A stretch of 64,000 nt of DNA, taken from Buxus sempervirens. Its lineage: Eukaryota; Streptophyta; Magnoliopsida; Buxales; Buxaceae. The notes beneath the pieces were generated by a model that worked only from the letters and a program-made list of their open reading frames with translations, searched no databases and was not told the DNA's origin. The DNA lies in the NCBI GenBank assembly GCA_947561395.2, contig OX387183.1, positions 2,613,883-2,677,882 on the forward strand, given 5' to 3'. Numbering within the stretch: the stretch's first letter is position 1; the number at the start of each line of letters is the position of its first letter. This document shows, one piece after another, positions 1-64,000 of this stretch. The translations under genes and the position numbers were made by a program.

Positions 1-2206
1 GAAGTCTAGCTTGGTGCGGTTGGGAGCAAAAGTCAGGTCCAGAATTAGAAGGTGCAATGGAAGAAGGATTTAGCGTATAAGGCAAGTAGTAACCCTTGGA
101 AAACGTGAGGAACTGCATGATTTTGATTTCTGTGATTTCATATGGTTAGAATGGATTAGACGGAACTGTATTTACATGGAATCAAGTTGCTTATATTTTC
201 ATGATTTGTATTCTTGGTGGATTTATCAAATTAATGAAGAAAGTTTAGTTGGATTATGTAAATAAAGGTAGGAGGGTATTTAATTTATAAAAATTACTCT
301 AGAAGGCTATAGGCATGTTTTAGAAGGTTTGTAGATTAATTTAGACCAAGAAAACATATAGCAAAGGCCTAAAAATTCGAACCTTAAAAATCTGGAAAAT
401 TCTGTTTTATTTTGCACGAGCGCCTAGGATCGCCTAGGATCGCCCAGCCCTGTAGAGGTAGGCGCTCTAAGTAAAATTTGTAGATTTTGGGAATTTTGTA
501 ATTCGACTAAATACCCAATAATTCTTATGATTAGTTAAGCATGTTAGCATATTTATAAGGACCTAATTGAGCTATAAAAATTATAAAATTAATTTGGAAA
601 GAATAAGCAATAAATTGAAGGTTATAATGAAAGGATTGTTTATAAAAGAGTCAAAGGGTATGGATATTGCTAGAAATAATACTACTGAAATTTATAGCTT
701 ATAAACATCTTTTAAACTTCATTCTAGGTCTGTAGAACATGCTGGAAAAATAAAATACAGAAAATTCAAATAGAAACTAGCTTAGGTGCTAAGGTAGGAA
801 ATGGGATTCTAATAAAAGGGGGTAATAAAGAAAACTCTAAATAAGAATGGATTTACTTTATCTTGAGCTTTAAATAGGAATATTGGCTACTGGAATTGCA
901 TAAACTCAATTTTATCGGATTTATGATACTTGAGTTTTATTTTGAATATGATTGGAAGAATTGCATATGTTATTCTGAAAATGCCTATAATTCGATTTGT
1001 TATGATTGAATCATGATTTTCACATGGAATGGAATACTTGGGTATGGATTGGTATGTGGTATGATGTTGTTCTCTTTAATTTTACGGATGGGTGATACGG
1101 CTTCTGTGGTTGAGTTGATACCAACTTTTACGGCAGAAATGGGTAATCCTCTGTGTAGAGATGTGTAATCCTTTACGGGTAAAAGTGTGTATGCCTCCTA
1201 CATTAGCGTGTCCTCCCGTATGTGGTTTTATTGTGGTTTGTGTCAGTGGGCTTAGCTGTATATGGATCCATAGTTTTGGCTGGTTAGCTAAGTGGTATTT
1301 AGTTTGGGTTGAGTTACTCCTATATGCGAGCGCGCTTCCCTTTGCAAGTTAGTTTGCTTTGGGAGGGTCCTATGTCTGGAGGGACACCCCGGTGAGCCGC
1401 TGGTGATTCCCTGTACATGTGGATAAGCGACCACACTCCATGTATTGATTCTGGTGCTGCATGCTGGTGGTACGTCCAACTCTGTGGGGTTCGTGCGCAA
1501 TAAGTCGATGACTACGGCTCTTGCCTAAGCTGCGCTGTATGGGGCTTGAGTATCATTAAGTAGCACTGCCCCAAAGCCGCACGGTGGAACAGCATTTAGT
1601 CGAGTGTCATCTCAAATACTTATCATCTTTGTGAGTCCTGCAATGGCACGGGTTTTGTCGCTTTTGTCGGTTTTACCTTGTTAACATCAAGTTACTGGTA
1701 TTTATACATGATCATATGTTTCATCGCCTTATTTGTAATTGCCATGAATAACTTGGATTTCTCGTCTTATCATTGATTAGTCGAATACCTCATGACTATT
1801 TGCTTATATTGGACTGTTTCAAATTGCATGCACCTGCTACTTGCTGAGATGTAAATCTCACTCTGTTTTCCCCTATATTTTCAGGTTGCTTGGAGAGATC
1901 GCGAAGATGGGGTTTTAATTTGATGGGTAGAATTATAATTGGTATTAATGTCACATGTTGATTAGATAAACTTAATTGTAAATTGAATTGAATATATTGA
2001 TTAAAGAATTGTTTATTTTATTTGGCCGCCATAACTCTGATATAATTTGTAAAGTTTAAAATTATTGTGAATCTTGGTATGTATCTGACCCCAGCTTCGT
2101 GGTAACATCTCGAGTTTGATTGTTGAATTGGACTTGGGTTGTTACAGTAGCGAACCGGGTTCGAGTTGGGTGCCGTTTTGCACTGACCCGGGTTTGGGGC
2201 GTTACA
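1..2206 (+). mobile_element. Terminal part of an LTR retrotransposon, cut by window edge
   Basis: No credible coding frame is seen. The segment ends at 2206 in GGGGCGTTACA, an LTR-like CA terminus, and position 2207 resumes in the middle of a different LTR (compare 13570 onward in S1), so this element appears to have inserted into that older LTR. The expected target duplication would start with CTGCT at 2207; its partner lies outside the window. There is a short direct repeat of GCGCCTAGGAT type near 420-445. The GTTACA end is typical of long LTRs of chromovirus (Tekay/Del-like) elements, but the family is an inference because no coding region is visible. Confidence 0.5.
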
Positions 2207-3944
2207 CTGCTGGATTGTCTACTCAAGTGTTCAAGCTACCAAGGTAAAGCTCTTTACATTTCACTCCCAACTTCTACCTTTCTGTAGTGTAAAGCCGATT
2301 TGTGATTGTTTGCAAGCCCCAAAACCCTTCCAAAGTACCTGGGAATCCTCTCTAGCCGTAAAACGTGAAGAGAGAGCCTTGGGAAAAAGAAGGTGGAATG
2401 GATCCTCTAGGCTTAGAACCTACAAATGATGAAGAGCATGCTATGTGGTTATTTTAAACCTATGGATGTTTATTTTCTGATGTTTTGCACTTGCTCATGG
2501 AGAAATATGTGAATCCTTGCCCTCAGTAGCAAAGGATTCCATCCTTCTCCTAGGGAGTGAATTTTCACATATTCACACACTTTCCACCATTTTTTATCAA
2601 AGAAGCTAGATCTTGGATTTCCATGTTCAATACGGGAAATCTGAATCCATTGGCTTAAAAATGAATCTTAGAACTTCATGAGATGGTTTTTGTTGATTTT
2701 TAAGAGTTTTGGTCGAATTCACTTGCACACATGCAATGATTTTGGTTTTTATCCAAAAATCTTCAAAATAGGGCAGATCTGTGGCCTGTCTTGGAATGCT
2801 TATAACTTCATCCTCCGGATGAATTTTTGAGTGATTTTAAAGACATGTGATAGATGGAAATGCCTATTTCATATCTGGAAAATTTCGTCCACTTTTATAT
2901 AGCCAATTTTTGACACCACCTGTTCAAAGTCTGTAAGTCAGTTCAGCCCAGATTGTTGAACTTGCTGCTTTGATGGTGTACCGTTTATTCAATTTTAATC
3001 CGTTTTGAGTGATTCTAATTCCTGAGTTTTCCTTGAGAAGTCTATTTTCGTTTCCAATTGGTTTCAGCAGATTTTGATCTGTTTTGTGCCTTGGGTGCTC
3101 AGTTGACTCAGAGGTGCTCGCTGGCATAGTCCAGAGCTAATCCGTGGTCTTCTAGGCCTGTTCAAGAAAGCACACAAGTCACATCCAGATAGAGTTTGGT
3201 GTGAGGTTTTTTCCTTTGGAAGGATGGCACTACATACTTCCCCCATACCAATTTTCATGAATTTTTATTGAGCCAAATTCCACGAATAGGACTTTGAAAA
3301 TGCCTACTCATCACTTTTGATATATTATAAACAGCAAATTTCAGATGTGGATTTCCCTTTTATTTTGAATCGGATTGAGTTGAAATTTTTACTCTATACT
3401 CTACTATATACCAGTTTTCAAATGGCTTTAGTTTCATTGGATTTGGATTTAAATTGAGTGAGTTATGGTTAATCGAAGCTTTCAAGCTCTTTTGATCTAA
3501 TTTCTCCAGATTTGCCTTAGCTTGATTTTCTTCATTTTCACTTTGATTTCCCTTCACTCATGAAGTTTTAGAGGTGATGAATCCACAAAGAGAGTCTAAG
3601 CTCATTAGACTTCTCATGTGGGATGGTCACACACATTGTGCTTGTTACAAGCACCTTCTTTGTTCATTTCATTAGCAAACAATTTCTAGCATAAGCAAGC
3701 ATGTGGCAACCGTCTTAGACGGATGAGTGGGGGTGCCTAACACCTTCCCCTGCTCATAAGTAATTCCCCTTACCCAATCTCTGGATTTTTCCTTATCTTA
3801 GAGCCCCTTTAGCTCTATTTGGCATTTATGATCCCTTTGGTGTCCATTCACACCTCAACTTGGATGGTGGCGACTCTATACATTTTATCGATCCCCGCGT
3901 GACGATATCGGAAGTCATTCGAGATGACAAATCCATGTCTCACA
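2207..3944 (+). mobile_element. Partial LTR (L1), Tat-like, S1 family
   Basis: It is homologous throughout to S1 (13570-14981 plus 36418-36750). Shared landmarks are a 5' splice-donor-like AAG/GTAAAG at 2241-2249, the core AGCCGTAAAACGTGAAG at 2354-2370, the 35-nt hairpin at 3723-3757, the PBS-like TGGCGACTCT at 3868-3877 and the terminal CATGTCTCACA ending at 3944. The upstream part (U3, TATA) is missing because the 1-2206 element interrupts it outside the window. No primer-binding site follows 3944, so it is a solo LTR or a truncated copy. Confidence 0.75.
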
Positions 3945-6129
3945 GATACCAACAGTAGTGATGGAGTTGCTGCTGACCTCTAAGAAGGTAGGCACCAGCA
4001 GCGATTGCCCATTACTCTATTAATTAGCAACCATACTAAAATTCCTTTAACTGAAGTACTAGTGTCTAATTATAACATAGTTACTAGTATAGAATTTAAC
4101 CTATACAACTAATACATGCTAAAAGTTGCAGCTTGATTTAGAATGGAGGCTGGCGCTGACCTCTACATAGGTAGGCGCCAAGCTTCTAAACCCTTACAGC
4201 CCCAAAGCCATGAACCAGATTTTTCCTCTTAACTTTGACATTTTTCCCTGTTTAGATTCATAACTGTATAACAGCACCTAAAGTATTCCCACAAGCAATA
4301 ACTCATGACAGTATAACAGCACCTTAAGTATTCGCCCAAGCAACTCACAATTGTATACAGCCTCTAAAGTATTCCCACTTCTAGAGTATCCCATTCCATT
4401 AAAAGTCCAGCATTAACCATTTAATACAATTCCTAAGAAATCTCCAAATAACTTTTAACAACAATATATATATATATATATAGATATGAGCTGGAAATAA
4501 GCTGAATAACAGCATCTAAATTATTGGAAATGGACTGAGCACCACTCGGCCATGCTCAGCAGACTTGGGCACCAGCAACATATTTTTATACTATTCAATG
4601 CAACACTCAAAATTCCTTAAACTGATCAAAAGCTTCACTCACAACTACTTGCAGAATTTTCCTAAGTCTTCACTTCATGTATTTAACTCACTTTGGGTTT
4701 AAATCAAATCATTCAGACCATAACACAAACAGCAGCCCCTCATAGTCATTCATTTAAAAATTCTGCAATATCAATAATAATTTAGTCCCCAATGGATCTA
4801 ATCCATTCATTCTCTTGGTCTACATTCCAAATACAATTCAATTTACCTAATAAAACAGCAACCTTACCTTAGTTTCTTGTTTGCACCAAATTTAGAAACT
4901 GTTAATGCCAGGCGTACATGACTGACCAGAAACAGGGAAGACCAATTTGGTATGCTAATATAGTACAACATTTCAATTGGAAACATCTAAACCATTTCAA
5001 TTTTTATACAACTTACAACTTGATGTCCATGCCATTACCAACAGAAATCTGGTTCAATACATTTATCCTAGTTGGATTTAATTACACAACCAAACAATTT
5101 GCACACAATTGGTCACTCACGCATTCACCTAAATCAGAAATCAGCAAAACAATTATAAGACCCTCTATATGTAAATAATCTGATCCATTATCTTCCTTAT
5201 TTCATCACCAGCAGATCAAACTCATTTACTTAAACAGTGGTATCCTTATAAATTTAACTGAATCAATTCTTACTATAGCTCAATGCTAGGGGCCAGAAAA
5301 ATTCTGCAGAAACAAGGTTCGACTAACCTCTAATTCAAGACTGAACTAAATTCAATTCAAATCATGTAAAACGAAATAAATTTATGCTAATTACTTCATT
5401 ACACAATTCCACAAATTTGAACCCTCTCAATCGGCATGCACCACTCCCAAATTCAAATCACTTTTAGCCGCCCTCTTCCTCTATCCTTTGAAATACAATC
5501 TGGACAATAGAAATTAGATCTGAGATTTAATTTCGAATTACAATATGACTTAATCAGAACCTCAATCCAAATGCCAATCTCCTACTTGAGTTAAAAGGAG
5601 AACATACCTGCTCCAATTGCAGGTTGCCAGCCTAACTCAGGTGCTGTTGGAATTTCTCTTCTCTCGTCTTGGACAGCAATCAAACAATCACAGCAAATTC
5701 CTCTTGAGCAGCTCTAAATCTCCAGATCTGGCCCCTCACCCTAATTCCTTCTCCTCTTTTCTGAGAGCTCCCAATTTAGATCGACCAATGCAAAACCATC
5801 GACTGAAATTTTCACTTAACTTTTATAGTTTCCGCCTAGCAGCAATTTTTATTCATGTTCACATGAGTGCCACTCCACCACATCTCTCCTACAATAGCAA
5901 CTTATTTTATTTTTACACATTAAATTTCCACATCAGCAACCAACTTAACTCTCATAATAACACTACAAAAATTTTCCTTACCTTAATAAATAAAAGATCA
6001 CCAAGATGATTCACCCGGAATTTAATTTAAGTCCATATGGTCACCTTTTCTACAAAAACCACTAATTAGTTTTTATTAAGATACTAAACTAATATAATTT
6101 TTATTTGCATAAAAATTAGGGATTTTACA
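3945..6129 (-). mobile_element. Unclassified LTR-like sequence, probably reverse-oriented
   Basis: There is no convincing gene. Read on the minus strand it begins TGTAAAATCCC at 6129 and has a leader-like pyrimidine-rich stretch (about 5850-5600), as long plant LTRs do. Two copies of a CTGACCTCTA..GGTAGGC motif lie at about 3984 and 4155. An (AT)n run is at 4464-4482, and a short duplicated phrase (CAGTATAACAGCACCT) is at about 4263-4325. I found no matching target duplication at its edges, so it may be a fragment. Short open frames such as 5617-6009 show no recognisable domain. Confidence 0.3.
4464..4482. repeat. AT microsatellite
   Basis: Uninterrupted AT dinucleotide run inside the unclassified LTR-like segment. 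Confidence 0.9.
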
Positions 6130-6350
6130 CGAAGTGGCTGTGCTCATACTCGAAGTAACTATATATGAAATTAATTACGATATTTCCGAAACTTGTTACT
6201 AACAGCTATAATGACCATTAGTGTAGTCTTATGTTGAGTTTGAACCATTCAAGCTGTAGTCAAATTGGTTTTCTTACTGACCCTATTAATATAAGGACGA
6301 GAAACACAAGAAAAGAGAGGAAGATCAGACTAGCAAATGAGTTAAAACTT

Positions 6351-6861
6351 ATTCTTTGGCTACAATGGCAAGCACTCTTCAAAGCAGTCTTCATGTTATC
6401 AACAACATCAAAACCCCTGGCTGAGTTGTTGTTTGCAGGAACCTCCTTCTCGCTTTGCATGTTAGTAGTGTTGTCTAATAAAAGTGATCCATCACAACCC
6501 TAAAAAAAATACCAAATAGTTTTACTTCAATACTTACAACAGCTCTATCTAAAAGCCAAAGAGGAATCTCTAAAAACCTGAAACAAGCAACAAAAGAGTT
6601 TTAATTTTCACGTGGTAGAAAGATCAATTTTAGATATAAATTAAAGCCTAAGATTACATTAACAAAGTAATCATGGAAATGGAGTCGATTGAGGCTAGCA
6701 CCGATCCTCGGATCTGTTGCTAGAGCACTAATTAGAACACCACGAATAATGTTCGTCACGCATGGGCAAGTACTATCGTAGAACCTTGGGTCTAATTGGC
6801 CATGAGATCGTCCAAGGCACAAGAGGCATATAAATGCTGATAACATAAAGGAAGGAGACAT
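6351..6861 (-). pseudogene. Class III peroxidase pseudogene (exon 1 and part of exon 2)
   Basis: Exon 1 runs from the ATG at 6861 down to 6658 (68 codons). It has a hydrophobic signal peptide, a mature start [11 protein letters not shown] and a GT donor, and matches the intact gene at 8802-10460. The distal-heme motif reads HFHDYF, so the cysteine of HFHDCF is now tyrosine and a conserved disulfide is lost. Exon 2 starts at 6499 after AG and follows the intact copy (GCDGS, then NNNSARGF) until about 6372. There, roughly 32 bases corresponding to the [11 protein letters not shown] region are missing, which shifts the frame. Homology ends near 6351, and exons 3 and 4 are absent. A TATA-like element (6942-6949) and upstream sequence resembling the intact gene's promoter remain. 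Clearly a decayed tandem duplicate. Confidence 0.88.
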
Positions 6862-8801
6862 TGTATATAGATTTCACAAACAAAGAGAGCTTAATTCTCT
6901 TCTCTTTGTTTTCTTGATCTCTATGAGACTCTAAACATCTCCATTTATACAGAAAATCTGGTATTTTAACAGATTGATTACGAAGTGCTTGGCGTCAGTC
7001 AGCCCCACGATCTATGTACACGTCTGATCTTGAACTGTTCGTGGCAAACGGTGGATATCAGGTAGGTGCAATATTGCACGAATTAAAAATAAAAAGTCAT
7101 TGTTGGGCAGCGGGAGGTTTTTCACGGGGAAATTGGTTTTTAGTTATATTTTTTTAAAATAATTTAGATTCAGTTGCTCAATTCTTAAAAATTAAAAATT
7201 AGTGGTATATTTTCAAATAATTGAGATTCAGAAATTTTTAGTGAGATAAGATTTGGGACGTGTTTCAGACTTTCAGAACACGAGATTATTGACTTTTAAT
7301 GGCGAAATGTTTGTCAGTTTGTGTCCTTGTGCGTTATGGACACTTTTATATATGAATAAATGGACAGGGGATAAACTGGTGTTATATACAAGGGAACGAC
7401 ACAGCTCATCAAGGAGCTGCTTTCAAAAGCAAAAAAACTAAACAAAAATGCCGGAAAATTAGGGATAATTGTGCCAACTTTTTCAAGGCGAAGTGGCCGA
7501 TTTTTAAGCAAACTTTCTCTGGTTTTTGAATAATTTAGGCATATTATTGAGTTAGATATACTCTTGTGTTGTAAGCTGCCCGACATGCCAAAGACTTAAG
7601 GTATTGAGTTCGGTATATTCTTGGATTGTCACTTCACCAATATGTCGAAAGCCCTAAGGTAGATGAGCTCTAGATCTTCAGATCAAGTCCAGCAATCTTT
7701 ACGATTATAATAGTTAACTATATCCTTTTCAAGACTTTCGTTCTTTAGGATTAAAATAGATCATGGGTTTTGCTTTCATCAACGCTGGTAGAAACCTATT
7801 TCCTTGCAGCTTATGAAATTATCCCCAAGGTAGATGAACTCTTCGGAACAAAACCTACAATTTTTGGGTTATAATAGTTCGCCATGCTTACAACAATTAC
7901 AAAAGAGAAATATCATTATTTATGGACGTAGGCATCCTTCAACACCCCAATTCAATGTATTAATTACCAACCATTGCACTGGTTGAATCAATGCTGCACG
8001 TACCCCTGAGCAAATACAGGAATGCCATCTTTATGGATAATTGATCTAAACTTTTTTTTTTGGTAACAGGATAATTGATCTAAACGCATCGTCAGCATAG
8101 GCCAGTTCCTTTTTTTTTTTTTGGGTAAAACAGCATGGGCTAGTTTTTTCTGGTAATGTAGCATAGGCCAGTTCCCCATCACGTTTACACAAGATCATAT
8201 TAATTGGTCAAAGGAAGCCGTCCCCACTCCCCACTCACAAGGTGAAATTCTCTCTCTAAAAAACAAAAGAGGTTTGCGCGTCCATTTATTACAAAACCGT
8301 GAGTGGTCCTCTTTCCCTTTGCAATCAGTCAAGATAATAACTGGGGCGGAGCCGATGGTGCTTAATCTCGTTAACAAATGCAATTGTTATACCGACATCC
8401 CATCTGCCGACACTTCAGACATTATGAGTTTTACCTCTCTCTCTCTCTCTCTCTCTAAATTCAGACTTGGTATGTGAGTTCTTATTTTGTGTCAAGATTT
8501 TCAAAAGCTAATAATGCTTTTTAATCTTCCTGTTTCAGAAGTTCTCATCGGGTCTTCTACGGCTTCTTCAAATCTTTATTATTTAATAACGCGTTGGGAA
8601 TTATGCATTCAAATATAAATTTGTTAAAAGATCCCAGAAGGGAAAGAAGATATATTGGATCCTGCAAGTCACAAACTCAACAAAAGAGACAAGAACAGGT
8701 TTTATTTATGAGATGGATATTACCATCATTACACATACCCAAACTAGCAAGCCATATTATGCTTTTGGATTCTCTTACATCTCTTTACTTTTACTGACTC
8801 A
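6862..8801. other. Intergenic spacer between peroxidase copies
   Basis: The first 200 bases match the promoter and leader of the intact peroxidase (shared ATTACGAAGTGCTTGGCGTC-like phrase near 6977 versus 10575). The remainder is AT-rich without a recognised gene. It includes a short duplicated phrase ATAATTGATCTAAAC (about 8037 and 8071), T-runs at 8051 and 8109, and related GGCCAGTT/GGCTAGTT phrases near 8100-8170. Short open frames here have no recognisable domain. Confidence 0.6.
8435..8456. repeat. CT microsatellite
   Basis: Run of about eleven CT dinucleotides in the spacer downstream of the peroxidase gene. Confidence 0.9.
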
Positions 8802-12772
<3,971 letters not shown>

Positions 12773-13016
12773 GGGCTCGTTTGGTACAGCTTCTAGATTG
12801 TGGATTCTAGATAATAATTTGGATTTTGAAAATTAAGATTGTAGATGCTCACTGTTAGAATCCAAAACTTGTTTGGATGCTTTGGATTTTAGCACATTGT
12901 TTAAGTGGGACCCACCTGTAGACACCTCAAATTACACAAGTTTGAAATTTGAAAATATAAAAGTTTTTTTTATGTTTTGACCAAAGTCAAATTTTGGCAA
13001 AGAAGAAAATGTGATT

Positions 13017-13287
13017 AACCGAAATCAAATTTCGGTTATTATAGTGTTATGTGTAACCGAGGAAACATTTCGGGTATGAGTAAATTGGGTTTTAACCGAA
13101 ATTAAATTTCAGTTTGTTCCAGAAAGATCTGACGAATATTTGGTTGTTGGGTTTCATCATGATTTCCGCGTGGGCGTAACAGAATGGCAACAGAAATTGC
13201 ATTTTGGTTAAACTTCTTTTTGCTGATAACCGAAATTCAATTTTGGTTATAGGTCCCTTTTAGTATAACCGAACTGTGTCTTCGGTT
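13017..13287. repeat. Dyad array of S1 (AACCGAA/TTCGGTT type)
   Basis: Six 21-bp dyads, each a 7-bp arm, 7-bp centre and 7-bp arm, start at 13017, 13055, 13094, 13189, 13228 and 13267. Linkers are 17-18 bp within two groups of three, giving a 38-39 bp period, with a longer gap between 13114 and 13189. The best dyads are AACCGAA-N7-TTCGGTT. The array lies about 200 bp upstream of the LTR TATA box. Confidence 0.9.
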
Positions 13288-13486
13288 ATACTATTTTTGC
13301 TTCAATTGAAAAATTGCGCGAGATCTCACTTATTTGCAAACATACCTGTGTCTGGGAAGTGAGAATTCTCCATTTTAGCCTCCGGAATTGATCTAATTCC
13401 ACCAATCCAAGCCATAGAGATGAGGTAGAAGGATCTAGACACATTTTTGTGCCTACCCTTGTGACTATCATACCATTGGTCTTGCC

Positions 13487-13612
13487 TATAAATAGAAGGC
13501 CCCTCCTCTTGCAAGTGGTTGAGAATTTGAAGCTTGGAAGCTCTGCAAGAAGAAGGGAACCCCTGCCGCTGCCGGATTGCTGTCTCAAGACTCTCAAGCT
13601 ACTAAGGTATAG
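13487..13612 (+). promoter_or_regulatory. S1 core promoter and 5' splice-donor-like site
   Basis: TATAAATA at 13487-13494 is followed 120 bp later by AAG/GTATAG (GT at 13607). The same TATA-to-donor spacing is seen in elements A (114 bp) and B (115 bp). Confidence 0.6.
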
Positions 13613-15084
13613 TTCTGTTTATCTTACTAGTCTTCTCCTTTACATTTCAACTCCCATCTTCTACCTTTTTGTAGTGTAAGGACTTGATTTTTTGTTTGTA
13701 GCCCCTAAACTCTTTCAAAATACCTGGGAATCCTCTCTAGCCGTAAAACATGAAGAGAGAGCCTTGGGAAAAGGAAGGTGGAAGGGATCCTTTAGGCTAG
13801 AACCTACCTTGGATGTTTTGCATATTATATTTTTATGTGCTGATTCTTGTGCTATTTGAATCTGGAGAAGTCAATATGATCCATGCTCTCAATAGCAATG
13901 GATCTTAATTTTCTCCTAGATATGTTTTTTTCACCTATACACACACAAATTTCACTATTTTCATCAAATAGGATAGATCTGGGATTTTCCATGTTCGATA
14001 TGGGAAATTTGAGATCATTGGCCTTAGAATGATTTTTAGAACTTCATGAGGTGGTTTTTCAGGATATCAAGTTGTTTTGGTTGAATCCACTGGCACACAT
14101 GCACTGATTTTGGCCTTTTATTCAAAATTCTTCAAAACAGGACAGCATCTGTTGCCTGTCTTAGAATGCTCATAACTTCATCATCCGGATGAATTTTTGA
14201 GTCATTCAAAAGACATGTGATAGATGAGTTTGTCTATTTTATTTCTGGAAATTTTCATTAATTTCTATGGAGCCAATTTTTGATACCATCTGTTGAAAGT
14301 CGGCAGGTCAGGTCAGTCCAAATTGCTGAACTTGTCACTTTGATTGAGCTCTATTTGCTCATTTTTAATTCGTTTTGAGTGATTTCAATCTCTGTGTTTT
14401 CCTTGAAGAGTCTATTTTCTATTCCAATAGGTTTCACGAGATTTTGTTTTGATTTGTGGCCTGTGAGCTTGATTGACTCAGAGTTGCTCTGTAAAAGAGT
14501 TCTGGGTTAATCTGTGATCCTCTAGGCATGTTCGGGAGGTCGCACAAGTCCCGAATGGATGGAGTTTTGTGTGAGGCCTATTTCGTTTGAAAGATGGCAC
14601 CACATACTTCATTCATGCAAGTTTTCATGAATTTATATGGAGACAAACTCCACGAATAGAGTTTCAAAGATGCCTACTCGCTACTTTTTCGGATTTACTA
14701 TAGCAGTTTTGACTGAGTGTTCCTCTCTCATTTTGAATCGTATTGAACTGAAATTTTTATTGAGTATGTTATTTTTTTTACTAGTTTTCTAATGGCTTTG
14801 GTTTCATTTGATTTGGATTTAAATTGAGTGATTTGTGGTTAATCGAAGCTTTCAAGCTCTTGTAATCTGATTTTTCCAGATTTTACCTTAGCTTGGTTTC
14901 TCTTCATTTTTTTATTTTCATTCACTCATGAAGTTCTAGAAGTGGTATATCCATGAGGAGAGTCCAAATTCATTGGACTACTGTAGACACCCCAAATTGC
15001 ACTACCAAATGAGAAAATAATAAAAACATGTAATTAGAGCTTAAAACAGGTCAAAAAGGCCTAAAAATAGAATGAACAGGCTTT

Positions 15085-15188
15085 GCCCGTATTAGCTTCA
15101 CGGGCTCATTGCGCCCGCAAATTATCTACGGACAAGCACGTCCGTAGTATCGATACGGTCCCCATTGGACCGTAATGTATTTACGGGC
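15085..15188. repeat. Dyad array in element A U3 (ACGGGC/GCCCGT type)
   Basis: 18-19 bp dyads of the form ACGGNC-N7-GNCCGT, separated by 9-bp linkers, give a period of about 28 bp. Complete units start at 15100, 15128 and 15155, with half units at 15085 (GCCCGT) and 15183 (ACGGGC). Arms vary in matched pairs, for example ACGGAC with GTCCGT and ACGGTC with GACCGT, so complementarity is kept while sequence changes. Confidence 0.9.
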
Positions 15189-15389
15189 ATTAAAGACACG
15201 TGCAAGTTTTGTCCTTCTCTCGATTTCCGAGCCTTATTTGAAGTCCAATATATCTTTAAACGAGCGGATTATGTCTTTTATTCGCTGAAGTCACCTTGGA
15301 TGGCTATGGATGGGCATCATCTCTATATTTCACTCTATCCTGAGAATCAGGATATATCCTTCTGGACCAGCCTTGCCCCTGGGTGTGTC

Positions 15390-15509
15390 TATAAATAGAG
15401 GCTCATTCCTCTAGCTAAGGGCCACGAAATTTTGAGTCCAAGGAATTCTAAGAAGCTACAAGAGAAGGAAAGGAATCCCTGCTGCTCTGCTTGCTCAATC
15501 CAGGTAAGT
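15390..15509 (+). promoter_or_regulatory. Element A core promoter and leader 5' splice site
   Basis: TATAAATAG lies at 15390-15398. The predicted transcript start is about 30 bp downstream. CAG/GTAAGT at 15501-15509 is a perfect plant 5' splice site, with GT at 15504. The stretch between the predicted start and the donor contains no ATG. The same arrangement recurs in the 3' LTR and in elements B, S1 and C. Confidence 0.7.
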
Positions 15510-16566
15510 CCCCTATCCCTTTTTATTTTCTGTCTTCAATTCTAGAAATAATAGAATCATCTCTATTGCTGTAGAATAAGGCCATATCTGTTTTTGTATT
15601 CCTAAACCTGCCTCCAAGTACCTCAAGGGTCTCTCTAGCCGTAAAACGTGAAGAGAGAACTAGGGGAAAGGGGAACAGGTGGATCCCTAGAATAGAACCC
15701 CATATCTGTTTTTTTTATAGAATAAGGCCTGTGATTGTGCTTGTGTAACCAAACCTATCTCTAAGTACCTCAAGAGTCTCTCTAGCCGTAAAACGTGAAG
15801 AGAGAACTAGGGGAAAAGAGAACAGGTGGATCCGTAGGGTAGACCCCCATGTGCTCTAATTTGTGAGATGTGGCTATTTTGAATATCCTGATCATGTTTT
15901 AATGCTTTTTATTATATATCTGAATGAATAACATGAATCTATGATGTTTATAGCATGAGATCCCCTATTTTTGCTAAAATTTGGATTTTTGCCACTTTTG
16001 CACCTACAGCACTGTTTTCGTGATTTTTGTGGTTTTAGGCTATGATCTTGGATTTATCATGATCAATATGGTAGATCTGAATCTAGAAGCCTGAAAATAA
16101 ATTCTAGGGTTTCATAAGATGTTTTTTAAATTGTTTTTCATTATTGAGATAAGACCCTACGGTCTAAATTCTCCCCTTTTGGTGTTTTTTATAAACGTGA
16201 GTCTTTTTGGTTTTGATTTTAAGATTTAATGTGAAATTTGGGCTTTATCTATGTCCTGGACTATTCAAGTTCAATTTTGAAATATTTTATAAAAATCATA
16301 TTTTTCCAGATTTCTAGAATTTTGACTTGAAGCCAAATTTTTGGACTTTTCACTTTAAATTGATTTTATTTGATTTTATCTCAATTTTATTTTGATCATG
16401 AAACCCTAGGAATGGTATGATCATATTTGAAAGTTCTGGATCAATCAGACTATTCGTATGAAAAAACCATACAATTTCATCTTTTTTTGTGATTTTTCCT
16501 GATTTTCATAGCAAGCTTTTTCCTTTAATTTAACATGAACAAATACCTGGCAACCACCTTGTGTGG

Positions 16567-16601
16567 ATGAATAAGGGTGCCTAACACCTTCCCCTGTTCA
16601 T
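16567..16601 (+). other. Conserved U5 hairpin (element A, 5' LTR copy)
   Basis: A 35-nt element with two 11-nt arms and an invariant 13-nt loop TGCCTAACACCTT. The arms are ATGAATAAGGG and CCCCTGTTCAT here, with one A-C mismatch. The 3' LTR copy (36182-36216) has ATGAATAGGGG and pairs fully. Equivalent copies are at 3723, 36529, 42556 and 60849. Confidence 0.7.
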
Positions 16602-16797
16602 AACCTAATCCCTTTACCCATCTCTGGTGATTTTTTTAGGAGGGTTATTTTTACCCTAAAAGTGCCTTTTGTGCTTATTTAATATTCTGGTGTCCATTCA
16701 CACCTAAATTGAATGGTGGCGACTCTTTGTTTAATTTAATCCCGTGTGATGATGGAGGAAATCATTAAAGATTTGATTTTTTCCCATGTCTCACAAC

Positions 16798-16815
16798 TGG
16801 CGACTCTGCTGGGGA
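16798..16815 (+). other. Element A primer-binding site
   Basis: TGGCGACTCTGCTGGGGA begins two bases after the LTR end. Element B has the identical 18-mer at 42805. This PBS type is reported for Ogre/Tat elements as complementary to an arginine tRNA; I could not confirm the tRNA here. Its first ten bases recur inside U5 at 16717-16726. Confidence 0.9.
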
Positions 16816-18071
16816 GCCGTGGATTTGAGCCTTTTTGGTGTTTGTTCATGTTTTTGATTTTTTTGATTTGCTTGCTATTTTGTGTTTTTAGCATGTCTTT
16901 GTTTTGCTTGCTGTTTGGTGTTCTTAAGCATGTTGAGTATGTTTTAAATCTGAATTATTGCTTAGGAATTCATGGGGGTAGAAACATGCTTAGTTCTGAT
17001 TCATAGGATTGTTTCTAGAAACATGCATAGGGGAGGTTTATTTTGATAAACCATGCTTATTTCTTGCTGTATTTTAATATGCATATTCTAATTTTCAGCA
17101 TGCTTTCTATGGTGTATTTTGGATATATAATATGAGCATATGTTGACATGATTTGGATGATCTTTTATGAGCATGTTTTGGGTGCTATAGGATTGCTTTA
17201 TTTACTTGTTTATTTAAAATATGCTTTCCTATTATGCCTTGGTTTGTTTACGCATGGCTGCGAAAAGAGTGGCAAGGGTTTGGGACGTTGTGAATGTGAC
17301 CTATGTTTACAATGCACTGTGCACCTTTTATTTTTTTACACGGCCTACCTATCACCTATAGGAAGTTGAACAAGAATGTGTGTAGCTTGGCGCACCGAGG
17401 TCGATACTTCGGAAAGCGAAAGTGAAAACATTCACCTTAGAACTTTGAGCTAATGATGTGATGATAATGTGGATCTGGGATTCTGGTCATCACTAGGCTT
17501 GAGTGCTAAGTTGCCATTAAGCCAAAACCCAAAACCCCTACGCTTGAAGGTGGAGTTACACGTTTTTGGCTAAATTACACAATTACGTGGGAATATGGGG
17601 TTTGTATGATTGTGGGAAGGCCGTATGCATGGCTTACAAACCAGGGCATAATGCGGATGCTATATTCAAGGTAAACAAGGTAACAAGGTAATCCTATTGT
17701 TTTGCATTATTTTCATGTCATAGGGGTGTCATGGTACCCATGGGTTTGGGATAAAATTGGTCCCAAAATATGCATATTTGTTAAAAAGTGGTGCAGCCCA
17801 TAGGAAGAGTTTCTAACTCTGTTTAAAATCAATCCTACCCAATGTTTGTACAAGAGGCAACAAAAGGGTACCAAAGTATAAGTATGGTGTCAATTTGGAG
17901 GGTACATGTACCCTCCCAAACTTGTGTTTTACAAATAGGCCAAGGTCCACTTTGGGACAGTTTAGAAGCTCTGTACTGGGTGAACCGTACGTTTGGATGA
18001 ACAATGAAAGTGATCAAACCATATAAAAACTGGAAAAATATAACAGGGTTCCGTAAAACCGCATTTAATAC
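16816..18071 (+). other. Element A leader with block conserved in element B
   Basis: AT-rich non-coding leader. About 17260-17690 is strongly similar to element B 43560-44020, although surrounding leader sequence differs. Its centre holds a 7-bp stem with a 4-nt loop (17395-17412: CCGAGGT, CGAT, ACTTCGG). In B the stem is identical and the loop is CGTG (43710-43727). Short open frames in this stretch are not conserved between A and B. Confidence 0.6.
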
Positions 18072-18187
18072 ACGGGCTGGGCTTGCCCGTATTGTTTATA
18101 CGGGCTAGGCTCGCCCGTGGACTGCCTACGGTCACGGCATGCTCGTAATTTAAATACGGGCAAGGCTGGACCGTACTGTATATACGG
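18072..18187. repeat. Dyad array in element A leader
   Basis: Four 19-bp dyads start at 18072, 18100, 18128 and 18156, with a half unit ACGG at 18184 and 9-bp linkers: an exact 28-bp period. The first two are perfect ACGGGC-N7-GCCCGT. This is the same arm type as the U3 array of this element. Confidence 0.9.
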
Positions 18188-18357
18188 TTTTCTCGGAATA
18201 TTCAACTTTAATTAGTTTTTCCCACTAAAATATTCTTTTAACCTTTAAATAATGATAAAGGGAAACAAGTTTGAATAAAATGCTTTAAAAAAAAAAAAAA
18301 AAAAAAAACAAAAAAACAAAAAAAAAAGATATTTAAAAGAAAAAAATGTGAGAGAAA

Positions 18358-18898
18358 GGCTTCTGAAAGCCTTTGAATTTCAGACTTTTTCAAAACTCTT
18401 GGGCCTCTGAAAGCCTTTGAATTTCAGATTTTTCTCAAAAATCCCTGGGCCTCTGAAAGCCTTTGAATTTCAGACTTTTTCTCAAAAAATCCCTGGGCCT
18501 CTGAAAGCCTTTGAATTTCAGAACTTTTGGGCCTCTGAAAGCCTTTGAATTTCAGACCTTTTCCTTTTGGGCCTCTGAAAGCCTTTGAATTTCAGACCTT
18601 TTCCTTTTGGGCCTCTGAAAGCCTTTGAATTTCAGAACTTTTGGGCCTCTGAAAGCCTTTGAATTTCAGACCTTTTCCTTTTGGGCCTCTGAAAGCCTTT
18701 GAATTTCAGAATTTTTGGGCCTCTGAAAGCCTTTGAATTTCAGACCTTTTCCTTTTGGGCCTCTGAAAGCCTTTGAATTTCAGTCCTTTTTCTTTTGGGC
18801 CTCTGAAAGCCTTTGAATTTCAGAACTTTTGGGCCTCTGAAAGCCTTTGAATTTCAGACCTTTTTCTTGTGGGCCTCTGAAAGCCTTTGAATTTCAGA

Positions 18899-18936
<38 letters not shown>

Positions 18937-19029
18937 GGGCTCTGAAAGCCTTTGAATTTCAGACCCTTTTCAAAAAAAAAAAAAAAAAAAAAAAACCCCC
19001 CGGACTTCTGAAAGCCTTTGAATTTCAGA
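18358..19029 (+). repeat. Leader tandem array, 16 copies of a stem-loop core
   Basis: Sixteen near-identical copies of a 21-nt core CTGAAAGCCTTTGAATTTCAG are separated by variable 12-27 nt spacers, commonly CCTTTTCCTTTTGGGCCT, with A-runs in the later spacers (18902-18932 and 18971-18996). The core with its flanks forms a 7-bp stem TCTGAAA/TTTCAGA around a 9-nt loop. A diverged related copy, GTTGGAAGCC then TTCCAAC, follows at 19051-19075. The array lies inside the predicted leader intron, just upstream of gag. Confidence 0.9.
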
Positions 19030-19094
19030 CCTTTCTCTCTTTTGTGGGACCTGTTGGAAGCCCTAGAATATTCCAACAATTCAATTCAAAATAA

Positions 19095-19137
19095 AAATAA
19101 ATAAATAAATAAATAAATAAAAAAAAAAAAAAAAAAA
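19095..19137. repeat. AAAT repeat and A-run
   Basis: Short AAAT tandem repeat followed by an A-run, upstream of the predicted gag splice acceptor. Confidence 0.85.
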
Positions 19138-19220
19138 GAAGCAAATAAAAAAAATATCCAAACTCGTGTTCACCCAGCTTGCACATAGGGATTCTTAGGC
19201 ATGTGAAGGAGATTAAATTG

Positions 19221-19254
19221 GCACTGATATTTTATCTTTATTTCTCGCCAGGTA
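19221..19254 (+). promoter_or_regulatory. Predicted 3' splice site before gag (element A)
   Basis: CTGAT, with its A 23 nt before AG, precedes a T-rich tract and CGCCAG/GTAC. The exon would begin at 19252, 53 nt before the gag ATG. Element B has the parallel arrangement at 45964-46000 with CTGAC and ATCAG/GTAC. Confidence 0.6.
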
Positions 19255-19304
19255 CTAATACACTCGCAATCATAGCTCCTGTAACCAGATCAAGAGCTCG
19301 AGCC

Positions 19305-22300
19305 ATGAATCCCATTGAAGATGAAGTTGATGCTCCTCATCCTGATGTCGTTCTACTCCAAGAACAAGTGGCAGGACTAGCCCGAATGCTAGAGAACATA
19401 CTGTCAGTACAGGCCCAACAAGTGCAGGCCCAACAAATGCAGGCCCAGAACCAGACATCCACATCCAACCCTGCACCTCCACCCCAAGTCAATGTTCCAC
19501 CTCCAGTGCAACCAACTCCTGAACCTGTCTATGAACCCACCCTTGAACCTATACTGACCAGGGATGAGACAGCTGAATCAAACAAGGTTAAGGAAAAGGA
19601 AAGGATAAGGGAAGAGGTTGAAAGAAAGTTCATGCATAAGCTAGAATTGATCCAAGATGAACTTAGGGCAGTCAAAGGGGTAAACAACTTTGGAGGCACC
19701 AATTTTGAAGACCTGTGCCTATACCCCAATGTTAACCTGCCGGCTAAGTTTAAGTGTCCAGACTTGGACAAGTATGATGGCACTGGTTGCCCCATGAGCC
19801 ACCTAAAGTTGTATTGCGGTGCCCTATGCCAGTTCGGGCAGGATGAGGGCATCTTGATCCAACTTTTCCAAAGGAGCCTGACAGGAACCGCATTAAGATG
19901 GTTCGCCACTCTGGACCATGGGAAGATCAAAAGATGGAAGGACCTAGCCGATGCCTTCCTAGCTCAATACCGGTTCAATTCAGAGATCATGCCAGATAGG
20001 TACGACGTCATGAGAATGAGCAAAGGAAGGGAAGAAACTGTAAGGCAATATGCCAAGAGGTGGAGGGAGACAGCCTCCCAGGTCAGACCACCCATGCTAG
20101 AACAGGAAATGATTTCTACCTTCATAAGCACTTTGGGTCAACCATTCTACAGCCACTTGGTGGGTCAGACCACCACTAATTTTGCAGCTTTGGTTCAGGT
20201 GGCTGACCGAATTGAGGATGGAATAAGGTCAGGTAAGATAATTGACCACTCTGCCATGGTTAGCCAGCAGGACCCCAACCTAAAGAAAGGAAGCGGGACA
20301 AAAAAGAATGGGAACAAGAAGGAGGGTGAGGTAAACATGGTACAGCCACCATCCGGCCCTAACAAGCCCATACAAATCAACGTACCTGCTCATTTTCCTA
20401 CTCCATCTCCACCTACCCAGGCCCCTATGAGGGTTAATGTTCCAGCAGCATCTTCAGACCAAAAAAGGGTTTTTACCAAAGAGGAAAAGGATGCCTATTT
20501 TGCAGCAAGGAGAAATAGGGTTTTTACCCCTATTCCAATGACTCCCTCTCAATTGCTGCCCACTTTATTGCAAGGAGGGTATATCACCTTAAGAGAACCT
20601 AATCCGAATGCATCTAAAGGGAGAAATTTTGACCCCTCCACCACTTGTGATTACCATATGGGTGCACCTGGGCACCCTACAGACAAGTGCTGGCCTTTGA
20701 AACATGCCATTCAGGATTTACTAGACCAGAATACCCTGTCTTTCAATACAGGAGCTTCCAATCCCCCAAGAACAGATATTGGACAAAACCCACTGCCCCA
20801 ACATCACGGGGCAGGCCCATCTAATGTCATAGGAGTCGTCTCTTCTGACAAAATAACCTTTGACCCATCTCAATTAATTGCTCCCATAGGGACAACGGTC
20901 AAAGTATATTTTGACAGAAAAAGTGAAGGTAAAGAAATAAATATGATTTCAAAGGGGAATGATAGTGCTACAAAGAACATTAGCTCATCTTTGGACCGGG
21001 TCTCATCCCTCATGGCCCAGATGAACATTGCCAACCCACCTTTGGTCGTTAATTATAATCCATCCACTTTTACTCCGCCCATTCAGTCTAAGCCACCATT
21101 GGTCATAAATTGTGACCCCCTTAGTGCATCAGTCACTTCTGCAAACCCACAACCAAAACAACTTCCTCCATTGGTTGTTAATGTTCCCATTACTCAGACT
21201 TCCATTGCCAATTCCAAACTTCCCCCATTGGTGGTAAACGTCCCTAAGCCTTCCTACATTGAATCGGCTGTACCATGGAACTACAGTGAAGCATTCACCA
21301 CTACATGCCCTGCAGTTGAAAGCAAGGAAGAAGTAAACCTTATGATGAGGTCAGGAAAGTGTGTAGGGGTGGAAGAAAAACAGAAAGAAACAGAGAAGGA
21401 TAAAGAAGAAGGAAAAAATAAAGGAAAGGCCAAGGTAGGGGAAGATACCCCCCAGGTAGTTGACAGTGAGGCTGCTGACCTCATTAAGGTAATAAAAAAG
21501 AGTGAGTTCAATGTCATCGAACAGTTGAACAAAGTCCCTGCCCAGATCTCAATACTGGGCCTATTATTAAACTCAGAAAAACATAGGGACTCCTTGTTAA
21601 GAATACTCCAGGGGGCCCATGTACCTAAAAACATTGAACCAGACCAACTAGGCCGGATGGTTGGGCAAATATTATCTCATAATGTTATAACCTTTTCTGA
21701 AACGGAAATTAGTCCAGCAGGATACCATCATGTGGATCCATTGCACATTGCTGTGCTCAGTAAGGGCTGCATGATAGCCCGGGTCTTGATTGATAATGGG
21801 TCAGCCCTCAATGTCTGCCCATTAGTAACCTTTGTTAAGCTCAATCTGGAGCGAAACAAAATAAAACAAAATGGAAGAATTATAAGAGCATTTGACAGCT
21901 CTAAGACACACTCCCTAGGGGAGGTTGAACTGCCGGTCACAATTGGACCGTATATTTTCAACATCACATTTGAAGTGATGGATATACCTGCGGCTTTCAA
22001 CCTACTCCTAGGAAGGCCGTGGATTCATACAGCTAGGGCCATACCATCTACCCTCCACCAAAGAGTCAAGTATATTAGAGGGCAAAAGGTGATTACCGTT
22101 CTGGCCGAAAATTTGGTTCCCCCCATGTGGTCCCCTGATGTACCCTGTATTAACACGGAAATGACAGCAGATAAGATGGCATTTCACTCTTTTCAGTTTG
22201 AAGCTGTGAATTATATACCTGGGGGGTATCAACAAAAAGAAGGAAAATTGACCTGTGCTGAAAAAATGGTCAAAAATGTATTAGAAAAGTACCATTTTCA

Positions 22301-22931
22301 CCCTGGAAAAGGTCTGGGGATTAACCTACAAGGAAGGATAGAACCAGTTCAGGTTAAGAAGATGGTTCATAGAGCAGGATTGGGGTCCAAGCCAAGGAAA
22401 TGGAGAAAACAGGGGCAGACAGAAGCTATGAAATTCCCGCACATCAGGGGAACTTTTCCTAAGCTGTCTCACATGATTCAGCTGTCTCCTCCTGAGGATC
22501 AGGCCAAACCCCCATACTACAATGTCAACCCATTCCAGAAACCTAAACCCTCCACAATACAGCCATGTGTTCCACCTCCACAAGCATCTGGTGGGCCTGG
22601 GCCACAAGCCAAACAGGAGCAGGACTCTTATGAGGAAGTAGGGGCATTCTTTGCCATGACAGAAGGCAACCAAGAAAAAGTAGCAGAGGAGCTACCTTTT
22701 ATTGACTGGGCTGCAGTAGAAGTTCCATCTGGAACTAGCCCTACCGAAGAAACAGGCGATGCAACGCACCCAGTACTGGTGATCTCTGATGCAGACCCTG
22801 AGCTTGAGGAGCAGGCTTGTATCCCTGCCCCAGATTCTTTTATTCTGAATAATTGGGAGGAAACTCCCCTTACTTTTGAAGCCGCGTTTGTTTGGCAAAC
22901 AGACATGGCTTCCAAAAAAAAACTCCATTAG
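19305..22931 (+). CDS. gag-pro: Gag-protease polyprotein of element A
   Basis: About 1208 residues from the ATG at 19305, the first ATG after the predicted splice acceptor; the open frame extends upstream to 19179. In order: a coiled Q-rich N-terminus, the retrotransposon gag domain (about residues 136-305, with YDGTGCPMSHLK and LTGTALRWF), a degenerate zinc-knuckle-like C..H..GHPTDKC near 447, a proline-rich linker, a lysine/glutamate-rich segment, a retropepsin with active site LIDNGSA near 829 and LLGRPW near 900, and a G-patch (GKGLGINLQG) near 1001. It forms particles and processes the polyprotein. It ends in TAG at 22931, overlapping pol by 40 nt in a different frame. No internal stops, in contrast to element B. 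Confidence 0.92.
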   Translation: MNPIEDEVDAPHPDVVLLQEQVAGLARMLENILSVQAQQVQAQQMQAQNQTSTSNPAPPPQVNVPPPVQPTPEPVYEPTLEPILTRDETAESNKVKEKERIREEVERKFMHKLELIQDELRAVKGVNNFGGTNFEDLCLYPNVNLPAKFKCPDLDKYDGTGCPMSHLKLYCGALCQFGQDEGILIQLFQRSLTGTALRWFATLDHGKIKRWKDLADAFLAQYRFNSEIMPDRYDVMRMSKGREETVRQYAKRWRETASQVRPPMLEQEMISTFISTLGQPFYSHLVGQTTTNFAALVQVADRIEDGIRSGKIIDHSAMVSQQDPNLKKGSGTKKNGNKKEGEVNMVQPPSGPNKPIQINVPAHFPTPSPPTQAPMRVNVPAASSDQKRVFTKEEKDAYFAARRNRVFTPIPMTPSQLLPTLLQGGYITLREPNPNASKGRNFDPSTTCDYHMGAPGHPTDKCWPLKHAIQDLLDQNTLSFNTGASNPPRTDIGQNPLPQHHGAGPSNVIGVVSSDKITFDPSQLIAPIGTTVKVYFDRKSEGKEINMISKGNDSATKNISSSLDRVSSLMAQMNIANPPLVVNYNPSTFTPPIQSKPPLVINCDPLSASVTSANPQPKQLPPLVVNVPITQTSIANSKLPPLVVNVPKPSYIESAVPWNYSEAFTTTCPAVESKEEVNLMMRSGKCVGVEEKQKETEKDKEEGKNKGKAKVGEDTPQVVDSEAADLIKVIKKSEFNVIEQLNKVPAQISILGLLLNSEKHRDSLLRILQGAHVPKNIEPDQLGRMVGQILSHNVITFSETEISPAGYHHVDPLHIAVLSKGCMIARVLIDNGSALNVCPLVTFVKLNLERNKIKQNGRIIRAFDSSKTHSLGEVELPVTIGPYIFNITFEVMDIPAAFNLLLGRPWIHTARAIPSTLHQRVKYIRGQKVITVLAENLVPPMWSPDVPCINTEMTADKMAFHSFQFEAVNYIPGGYQQKEGKLTCAEKMVKNVLEKYHFHPGKGLGINLQGRIEPVQVKKMVHRAGLGSKPRKWRKQGQTEAMKFPHIRGTFPKLSHMIQLSPPEDQAKPPYYNVNPFQKPKPSTIQPCVPPPQASGGPGPQAKQEQDSYEEVGAFFAMTEGNQEKVAEELPFIDWAAVEVPSGTSPTEETGDATHPVLVISDADPELEEQACIPAPDSFILNNWEETPLTFEAAFVWQTDMASKKKLH

Positions 22932-25900
22932 TGGAATGCCCTTTTCCTGAAGGTTTTAAGGAGCCTTCGTCTTCAGGGAAAGATTTTGTAGAAGGCTCTC
23001 AAAAAACACAAAAAGAGTTTTCAGTTTTTTCTAGAAAAGATAAATTTTTCAAAAAGGTCCAAACCATTTATGAACCATATAAGCAAACGGAATTGGATCA
23101 GGATGAGTATGACTTCGACCTTGAGCTCGACTTTGACCTAATGGGGGTTGAAGAAGAGACCAAGGACGAAGAAGACGACGTTCCAAAAGAAATCACATAT
23201 CAATTAGAGCGTCATGAAAAGGGGGTCCAACCCAATATTGAAGAGACCATATCAATCAACCTAGGGACCGAAGATGACCCAAAAATAGTGAAGATTGGGG
23301 TATGTCTATCTGAGGTACAGCGGGATGAAATGATACGATTTTTGGCTGATTATGAAGATGTGTTTGCATGGTCGTATCGGGATATGCCGGGGTTATACAC
23401 AGATATGGTGGTGCACAGGCTACCCATTCTACCAGACTCTAAGCCAGTTAAGCAGAAACTGAGAAGGTTAAAACCTGAGTGGACATTGAAGGTTAAAGAT
23501 GAAGTGGTTAAACAATTCCAAGCCGGATTCTTAGCAGTTTCCACATACCCCGAATGGCTTGCAAATATAGTGCCAGTGCCAAAGAAGGATGGGAAAGTCA
23601 GAATGTGCGTAGATTATAGAGATTTGAATAAGGCAAGTCCAAAGGATGATTTTCCACTTCCACACATAGACATCCTGGTGGATAACACCGCTGTACATAG
23701 TCTATTCTCGTTCATGGATGGGTTTTCTGGGTATAATCAGATTAAGATGGCTAAGGAAGACCAAGAGAAGACAGCCTTTATCACCCCTTGGGGTACCTTC
23801 CACTACACTGTCATGCCATTTGGACTTAAGAATGCTGGGGCAACCTACCAGAGGGCCATGACAGCCTTATTCCATGATATGATCCATAAGGAGATGGAGG
23901 TTTATGTGGATGATATGATAGCCAAATCATGCGAAGAAGAAGACCACTTGATCAACTTGAAGAAGGTATTTGATCGGCTTAGGAAATACAGTCTAAGGCT
24001 GAACCCTGCTAAGTGTGTCTTTGGGGCTACATCAGGAAAATTATTGGGTTTTATAGTAAGCAGAAGAGGAATTGAGATTGACCCAGCTAAAGCTAAAGCC
24101 ATCATTGAAATGCCATCACCTAGAACCGAGAGGGAGGTTCGGGGCTTTCTTGGAAGGATTCAGTACATAAGCCGGTTCATAGCACAGCTCACCGCTATCT
24201 GTGAACCAATTTTCAAACTTTTAAGAAAAAATAACCCGACAGTCTGGAATGATGAGTGCCAAGAAGCCTTTGACACAATAAAGGAATACTTATTAAACCC
24301 ACCTGTGCTAGTACCACCAACTCCAGGAAGGCCACTAATCCTATACTTGTCTGTTTTGGAGACATCAATGGGGTGTGTCTTAGGACAGCATGACGATACA
24401 GGCAGAAAGGAGAGGGCGATTTACTACCTGAGTAAGAAATTTACAGAATATGAAGCAAAGTATTCACCTTTGGAAAAGACTTGTTGTGCTTTAGTATGGG
24501 CAACTCAGAGACTAAGACACTATTTCCTTAGTCATTCCACCTTATTGATATCCCGCATGGACCCTTTGAAGTATCTATTTGAGAAACCAGCTTTAACTGG
24601 CAGAACAGCAAAGTGGCAGTTGTTACTCTCTGAATTTGACCTCACCTATATCACACAGAAGGCCATTAAGGGTCAAGCTATTGCAGATCACTTAGCCGCA
24701 CACCCTTTACCAGAATACCAACCCTTAAAGACCAACTTCCCTGATGAGGCAATCCTGTTTGCTGAAGAGGAAGAAGGTGAGAGCTCATGGCAGATGTTTT
24801 TTGATGGGGCCGCCAATATGAATGGAAATGGAATAGGGGCTGTTCTGATCAAGCCAGATGGGGCACATATCCCAATCGCAGTGAAGTTAAGGTTCCAATG
24901 CACGAACAATATAGCAGAGTATGAAGCATGTATAATTGGGTTACAAGCAGCCTTAGATCATGAAGTAGAGGAACTTGACGTATATGGAGATTCGAGTCTT
25001 ATCATCTTCCAAACAACTGGTGAATGGAAAACCAAGGATCACAAATTGATCCCCTATCACCAGTATTTGGAAGAAATAAGCAATAAATTTACTCGAATTT
25101 CCTTCAATTATATGCCAAGGGCCAAAAACCAGTTTGCAGATGCTCTAGCAACATTGGCTTCAATGGTCAATATGCCAGAAGGGGTTGATATTAGACCATT
25201 GGAAATTGAAGTCAGAGACGAACCAGCTTACTGCCTTGTTTTAGAAGAAACCCCAGAAGAAGAAGTACCATGGTTTCAAAACATTAAGAACTTCCTAAAT
25301 GATCGGAGCTTACCAGAAAATGTCACCTCTACAGAGAAAAGAACAATACAGAGGCTGGCAGGACAGTTCTTACTAAGTGGTGGGCAGTTGTACAAAAGAT
25401 CACACAATGATATACTACTTAGATGTGTTGCAAAAACTGAGTCAGAAAGGATAGTTGAAACCGTACATGGAGGAGTGTGTGGACCCCATATGAATGGGCA
25501 TATGCTTGCCAAGAAGATTCTGCGATTGGGATATTACTGGTCGACTATGGAGCATGATTGCTATATGCACGTTAAAAGGTGTCATTTATGCCAAGTGTAC
25601 GCGGATAACAAGCATGCACCCCCAAGTGAATTACACAGTATGACATCTCCGTGGCCTTTTTCTATGTGGGGTATAGATGTCATTGGAATGATCTCTCCAA
25701 AGGCATCAAATGGACATAGATTTATACTCGTAGCAATTGATTACTTTACCAAGTGGGTAGAAGCGGCTTCTTATGCAAACATTACAAGTAGCCATGTTCT
25801 TAAGTTTTTGAAGCATAACATCATTTGCCGCTATGGTTTGCCAAGTGCCATAGTAACAGACAATGCTTCAAACCTTAAGAACAAAGACATGAGGAAGATG

Positions 25901-26518
25901 TGTGAACAATTTCAGATTACCCACCACAAGTCAGCGCCTTACAGACCAAAGATGAATGGGGCAGTGGAAGCAGCCAATAAGAATATAAAGAAGATTATTC
26001 AAAAGATGGTAGTGAGTTTTAAAGATTGGCATGAAATGCTGCCACTTGCTCTACATGCTTACAGAACCTCAATTCGGACTTCTACAGGAGCGACCCCATA
26101 CTCCTTAGTCTATGGAATGGAAGCAGTTTTACCAGTGGAAGTGGAAATACCTTCACTAAGAGTGCTAATGGAAGCAGAATTAGAAGAAGCTGAATGGATA
26201 CAGTCTAGACATGATCAACTCAATTTAATTGAAGAAAAGCGTTTGAAGGCACTTAGTCATGGCCAAATATATCGGAAGAGGATGGCTAGGGCTTACAATA
26301 AAAAGGTGAAGCCCAGAACTTTCCAAGAAGGAAATTTGGTATTAAAGAAGATTTTACCCTTTTTGGAAGATCCTCGTGGAAAGTTTAAACCAAATTGGGA
26401 AGGACCTTATGTGGTCAAGAAAGTTCTATCAGGGGGTGCTCTCATCTTAACAGAAATGGATGGAAAGGATTTTCCTGAGCCAATTAACTCTGATGCAGTA
26501 AAGAGATATTTTCCATGA
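22892..26518 (+). CDS. pol: Pol polyprotein of element A (RT, RNase H, aRNase H, integrase)
   Basis: Open frame of up to 1208 residues in the -1 frame relative to gag, probably entered by frameshifting at 22914-22922 rather than by its own ATG. In order: RT (VDYRDLNKASP near 240, FMDGFSGYNQI, catalytic YVDD near 338), an RT-linked RNase H region (about 480-600), and a second archaeal-type RNase H with FFDGAANMNGNG near 638, AEYEA, YGDSS near 697 and FADALA near 748. Integrase follows with an HHCC zinc site (about 857-905) and DDE residues in WGIDVIG, TDNASN and NGAVEAANK. It ends with a GPY-like tail at KRYFP. There is no chromodomain. The dual RNase H is diagnostic of the Tat lineage. All catalytic residues I looked for are present. 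Confidence 0.93.
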   Translation: MANRHGFQKKTPLVECPFPEGFKEPSSSGKDFVEGSQKTQKEFSVFSRKDKFFKKVQTIYEPYKQTELDQDEYDFDLELDFDLMGVEEETKDEEDDVPKEITYQLERHEKGVQPNIEETISINLGTEDDPKIVKIGVCLSEVQRDEMIRFLADYEDVFAWSYRDMPGLYTDMVVHRLPILPDSKPVKQKLRRLKPEWTLKVKDEVVKQFQAGFLAVSTYPEWLANIVPVPKKDGKVRMCVDYRDLNKASPKDDFPLPHIDILVDNTAVHSLFSFMDGFSGYNQIKMAKEDQEKTAFITPWGTFHYTVMPFGLKNAGATYQRAMTALFHDMIHKEMEVYVDDMIAKSCEEEDHLINLKKVFDRLRKYSLRLNPAKCVFGATSGKLLGFIVSRRGIEIDPAKAKAIIEMPSPRTEREVRGFLGRIQYISRFIAQLTAICEPIFKLLRKNNPTVWNDECQEAFDTIKEYLLNPPVLVPPTPGRPLILYLSVLETSMGCVLGQHDDTGRKERAIYYLSKKFTEYEAKYSPLEKTCCALVWATQRLRHYFLSHSTLLISRMDPLKYLFEKPALTGRTAKWQLLLSEFDLTYITQKAIKGQAIADHLAAHPLPEYQPLKTNFPDEAILFAEEEEGESSWQMFFDGAANMNGNGIGAVLIKPDGAHIPIAVKLRFQCTNNIAEYEACIIGLQAALDHEVEELDVYGDSSLIIFQTTGEWKTKDHKLIPYHQYLEEISNKFTRISFNYMPRAKNQFADALATLASMVNMPEGVDIRPLEIEVRDEPAYCLVLEETPEEEVPWFQNIKNFLNDRSLPENVTSTEKRTIQRLAGQFLLSGGQLYKRSHNDILLRCVAKTESERIVETVHGGVCGPHMNGHMLAKKILRLGYYWSTMEHDCYMHVKRCHLCQVYADNKHAPPSELHSMTSPWPFSMWGIDVIGMISPKASNGHRFILVAIDYFTKWVEAASYANITSSHVLKFLKHNIICRYGLPSAIVTDNASNLKNKDMRKMCEQFQITHHKSAPYRPKMNGAVEAANKNIKKIIQKMVVSFKDWHEMLPLALHAYRTSIRTSTGATPYSLVYGMEAVLPVEVEIPSLRVLMEAELEEAEWIQSRHDQLNLIEEKRLKALSHGQIYRKRMARAYNKKVKPRTFQEGNLVLKKILPFLEDPRGKFKPNWEGPYVVKKVLSGGALILTEMDGKDFPEPINSDAVKRYFP
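22914..22922 (+). promoter_or_regulatory. Candidate -1 frameshift site, A9 run
   Basis: Nine consecutive A residues (TCC AAA AAA AAA CTC in the gag frame) lie 7-15 nt upstream of the gag stop, inside the gag/pol overlap. They contain the slippery heptamer A-AAA-AAA, and slipping back one base enters pol. Element B has an identical A9 at 49753-49761. Confidence 0.6.
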
Positions 26519-27526
26519 ATGAATATTACTAGGAAATGATCTGAGGCCATTGTTCTTTATATCCCAAAATTTGAATCCCTAGTCAAACCAATTTGAGCCT
26601 GTTCGTATTTTTTTTGTTAAACCCAAACTGGACTTACAGCCTTATACTGGGGCAAAGCCAATAAGGGCAAGGCCAATAGGGGCAAAAAGAAAAAAAAAGA
26701 GAAAAAAATTTTTGAAAAAAAAAAAAAAAAAAAGGAAGAAAAAAATAGGGGCAAATAAATGCCAAATACAAAAGAAGAGGAATGGGATTGAATTCACCAT
26801 GACTGTAAGTCCAGTTGACCCATTTTCACACTTAGAAAATTTTGAGCCTTTAATACCTTTTCTTTCATAAACCGAACCTAGCCTTTGTTTCGTCCTATTA
26901 TTAAGACCTCGGTGATTTTAGTATATTCATTCAACTTTCAGAGTAAGATTGGTGATGATGGAATGCAGAGGCCAACCCTAGTGAAAACCGTAATTGGCAC
27001 TAGGGGCAAGAATGGCAAAAAGAAAAAAAGAAAAAAAAAAAAAGAAGAAAAAAAGAAAAAAAAAAAAAGAAAAAAAAAGAATCAAGTGTTGAGTTGATCA
27101 TGGGGTCTAAGTTTCAAATCAGCATGAGCACTGGAAACTGAGCAGATTAGCAAGACCAATCAGGAAGGAAAAATCATTAGGGGATGATTCTAAAGGTCAC
27201 AGGGTAGACAAATTTGGTCTCTCCCTATTGCTTGGACTACCCTTTTCATTATTCAACCTGATTTTAATTCCTTTAATTATATGTGATTAAGTGTTTTGGA
27301 TCAGCTTTCAAAAAAAAAAAAAAACTATACTTTGGCCAATGATGAGAAATCAAATACTTTTTCATAAAACTTCTGTTTTTATAAGCATCTGAGAATTCTG
27401 AGGCCAATAATATAAAACCTATTTTTGAATTAAATCTAATATCTTTCCACTAATGGAGTTTGCTTTTGTAAAAAAGTATGGAAAAAAAATGAAAGAAAAA
27501 AAAAAAAAAAATGATGATGAAAGAAT
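26519..27526 (+). other. Element A region between pol and antisense gene Y1
   Basis: Non-coding and A-rich. Phrases such as GGGGCAAAGCCAATAAGGGC and several A-runs (26690-26740, 27010-27080, 27495-27512) are present. The block after the pol stop (TAGGAAATGATCTGAGGCCA) and phrases around 26800-26960 are shared with element B (56519-57000). It would hold the 3' end of the Y1 transcript. Confidence 0.6.
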
Positions 27527-29251
27527 CTAATCCCTACTCCCTAACTGCTCCTCAAGCTCCCTAATCCTAGCTGCCTGAGTTGCAATGATTCCAGAAGCAC
27601 CCTCTGCATCAGGATCACTCAAAAAGGAGATGACCTCATCTGAAAAAGAAAGCTGGCGCTTCAACGCCCTAAGGTCAGCCAAGGAATCCTGATACTTCTT
27701 CCGCATCACACGGACTTCAAAGCGACGAGCCTGCCTTTGTTCTTCAAGTTTCTTCTCTATGGCAATGCGGCCAGACTTCTGCTCTTCAAGCTTCCTCTCC
27801 AGAACAAGGACTTTTATCCTAAGTTCTTGAGCCTCCCGTACCCATATTTGTTGAAGCCGCTTATGAGTTACCCTTTCTGACTCCAGAATGTCCTCATAAG
27901 TAGGAGGAAGAACTGCAGGAGGATCCTCTGGTACTGGGGCATGACTCTGCACCTGTTCCTTGATCCAGAAGTGATAGTCCTTCACATGGGACTCAGAAAA
28001 GACTGGACCCCGCAGAAAGCAAACATAGGACCACTCTTTCATTAATTGAGCATTTAGCCCCATGGTGGCTGAAGTAAGTGGCCCTATAAAGCTCTCATAA
28101 CCTGTGGGAATCATGATTCCCTGGGTCGCTCCAAATTGCCGAAGAACCCTCAAAGGAAGATAGAGAACAGCAGATTTCAAACCTGCTAGGGCCAGAAAGT
28201 TTCTATCTCTAAAGCTGATCACTGTCTCTGGAGTGGGCTGATAAGTGCCAGGCCATCTCACTTGATCATCCTGGAGAGTACCCAAGAAAGTGAACCAGCC
28301 TTGCTTGCCACCTTGGATGTTAGGACATCCCCTATTGCTCATCAAAACAGGAACTTTCAATCTTGGAAAGAAGCGGCGAGTTATTTCTTCTACCTGGCTA
28401 AGATGGTCAAGCAACCAAAGCTGCAGAAAAAGGGAGTATTTTAATTTATTTCCAAAAAAGAAAAAAAAAGAAAAAGAAAAAAAAAAGAAAAAAGGAAGAA
28501 TAAAAAAAAAAAAATAGAAGAAAAAAAAAAAAAATATACATGCATATTTTACCTGTAGGATAGGGGCGCAGGCAAGGAAGCGTTTCTTCTTCCTGGAATA
28601 ACAATCAGTAAGAGCCTGATATATCTCTGCTAGGATCATAGGGGCCAACCTCTCGCGTTCCCTAACCTGACAGATAACTGAGATGAGAGCCAAGTCAACC
28701 TGGTCATCACCCCGTGGAAAAAGCAGCTGATTGACCACTATCAGGGTCAATGCATTAAACCTAGAGTCCTTGTCATTACTCCTCAGAAGTTTTTCAGTCA
28801 AAAAGGTCTTGGACAAGGTCAATAGTGCATCAGAATTTCCTAAGTCCTTCTTCCCTATACCCAAGAAAGTGGAGGCCTCTTTTTTATAGCTAAGCTTTAG
28901 GGGTGGGTTCACAACTTTTTCAGAAAATCTAAGGCCAAGGATGGTTTCAATCTCTTCTATGGTAGGAGTCATCTCTTTATCATCAAAACGGAAGAGATTC
29001 AGCTCAGGTACCCAATGGCCTATCAAAGCTTCAATGATTTCCCACTTAAAGGGAATTTTAGGGAGGTGTAGGATGTGCCCTAAGTGGATGGAATCCCAAC
29101 GAATCTCCTCATCAAGGGTCATGGAGTTAACCCATCTATCATAAAAGGAATCCACAATATTGTACCTGGTAAGATTAGGAGGTTTTGATCTAACAGGTTG
29201 TCTTGCAGGAGGAGATTCAAAGGCAGGAGAAAGCGGCGTAGGGGAAGCCAT
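27527..29251 (-). CDS. Antisense gene Y1: plant-mobile-domain-like protein, two exons
   Basis: Exon 1 is 29251-28553 and exon 2 is 28420-27527. The 132-bp intron has GT..AG sites and T-runs on the coding strand; because its length is a multiple of three, the frame also reads through it. The chosen ATG (29251) is the first after the expected start from a TATA at 29352-29342; an upstream in-frame ATG at 29308 would leave almost no leader. The N-terminal half (FYDRWVNSM, then KEMTPTIEEIETILGLRF) and the LLFPRGDDQVDLALI / ILAEIYQALTDC segments resemble plant TE-associated proteins of the PMD/DUF7745 kind, as I recall them. The C-terminus (about the last 130 residues) is a charged coiled coil. It lies antisense to the retrotransposon, 1 kb after pol. 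Function unknown. A decayed homologue is in element B at 57447-58260. Confidence 0.72.
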   Translation of the reverse strand: MASPTPLSPAFESPPARQPVRSKPPNLTRYNIVDSFYDRWVNSMTLDEEIRWDSIHLGHILHLPKIPFKWEIIEALIGHWVPELNLFRFDDKEMTPTIEEIETILGLRFSEKVVNPPLKLSYKKEASTFLGIGKKDLGNSDALLTLSKTFLTEKLLRSNDKDSRFNALTLIVVNQLLFPRGDDQVDLALISVICQVRERERLAPMILAEIYQALTDCYSRKKKRFLACAPILQVKYACIFFFFFFYFFFFILPFFFFFSFSFFFFFGNKLKYSLFLQLWLLDHLSQVEEITRRFFPRLKVPVLMSNRGCPNIQGGKQGWFTFLGTLQDDQVRWPGTYQPTPETVISFRDRNFLALAGLKSAVLYLPLRVLRQFGATQGIMIPTGYESFIGPLTSATMGLNAQLMKEWSYVCFLRGPVFSESHVKDYHFWIKEQVQSHAPVPEDPPAVLPPTYEDILESERVTHKRLQQIWVREAQELRIKVLVLERKLEEQKSGRIAIEKKLEEQRQARRFEVRVMRKKYQDSLADLRALKRQLSFSDEVISFLSDPDAEGASGIIATQAARIRELEEQLGSRD

Positions 29252-29341
29252 GGAAGCGCCAAAGAAGCCAAGGAAAGCGAGAAAAGACGTGCTCAGGGAG
29301 TTTTTCAATTAATAAAAGTGTCACAATGATGTTCCCTAGGA

Positions 29342-29352
29342 GTTTATATAGA
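29342..29352 (-). promoter_or_regulatory. TATA box of antisense gene Y1
   Basis: The minus strand reads CTATATAAACT, about 95 bp upstream of the chosen ATG and about 25 bp downstream (in the Y1 sense) of the dyad array at 29375-29502. Confidence 0.6.
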
Positions 29353-29374
29353 AAAAATCGTAAGACAGTAAATT

Positions 29375-29502
29375 CCGTAATTATATTACGGGCTAGGCTC
29401 GCCCGTATAGAAATTACGGATACAGCTGACCGTGAAAAGTTCACGGGCAGCGCACGCCCGTGGTAACTTTACGGGCACAGCCTGCTCGTAGTATAATTAC
29501 GG
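29375..29502. repeat. Dyad array at the Y1 promoter (ACGGGC/GCCCGT type)
   Basis: Dyads start at 29388, 29416, 29443 and 29471, with half units at 29375 and 29499 and 9-bp linkers: a 27-28 bp period. Two are perfect ACGGGC-N7-GCCCGT. The first is identical in all 19 bases to the unit at 18100 in the gag leader. Confidence 0.9.
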
Positions 29503-29718
29503 TTCCTTCGAAAAAATGCAAAAAAATGGGAATTTTTAATTTCTTTGGTTTTCCTAAGCTTCACCTGTCCCTGTTTTAACATTCATCAGATAATAAATAC
29601 TGTAAATAAAGAAGAAAGAATACAAATGGAAATAAAACAAACTTCTTTTATATATATGAATGTTTACATCACTTTTGCAAAAAAAAAAAAAAAAAATACA
29701 AAGGTACATGGAAGAATC

Positions 29719-32664
29719 CTAATCTAATGGCCATGCAGGTCCGCTCCTACGGCCACGGCCTCGTCCTCTGCCTCGACCACGGCCTGTAGATCGCCGGCGC
29801 TCAAAGACATGCCGCACAATATTACGGGCCGTGCTACGCGTCATCCTGCTCAAAACAGACTGAATATCATGCCACATATATAAAGGCACAAAGCCAGCAG
29901 TGGGATGATCAGGAGGGACGTACCCTGAAGTATCTACATATCCCGTAGAATCGGGATCAGACTCTGTACGGGAAGAATCCGCAGAAGGATCAACAGCAGC
30001 ATGTGTCACCTCCGCATCCTCCATATCAGGACTAACAGGACCAGCAGGAGCAGATGTCCCAGGTACATCAACCTCCGGCTCCACAAGCTCAGTAGCAGTC
30101 ATCCCCACCTCGGGCTCTACAGGATCAGCTGTAGCCTCCTCCATCACGGCAGTCTCCACGGTAGGCTCTACCACAGCGGCGTCCATAGCCGAATCCATAT
30201 CAACACCAGCGGATGCAGCAGGAGCAGTCTCAGCTACTGGGGCTGACTCTGGCACGTCCTCAGCAGCAGGTACAATATCAGCCTCGACCTCGGGCTCTGC
30301 TGCAGGAACCTCCTCTGGACTAGGAGACGTCACGAACTCCACCCGTGCCACAGAAAACACCTCATCCCGGAAATGCATAGGCACGGGTGAAGCAGGTGAA
30401 GAGGGACCAGCTGTGTACTCCTGAAACTAAGAGAAAAATTCAGTCAGAACAAGACAAACAAATACAAAAGCAGGAATGGAAATAAAAGAAGAAATTAACC
30501 TGAGTATCGGATGGACCCGCCTGGTCCTGTGCATCAGATGGACCCGCCTGATCATGTACATCAGATGGACCCTCCTGGCCCTGGGCTCTGGCTAGCTGCC
30601 CCCGGAGATCTGAGATAGTGATATAGAGGGCGTCCCGCTCCGCGATCGCTGCATCACGCTGGCGCTCTAGATCAGCATAGCGAGACCTGATCTCTGCCAA
30701 CTGAGCCTCCTGAAATAGAGAAGAAAGAAGTCAGAAAAATGCTAAAAGCAGATGAAATAGAAATAGAAGATCACAAAAGAAGAAAGCATACCGTGGTGTC
30801 GTAGGCCCTAATCACTACCCCTCCTATCTCCGTGACTCCGCCACGGACAGGCATGGGTGACATGAGGCACCCAACAGAAGATCGCCTGAACCATGCATCA
30901 TAGTCACCCTCCTCCAATAATGTCTCTGCCTCAGTCCAATCTAAGAACTGGGCAGGATCAACAGGCATAGGAGGATAGAGAGGAGCAGTATCTGGCGGGA
31001 TGGCAGGAATCCGTGGCTCTCCCACATGCTGAAAGAAGAAGCGCTCGCCACAATACCAGATGCTGCCCAACTGACCAATAAAGAACTGGTATCTCTGTCG
31101 TCTCTGGTCAGGGACAAATGCATCATCTCTGGCTGCCTGCAGGGCTAGCACCTCATGAATGTCCTCCATCCTGGGGACAAATAGCTGAAAACAGAACAAG
31201 ACATCAGATGTGCGATCCAGGAAGAAAAGAAAAGAAGAAGAAGAGGAATTAAAGAAGATTACCTCAGACCGGTATAACCTGTCTAAGTGGGCCCGGGCGG
31301 ACCTGGGACGACTCTTTTCAGAGTCATGCTCTACATGACACCATCTAAGTGCCATGGGATACGTCTCCTCAGGCATCGTAGAGGTAGGGCGGAAATAGGG
31401 TATATAAACCCTAGCAAAAAACTGCAAGAAAGAAGAAAACAGTTAGAGGAATATAAAATGAGAGATAAACAGAAAGAGATAAAGAAAAAGAAGGGAAATA
31501 AGGTTCACCTGCAAGAAGGGCCAGAAGAACCTGCACCCAACTCCAGCCCCTCTGGATGTAGAGAGGCCGCTCACTGATCGGCGCAGGCCAGCCAGAATAG
31601 TACCAAATATGAGCGGGCCCCAGGCATACCTCCTCGCCCGCTGCAGATCTCCCAGAAGACTCAAGAAGTAAGGACTAACTGAAGTCGTGTCCTCTGGGAA
31701 GAAGCAGGATCCCATCATATATAGAAAGAGGAATCGGAAGGCAAATGGGAAAACATGGTCACCGGCAGCAAGCTGGCCAAACTGCCTCCTCCTGAAAGTC
31801 TCTCTCAACCATGTCAGAGACAATCTAGCTCTCCCCCGATCCCATGCCTCAGGAGGCAGCACAATGTATCCAAGATAACCAGCGATCTCCTCAGCCTCTG
31901 GCATCGCCATCTCAGTAATAACATCACCGATCATCCTAATCCCGGTGATGAGCGTGAAATCAGAAGGCCGGATCCCAATCTCAATATCTGGAAAGTGGAA
32001 GCTCAAGGTCTCTGGGAAAAACCTCTCCAATAATGCTACAATGAGAGCTCGATCTAAGCGTACGTCCGGGATAGTGATAAACATGCCGAAACCGTACAAT
32101 CCTAGCTCCCGACGATAGGCCGAACTGCAGGCTCTCAAAAATTTAGTAAAGCTGGCCCAGCTCCCTCTATAGTGGGACATCGGATACTCCAAAGGGATAT
32201 CCGCCCTAACGCACGCTGAGGGATGAGTCCTCAAACCATGCAGAAGATCGGTGTCCCTAATCTGGGCAGCTACCTCCTCAGGGATCTCAACCCTGGTCCT
32301 GACCTCATCTCTGCCACGGCCCCCTCTACGGCCTCCTCTATGACCTCATCATGGCCTCCATCTCTGCCTCTAGCTCTGCGTCTGCTACGGCTCCTATCTC
32401 TGCCAGAAGCCTCAACAGCCGGCTAAAAGAAAATAAGTGAAGAATCAGGAGGATGTATTTTGGGAAAAGATATGAAATTGCAGAAAGGTTAGAGTATACC
32501 TCTGGGGTCGCCTCACGCGAATCCCCAGAAGGGAAATCTGGGATATCAGAATCAGAATCCCTCTCGGTCCTCGAAGACGAGGCCACATCAGCAGGATCTC
32601 GCCTAACCCTCGAGGAGGAAGGCTCATCTGCAGGATCTCGGGAAGCTGATCGAAGGCGGGCCAT
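29719..32664 (-). CDS. Antisense gene Y2: plant mobile domain protein, six coding exons
   Basis: Exons inferred from open frames plus GT..AG sites: 32664-32500, 32422-31509, 31421-31263, 31184-30792, 30709-30500 and 30420-29719. Apart from a frameshift, all introns fall between codons. Exon 1 is rich in SSR and DPAD repeats. Exon 2 begins with an RS/RGG-like basic stretch, followed by a region matching the plant mobile domain (aminotransferase-like PMD): HFPDIEIGIRPSDF, GSCFFPEDTT and RRYAWGPL. Exons 3-4 continue that domain. Exon 5 is coiled. Exon 6 is acidic, with proline, alanine, valine and glutamate repeats, and ends in a GRGRGR tail. A one-base deletion near 32345 puts exon 1 and the PMD in different frames, so this copy is probably inactive unless splicing compensates. 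It lies antisense to the retrotransposon. Function unknown; PMD occurs in host proteins and in many plant transposons. Confidence 0.68.
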
Positions 32665-34136
32665 CTACGGTTCAAATCAGGGAGTTAGTTAATTATTCTT
32701 GTTAAAATTTTTAATTGCTTAATTGATTAACAGGAAAGAAGGCACTTCAGAAACTCCCAATCAAATCAAAAGTCAACTGAAGGAGTTTAATTTTCTGTTT
32801 GGAAATTTTAGTATGATATTTACTTATCTTTATCTCAATCAGGAAAATATATAAAAATTATATATAGGAAGTTATAGGCTTCCTGTATATTCTCTTTATA
32901 TGAAAAAGAAAAAAAATATGTGTTAAGAATTGATCTTAATTCCTCTTTTGGATTTTCTAAAGAAACCTAACCATCTAAATTTAATTGGTTGCAGGAAAGA
33001 AGTTCAAGCATATGTGTGTTGAGACTGGGATAACAGAGAAAAAAAAAATGCCAAATCAGAAGTTATCTACTAGAACCACTGAACGAAATGCGTGGAAAGA
33101 AAGGCATTGACCAGTATTACTAAAGACAATTCAGTATTACTTCAATGAGTATCCGTTTTTGCAGAGAAATACTTCAGACAATGGGTTCATCTTAACCAAT
33201 TACAGAGCAAAGAAGAATTAGGATTTGTTAAAACCATGCAAGCAAGTATAACTTATGCCTGGGTTGTCAATAAGAAGAATCAGCTGGGTACCCCATGAAT
33301 AAAATCCAAACTTGGGAAGATGTTCATTCAAACAACTAGAAAAAATACATGGGGATGAAGAAAACATAAATTTTCGGATAGAACAGTGGTATAAAAATCA
33401 AAACAGTGTTGAATCTTAAGGTAAATTAGCATGTGGAGGATTCTGAATCAAAAGCATTCAATCAGGAATGGAGGAATTGTACAACAAAGGTTAATACATG
33501 CAAGAACAGAAAAATGGCATAACAGAAAAATCAGGCATTATGGCCGATTGCACAGCAACTCCAGAAGAAGTATATGGCATTCACAGCATAACATTTGCAG
33601 CAAAAAAGTAATCATCTAATGCCCATTCAAGAACAGAAATTTCAAAGCATATAGTTTGGAGAAATTGCTCAAGATGCATTGCGAAGTAGTCAGTCAAAAA
33701 AAAAAAAGAGAGGAATTGATTTTTCGGCATACCTCTGTGCAAGGTAAAAATTTGTATGAGCTTGCCTCAAAAGCAAGGGTTCTACTCACGTGAGAAAGAA
33801 ATCGGTTGGCAAAATGGCACAACAGCAAGGTGCAACTGAAATGAAGTGGTTCGCCGGAGGAGGTGAATCGTCGACTGAAGAAAAGGCACCGAAATTAATG
33901 AGGAACAATGGTCGCCAAAGAACAATGAGAATCGCCGGAATTAATGAGCAAGTCGTGGCCACCGGAAATAGCAAACGTCGCCGGAAATAGGAGAGTCGCC
34001 GGAGAGCAGTGATCGTCGGAGGATTGTTGAAGGAGAAGAAGGACCGGAGAAAAGGTTACGGTCGCAGAGAATTAGGGCAGAAATGCGAACAGAGAAGGAA
34101 AAGTCGCGTTCGCGAACTTAAGAAGAAGAGTAAAAT
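32665..34136 (-). other. Y2 upstream region: putative 5' UTR exon and intron
   Basis: On the minus strand, about 34130-33790 is rich in TCTCCGGCGA-like phrases typical of plant 5' leaders and ends in TCAC/GTGAGT, a good donor (GT at 33789). The intervening AT-rich DNA would be an intron, ending with CTGAT..CCGTAG directly before the ATG at 32664. I saw no clear TATA box. Short plus-strand frames here (33431-33619, 33790-33990) look like chance. Confidence 0.45.
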
Positions 34137-34238
34137 CCGTAACATCAGTACGGGCATCTAACGCCCGTGAGCCCACTACGGTCCCAGTTACCCGTGAAAC
34201 CTCTACGGGCAGGGTCTGTCCGTAAGCACCATACGGGC
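34137..34238. repeat. Dyad array upstream of Y2 (ACGGGC/GCCCGT type)
   Basis: Dyads start at 34150, 34178 and 34205, with half units at 34137 and 34233 and 9-bp linkers: a 27-28 bp period. It lies immediately upstream of the putative Y2 leader, about 350 bp before the 3' LTR. Confidence 0.88.
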
Positions 34239-34594
34239 GAAGCCAAAAATTGCATATTTTTATCATTTTCTCACATTTTTAAGAGATTAATGTACATATT
34301 AGTTGTAAGTTGCAAGGATTGCCACCTTACCCACTTTTGTTTAAAAATTTTGTCTCAAATCTCACTTCATAGCCCACAAGTGCTCAGTGAGAAGAGAGAG
34401 GAAGATTTGGCCCTTAAGCTGAGGGATTTCTTAGCAAATCTTCCACAATCAAAATTTTTTTTTTTTTTCAAAAATCATCCCTTTAATCCTTGCAAAGTGC
34501 AATTGATTAGACAAAAATCTCAGAAAGTGCAATTGGTGGGTCTTTTTGCTCTCTGCTTGTAATTGGTTCCAATTACCAGCAAAGAGGGGGCAGC
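34239..34594 (+). other. Element A end of internal region with polypurine tract
   Basis: Non-coding. AAAGAGGGGG at 34581-34590 followed by CAGC abuts the 3' LTR and is the polypurine tract for plus-strand priming. The block around 34360-34450 is similar to element B 58600-58720. Confidence 0.75.
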
Positions 34595-36412
34595 TGTAGA
34601 CACCCCAAATTGCACTACCAAATGAGAAAATAATAAAAACATGTAATTAGAGCTTAAAACAGGTCAAAAAGGCCTAAAAATAGAATGAACAGGCTTTGCC
34701 CGTATTAGCTTCACGGGCTCATTGCGCCCGCAAATTATCTACGGACAAGCACGTCCGTAGTATCGATACGGTCCCCATTGGACCGTAATGTATTTACGGG
34801 CATTAAAGACACGTGCAAGTTTTGTCCTTCTCTCGATTTCCGAGCCTTATTTGAAGTCCAATATATCTTTAAACGAGCGGATTATGTCTTTTATTCGCTG
34901 AAGTCACCTTGGATGGCTATGGATGGGCATCATCTCTATATTTCACTCTATCCTGAGAATCAGGATATATCCTTCTGGACCAGCCTTGCCCCTGGGTGTG
35001 TCTATAAATAGAGGCTCATTCCTCTAGCTAAGGGCCACGAAATTTTGAGTCCAAGGAATTCTAAGAAGCTACAAGAGAAGGAAAGGAATCCCTGCTGCTC
35101 TGCTTGCTCAATCCAGGTAAGTCCCCTATCCCTTTTTATTTTCTGTCTTCAATTCTAGAAATAATAGAATCATCTCTATTGCTGTAGAATAAGGCCATAT
35201 CTGTTTTTGTATTCCTAAACCTGCCTCCAAGTACCTCAAGGGTCTCTCTAGCCGTAAAACGTGAAGAGAGAACTAGGGGAAAGGGGAACAGGTGGATCCC
35301 TAGAATAGAACCCCATATCTGTTTTTTTTATAGAATAAGGCCTGTGATTGTGCTTGTGTAACCAAACCTATCTCTAAGTACCTCAAGAGTCTCTCTAGCC
35401 GTAAAACGTGAAGAGAGAACTAGGGGAAAAGAGAACAGGTGGATCCGTAGGGTAGACCCCCATGTGCTCTAATTTGTGAGATGTGGCTATTTTGAATATC
35501 CTGATCATGTTTTAATGCTTTTTATGATATATCTGAATGAATAACATGAATCTATGATGTTTATAGCATGAGATCCCCTATTTTTGCTAAAATTTGGATT
35601 TTTGCCACTTTTGCACCTACAGCACTGTTTTCGTGATTTTTGTGGTTTTAGGCTATGATCTTGGATTTATCATGATCAATATGGTAGATCTGAATCTAGA
35701 AGCCTGAAAATAAATTCTAGGGTTTCATAAGATGTTTTTTAAATTGTTTTTCATTATTGAGATAAGACCCTACGGTCTAAATTCTCCCCTTTTGGTGTTT
35801 TTCATAAACGTGAGTCTTTTTGGTTTTGATTTTCAGATTTAATGTGAAATTTGGGCTTTATCTATGTCCTGGACTATTCAAGTTCAATTTTGAAATATTT
35901 TATAAAAATCATATTTTTCCAGATTTCTAGAATTTTGACTTGAAGCCAGATTTTTGGATTTTTCACTTTAAATTGATTTTATCTGATTTTATCTCAATTT
36001 TGTTTTGATCATGAAACCCTAGGAATGGTATGATCATGTTTGATAGTTCTGGATCAATCAGACTATTCATATGAAAAAAACCATATATTTTTATCTTCTT
36101 TTTCGTGATTTTTGTGATTTTTATAGCAAGCTTTTCCCTTTAATTTAACATGAACAAATACCTGGCAACCACCTTGTGTGGATGAATAGGGGTGCCTAAC
36201 ACCTTCCCCTGTTCATAACCTAATCCCCTTACCCATCTCTGGTGATTTTTTTTTAGGAGGGTTATTTTTACCCTAAAAGTGCCTTTTGTGCTTATTTAAT
36301 ATTCTGGTGTCCATTCACACCTAAATTGAATGGTGGCGACTCTTTGTTTAATTTAATCCCGTGTGATGATGGAGGAAATCATTAAAGATTTGATTTTTTC
36401 CCATGTCTCACA
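34595..36412 (+). repeat. Element A 3' LTR
   Basis: 1818 bp, homologous to 14982-16795. Dyad array at 34698-34801, TATA at 35003-35011, splice-donor copy at about 35114-35122, hairpin at 36182-36216 and PBS-like decamer at 36334-36343. It differs from the 5' LTR at one position in about the first 1.2 kb, by about twenty substitutions or small indels between about 35796 and 36256, and at none in the last 150 bp. Confidence 0.95.
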
Positions 36413-37019
36413 ACTACTCATATGGAATAATCACATACATTTTGCTTACTTTCAAGCACTTTTTGTCTATGTTGATTAGCAAACAAAATTTTGAGCATGA
36501 ACGAGCATGTGGCAACCGTCTTGTACGGATGAGTGGGGGTGCCTAACACCTTCCCCTACTCATAACTAATTCCCCTTACCTGATCTCTGGATTTAACTTT
36601 GAACTAGAGCTACTTTGGCTCTATTTTTTTAATTTTATGATCCCATTGGTGTCCATTCACACGTTAACATTGAATGGTGGCGACTCGGTACCTTTTTGAA
36701 CCCCGTGTGAAGATGAGGAAGTCATTGAGGTGATTTTTCCTTGCTTCACACCACCACCATTAATAGCTCCTTAGCACTTGTATGCAAGTGGGACCCATCA
36801 CCATTAATAGCTCTTTAATGTTTGTGTTCAAGTGGGACCCACCACTTTTTAAGTATCAAAATCTATAGAAACCAATAAAAAGAGGATTGTGGTTTTTGGG
36901 TAGATTTTAGTATCTGCTTTTAAAATCAAACTTTCAAAAACCCTACCAAACAACTTAATAGACCTTCGTTTTTGGATTCTATCAAAATCAAAAAACCAGA
37001 AACCCCACTAAACAACACC

Positions 37020-38483
37020 TAAGAGTTGTTTGTAGATGAATGATCTGTAGAAGCCAAGCACCACATGCCCAATCCTCAACATCTAAGAGAGAAAATATAA
37101 AATTAAAACAATTAAGTGAGATCCTGTCGGTTGAGCATCTATCTGCACCCTTATTTGGAGCCTCGATCCGTAGGATCATGTCCAAAACCACTTGAATGGT
37201 ATAACTATAAATTTTTTTATGACATGTGGCACAATCCTATGAAAAGTTCCAACTAAAGGTGTAGATAGAGGCTCAACAGGATGTAAACCGATATTTATAT
37301 TGAACAAAGACTTCCCCCATATCTACTAGAATTCATACTTTGTCTATCCCATGACCAATAGGATTAGACTATTATTATAAACCACATAAACCATTTTTAG
37401 GACCATAACAACTTCCCACTTTATTTAGGAAACCACAAAAAAAAAAAAAAAGGAAAAAAAGAAGGAAAAGGGATATTTAAAATATACCCCTTTAAGGTTT
37501 CAGGAAATCCCAATTTCCCCCTTAGGGTTTTTGAAATATTATTTTACCACCTTGATGTTAGTTGTGTGTAACAGTCTCCCCATTCTAAAAAGTTGACTAT
37601 CAAAATTTTAACAAATATTGATGAGGTAACAAAAGAAAAAAAAATACTTATATTCACAAAGTTACCCATAAGGGAAATTTTTTGTAATTGAAATCATAAA
37701 TAAAGCTTTTACTTTTAAATGAAATTTGATTGGCAAATTTGTCAATTCATATTAATTTTCTTTGTTATATATGATTCTAACAGTCAAACCTTTAAAGTTT
37801 AGATTGTTACACATATAAAACCTCAAGGTGGTAAACTAATATTTGGCAAAGTGGGATTATTGAAAATCTCAAGGGTTAAACTGTAAATATCCCAAAAACA
37901 AAAAAGAATAATGTGTTCGCATATCATTATGATACTTTAAGTCTTCAACAAAGACATACGTGCACAATAAATTTTTTTTTAATAATAAAATGGTTCACAC
38001 GTATATTATAAAGTATCTATGGAGGGGACCATTTTGGGTTTGGAACAACCCAAGAAGTCCTCCAAAATAACACCTAAAATACATTCTGGAAAGTTCTTCA
38101 GCCAAAAACAAGAATAGTTAGAAAGTGCAAAATTATCTTGCACAACACTTGCATGATAAGTCTTCAACAGAGAGAGACGTGCACAACACTTGCACATCCC
38201 TTTATTACACCTAATTATGGTAGTAATAAACAAAATAACCAACATGATTTTTAGACTGTTGCTTCCTTGGAAAGTGGAAGAGTTGTGGAAAAGTACGATT
38301 TTTTTAGACTGTTTCTCGGGGTTCCCAGTATGAGTACAAACTAAGCTGGTTCTCGATCCCTCTTCCCCCCTCCTTGAAGGCATGGTGCTGTGGTCCTTTG
38401 TCCATGTTGTTGTTCTTCTTAGGTTTTCTTCCTATCAGTCTTCGCTATCTTGTTTTGTTTTCTTGCCCTCCTTCTCTTATCCA
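37020..38483. other. Intergenic, contains an inverted-repeat element
   Basis: AT-rich with no supported gene. The TAA at 37020-37022 is the right flank of the MITE. An inverted-repeat element occupies 37470-37893. From about 38200 the sequence may already be the 5' untranslated part of the LINE. The frame 38006-38383 on the minus strand has no recognisable domain. Confidence 0.5.
37470..37893. mobile_element. Non-autonomous inverted-repeat element (MITE-like)
   Basis: The ends are long imperfect inverted repeats. The left GGGATATTTA..ACCCCTTTAAGG..ATCCCAATTT..TTTTACCACCTTGA corresponds to the right end read in reverse (GGGATATTTACAG, then CCCTTGAG, ATCCCACTTT, TTTACCACCTTGA). Size is about 424 bp with no coding. 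Flanks are A-rich and I could not identify a target duplication, so the superfamily is open (Mutator-like is one possibility). Confidence 0.6.
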
Positions 38484-40649
38484 ATGGAAGACCTATCATC
38501 AAATTTCAGAAAACTCTTCATTCCACCAAGGCCCGATACTATCTTCAAAATCTTGACCTACGATCAAAATAGACTTCATGAACAATGGAAAAGCCTCATT
38601 GTGTGTGAGCTATGTGATAAAGATTGCCAACTAAACTCCATCAAAAACTCCATAAAGCATCTATGGAAGAATATTGCCATAGCAAAGTATCTTAAAGTCG
38701 CTCCGAGAAGATTTCTTTTGGCATTTGATGAGAAGGACACTGATCTTGTTATCAAGAGTCAACCGTGGATTTTCAACTCTTCCCTTGTGATCATGGAGAA
38801 GATTGAGGATGAACCTGAAGCTCTCAAGTTCACATTCGATTAGATCGTCCTCTGGATGCAAATCTACGGTCTCCCCTGTAAGTGTCAAGATGAAAAGGTA
38901 ATTATTGAGTTTTGAAATTATTTGGGGAAGGCCTTGAGATTGAGATCTTAGATGACTCTTCTTTGAACTCTATGGTGGTGGTTAAGGTTCGCCTCTCTTT
39001 GAATAAGCCTATTCTTCTAGGCATCTATTTAGAATCTTCCTCTGTAACCAGGATTTGGCTGAGTTTCAAATACAAAAATTTACCCTCTTTCTGTGTCTCG
39101 TGTGGTTTGTTAGGTATTCCATTAGTAATTTCCCTAACCCATTTTTTTGACAAAGATAGTGGTTCGGATTTAGTGTTTTGCAGGAAATACGATGATTCGA
39201 TGGTTGTGCCGATGTCATGCAGAAGAAACCCCTTGTTCAACCCTTTGGGGAAGACAACGAGTCTGTCCCAAAACACGATGAACCGAGCTAAGTGTTGACT
39301 CAAGAATGAACCGGTGGTCTCAAGCCACAAGAATGCCATCATTCCCTCTGAGCTACCTAACATGGACGAGACTGCTAGCTACGCCGATAATTATAAGATC
39401 GCTTCATTGGATACCATATCTGGGCTACAAGACTCAACGGGCTTCTATTCAAATGGTAACTTTTTGATGTTAGAAAATTGACCGTTGAGTCTTGTATCTG
39501 GGCTACAAGACTCAACGGGCTTCTGTTGTTCTCTAACTTCTTCAAGTTTGGATCCAATGGACCTTCTTACCCTTATAATTTTAAACTCAGCGCCTCTCCC
39601 CATTTGACTTTGTGTGAAATCAAGCCCAAACCCAAGTTCTGTCTGAATAGCAAGAAACCCAACCAAACCAAGAAATCTAAAGAGTCCAAAGCCCATTCAT
39701 TTAATCTGCTAAGTCAGGATGTGTTGGACCAGGACAGCCTTCTTTGGGGGATGGGGGATCCAAACCCATCAAAAAAAGGAAAGCCTCGGGTGTGTGTATC
39801 TCTGAGTTATTTTCTGCAGAAGCTTATTCTTCTAATTCTCCCCCAAAGCCACCCTATCTTTCAAACCCATCTCCTCGGGTTGACTCTGGTTAGCCTCACT
39901 TGAAGACATCAAAATTTTTTGCTGGAATTGCCGGGGTCTCGGCCGAACCCCGACAAGATTACACTTGCGAAATCTTATTCGCATAAACACACCAAACTTG
40001 GTGCTTCTATATGAAACTCTTATGTGCTAAGAAATCTAAGAAGCAAATCCGAAACATGGGAAATGCTTACTACTGGTGGAGTGCAGCAAAAGAGTGGTAG
40101 AAGGTTTATGGGTTCTATGGGACACTTCCTGTTCTGTAGAAATCGAAAGGGAGCTCAAATGGAGCATCTACATGATAATAAGACCAAATACTGAAGAGAA
40201 GTTTGAGCTCACCTTCGTACATGAAAGTTCTCTTATTCAAAATCAACAGCAGCAATGGGAGGAATTAAAAAGAATAGCTTCAAACTGTGTATATCCATGG
40301 TGTGCTGTCAAAGATTTCAACGTGGTCTTATATAAACATGAGAAAAGAGGAGGCAAAAACATCCAGGTACGTAAAGTTGGCTATTTTAAAGAATTTATTG
40401 ATGAATGCAATCTTTTTGATTTACCTAGGAAAGGGATGAGATCTATTTGGGATCACGGTAGAGTTGGGAAAGGTAGAATTAAGGAGAGATTAGACTGAGC
40501 CCTTTGTAGCATTGAATGGTGCTAGTTATTCCCTTACTCAATTCTCTGGCAAGACCCTGTAGACACCCCAAATTGCACAAACAATCATCAAAAATCATTA
40601 TCTCCTGGAAAGCCAGCACAGAATTTGAAGAAAATAAACTTTTACCTGT

Positions 40650-40774
40650 ATCCGGATACAAGTACCCTTTCCCGTATCCGGATACTCATACCGGATACAT
40701 GTGAGCCTTAGTGTATCCGGTACCATGTACCGGATACCTTAAGGCCCTTTTTTATCCGGTCTGATATACCGGAT
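40650..40774. repeat. Dyad array in element B 5' U3 (ATCCGG/CCGGAT type)
   Basis: Same array as in the 3' LTR (58913-59050) but shortened by a 13-bp deletion between two CCGGAT repeats, which removes half of the first dyad. Remaining units follow 21-bp dyads with 18-bp linkers. Confidence 0.9.
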
Positions 40775-40932
40775 ACCTTAAGTTTGCTCAAAATTAGGGT
40801 TTTCCGAGAGCTTTTCACTTTTACCATCATGTCCCTCATTAAATGAGGGGAAATCGCGGAAATAACCTTAGGGTTTAGGTTGGGGGGGTTCTAGACATTA
40901 AGTTGTGTCTACCAATGACCTTAGTCCTTGCC

Positions 40933-41053
40933 TATAAATAGGAGCCTCCTCCTTGAGCAAATGGCACACAACTCTTGTTTTGAATTCTCGCAAAGAAGAA
41001 CTCCAAGAGAAGAAGAAAACCGCTGTGGAATCGCCTCCAGAACTCAGGTAAGC
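40933..41053 (+). promoter_or_regulatory. Element B core promoter and leader 5' splice site
   Basis: TATAAATA at 40933-40940 and CAG/GTAAGC at 41045-41053 (GT at 41048), 115 bp apart as in element A. An ATG at 40961 lies right around the predicted start. If included and spliced to 45999, it would be open and in frame with gag. Confidence 0.65.
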
Positions 41054-42804
41054 ATCAACTTTTATTTTTATTTTCTGTCTTTACATTCCTAGATCTAGAT
41101 CTCTTCTTCTACCTTTCTGTAGTGTAAAGCCTTGTTTGTATGTGTGGAAATCCTTCCCCGGCTCAAAGTATCTCAAGACTCCCCTAGCCGTAAAACGTGA
41201 AGGCGGATCTAGGAGAAACGAGACTGGGGATTGACCCTAGTGCTAGAACCTATGTAGCATAAGGCCTTTTTGATTGATTGTAAAGCGTTCCATATTCAAA
41301 GTACCCTTGATTATCTTAAAGAGAACAGAGGGAAACGATAATGTAACGGAACCCTAGGCTATGCTAGAACCTATTTTGTTGAATCTATATGCATGTGTAT
41401 TAATCTTGCTTGGTTTTTCACTTTTGCACACATATTACACTTTTTTGGTGAATAGGCTCACATTTGGGGATTTATTACATTCATTGTGATAAATCTCCAA
41501 TAAATGGCCTCAATCAAATTCTGGAGTGTTTTAAAATGTTTTTCAAAGGTTTTGGATTCATCTCACACGGATCACACACATTTTATCAATTTTCGGATTT
41601 GGTTTTCTTCAAAAGTGGCTTAGCTTGACAGCACCTGTACCCTTACTTCGGACGCCCATAACTTCATCATTCGGATGAATTTCGGGGTGATTCTAGAACC
41701 ATGGGAAAGGTGAGGCTGTCTAGTTTATGTCCACCAAATTTCACAAATTTCTATCCAGCGGATTTTTGACATCTCTCTGTCGAAGTTAAGTGGACAGTTC
41801 AGGTCCAAGTACAGAACTTGTCACTTTGACGGACCGCCATGTGTTCGTTTTAAGTCCGATTCGAGTGATTTTTATTTCTGAGTACTCCTTTATGAGTCTA
41901 TTTTCAAATCCAGTTGGTTTCATAATTTTTGGATCCCATTTGATTTATTGGTAGCCGATTTACTCAGAACTTCGCATTTGTACGTTTCTGGGTAAATCTG
42001 TGATCTTCGTGGCCTGTTCGGGAGACCACCCAAGGCACATCCGAAGGGATTTTTGTATGAGCCTAGTTTCTGTTGAAAGATGGCCATACAGACTTCAATC
42101 ACACCAAATTTCGTGGATTTCTAGACAATTTTCCAAAGTTGCCCACTTATCACTTTTAAAAATCCCCAGCAGCAACTTCAAAGGAGCATAACTCCTAGGA
42201 TTTTTATCGAAATGAAGTGAAATTTTGCATGAGACTCTTATTTACCCTAATCTTTCAAATGGATTTGGTTTGGTTCAATTTAGAATTGGATTTGAATGAT
42301 TTTAAGGCAAATGGCATACTTTTTACCAAATTTTCCGGATTTGATTCAACTTGGTTTTTTAGCAACTTGTGCTTTGATTTCCATCTTTTGAGATATTCCA
42401 GAAATGATATTGACATAAGAGAGGATCTAAAATCCATTTAGAACTTCATGTGGAGATATCATACATTTGACCTTTTTCAAGGTTTCTCATGATTTTTAGC
42501 AAGCTTTCTTACTTTGTTTTTGCATGAATATACACTTGGCAACCACTTCTTGTGGATGAATGGGGGTGCCTAACACCTTCCCCCGTTCATAATCTAATCC
42601 CCTTACCCATCTCTGGATTTGATTTTCAAGTAGGATTATTTTATCCTATAATGCTTCTTTTTTCACTTTTTGCTTATTTTGAACTCTTTGGTGTCCATCC
42701 TCACCCCAAAATCATGAATGGTGGCGACTCTCCCAATTTTGCTTTGAGCCCGTGTGTTGACGGAGGGATGATCACTCCGGTGATTTTTTCCCATGTCTCA
42801 CAAC

Positions 42805-42822
42805 TGGCGACTCTGCTGGGGA
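42805..42822 (+). other. Element B primer-binding site
   Basis: TGGCGACTCTGCTGGGGA, identical to element A, two bases after the 5' LTR. Confidence 0.9.
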
Positions 42823-44171
42823 CTTGTGGATTTAAGCCTATTTGTGTATATTCATGCTTTTTCATCACTTTTGAATGCTTGCTATTTTGTTTACTTTATT
42901 GGTGTATTCTAAATCTGATTGGGATACTTTTAAATTTTACATTGATGAAGGCATGTGTGTATGCTTGGATATGCTAAGGATCATGTTTAGGGCCTTACTT
43001 TGTTGTGCATGCCTACTTGTTTTTTGTTTGCCTTGTGTTAGGAGGTTCTTAATGCCATGATTTGAGCATGAAAACATTGAGCAAAAATCTGTAAATACAG
43101 TAGCCATTAGGATGGTTTTCAAGCATGTTTTCCCTCATTAAAACACTTTTGTATCATGTCAAGTAGTGCTAAAATTTTAGGCATCAATTTGGGGGTATAA
43201 GTGATACACTTTGAGCATGAAAGCAATAAAAAATCTGGAAATTCTAGTGTATGATTTGGGAGATTTCAAGCATATTTTACCTCATTGAAACACTTTTGAA
43301 CCATGTCAAGTAAGTGCTAAATTCATAGGCTTCAAATTGGGCAGAAATGGTACACTTTGAGCATGAAAATCTGGAATTTTAGGGCATGCTTTTGGGTCAA
43401 GCATGCTTCCATGGTTTAGTTGTTGTTTGTACAAATAACATGTTTTGTATACCACTTTTTGGGCATGTAATATTTTTTGTGCATATTTGGTTACTTTGGT
43501 GCTTGCTTGCTTGTATTTAGCTTCATTATTTTTGTCATATATACCTTGGCTTGAAATTGAATGCATGGCTACGAAAAAGAGTGGCAAGGGGCTGGGACGT
43601 TGTGAATGTTACCACAATTTAAAATTGCACTTGAGCACTTGAAACAATTTGCACAGCCTACCCTTTACCTATTAGGAAGTTGAACCATGAATGTGTGTAG
43701 CTTGGCGCACCGAGGTCGTGACTTCGGAAAGCGAAAGTGAAAACATTTACCTTAGAATTTGAGTCAATGATGTGATGACAATGGGATCTGTGATTCGATT
43801 CCGGGCATCACTAGACTTGAGTTCTAAGTTGCCAATTAAGCCAAAACCCAAAAACCATACGCTTGAAGGTGGAGAAACACGTTTTCGGCAAAAAGCACAC
43901 AATTGCGTTTGGGGAATTGGGTGTAAATGTGGGAAGGCCGTTTGCATGTTTTACAGGCCAAGGTATAATGTGAATACCATATTGAATGAAGGTAATACAA
44001 GGTAGCAAGGTAAAGCCATGTCCTTTTCTTAAATTTGGGGAATTTTGCAAGTCTGATGTCCAAGCCCAATTTGGGGCAAGTTTTGAAGGTCAAATTAAGG
44101 TGAACATCAATTGGGAATGAAAAAAAACTAATCGGGTGAAAAAATGAGTCAAAAAGGGCCATTTCGGCAAT
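42823..44171 (+). other. Element B leader
   Basis: Non-coding. A tandem duplication of about 145 bp (about 43063-43205 and 43206-43352) contains TTTGAGCATGAAA and CACTTTTGNANCATGTCAAG phrases. From about 43560 to 44020 it matches element A 17260-17690, including the stem-tetraloop at 43710-43727. Short frames here are not conserved with A. Confidence 0.6.
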
Positions 44172-44309
44172 AACCGGTAACTCAGGCCGGTTAATAACAA
44201 CTTTGTTCATATCCGGTATATATTTCCGGATACAAAGGCATATGCGTGAATCCGGTTATGGTGACCGGATACAATAAGGCATATTCTTATCCGGAATAGT
44301 ATACCGGAT
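44172..44309. repeat. Dyad array in element B leader
   Basis: Four 21-bp dyads start at 44172, 44211, 44250 and 44289 with 18-bp linkers: an exact 39-bp period and 138 bp in total, the same size as the 3' U3 array. Arms are AACCGGT/GCCGGTT in the first unit and ATCCGG-type in the others. It lies upstream of the 76-bp tandem array, as the corresponding array does in element A. Confidence 0.92.
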
Positions 44310-44640
44310 ACATTCAAAAAATGCACAAATTGGCTTTTCAGCCCAAACTTTCAGAATAAAATGCCTAAAACACTGTGGATAATCCTTAGGCACCCCGAAA
44401 AGAACATAAGAAATGTTCCCAAAAATACAAAATCAAAAAATAAAATAAAATGAAAAAAAAAACAAAAATAAAATAAAATAAAATATTCTTTCAGGATTTA
44501 ACCTAAGTTTGAAAATCAAAGAGGAAACCAAGGTGTCATATTTTTTGACACCAACTAAACTCAAACATGTGCAAGTCAAACTTCGGAGCTTGAAAACTGA
44601 GAAAATTCAGCAAATTTGGAAAAAAAAAAAAAAAAGAAAA

Positions 44641-45860
44641 ACCTTTGGTCGGTTATTTTTATCAATCAAATCAAAACATTTGTGGGATACTTGGAAGCCC
44701 TAGAATATTCCAAGACACCTTTGGTTGGTTATTTTTATCAATAAAATCAAAACATTTGTGGGATACTTGGAAGCCCTAGAATATTCCGAGACACCTTTGG
44801 TTGGTTATTTTTATCAATCAAATCAAAACATTTGTGGGATACTTGGAAGCCTTAGAATATTCCAAGACACCTTTGGTTGGTTATTTTTATCAATCAAATC
44901 AAAACATTTGTGGGATACTTGGAAGCCCTAGAATATTCCAAGACACCTTTGGTTGGTTATTTTTATCAATCAAATCAAAACATTTGTGGGATACTTGGAA
45001 GCCCTAGAATATTCCAAGACACCATTGGTTGGTTATTTTTATCAATCAAATCAAAACATTTGTGGGATACTTGGAAGCCCTAGAATATTCCAAGACACCA
45101 TTGGTTGGTTATTTTTATCAATCAAATCAAAACATGTGTGGGATACTTGGAAGCCCTAGAATATTCCAAGATACCTTTGGTTGGTTATTTTTATCAATCA
45201 AATCAAAAAAATTTGGGACCCTTGGAAGCCCTAGAATATTCCATAAAAACCTTGGTTGGTTATTTTTATCAATCAAATCAAAAAAAATTGAGACCCTTGG
45301 AAGCCCTAGAATATTCCATGAAAACCTTGGTTGGTTATTTTTATCAATCAAATCAAAAAAAAATTAGGACCCTTGGAAGCCCTAGAATATTCCATGAAAA
45401 CCTTGGTTGGTTATTTTTATCAATCAAATCAAAAAAAAAATTTGGGACCCTTGGAAGCCTTAGAATATTCCATGAAAACCTTGGTTGATTATTTTTTATC
45501 AATCAAATCAAAAAAATTGGGACCCTTGGAAGCCCTAGAATATTCCATGAAAACCTTGGTTGATTATTTTTATCACTCAAATCAAAAAAATTGGGGCCCT
45601 TGGAAGCCCTAGAATATTCCATTAAAACCTTGGTTGGTTATTTTTATCAATCAAATCAAAAAAAAAAAAAAAATTTGGGACCCTTGGAAGCCCTAGAATA
45701 TTCCATGAAAACCTTGGTTGATTATTTTTATCAATCAAATCAAAAAAATTTGGGACCCTTGGAAGCTCTAGAATATTCCATGAAAACCTTGGTTGGTTAT
45801 TTTTATCAATCAAATCAAAAAAAATTTGGGACCCGTGGAAGCCCTAGAATATTCCAACAC
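44641..45860 (+). repeat. Leader tandem array, 16 units of about 76 bp
   Basis: The unit starts GGTTGGTTATTTTTATCAAT and contains TTGGAAGCCCTAGAATATTC. The first seven units are 76 bp; later units vary by a few bases (A-run length) and form a second subtype with GGGACCC and ATGAAAACC. In the first subtype the core folds as CTTGGAA, 11-nt loop, TTCCAAG. The overlapping open frames across this array (68-127 residues) come from the repeat and look non-coding. Element A has this core once, at about 19051. Confidence 0.92.
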
Positions 45861-45963
45861 AAAATCAAAACAACAAAAAAAAAAAAAAAAACAATAAATT
45901 TTTGGACTGGTTTTCACCTGACCTATCTATCTACATGTATAGGGGTGAGTTTCAAATTAAATG

Positions 45964-46000
45964 GAAGCTGACTTGTGTCTTTGTTTTTCTTACATCAGGT
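45964..46000 (+). promoter_or_regulatory. Predicted 3' splice site before gag (element B)
   Basis: GCTGAC branch-like sequence, T-rich tract, then ATCAG/GTAC with AG at 45997-45998. Parallel to 19221-19254 in element A. Confidence 0.6.
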
Positions 46001-46070
46001 ACATTTACTCTCGACCCAGGTGCACTTATTTGCAGTCATTGCTCCCGTGACCAGATCCAAAGCAAGAGCC

Positions 46071-49000
46071 ATGAATACTGAAGAGAACCAAGCCCAAGCT
46101 ACTGTCCCTGCTCAGGACTTTACTCAGCTGCAGGAGCAAGTGGCCGGTCTGGCCAAAATGCTGGGAGACTTACTGGCGGCTCAGGCCCAGCAGGCCGAAG
46201 CCCAAAATCAGGCGTCGACTTCTCATCCGGCATCGCCACCTCAGGCCTATATTCCGCCTCCAGTTCAGCCCATGCCTGAGCCCATTTCTGAACCGGTCCC
46301 TGAACCCATTCTGATCAGGGAAAATACAGCTGAGTCTGAGAAAGAGCTGGAAAAAGAAAAGGCCCGAGATGAGATGGAAAAGAAAATGCTGCTCAGGATA
46401 GAGAGGATCCAGGCAGAGTTGAAGGAAGTGAAGGGGAAAGGCAGCCATGCAGGCACCACCTTCGAGGACCTGTGCATGTACCCGGACGTCTGTCTACCGG
46501 CTAAGTTCAGGTGCCCAGACTTCGATAAATTTGATGGCACGGGCTGCCCATTGAGCCATCTCAAATTATACTGCGGGGCCCTGTGCTAGTTTGGCCGGGA
46601 TGATGGCATACTGATCCAGCTCTTCCAGAGGAGTCTGACCGGGTCAGCCCTTAGGTGGTTCGCTACAGTGGACCATGGAAGAATCAGGAGGTGGAAGGAC
46701 CTAGCCGACGCTTTCCTGGACCAATATAAGTTCAACTCTGAGATCGTGCCGGACCGGTACGACATGATGAGGATGACCAAGGGGAAAGATGAACCGGTAC
46801 GGCAGTACGCCAAGAGATGGAGAGAGGCCGCCTCCCAGGTCAGGCCACCTATGCAAGAGCCGGAGATGATCTCCACATTTATGGGCACACTGGGGCAGCC
46901 TTTTTACAACCATCTGGTGGGTCAGATCACCACCAACTTTGCAGCCCTAGTGCAGGTGGCGGACCGGATCGAGGAAGGGGTCAGGTCAGGAAGGCTGATA
47001 GACTACTCTACTCTGACTGGGCAGTCTGATTCCTCGGCCTCCATGGCCCAGAAGAAAGGGGCCGGATTTAAAAAGACGGGGGCCCGAAAAGAAGGGGAGG
47101 TGAACCTGGTCCAGGCTCCTCCAGCCAAGAAGCCACTTCACGTCAACATCTCTGCACCCCAGCAGGCTCAACAGGCCCAGCAGTCGTACCAGCCCCCGCT
47201 GAATGTCAACTTCCCTCCCTCTGTGCCAGCTAACACAAGGAGGACTTTTTCCAAGGAGGAGCGGGACACCTGGTTCGCAGCCAGAAAGAACCGGGTTTTC
47301 ACCCCTCTACCCATATCTCTTTCCCAACTATTGCCAACCCTGCTAAAGGGTGAATACTTGACTCTGAAAGAGCCCAACCCGAATGCCACCAGGGGGAGAA
47401 ATTTTGACACATCGGTCACCTGTGATTTCCACATGGGTGCACCGGGGCATTCTACTGATAACTGCAGGGTATTGAAGCATGCAGTCCAGGATTTGTTGGA
47501 CCAGAAGGCCTTGGTGTTCAACACTGCTGCACCGGCCCCGTCCGGGAATGATATTGGGCAGAACCCTCTGCCTTACCACAATGGGGCAGGCCCATCCAAT
47601 TCCATCACTGCCATATCCACCACGAGAAGGGCCTTTGACCCATCTCAGCTTATAGCACCTGTGGGGACTACAGTCCAGGTCCGATTTTTCCCAGAGGAGG
47701 ACGAAGAGGAGATCAACATGGTCTCCCAAAAAAATAATCTTGCTGCTGAGGACATAAGCTCCTCCTTAAACCGGGTCTCTTCTCTGATGGCCCAGATAAA
47801 TACTGCAAGACCCCCATTGGTCTTCAATTGCAGTCCACCCACTTATTCCCCATCCAAGCCGTCTAAGGCTCCACTGGTCATCAATCTTGACCCCACCACT
47901 GCTTCCATCACTTCTTCTGTCCCCACAAATTCCAAACTTCAACCCTTGGTTGTAAATGTGCAGCCAGCCCATACAATCCCTAAACCGGCCCATACATCCC
48001 GGTCCAAACTCCAGCCACTAGTGGTTGACATCCCTAAATTAGCCTATTCAGAGGCCGCTGTACCATGGAACTACAGCGAGGGAATCACGGCTACGGTTCC
48101 AGTGGTCAAGGACCAGAACCAGGAGGAGGTGAACCTCATGACGAGGTCAGGGAGATGTGCAGGGGGTGAAGAGAAAGAGAAAGAGACAGAAATAGAGAAA
48201 GAAAAAAAATGAAGAAAAAAGAAAACAGAAGGGAAAAAATAAAGTAGGAGAAGACACCCCCCAGGGTGCAGAAAATGAGGCAGCAGACCTCATAAAAATA
48301 ATAAAGAAAAGTGAATTTAATCTTGTGGATCAGCTGAACAAGGTCCCGGCCCAGATTTCAATACTGGGCCTTTTGCTGAATTCATAAAAGCATAGGGATG
48401 CATTGTTAAGGGTGCTACAGAGTGCACATGTATCCCAGACCATTGATCCGGACCAGCTTGGCAAAATGGTTGGTCAAATCTTGTCACATAATGTGATAAG
48501 TTTCTCAGAGGGTGAGATCAGCCCAGGTGGGTGTTATCATGTGGACCCTTTGCACATCACAGTGCTTTGTAAGGGCTGCATGATTGCACGGGTTTTAATT
48601 GACAACGGGTCGGCGTTAAACGTCTGCCCGTTAATCACTTTTACCAAGCTGGGTCTGGACCAGTCAAGGATCAAACAAAATGGGCGGATAGTTAGGGCTT
48701 TTGATAGCTCCAAGACCCACTCCTTAGGGGAGATTGAACTGCCGGTCACAATTGGGCCGAATATCTTTAACATTACATTTGAAGTGATGGATATACCCGC
48801 AGCCTTCAATCTGCTCCTAGGAAGGCCGTGGATACATTCGGCTAGGGCAATACCATCCACGCTCCACCAGAGGGTGAAATATATTAGAGGGCAAAGGGTG
48901 ATAACAGTCCTAGCCGAAAACTTGGTGCCGTCCATCGTGTCACCGGATGTACCCTTGATCAATGTGGACCTAACTGTCGACAAGATTGCATTCCACTCAT

Positions 49001-49770
49001 TCCAATTTGAGGCGGTAAATTACATACCTAGGGGGTGTGATAAAAAGAAGGAAAAGGGGACCACTGCAGAAAAGATGGTCAAGAAAGTGATGGAGAAATA
49101 CCAATTTCACCCAGGGAAAGGCCTGGGGATCAATCTGCAGGGGATGGTGGAGCCAATCACGGCTAAGAAACTGATCCCCAAAGTAGGGTTGGGCTTCAAG
49201 CCCAGAGGCTGGAGAAGAATGGAACATGAAGAAGGGGAGAGCAGAAGCAAAGGAAAACTCCCGCATCTGAGGGTGAACTTTCCAAAACCCTCCTATATAA
49301 TCCAAATTTCTCCTCCCATGGACTAGTCCAAACCTCCATACCGAAACATTAACCCATTTCAAAAGCCTTTGGTTTCGGCCCTACAACCCTATAACCCCTC
49401 TCCAATACTGGGAGCAGCAGATGGGCCTGGGCCACAGCCTGAGCAGCAGTCAGACTATTCTGAAGATGTTGGAGCCTTCTTCGCCATGACTGAAGGCGAA
49501 AAGACAGGGGCAGACATGGAACTGCCGTTTATTGACTGGGCCGCAGTAAAGGTTCCAGACAAGGTTATTTCTGAACTAGGCCCCACAGCAGAAAAGGGCA
49601 GTACCCACCCAGTAATGATGGCATCGGATGCTGGGCCTGAAGAGCAGGCTTTCCCTATTTCCCCTGCTCCCCAAAATTTTGTACTGAACAATTGGGAGGA
49701 AACTCCCCTTACCTTTGAAGCAGCGTCTGTGTGGCAAACTGACGCGGCTTCCAAAAAAAAACTCCAATAG
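46071..49770 (+). pseudogene. gag-pro: Gag-protease of element B, inactivated
   Basis: Homologous to 19305-22931. The start is ATG 46071, the counterpart of the element A start. The gag domain is interrupted by TAG at 46587-46589 where A has CAG (CGALCQFG region). The frame is lost in an A-rich stretch near 48195-48250. TAA at 48385-48387 replaces a glutamate codon, and TAG at 49324-49326 replaces another CAG. Zinc-knuckle-like CDFHMGAPGHSTDNC, protease LIDNGSA and G-patch GKGLGINLQG remain recognisable. The 3' end overlaps pol at the conserved A9 run. Confidence 0.9.
49753..49761 (+). promoter_or_regulatory. Conserved A9 frameshift candidate (element B)
   Basis: Nine A residues in the gag/pol overlap at the same position relative to the gag stop as in element A. 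The downstream pol frame is -1 relative to gag. Confidence 0.55.
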
Positions 49771-51709
49771 TGGATTGCCATTTCCCTGAAGGTTCTAATG
49801 GGCCTTCGTCTTCAGGGGAATTATGTTTAGAAGGCCCACAAAAAAACCAAAAATATTTTTCTATTTTTTCTAGGAAATTTAATTTTTTCAAAAAGGTCCA
49901 AACCACTTATGAACCATATAATCAGACCGAATTGGACCAGGTTGAATATGACTTCGACTTCGAGCTCGACTTTGATCTCATGGGGGTCGAAGAAGAGACC
50001 GAGGTCGAAGAAGAAGACCTTCCAAAAGAAATTGAATACCAATTGGAACGTCATGAAAAAGGGGTCCAACCTAATATTGAGGAGACCATGTCCATAAATC
50101 TGGGGACCGAAGATGACCCAAAAATTGTGAAAATCGGGTCATATTTATCTGATGTGAAGAAAAATGAAATGTCACAATTCTTGGCAGATTACAAGGATGT
50201 GTTTGCTTGGTCGTATCGGGACATGCCGGGGTTGGACACTGACATGGTGGTGCACAAGTTGCCAATTTTGCCAGGGGTTAAGCCGATTAAGCAGAAGCTG
50301 AGAAGATTGAAGCCTGAATGGACCTTAAAGGTCAAGGACGAAGTGGTCAAACAATTTCAAGCCGGATTTTTGGCAGTCTCTACGTACCCTGAATGGCTCG
50401 CAAACATAGTGCCGGTACCAAATAAGGACGGGAAAGTCCAAATGTGCGTGGATTATAGAGACTTAAACAGGGCAAGCCCAAAGGACGATTTTCCGCTTCC
50501 ACATATCGACATTCTGGTCAATAATACTGCGGTACACAGCCTGTTCTCTTTCATGGATGGTTTCTCGGGGTACAATCAAATCAAGATGGCTAAGGAGGAT
50601 CAAGAAAAAACAGCATTTATCACACCTTGGGGCACATTCCACTATACAGTCATGCCATTCGGACTCAAGAATGCCGGGGCAACATATCAGCGGGCCATGA
50701 CTGCACTATTCCATGACATGATCCACAAGGAGATGGAGGTCTATGTGGGTGATATTATTGCCAAATCATGCAAAGAGGAGGACCACTTGATCAATCTGAA
50801 GAAAGTGTTTGATCGGCTCAGGAAATACAGTCTACGGCTTAACCCGGCTAAGTGCGTCTTTGGGGCTACATCAGGGAAGTTACTGGGGTTTATAGTGAGC
50901 CGAAGAGGAATTGAAATTGACCCGGCTAAGGCCAAGGCCATAATTGAAATGCCAGCACCCAGAACTGAGAAGGAGGTCAGGGGTTTTCTTGGAAGGATTC
51001 TGTAAGCACCTCATTTTTGCGCTCCCAAAAAGCCAGAAATGCAAAACCTTGCTAAAAAGTCAAACCCTAAGGAGTGAAAAGTTGACCTTTTAATCACATA
51101 AAATTTGGCCACCTTGATCTATCCCATTGGATAAAGAATCTCGACACGGTTCCAGCGCAACTGGGTTTGCAGGAATCGGAGTCCGGATAAAGGTTCTGCA
51201 GGCGGTCAAACTTAAGGAAAAGCCAAGAGTTGACTTTTCCTCGATTTCCGTGCCAAATACCTTACTTTAGCCCAATGGATAGAGAATCCCGACACGGTCC
51301 CAGCGCAACTGGGTTTGCAGGAATCGGAGTCCGGATAAAGGTTTTAAGGGCAGTCAAACTTAAGGGAAGGCTAAAAGTTGACTTTTTCTCGGAATCCGTG
51401 CCAAGTGCTTAGCCCCATGTCATTAAATAGAGGGCTCCAATACGAGTTTAACACAATTGAGTTTGCTCAAATCGGAGTTCGGATGAAGGAGATGTGATCT
51501 GTCGAAGTTTCCGAGTAGCAGAAGCCGGAAACTGCACACGTGGCGCAAGAACTGCACACGTGGCAGCCAACGCAGCAAAATATCTCAGGAACTAAATCTT
51601 AAATATAAAATTTTCGTACGGGCGATCCGTAGATATCAAAAAAGGTCAAATCGGTCGAGTCAGTCGAATCGGTCAAGTCGAGGGGCAAATCCGTAAATTT
51701 TCGATTTGT

Positions 51710-51951
51710 ATCCGGTTACCTATACCGGATACACTGCCTCCCCTTCTTATCCGGACTTGAAGACCGGATACATCAAGATATTCGCGCGAGATCCGCGCCG
51801 ATCGCCCGACAAATTCGCGGCGGCATTTAATTTTCGAATGATTATGTCTTGTATCCGGACTAGAAGACCGGATACAAAGGGAAGCTAGGGCATCCGGACT
51901 TGAAGTCCGGATACGAAGAGGCCTTAGTGTATCCGGCCTGAGTTGCCGGAT
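51710..51951. repeat. First dyad cluster of LTR C (ATCCGG type)
   Basis: 21-bp dyads start at 51710 and 51749 and, after a gap, at 51853, 51892 and 51931, with 18-bp linkers inside each group. Arms include ATCCGGT/ACCGGAT, ATCCGGA/TCCGGAT and ATCCGGC/GCCGGAT: the variable position changes on both sides together, except in two units reading A..A. It ends 13 bp before the TATA box. Confidence 0.92.
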
Positions 51952-51964
51952 ACATTAAAATTTC

Positions 51965-52244
51965 TATAAATAGCAAACCAGCAGCTCATTTCCGGGGTTG
52001 GGCTTTTCTTGGCTGTCTTGAGCTTCCTCCCTCCACTCTTCTCCCACACGAATCCCCACCCCTTCAACCCCTTTTGGCCCCCATACCATCCCAAGCCCTT
52101 CCCCCCTTCTCCTTCTCCTCTCTATCCCCACTGAAAGAAGAAGGACTTGAGCGGCTGTTGGTGTTCCAAGGAGGCCTCCAGGAGCTGTACCACCCCCAAG
52201 GCATACCACCACCTTGCACAAGAGGTCAAGGACCTCAGGTATCA
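51965..52244 (+). promoter_or_regulatory. LTR C core promoter and splice-donor-like site
   Basis: TATAAATA at 51965-51972. CAG/GTATCA with GT at 52239, a longer TATA-to-donor distance (274 bp) than in the other LTRs. Confidence 0.5.
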
Positions 52245-52998
52245 CTCCTCATCACTTTATCTTCCACATATATTAAATGTAGATTTTTCGGTGAGATTTC
52301 CTTTTTTTAGTTTTCTTGTCCAGCATGGCTTCCCTTTAGTATGGTTTAAGCATGTACTCTTCGTCATTCGCATGGCATGAAGTCACCACCAGCATGAGGG
52401 TCACGTAGGCTTCGTTAAGGAAGCCTGGGATTCTTATCCAAGCATGTCCTAATCCCTTTTAGCTACGGTGCATAGATGTATATTAAGTGGTTTCCAAAGG
52501 GAGCATGTCCCATCTTATGATCGAATGTACCCCCATAAATCCCCCTCCTCTTTCCCTTCTCCGAAGGTTTCACGATGGGCCACCAGCCTAGGCCCACACC
52601 TAGCCGGATACCTTCACTTTGCTGGGATGTCTTGTTGATTTTCACATAGGATGCATAAGAGCATGTGTATGCATTTTTGTATGTGGGAATGTGTTTTTTT
52701 TGTTTTGTTTGTCATCTTAACATGTTGACTCATGCATGCAGTCGTGAGAGCCTGGAGACCGAATGGGGATACATTGGTCCCCATTCCCATGGCTGGCTTG
52801 ACCCAGGATGACAGGGAGGGCAGCAGGCCCCCCATTGGCTTTGCCAAAAAGTCCAAGGAGAGAGGCCAAAGGTGGCTCCTCCCACAATCTGAACATACGT
52901 GGGCTCATCCAGGAGCCCACAAGACCCTTAACATGCCCCTGGAACCCCCTGGGATCAGTCCCAAAAGGCCAAAACCCAAAAAGGCCAATTCCAGAGTG

Positions 52999-53097
52999 AT
53001 CCGGATACTCAGACCGGATCACCTATGGCCTCTGTGTATCCGAATACACTGACCGGATCACCCTCAGACCCTGCATATCCGGCCTGAGTTGCCGGAT
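52999..53097. repeat. Second dyad cluster of LTR C
   Basis: Three 21-bp dyads at 52999, 53038 and 53077 with exact 18-bp linkers. The last, ATCCGGC-N7-GCCGGAT, is identical to the unit at 51931 in all 21 bases. Confidence 0.9.
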
Positions 53098-56000
53098 ACG
53101 CACAGTAGCATGTCTTTTACATATCTTGTTCCTTTGCCGAATTTTGAAGTGATTTGTGTACAAACCAATGAACCAGCTGGGTTTCCGGGCCACCCGGAAA
53201 CCCAAGAAGGGACTTGGACCAACCGGTCCAACCAGGCACACTTGTGGGCCTTCCAACGGGGCCCACCAAGCCCAATGAACCAAATGCATGCTAATTAAAC
53301 AACCTAAGTAAAATGAACCAATTTAAGCGGACGGGCCAAGCCCAATGCGGCCCGCCCGAACCTTGTGATGTGTATGGATGCATAAAATGCCTGGTTTGGC
53401 CGAGACCATGGGCTAGGGCCTGTCGGGCCCACCAAAGCCCGCTAACCGAACCAAGTTAGGGTAAAAACCCTAAGCTTTGAAGCACCGGGCTTTCAAAGCC
53501 CGAAATCTGGATCATGGGCCCCAAGCCCAGTGACCAGCCCACTTTGGCAAGACTAAAATGAGATAACAGAAAATCACTTGGCCACCAAGTGGGCCTGCCT
53601 AAGGGGCCCACAAACCAATCCGGCCCACCACCTGCATGAAAATAACTCAATAATCAAACTGGAACCCCCATGTAAAATCAATACATTAACCAAAGCCCCC
53701 AGGGCCTCCTAGGATAGGCCGAGGCCCACAAGGGCACACGGGCCAACTCAAGCCCATTCAGGACACCGGTTGGGCCTTCCAACGGGGCCCACCCAATCAG
53801 ACTCAGAAAACCCTAAAATGAAAGATAAAATCAACTAAAGGGACCCACACCAACTCAGGCGGTCCCGCCAAGACTCAATCCGAATTACATGCGGGATTAG
53901 GAACCGGGTGAGAACCAAAGCGAGAAAGCTGACTCAAAGTAGGGAACCCACGGGACCCGTCATCCGACGGGGTGGACTGGGGTGTCTACGGACTTCCCCA
54001 GACCACAACCGAGAACCGACTCAGAATCTCAAGCCGCAGACCAAAAGTCTTAAATAGACAAGATTAGGCACCCAGGTGTCCGCCTGCACCCCATCAGGCG
54101 GTGGCGACTCCGAATTACCCCGTGCCGCGTTTCCCACGCGCGCACAGATTCAATACATAAACCGGTTCATAGCACAGCTCACTGCTATCTGTGAACCAAT
54201 TTTCAAACTTTTGAGGAAAGACAACCCTACGGTCTGGAATGAGGACTGCCAGCAGGCATTTGACACAATAAAGAGGTATTTGCTGAACCCACCTGTGCTA
54301 GTGCCACCAAGTCCAGGAAGACCACTGATCCTGTACTTGTCAGTGTTGGAAACATCGATGGGATGTGTCTTGGGGCAGCATGATGAGACTGGTAGAAAAG
54401 AAAGGGCAATTTACTATCTGAGTAAAAAATTCACAGAATATGAAGCTAAGTACTCATCATTGGAGAAGACTTGCTGTGCTCTAGTGTGGGCCACTCAGAG
54501 GCTAAGGCATTACTTCCTTAGTCACTCCACACTATTGATATCCCGGATGGACCCGCTGAAATATTTATTTGAGAAACCGGCACTGACTGGCAGAACGGCT
54601 AAGTGGCAACTACTACTGTCCGAGTTTGACCTCACATACATCACCCAGAAGGCGATCAAAGGTCAAGCCATAGCTGATCACCTGGCTGCACATCCTCTGC
54701 CAGAATATCAACCCTTGAAGACCAACTTCCCAGATGAGGCAATTCTGTACACTAAAGAGGAGGACAGTGAGAGTTCTTGGCAGATGTTCTTTGATGGGGC
54801 CGCCAATATGAATGGGAACGGAATCGGGGCAGTCTTGGTTAAACCAGATGGTTCACACATCCCGATTGCAGTAAAGCTGAGATTCCAGTGCACCAATAAC
54901 ATAGCAGAATACGAGGCATGCATAATTGGATTGCAAGCAGCCATGGATCATGGAGTAGAGGAACTTGACGTATACGGGGATTCGAGTCTTATCATCTTCC
55001 AAACAACTGGTGAGTGGAAAACCAAGGATCACAAATTGATCCCCTATCACCAGTATTTGGAAGAAATAAGCACAAATTTCACTCGAATTTCCTTCAACTA
55101 TATGCCAAGGGCCAAGAATCAGTTTGCGGATGCTCTAGCAACCTTGGCTTCAATGGTCAGCATATCAAAAGGAGTAGACATCAGACCACTAGAAATTGAC
55201 GTCCGAGATGAACCGGCTTACTGTCTCGTTCTAGAGGGAGCACCAGAAGAAGAAACACCATGGTTTCAAGATATCAAAAATTTCTTGAATAATCGGAGTT
55301 TACCAGAAAATGCCACTGCTACTGAGAAGAGGACAATACAGAGATTGGCTGGTCAATTTCTGCTAAGTGGTGGACATGTGTACAAGAGGTCACATAACGA
55401 CATTCTGCTAAGATGCGTTGCCAAGGCTGAATCGGAAAGGCTGATTGAGACTGTACATGGAGGAGTCTGTGGGCCCCATATGAGTGGGCACATGCTGGCT
55501 AAGAAGATCCTGAGGCTGGGATATTACTGGACGACCATGGAGCACGATTGCTGTGTACATGTCAGGAGGTGCCATCAATGCCAAATATATGCAGATAACA
55601 AGCATGCACCCCCAGGCGAGCTGCACAACATGACATCACCCTGGCCCTTCTCTATGTGGGGCATAGATGTTATTGGCATGATCTCACCTAAGGCATCGAA
55701 CAGACACAGATTCATCCTGGTGGCGATTGACTATTTCACTAAGTGGGTAGAAGCAGCTTCATATGCGAACATCACAAGCAACCATGTCATTAAATTTTTG
55801 AAGCACAATATCATTTGTCGCTATGGACTGCCAAGTGCCATAGTATCAGACAATGCTTCAAATATTAAGAACAAGGACATGAAGAAAATGTGTGAGCAGT
55901 TTCAGATCACCCACCATAAGTCAGCTCCGTACAGGCCAACGATGAATGGGGCAGTAGAAGCAGTAAACAAGAACATAAAGAAAATCATTCAGAAGATGGT

Positions 56001-56508
56001 AGTGAGCTACAAGGATTGGCATGAAATGCTGCCACTTGCTCTGCATGCATACAGAACCTCGATCCGGACCTCAACTGGGGCAACCCCGTACTCCCTAGTC
56101 TATGGGATGGAAGCAGTCTTGCCCGTGGAAGTGGAGATCCCATCACTCCGAGTGCTCATGGAAGCAGAACTAGAAGAAGCCGAATGGGTCCAGTCGAGAC
56201 ATGATCAACTTAACCTGATAGAAGAAAAGCGGTTGAAAGCGCTTTGCCATGGACAGTTGTACCAGAAGAGAATGGCCCGGGCTTACAATAAGAAAGTGAG
56301 GCCCAGAACTTTCCAAGAAGAAAACTTAGTGCTAAAGAAAATTCTACCATTTTTGGAAGACCCCCGTGGTAAGTTCAGGCCCAATTGGGAAGGCCCATAT
56401 GTCGTCAAGAAAGTCCTATCAGGGGGAGCACTCATCTTAGCAGAAATGGATGGGTCAGATTTTCCTGAGCCCATTAACTCTGATGCGGTAAAAAGGTATT
56501 TCCCTTGA

Positions 56509-57446
56509 GTGAATATTTCTAGGAAATGATCCGAGGCCATTTTTCTTTATTTCCTTCAAAAATTTTAATCCCTAGTCTAGCCAAGTTGAGCCGGTTCGTT
56601 TCTTTGATAAACCCAAACCGGATTTACAGTCTTAAATTGGGGCAAAACAAATTGGGGCAAAGTAAGGAAAGAAAAAGAAAAAGAGAGGAAAAGCAATGGA
56701 AATGGCAAATGAAAGCCAAGTGTGAAAAAAAAATGCAAAAAATGCAATTTGGGGGAAAAGGGTTAAATTCATCATGACTGTAAGTCCGGTTGACCTATTT
56801 CCACACTTGGAAAATTTTGGGCCTTTAATACCCTTTCTTTCATAAGCTGAGCCTAGCCTTTGTTTCGTCCTATTTTTAAGCCCTCGGTGATCTTAGCTTG
56901 TTCATTCAAATATCAGAGTAAGATGGGTGATGACGGAATGCAGGAGCCGGCCCTAGTGAAAACCGTAACTGGCGCTAGGGGCAATATTGGCAAAAAGGCA
57001 AAAAGAAAAAAATAAGAAAAATGAAAGAAAATCAGAGGTTGAGTTGATCATGGGGATCTGAGCCTTAAGAAAAGTTGGCATGAGCAGAATGGGGCAGTTT
57101 TGGCAGTTGGGGATGACTCTAAAGGTCCTAAGATGGACGGTTCTGATCCCTCAGTATTTTCTGGACTACCCTTTTCATTATTTAACCTGGTTCTAATTCC
57201 TTTAATTATAGGTGATTAAGTGCATGGACCAAATTTCAAAAAATACAAAAAAAATATAAAAAGGAAAAATTATACTTTGGCCAGTGATGAGAAATCAAAT
57301 ACTTTTCATAAAACTTTTGTTTTTACAAGCATCTGAGCATTCTGAGGCCAATAATATAAAAACTTTATTTTGAATTAAATCCTTTGTATTTCCACTATTG
57401 GAGTTCAATTTTGTACAAAGGTATGAAAAATGTGCAGGAAATAAAG
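56509..57446 (+). other. Element B region after pol
   Basis: Non-coding, similar to element A 26519-27526 (shared TAGGAAATGATC..GAGGCCAT and ATGACTGTAAGTCC phrases). No gene seen. Confidence 0.6.
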
Positions 57447-58260
57447 CTAGTCTCCTAGCCGCTCCTCAAGCTCCCGAATCCGAGCTGCCTGAGCTGCAAT
57501 GACTCCTGAAGCCCCCTCTGCAGCGGGATCACTCATGAAGGAAATGACCTCATCTGAAAGGGCCTGCTTAATCCGCATACTCCTAAGGCTAGCCAAAGTA
57601 TCCTGGTACTTCTGCCGGATCATACGGACCTCAAAGAAACGAGCCTGCCTCTGCTCCTCCAGCTTCTCTTCCACGGCAATACGGCGTGAGATCTGCTCCT
57701 CAAGCTGCCTCTCCAGATAAGCGCCCTGTATCCTGAGCTCCTGGGCCTCCCGTATCCATATCTGCTGAAGCCGCTTATGAGAAGCCCGCTCAGACTCTAG
57801 AATGTCCTCATAAGAGATAATCCTTCACATGGGCTTCTGAGAAGACTGGACCATGCATAAAGCGGACATAGGACCACTCCTTCATCAACCAGGCATTCAG
57901 CTCCATAGAAAGGGGCCCAAGACGATCCTCATATCCACATGGTATGATAATCCCCTGGGTCGCTCGGAACTGACGAAGGACCCGCAGAGGAAGATAAAGC
58001 ACTGCATGTCTCAGGCCAGCCAGAATCAGAAAGTTGCGGTCTCGGAAGCTAATCACTGTCTCCGCATTAGGCTGATAAGTACCAGGCCATCTCACTTGGT
58101 CATCCTGAAGCGAGCCCAAGAAAGTGAACCAGCCCTGTTTGCCCCCTGGAATATCGGGGCACCCCCTGTTGCTCATCAACAAGGGGACTTTTAGACTCGG
58201 GAAGAAGTGTCGATTAATCTCTTCAACCTGGCTCAAATGATCAAGTAACCAAAGCTGCAA
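57447..58260 (-). pseudogene. Remnant of antisense gene Y1 in element B
   Basis: It matches Y1 exon 2 of element A: LWLLDHLSQVEEI, then GCPDIPGGKQGWFTFLG, then a C-terminal coiled coil with ARIRELEE. The exon acceptor at 58260 is conserved, and an A/T-rich intron-like stretch follows. A deletion of roughly 90 bp near 57810-57820 removes a proline-rich linker and breaks the frame. Exon 1, the promoter and its dyad array are absent, so it cannot be expressed from its own start. Confidence 0.8.
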
Positions 58261-58820
58261 AGGAGAAGGGATATTTCAGTATATGGTAAAAAAAAAAAAA
58301 ACAGGGAAAAATAGAGAAAAAGAAGAAAAGAAAAAGAAGAAAAAAAATAGAAAAAAAAGAGAAAAGAAAAGAAAAAAAAGATAAGAAGAAGAAAAGGAAA
58401 AAAAGAAAAAAGCAAACTTGTGCTATAATTCTTACTATTTTCTCAAAATCCTATTTTTGTCTTGAAATCCACCTCACAGCCACGAGAGCTCTGTGGAATT
58501 TAGGACAACTTTGGGAAATGTGCCTGGTCAAAAGGATGATATCCACTCAATTTTCAACTTGATTTGACAAAAAATCAGTTTTTCAAAAATCCTATTTTTG
58601 GGCTTAAAATCCACTTCATAGCCACGAGAGCTCAGTGGAATTTAAGAACTCTTGGAGAGATGCCCCCCTTAAAGTGAGGGCTTTTTGGCAAATCTCCACT
58701 CAAAAATTGTTTTCTACAGAAATTGAATTGAACCGAGCAAATCATGCTCAAGGGAATGCAATTTGGGCTTGTATACTCTTTGCAGCTCACTGCTTCGCAG
58801 TTCCCGCCAAGAGGGGCAGT
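58261..58820 (+). other. Element B end of internal region with polypurine tract
   Basis: A/G-rich low-complexity stretch (58286-58410, the former Y1 intron). Then two related segments of about 160 bp, about 58441-58530 and 58584-58690, both containing AGCCACGAGAGCTC. AAGAGGGG at 58809-58816 followed by CAGT abuts the 3' LTR: the polypurine tract. Confidence 0.65.
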
Positions 58821-61095
58821 TGTAGACACCCCAAATTGCACAAACAATCATCAAAAATCATTATCTCCTGGAAAGCCAGCACAGAATTTGAAGAAAATAA
58901 ACTTTTACCTGTATCCGGATACTCAATCCGGATACAAGTACCCTTTCCCGTATCCGGATACTCATACCGGATACATGTGAGCCTTAGTGTATCCGAGACC
59001 ATGTACCGGATACCTTAAGGCCCTTTTTTATCCGGTCTGATATACCGGATACCTTAAGTTTGCTCAAAATTAGGGTTTTCCGAGAGCTTTTCACTTTTAC
59101 CATCATGTCCCTCATTAAATGAGGGGAAATCGCGGAAATAACCTTAGGGTTTAGGTTGGGGGGGTTCTAGACATTAAGTTGTGTCTACCAATGACCTTAG
59201 TCCTTGCCTATAAATAGGAGCCTCCTCCTTGAGCAAATGGCACACAACTCTTGTTTTGAATTCTCGCAAAGAAGAACTCCAAGAGAAGAAGAAAACCGCT
59301 GTGGAATCGCCTCCAGAACTCAGGTAAGCCTCAACTTTTCTTTTTATTTTCTGTCTTTACATTCCTAGATCTAGATCTCTTCTTCTACCTTTCTGTAGTG
59401 TAAAGCCTTGTTTGTATGTGTGGAAATCCTTCCCCGGCTCAAAGTATCTCAAGACTCCCCTAGCCGTAAAACGTGAAGGCGGATCTAGGAGAAACGAGAC
59501 TGGGGATTGACCCTAGTGCTAGAACCTATGTAGCATAAGGCCTTTTTGATTGATTGTAAACCGTTCCATATTCAAAGTACTCTTGATTATCTTAAAGAGA
59601 ACAGAGGGAAACGATAATGGAACGGAACCCTAGGCTATGCTAGAACCTATTTTGTTGAATCTATATGCATGTGTATTAATCTTGCTTGGTTTTTCACTTT
59701 TGCACACATATTACACTTTTTTGGTGAATAGGCTCACATTCGGGGATTTATTACATTCATTGTGATAAATCTCCAATAAATGGCCTCAATCAAATTCTGG
59801 AGTGTTTTAAAATGTTTTTCAAAGGTTTTGGATTCATCTCACACAGATCACACACATTTTATCAATTTTCGGATTTGGTTTTCTTCAAAAGTGGCTTAGC
59901 TTGACGGCACCTGTACCCTTACTTCGGACGCCCATAACTTCATCATCCGGATGAATTTGGGGGCGATTCCAGAACCATGGGAAAGGTGAGGCTGTCTAGT
60001 TTATGTCCACCAAATTTCACAAATTTCTATCTAGCGGATTTTTGACACCTCTCTGTCGAAGTTAAGTGGACAGTTCAGGTCCAAGTACAGAACTTATCAC
60101 TTCGACGGACCGCCATGTGTTCGTTTTAAGTCCGATTCGAGTGATTTTTATTTCTGAGTACTCCTTTATGAGTCTATTTTCAAATCCAGTTGGTCTCATA
60201 ATTTTTGGATCCCATTTAAATTATTGGTAGCCGATTTACTCAGAACTATTCATTTGTACTTTTCTGGGTAAATCTGTGATCTTCAGGGCCTGTTCGGGAG
60301 ACCACCCAAGGCACATCCGAAGGGATTTTTGTATGAGGCTAGTTTCTGTTGAAAGATGGCCATACAGACTTCAATCACACCAAATTTCGTGGATTTTTAT
60401 GTTGTGGATTGTTCTAGACAATTTTCCAAAGTTGCCCACTTATCACTTTTAAAAATCCCTAGCAGCAACTTCAAAGGAGCATAACTCCTAGGATTTTTAT
60501 CGAAATGAAGTGAAATTTTTCATGAGACTCTTATTTACCCTAATCTTTCAAATGGATTTGGTTTGGTTCAATTTAAAATTGGATTTGAATGATTTTAAGG
60601 CAAATGGCATACTTTTTACCAAATTTTCCGGATTTGATTCAACTTGGTTTTTTAGCAACTTGTGCTTTGATTTCCATCTTTTGAGATATTCCAGAAATGA
60701 TATTGACATAAGAGAGGATCTAAAATCCATTTAGATCTTCATGTGGAGATATCATACATTTGACCTTTTTCAAGGTTTCTCATGATTTTTAGCAAGCTTT
60801 CTTACTTTGTTTTTGCATGAATATACACTTGGCAACCACTTCGTGTGGATGAATGGGGGTGCCTAACACCTTCCCCCGTTCATAATCTAATCCCTTTACC
60901 CATCTCTGGATTTGATTTTCAAGTAGGATTATTTTATCCTATAATGCTTCTTTTTTCACTTTTTGCTTATTTTGAACTCTTTGGTGTCCATTCTCACCCC
61001 AAAATCATGAATGGTGGCGACTCTCCCAATTTTGCGTTGAGCCCGTGTGTTGACGGAGGGATGATCACTCCGGTGATTTTTTCCCATGTCTCACA
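58821..61095 (+). repeat. Element B 3' LTR
   Basis: 2275 bp, with complete dyad array 58913-59050, TATA 59209-59216, hairpin 60849-60883 and PBS-like decamer 61015-61024. It keeps the 13-bp and 17-bp stretches missing from the 5' LTR. Confidence 0.95.
58913..59050. repeat. Dyad array in element B 3' U3, complete
   Basis: Four 21-bp dyads start at 58913, 58952, 58991 and 59030 with exact 18-bp linkers: 138 bp at a 39-bp period. Arms are ATCCGGA/TCCGGAT, ATCCGGA/ACCGGAT, ATCCGAG/ACCGGAT and ATCCGGT/ACCGGAT. Confidence 0.92.
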
Positions 61096-62324
61096 GACCC
61101 AATTGTCAGGTCTGATCATGCCCTATTATGCCTGAGCCTTAAAGGGAAAAATCACAAGAACCACAAAGTGTTCCATTTTGAAAAATGTTGGATTGAAGAT
61201 CCTAATTGTGGGCAAATCATTTCGGATAGCTGGTACAATAGTGGTGGTAATTTGCATAGGAAAATGATTCATCTTTGGGGGGAGCCTGACCGATTGGAGT
61301 AGGAATAATGTGGGAGACATTAATAAGAGAGTGATGGTTAAGTATGAAGAGTTGAAAGAAATTCAAAAACACATGGAAGTGAATGATGACCCTCACATGT
61401 TAAAATTAGAGAGATGCCCACAAAAATTATATTGAGGCCCTCAAAGCCCAAGAATCCTTTTGGCATCAAAGATCTAGAATCCAATGGTTACATGAAGGGG
61501 ACCTGAACACTAAAATTTTCCATCTATCAACTATCAATAGGATACACAGAAATAAGATTGTATCTATCAGGAATGAAAACAATGAGGACATTGTAGAGCC
61601 TAAGGAAATAAAGAACACTTTTGTTGATTATTTCTTTGGTATTTACATATTTGATAATAAAGAAAAAAACTTTTCTATCCTGAACCAAATCCCCACTGCT
61701 ATAACTGAGCTGGATAATAGGTTTCTTATGAAACCTGTTATAGATACTAAAATATGGGATATTGTGAGAATTCTGGGAGCCTTAAAAATTTTGGGACCTG
61801 ATGGTTTCCAAGGAATATTCTATCAGGAATATTGGGAAACCATCAAAAGTGAGGTATGTGCCCAAGTTAAAGACTTCTTCAATAGTGGTTCTTTTAATAG
61901 AAATTTGAACTTTACCTATATTGTCCTAATTCCATAGACTGACAACCCCCGGAATGTCAATGAATATATGCCTATCAATCTTTTTAATTTCTATTATAAA
62001 ATTATATCTAGACTGATTGTTGATAGGATGAGGCCCTTCATGACTAGAATCATTTACCCTTACCAAAGTGCCTTTGTCCCTGGGAGAAATATTCAGGAAA
62101 ATATTCTTGCTGCCCATGAGCTGTACCATATGATTAAAGGGAAAAAAAATGGGCTGTTTGCTGCCAAATTTGATCTTGCTAAAGCCTATGTTAGGCTTGA
62201 TTGGAAATTCATAAAAAGTATTCTTCTTGGTTTTGGATTTGAGCAAAAATTTGTTAATCTTATCATGTTTTGTATTTCTTCTGTCTCTTATAGTATCATG
62301 ATAAATGGTAAACCTTGTGGTTTG

Positions 62325-63621
62325 TGTGCGCACCCGATTTTAGGCCGCACGCGAGGTGCATGCAAAGTGATGCGCGCCTCGGGACTGTTTGGAGTCTCCA
62401 CTGCCTGAGAGGTGCATGCAGACACAAAGGGGCACCTATCCGGGACTAATTATTCTTGCCTACGGCTTAATAGAGATCTGAGTAAATTCTCGGTTACGTC
62501 TAGGGAAGTCTGAAGACACTCTAGCCCGCCCCGTCGGTTGAAGGGTCCCATGGGTCTCCCTGGTTTGAGTCAACTTAATTATCACACAATTCCTAGGCCA
62601 GCATGCACACTTATTTGATCTGGTTGGGTGTGGGTCCCCTTTTTATTTGATTTTTATCTTTTTATCAATTAATGTAGTGGGTCTGGTATGGGCCCTGTTG
62701 GAAGGCCCAGTGGAATCCATGTTGGGCTTAAGTTAAGCCCAAGGCCCAATTCAGGTTATTGGGTAACCCTGATTGGATTTGGCTATTTGGTTTAAAGGTT
62801 GATTAAATATTTACAAAATTAGTGAGTTGAAGTTTTTAAGGCCCAATGGGCTTGGATTTGGCCCATTGGAAATTTAATCAAGTGGCCTTGGGCCCATTTG
62901 TTGAAAACAGGCCCTAGTTGGGCTGGACGGGATATGGGCCCCATTGGAGGGCCCACGGAGCCTTGGTGGGCCTGTTGGGCCCACGATCTCAAATATGGGC
63001 CTGGAAAATTCCAAGAAGCCTAATTGGTCGGGTCAAGTTCAATCGGGTCGGATTTGGTCCAACCAGGTCCAAAAAAAGATGATTTTTAAGCTATTCATTA
63101 ACTTGCTCGTATTTACTATACGGGCTGGGCTGAATCGTAAATGTAATGGGGGTTAGGCCTGCCCGCATATTAAATACGGGCAAGCCTGAACCGTACTTCA
63201 AATACGGTTTTCGCCCGAATTCGCATTTTTGCCGAAATTTTGGCCGGAACTGATTCGTCGGTCTCTTTTCCCCGTCCACCGACTTCTGCAGGTGTTTTCT
63301 ACCACCTCCAAATGGTTCAAAACCCTTTCTCTTGGCTCAAATATCCACTTTTTCGGAGTCCCGTCAAGAAAAGATCTCATCTTTTCATACTGCGCCTAAT
63401 CCATTCGAAAACCTGCATGCGTGGGAAGTCAAGAAGGGAAAGAGGGGAAGAATTACGGGGTAAATTAAGATCTAAAGAGGGCCGGACCCCTCTTTTAAGG
63501 TAGAATAATCATCTCTTCATAAAAGGATTAGTTCGAAAAAAATGCCATCTTGTGACACTTTAGATTTATGTGACATCTCTCTCTTCCTGTCCTTAAGTAT
63601 GTGAGCTCCTTTAACCGAAGG
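62325..63621 (-). mobile_element. LTR D, partial, C-like family in reverse orientation
   Basis: The left edge TGTGCGCACCCG truncates the LINE. Read in reverse it is similar to the end of LTR C: an altered hairpin region (CTGCCTG/CATGCAG at about 62400-62420), then CTCGGTT..TCTRGGGAAGTC and CCCCGTCGG near 62500-62540, and reversed GGGCCC/AAGCCC phrases at 62690-62990. It therefore lies in minus orientation with its 3' end near 62325. Its other end is cut by LTR E at 63622. It carries an ACGG-type dyad array (63106-63207). Confidence 0.7.
63106..63207. repeat. Dyad array in LTR D (ACGGGC type)
   Basis: Dyads at 63120, 63148 and 63176, with half units at 63106 and 63204 and 9-bp linkers: a 28-bp period. 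One unit (63148) has lost its ACGG arm. The arm type matches element A, although the surrounding LTR is C-like. Confidence 0.82.
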
Positions 63622-64000
63622 TGTAGACACCCCAAATTGCACTAAAAATGAGAAAATAATTGAAAATATTAATTGGGATTTGAAACAGGTAAAAAAAAGT
63701 GTAAAATCTAGCCAAACTGGTCATGACCGTATTTTGTTTACGGTCTGGTCATACCTGCAGTTGATATACGGTCACGATGTGCCCGTATTAATAATACGGG
63801 CAGGGTGCGACCGTAATATATATACGGGCACGGGGGTCTTTGTGCGAATTTTACCTTTTTGATTTTTGAGCCTTATTGCACCCAAATATATCTCTGGGAT
63901 ATGCGAATCCTTTTATTTATCCATTCGAATCTCTTATTATCCTATTTGACAAAGGATTGGCATTATCCTTGTGTTTAACTCAATCTGAAACTCTATCTTG
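63622..64000 (+). mobile_element. LTR E, A-like family, cut by window end
   Basis: It starts TGTAGACACCCCAAATTGCA like A and B. The following sequence (AATGAGAAAATAATT, then GAGCCTTATT and ATATATCT) resembles element A U3. The right end is outside the window, so the target duplication cannot be checked. It interrupts LTR D. Confidence 0.8.
63725..63829. repeat. Dyad array in LTR E (ACGG type)
   Basis: Dyads at 63740, 63768 and 63796, with half units at 63725 (GACCGT) and 63824 (ACGGGC) and 9-bp linkers: an exact 28-bp period as in element A, with different centres. Confidence 0.88.

Follow-up and report, generated by a model that had tools for sequence, protein, structure and literature searches.

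The window, that is, the whole 64,000-nucleotide stretch of Buxus sempervirens DNA analysed here, is made up of nested Tat/Ogre-like Ty3 LTR retrotransposons, which carry arrays of spaced inverted repeats (dyads) of three types. The following features are referred to below; strand is given where one was assigned.

12917..14981, plus strand: S1, the left part of an older LTR, starting TGTAGACAC and interrupted by element A
13016..13288: type III array in S1, TAACCGAA-N7-TTCGGTTA, two runs of three dyads, 3/6 intact
14982..36412, plus strand: element A, Tat/Ogre-like Ty3 retrotransposon, TSD ACTAC
15085..15188: type I array, U3 of the A 5' LTR, four dyads GNCCGTA-N7-TACGGNC
18057..18189: type I array D, in the A leader and 5' of gag, five dyads (four with exact cores)
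27527..29308, minus strand: PMD1, an antisense ORF in A with a plant mobile domain / DUF7745 (Pfam)
29344..29350, minus strand: TATA-like box lying between PMD1 and array E
29373..29504: type I array E, immediately upstream of the antisense ORF PMD1, five dyads (four with exact cores)
29719..32345, minus strand: second antisense coding region within A, with three ORFs, of which 31443-32345 encodes a plant mobile domain
34135..34238: type I array F, upstream (on the minus strand) of the second antisense region, four dyads
34698..34801: type I array, U3 of the A 3' LTR, copy of 15085-15188
40558..61095, plus strand: element B, Tat/Ogre-like, TSD GACCC
40648..40776: type II array, U3 of the B 5' LTR, GTATCCGG-N9-CCGGATAC, three dyads preceded by a shortened one
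44170..44311: type II array Dp, in the B leader, four dyads, 39-bp step
51001..54146, plus strand: solo LTR C, which sits in B's pol gene, TSD GATTC
51708..51953: type II arrays of C, one run with two dyads and one with three
52997..53099: a further type II array of C, three dyads
58911..59052: type II array, U3 of the B 3' LTR, four dyads
63105..63209: type I array in an F-related segment, opposite orientation, three dyads, with decayed ones at the same step
63725..63829: type I array in the LTR X U3, three dyads and one decayed

S1 was recognised by the homology of 13638-14982 to 2252-3614, and it continues beyond A at 36413-36733. The LTRs of A (14982-16795 and 34595-36412) are 98.6% identical and those of B (40558-42802 and 58821-61095) 97.1%, while LTR X starts at 63622 and extends past the window end. 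After both 5' LTRs stands TGGCGACTCTGCTGGGGA, a putative match to tRNA-Arg; a tRNA-Arg primer binding site is a mark of the Tat/Ogre lineage, as is an intron between the gag-pro and RT-INT ORFs. The stop-to-stop ORFs 19149-22931 and 22880-26518 of A overlap, the latter encoding RVT_1, RT_RNaseH, RVT_3 and rve in this order, with a second RNase H before the integrase. The position of the integrase relative to RT and RNase H separates Ty3 from Ty1/copia elements; in A it follows both, which is the Ty3 order and not that of the Ty1/copia Sireviruses. Tat/Ogre elements are described as having an additional RNase H that lies between RH and the integrase, and an extra ORF with a plant mobile domain is reported in 57% of Ogre elements (PMC6317226); A has this domain (PF10536) in both 27527-29308 and 31443-32345, each time antisense. 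Searches of viral_contigs and genome_contigs with the pol protein and a pol alignment returned no related plant DNA, a two-unit type II pattern had no match in viral_contigs, and Rfam gave no matches at gathering thresholds.

Common to all arrays is a 21-bp dyad, NNCCGNN-N7-NNCGGNN (equivalent to CCG-N11-CGG), with half-sites 14 bp apart. CCG-N11-CGG occurs 51 times in the window, whereas 200 dinucleotide shuffles average 2.07 and never exceed 6, and 47 of the 51 dyads fall inside 13 arrays totalling 1,893 bp; the initial annotation had counted twelve, not all of them listed, and our recount includes the array at 34135-34238. Dyad triplets within 120 bp number 18, with none in dinucleotide-shuffled sequence. 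Removing the two 3' LTR copies leaves 43 dyads, and CCG at a spacing of 11 is then the top enrichment among 64 x 60 trinucleotide/spacing inverted pairs. CpG density reaches 7.5 per 100 bp inside the arrays versus 1.8 elsewhere, but it is not the case, as had been proposed, that every arm contains a CpG: 4 of the 12 half-sites in S1 have none, three through CG to TG or CA changes and one through CG to AG.

Within runs, the step between type II dyads is 39 bp in 13 of 13 cases (B counted in both LTRs), that in the type III array of S1 is 38-39 bp, and type I steps are 27, 28 or 56 bp, the last marking the site of a decayed unit; the C1 and S1 arrays are each split into two runs by gaps (104 and 95 bp), which are excluded from these counts. 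Step counts and an excess far above shuffles thus bear out spaced dyads with N7 centres at periods of about 28 or 39 bp. The three types are one unit of 7+7+7 bp, differing in half-site and in linker (6-7 bp in type I, 18 bp in type II, 17-18 bp in type III). For type I, a 6+7+6 parse with a 9-bp linker had been put forward; we reject it as being in the wrong register, its "linker" being the dyad centre. The fixed type I unit is GNCCGTA-N7-TACGGNC with an AT-rich centre, its half-sites 14 bp apart in 24/24 cases, while the alternative parse TACGGNC-N7-GNCCGTA puts them 14 bp apart in 15 of 18 cases and 13 bp apart in the other three. Moreover, the paired series begins and ends with GNCCGTA-N7-TACGGNC in 6/6 non-redundant type I arrays, and half-site look-alikes with one mismatch (at 18049, 29364 and 63213) are unpaired and lie outside it. 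Arms are family-specific, as first described, in that the half-site differs by element, but those of every type contain the core CCG/CGG. Each element carries a single array type, type I at the U3, D, E and F of A and type II at the U3 and leader of B. Some arrays are alike beyond the half-sites, so that copying between slots accounts for part of this within-element uniformity.

Between the U3 regions of A and X, a single pair, 38 of the 40 core positions (CCGTA/TACGG) are identical, compared with 3/8 for the base beside the core, 15/28 for the centre, 11/28 for the remaining array and 121/197 outside the array (core versus everything else, Fisher P=5e-7; the first 18 bp of the LTR excluded from the core-conservation counts). 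Since repeats can steer an aligner, the alignment was remade as a control with the cores hidden, and the core was still identical at 38/40. The dyad unit is also kept in both A and B, which at a dS of 1.1-1.5 are near saturation at synonymous sites. The reading best supported by cores kept while their neighbours turn over, together with geometry kept near synonymous saturation, is that selection maintains the binding of a symmetric, repeated protein partner to the DNA. The initial annotation had come to the same reading for a different reason, complementary co-change of the arms. Co-change in type I is supported neither at the inner positions (103/126 versus 102.2 expected, P=0.44) nor at the outer ones (136/168 versus 134.3, P=0.33), compensatory change being absent in either register, and it is weakly indicated in type II (125/144 versus 118.3, P=0.007 uncorrected). 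These counts, like those for the matrices, omit the A 3' LTR copy and the duplicates between the two B LTRs, including the altered-arm unit at 58989 in the 3' LTR. The lack of arm covariation in type I is what would be expected of half-sites constrained individually by a protein consensus and not by their partners.

The array starts 90-103 bp into the LTR in all six LTRs beginning TGTAGACAC (four of them independent); LTR C differs, its array starting 707 bp in. A TATA box lies downstream of the array in S1, A, B and C, and in C the arrays at 51708..51953 end about 12 bp before the box at 51965. Array E is 22 bp from the minus-strand TATA-like box, the chance of one within 60 bp being about 0.04. 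No TATA box was seen at array F, whose downstream minus-strand sequence has a match downstream of the 63105 array (score 45 against a mean of 22.6; none of 300 single-base shuffles as good), and the leader arrays show no clear core promoter and no alignable flanks immediately around them. The three ORFs of the second antisense region may well represent one gene. PMD1 is under purifying selection, judging from a dN/dS of 0.115 between A and B over 269 codons (the other five frames, a control covering the second of two pieces only, gave 0.40-2.99); its residues 1-294 have no counterpart match in B. Among 8000 candidates scored, at least two Nicotiana proteins are homologues of PMD1, residues 295-593 alone found none, and no solved structure matched at E 0.1 or better. 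The structure model, a single chain and as such uninformative on dimers, has a mean pLDDT of 39.6, with a moderately confident helix at residues ~491-550 (block means 66-81).

We consider it likely, from these sequence patterns, that the arrays are cis-regulatory binding arrays of Tat/Ogre-like Ty3 elements, with a putative dimer bound per 21-bp unit. A symmetric dimer would bind each inverted pair of half-sites (core CCG, 14 bp apart), and in runs of two to five units at constant step such dimers would stack along the DNA. Because arrays stand at the LTR U3, in the leader and upstream of the two antisense plant-mobile-domain ORFs, one factor could drive, or keep open, all of these promoters together. 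We infer the protein itself, its dimeric state and activation rather than repression, and the types may differ through co-change of factor and site, by analogy with VANDAL/VANC. The antisense plant-mobile-domain proteins are candidates for the binder. An unlikely extension is that the element is a self-contained regulon, whose antisense protein, dimerised by its C-terminal helix, would bind its own CCG-N11-CGG arrays and activate or un-silence the promoters, factor and half-site changing together while the 14-bp geometry stays fixed; if true, retrotransposons would have an equivalent of VANC and of retroviral trans-activators. A motif named DOWN has reportedly been linked to host plant-mobile-domain proteins.

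The binding factor might also be a host protein, for example an LBD/LOB-type dimer or a MYB, the element having captured host sites and the types corresponding to different host factors, a version of the binding-array reading that we regard as quite possible, if somewhat short of probable. ZmLBD2 is reported to bind GCGGCG inverted repeats, with a coiled-coil motif tested for dimerisation (PMC9612921), and cis-boxes for host stress factors are described in plant LTRs (PMC2829016), LBD proteins being a literature lead only with respect to these arrays. However, core and 14-bp distance are common to the three types, whose differences follow the element and affect all its slots at once, so one evolving factor fits better than several unrelated host factors. 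Outside the binding-array reading altogether, the dyads could fold into hairpins in the element transcripts (7-bp stem, 7-nt loop) that serve packaging or the production of small RNAs, as the perfect or nearly perfect inverted repeats would allow; palindromes in maize Sirevirus LTRs have reportedly been linked to siRNA responses. This seems improbable to us given that compensatory change is missing from type I and weak in type II, that array E lies upstream of a minus-strand promoter, and that the dyads follow one another at fixed steps, a regularity that hairpins would not require.

The CpG enrichment, and the change of three of the four CpGs lost in S1 to TG or CA, would suit landing sites of host silencing that do not serve the element. 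Such decay is, however, expected of any methylated CpG, and an element would presumably gain nothing by keeping targets of its own silencing, which makes this less credible still than hairpins. Passive tandem duplication of a palindromic seed, with no function, would account for arrays that are in places alike beyond their half-sites, and the leaders hold other tandem repeats; yet the cores are conserved where the rest of the array has diverged, the same unit occurs in elements near synonymous saturation, and the series are flush with whole dyads. It is already disfavoured, and we rank it as the least probable of these alternatives. The preferred reading, that of arrays bound by a dimer, has partial parallels in described systems. 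The Gal4-type site CGG-N11-CCG is a dimeric half-site pair with an 11-bp gap, in the opposite orientation to CCG-N11-CGG here; Gal4-type zinc-cluster proteins are not known from plants.

VANDALs are DNA transposons, whereas the present elements are LTR retrotransposons. VANDAL motifs are described as short, family-specific and arranged in dense non-coding arrays recognised by the TE-encoded anti-silencing protein VANC (PMC5735166, PMC10398659), and the arrays here are likewise dense, non-coding and different between related elements. The VANDAL motif YAGTATTAY has a single orientation (PMC5735166, PMC10398659), while our units are inverted pairs; it has four scattered matches in the window, two per strand and not in an array, and the Pfam matches of six ORFs of A include no VANC homologue. 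Closer in lineage is Retand (Tat), for which family-specific tandem repeats are described together with antisense TRP28 genes, located between pol and the 3' LTR and proposed to act as DNA-binding regulators (PMC11963269). The antisense ORFs here are instead PMD/DUF7745 and the dyad arrays occur also in the LTR, such dyads going unmentioned in the available part of the Retand account (PMC11963269). Published accounts give no known role for the extra and antisense genes of the Tat lineage (PMC11963269, PMC6317226), and a site of fixed geometry common to the LTR and the antisense-gene upstream regions offers a bait for finding the factor.

The nearest analogue is found in the Sireviruses, so that the earlier statement that no described element has this arrangement needs restricting: analogous palindromes are known, while the spacing rule and the element type look new. 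The Sirevirus repeated motifs are palindromes in Ty1/copia LTRs with a CGG-CCG core in 12 of the 13 motifs listed (Tnd-1 being without it), and share with our arrays a high number of CpG-rich copies, located in U3 before the TATA box, and element-specific arms (PMC2829016). A second cluster lies upstream of an additional gene, ENV, as array E lies upstream of antisense PMD1 with its TATA-like box (PMC2829016). By our own reading of Table 3 in that source, however, the core is CGG-N4..6-CCG, with inward-pointing half-sites 7-9 bp apart, and in its available part no fixed step comparable to the 28 or 39 bp found here is reported (PMC2829016). CGG-N4-CCG, CGG-N5-CCG and CGG-N6-CCG occur 4, 3 and 8 times in the window, within the 1-9 seen across spacings outside arrays. 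CCG-N11-CGG at 28- or 39-bp steps provides a simple sequence test for any plant genome and, considered alongside the Sireviruses, would suggest that unrelated plant retrotransposons reached CGG/CCG dyad arrays independently. The citrus Sirevirus motif AATCCGG..CCGGATT resembles the type II arms (PMC2829016).

The window holds nested plant LTR retrotransposons, laid out as follows.

from 12917: S1, an older LTR and the target of the element A insertion
14982-36412: element A, inserted in S1; TSD ACTAC, LTRs 98.6% identical
40558-61095: element B; TSD GACCC, LTRs 97.1% identical
51001-54146: solo LTR C, within the pol gene of B; TSD GATTC
from 63622: LTR X, extending past the window end

The pol ORF of A has the domain order RT, RNase H, second RNase H and integrase, and its gag-pro ORF contains a G-patch domain. 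Downstream of pol lie two antisense ORFs with a plant mobile domain (PF10536); the first of them (PMD1, 27527-29308, minus strand) also has DUF7745. These features fit an Ogre-like member of the Tat lineage, judged by criteria taken from the portions of PMC6317226 and PMC9289625 consulted.

When CCG/CGG pairs were counted at spacings 0-44 across the window, CCG-N11-CGG occurred 51 times, against 2.07 on average and at most 6 in 200 dinucleotide shuffles. The next spacings, 37, 39 and 24 bp (28, 17 and 16 pairs), are read as arising from the step length of the arrays and from CCGG overlaps, and the remainder gave 0-10 pairs each. Excluding two 3' LTR copies leaves 43 dyads, and on that basis CCG at spacing 11 tops all 64 x 60 inverted trinucleotide/spacing pairs. 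Dyads lay 27/28 bp apart 16 times and 38/39 bp apart 14 times, neither being seen in 200 dinucleotide shuffles. The dyad arrays reported in the initial annotation are borne out: 47 of the 51 dyads fall inside 13 arrays (1,893 bp summed), and the other four represent background level.

The unit itself needed revision. With type I half-sites paired at 11-17 bp and the register left free, the CCG-to-CGG distance was 14 bp in 24 of 24 cases, whereas the CGG-to-CCG distance, which defines the dyad TACGGGC-N7-GCCCGTA proposed initially, was 14 bp in 15 of 18 and 13 bp in the other three. The paired series is flush with complete CCG..CGG dyads at both ends in all six non-redundant type I arrays, and the dyad centre has an AT fraction of 0.76 in this register (23 pairs) versus 0.45 in the earlier one (18 pairs). 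The type I unit is therefore GNCCGTA-N7-TACGGNC. Type II reads GTATCCGG-N9-CCGGATAC and type III TAACCGAA-N7-TTCGGTTA; all three are a single 21-bp unit, with linkers of 6-7, 18 and 17-18 bp, respectively. The shared geometry claimed earlier consequently stands, and extends to one unit for all types, but the type I parse was out of register. The CCG core is common to all types and its neighbours are family-specific (column counts over 48, 32 and 12 half-sites). With gaps of 104 bp (in C1, an array set of LTR C) and 95 bp (in S1) set aside, all 13 type II steps inside runs measure 39 bp. By arithmetic, the 28- and 39-bp steps each run about two-thirds of a turn past whole turns at 10.5 bp per turn, so that successive dyads might keep a nearly equal relative face at both, which is suggestive only.

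Each element keeps to one type: type I in A (U3, the leader array D, and arrays E and F upstream of the antisense regions), type II in B (U3 and the leader array Dp) and also in C, and type III in S1. D and Dp are placed alike, each with a conserved leader block on one side and gag on the other, but they differ in type; no promoter is evident beside them. Some arrays are alike beyond their half-sites (D with the array at 63105; the 3' LTR of B with C2, the other array set of LTR C), and arrays were therefore probably copied between slots, accounting for part of the uniformity. All six LTRs that open with TGTAGACAC, four of them independent, have an array whose first base lies 90-103 bp from the LTR start; in LTR C the offset is 707 bp. 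A TATA box lies downstream of the array in S1, A, B and C, and X is cut off by the window end before that point. A TATA-like box on the minus strand at 29344 is separated by 22 bp from the end of array E (chance of TATAWAW within 60 bp, about 0.04), and PMD1 comes next. The second antisense region has array F upstream of it, some 1.8 kb away from the plant-mobile-domain ORF of that region; no TATA box was seen at F. Minus-strand sequence downstream of F matches that downstream of the 63105 array (score 45 versus a mean of 22.6, equalled in none of 300 shuffles); for the other three pairings of direction, shuffles did as well in 21, 159 and 282 of 300.

The initial annotation also held that paired arms change together. 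Measured against re-dealt arms, type I gives no sign of this, with 103/126 complementary positions in the earlier register (102.2 expected, P=0.44) and 136/168 in the corrected one (134.3 expected, P=0.33); type II gives a weak sign of it, at 125/144 (118.3 expected, P=0.007 uncorrected, 16 dyads). The cited pairs GTCCGT/ACGGAC and GACCGT/ACGGTC both come from one array (15127-15174, with its copy in the other LTR), and they differ in the base adjoining CCG. Between the U3 regions of A and X, a single LTR pair, CCGTA/TACGG is identical at 38/40 positions, versus 3/8 for the adjoining base, 15/28 for the centre, 11/28 for other array bases and 121/197 outside the array (core against everything else, Fisher P=5e-7); with cores masked from the aligner the core remains at 38/40 and elsewhere gives 149-150/261. 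With no excess of joint change among type I arms, and with the core kept while its adjoining base varies in this one LTR pair, constraint acts on each half-site and its spacing, pointing to protein-DNA contact and not to a stem.

Our best reading is that the arrays would serve as binding rows for a symmetric dimer at the element's promoters. The antisense PMD proteins are candidate binders; their C-terminus, helical in a weak model, could dimerise, and according to the part of PMC7156037 consulted, MAIN and MAIL1, which are their relatives in the host, influence both TE silencing and the expression of genes. Alternatively, a dimeric host factor, for instance of the LBD type, may be the binder (PMC9612921, in part). 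PMD1 itself looks like a real gene, given its dN/dS of 0.115 against the partial copy in B (269 codons, dS 1.14); for pol of A and B the value is 0.026 (766 codons, dS 1.47). A poly-F stretch in PMD1 (28409-28560, minus strand) is mostly absent from two Nicotiana relatives and is probably an intron read through.

A 2016 paper reportedly dealt with palindromes in the LTRs of maize Sireviruses. The portion of PMC2829016 consulted describes palindromic CGG-CCG motifs upstream of the Sirevirus TATA box that form CpG islands, with further copies upstream of ENV, and states that classic Ty1/copia elements lack the motif; Ty3 elements do not come up in that portion. The arrays here follow a like logic, with palindromes upstream of the TATA box and of an extra gene; however, superfamily, half-site orientation and distance, fixed step and partner gene all differ. 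From the sources seen in part, VANDAL/VANC offers a well-worked parallel for arrays varying between related families. In a literature search covering open-licence full texts, no description of CCG-N11-CGG arrays from Tat/Ogre elements turned up.

The leader block is 81% identical between A (17252-17691) and B (43563-44013), in contrast to the near-saturated synonymous sites of pol, and has no long ORF in common; it might serve as a signal for packaging or as a structured element of the leader. Just downstream of D and Dp, different tandem repeats occupy the matching leader position (18358-19034 in A, 44639-45857 in B; units of about 34-48 bp and 76 bp), and LTR C has a 148-bp tandem duplication at 51123-51489, upstream of its arrays.

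Among 8,000 candidates scored, 6,514 were pol relatives, with identity of at most 66% among the 120 matches listed, whose named organisms are mostly eudicots (Cicer, Durio, Glycine, Hibiscus and others). DUF7745 (PF24924) occurs with Ty3 pol domains in predicted proteins of Cicer arietinum (P0003) and Vicia villosa (P0028), which suggests that related elements in other plants carry this gene along. One plant-like Ty3 pol protein (P0033) has Salmonella enterica as its listed source, on a contig of 8.3 kb; an assembly contaminated with plant DNA is the most likely cause.
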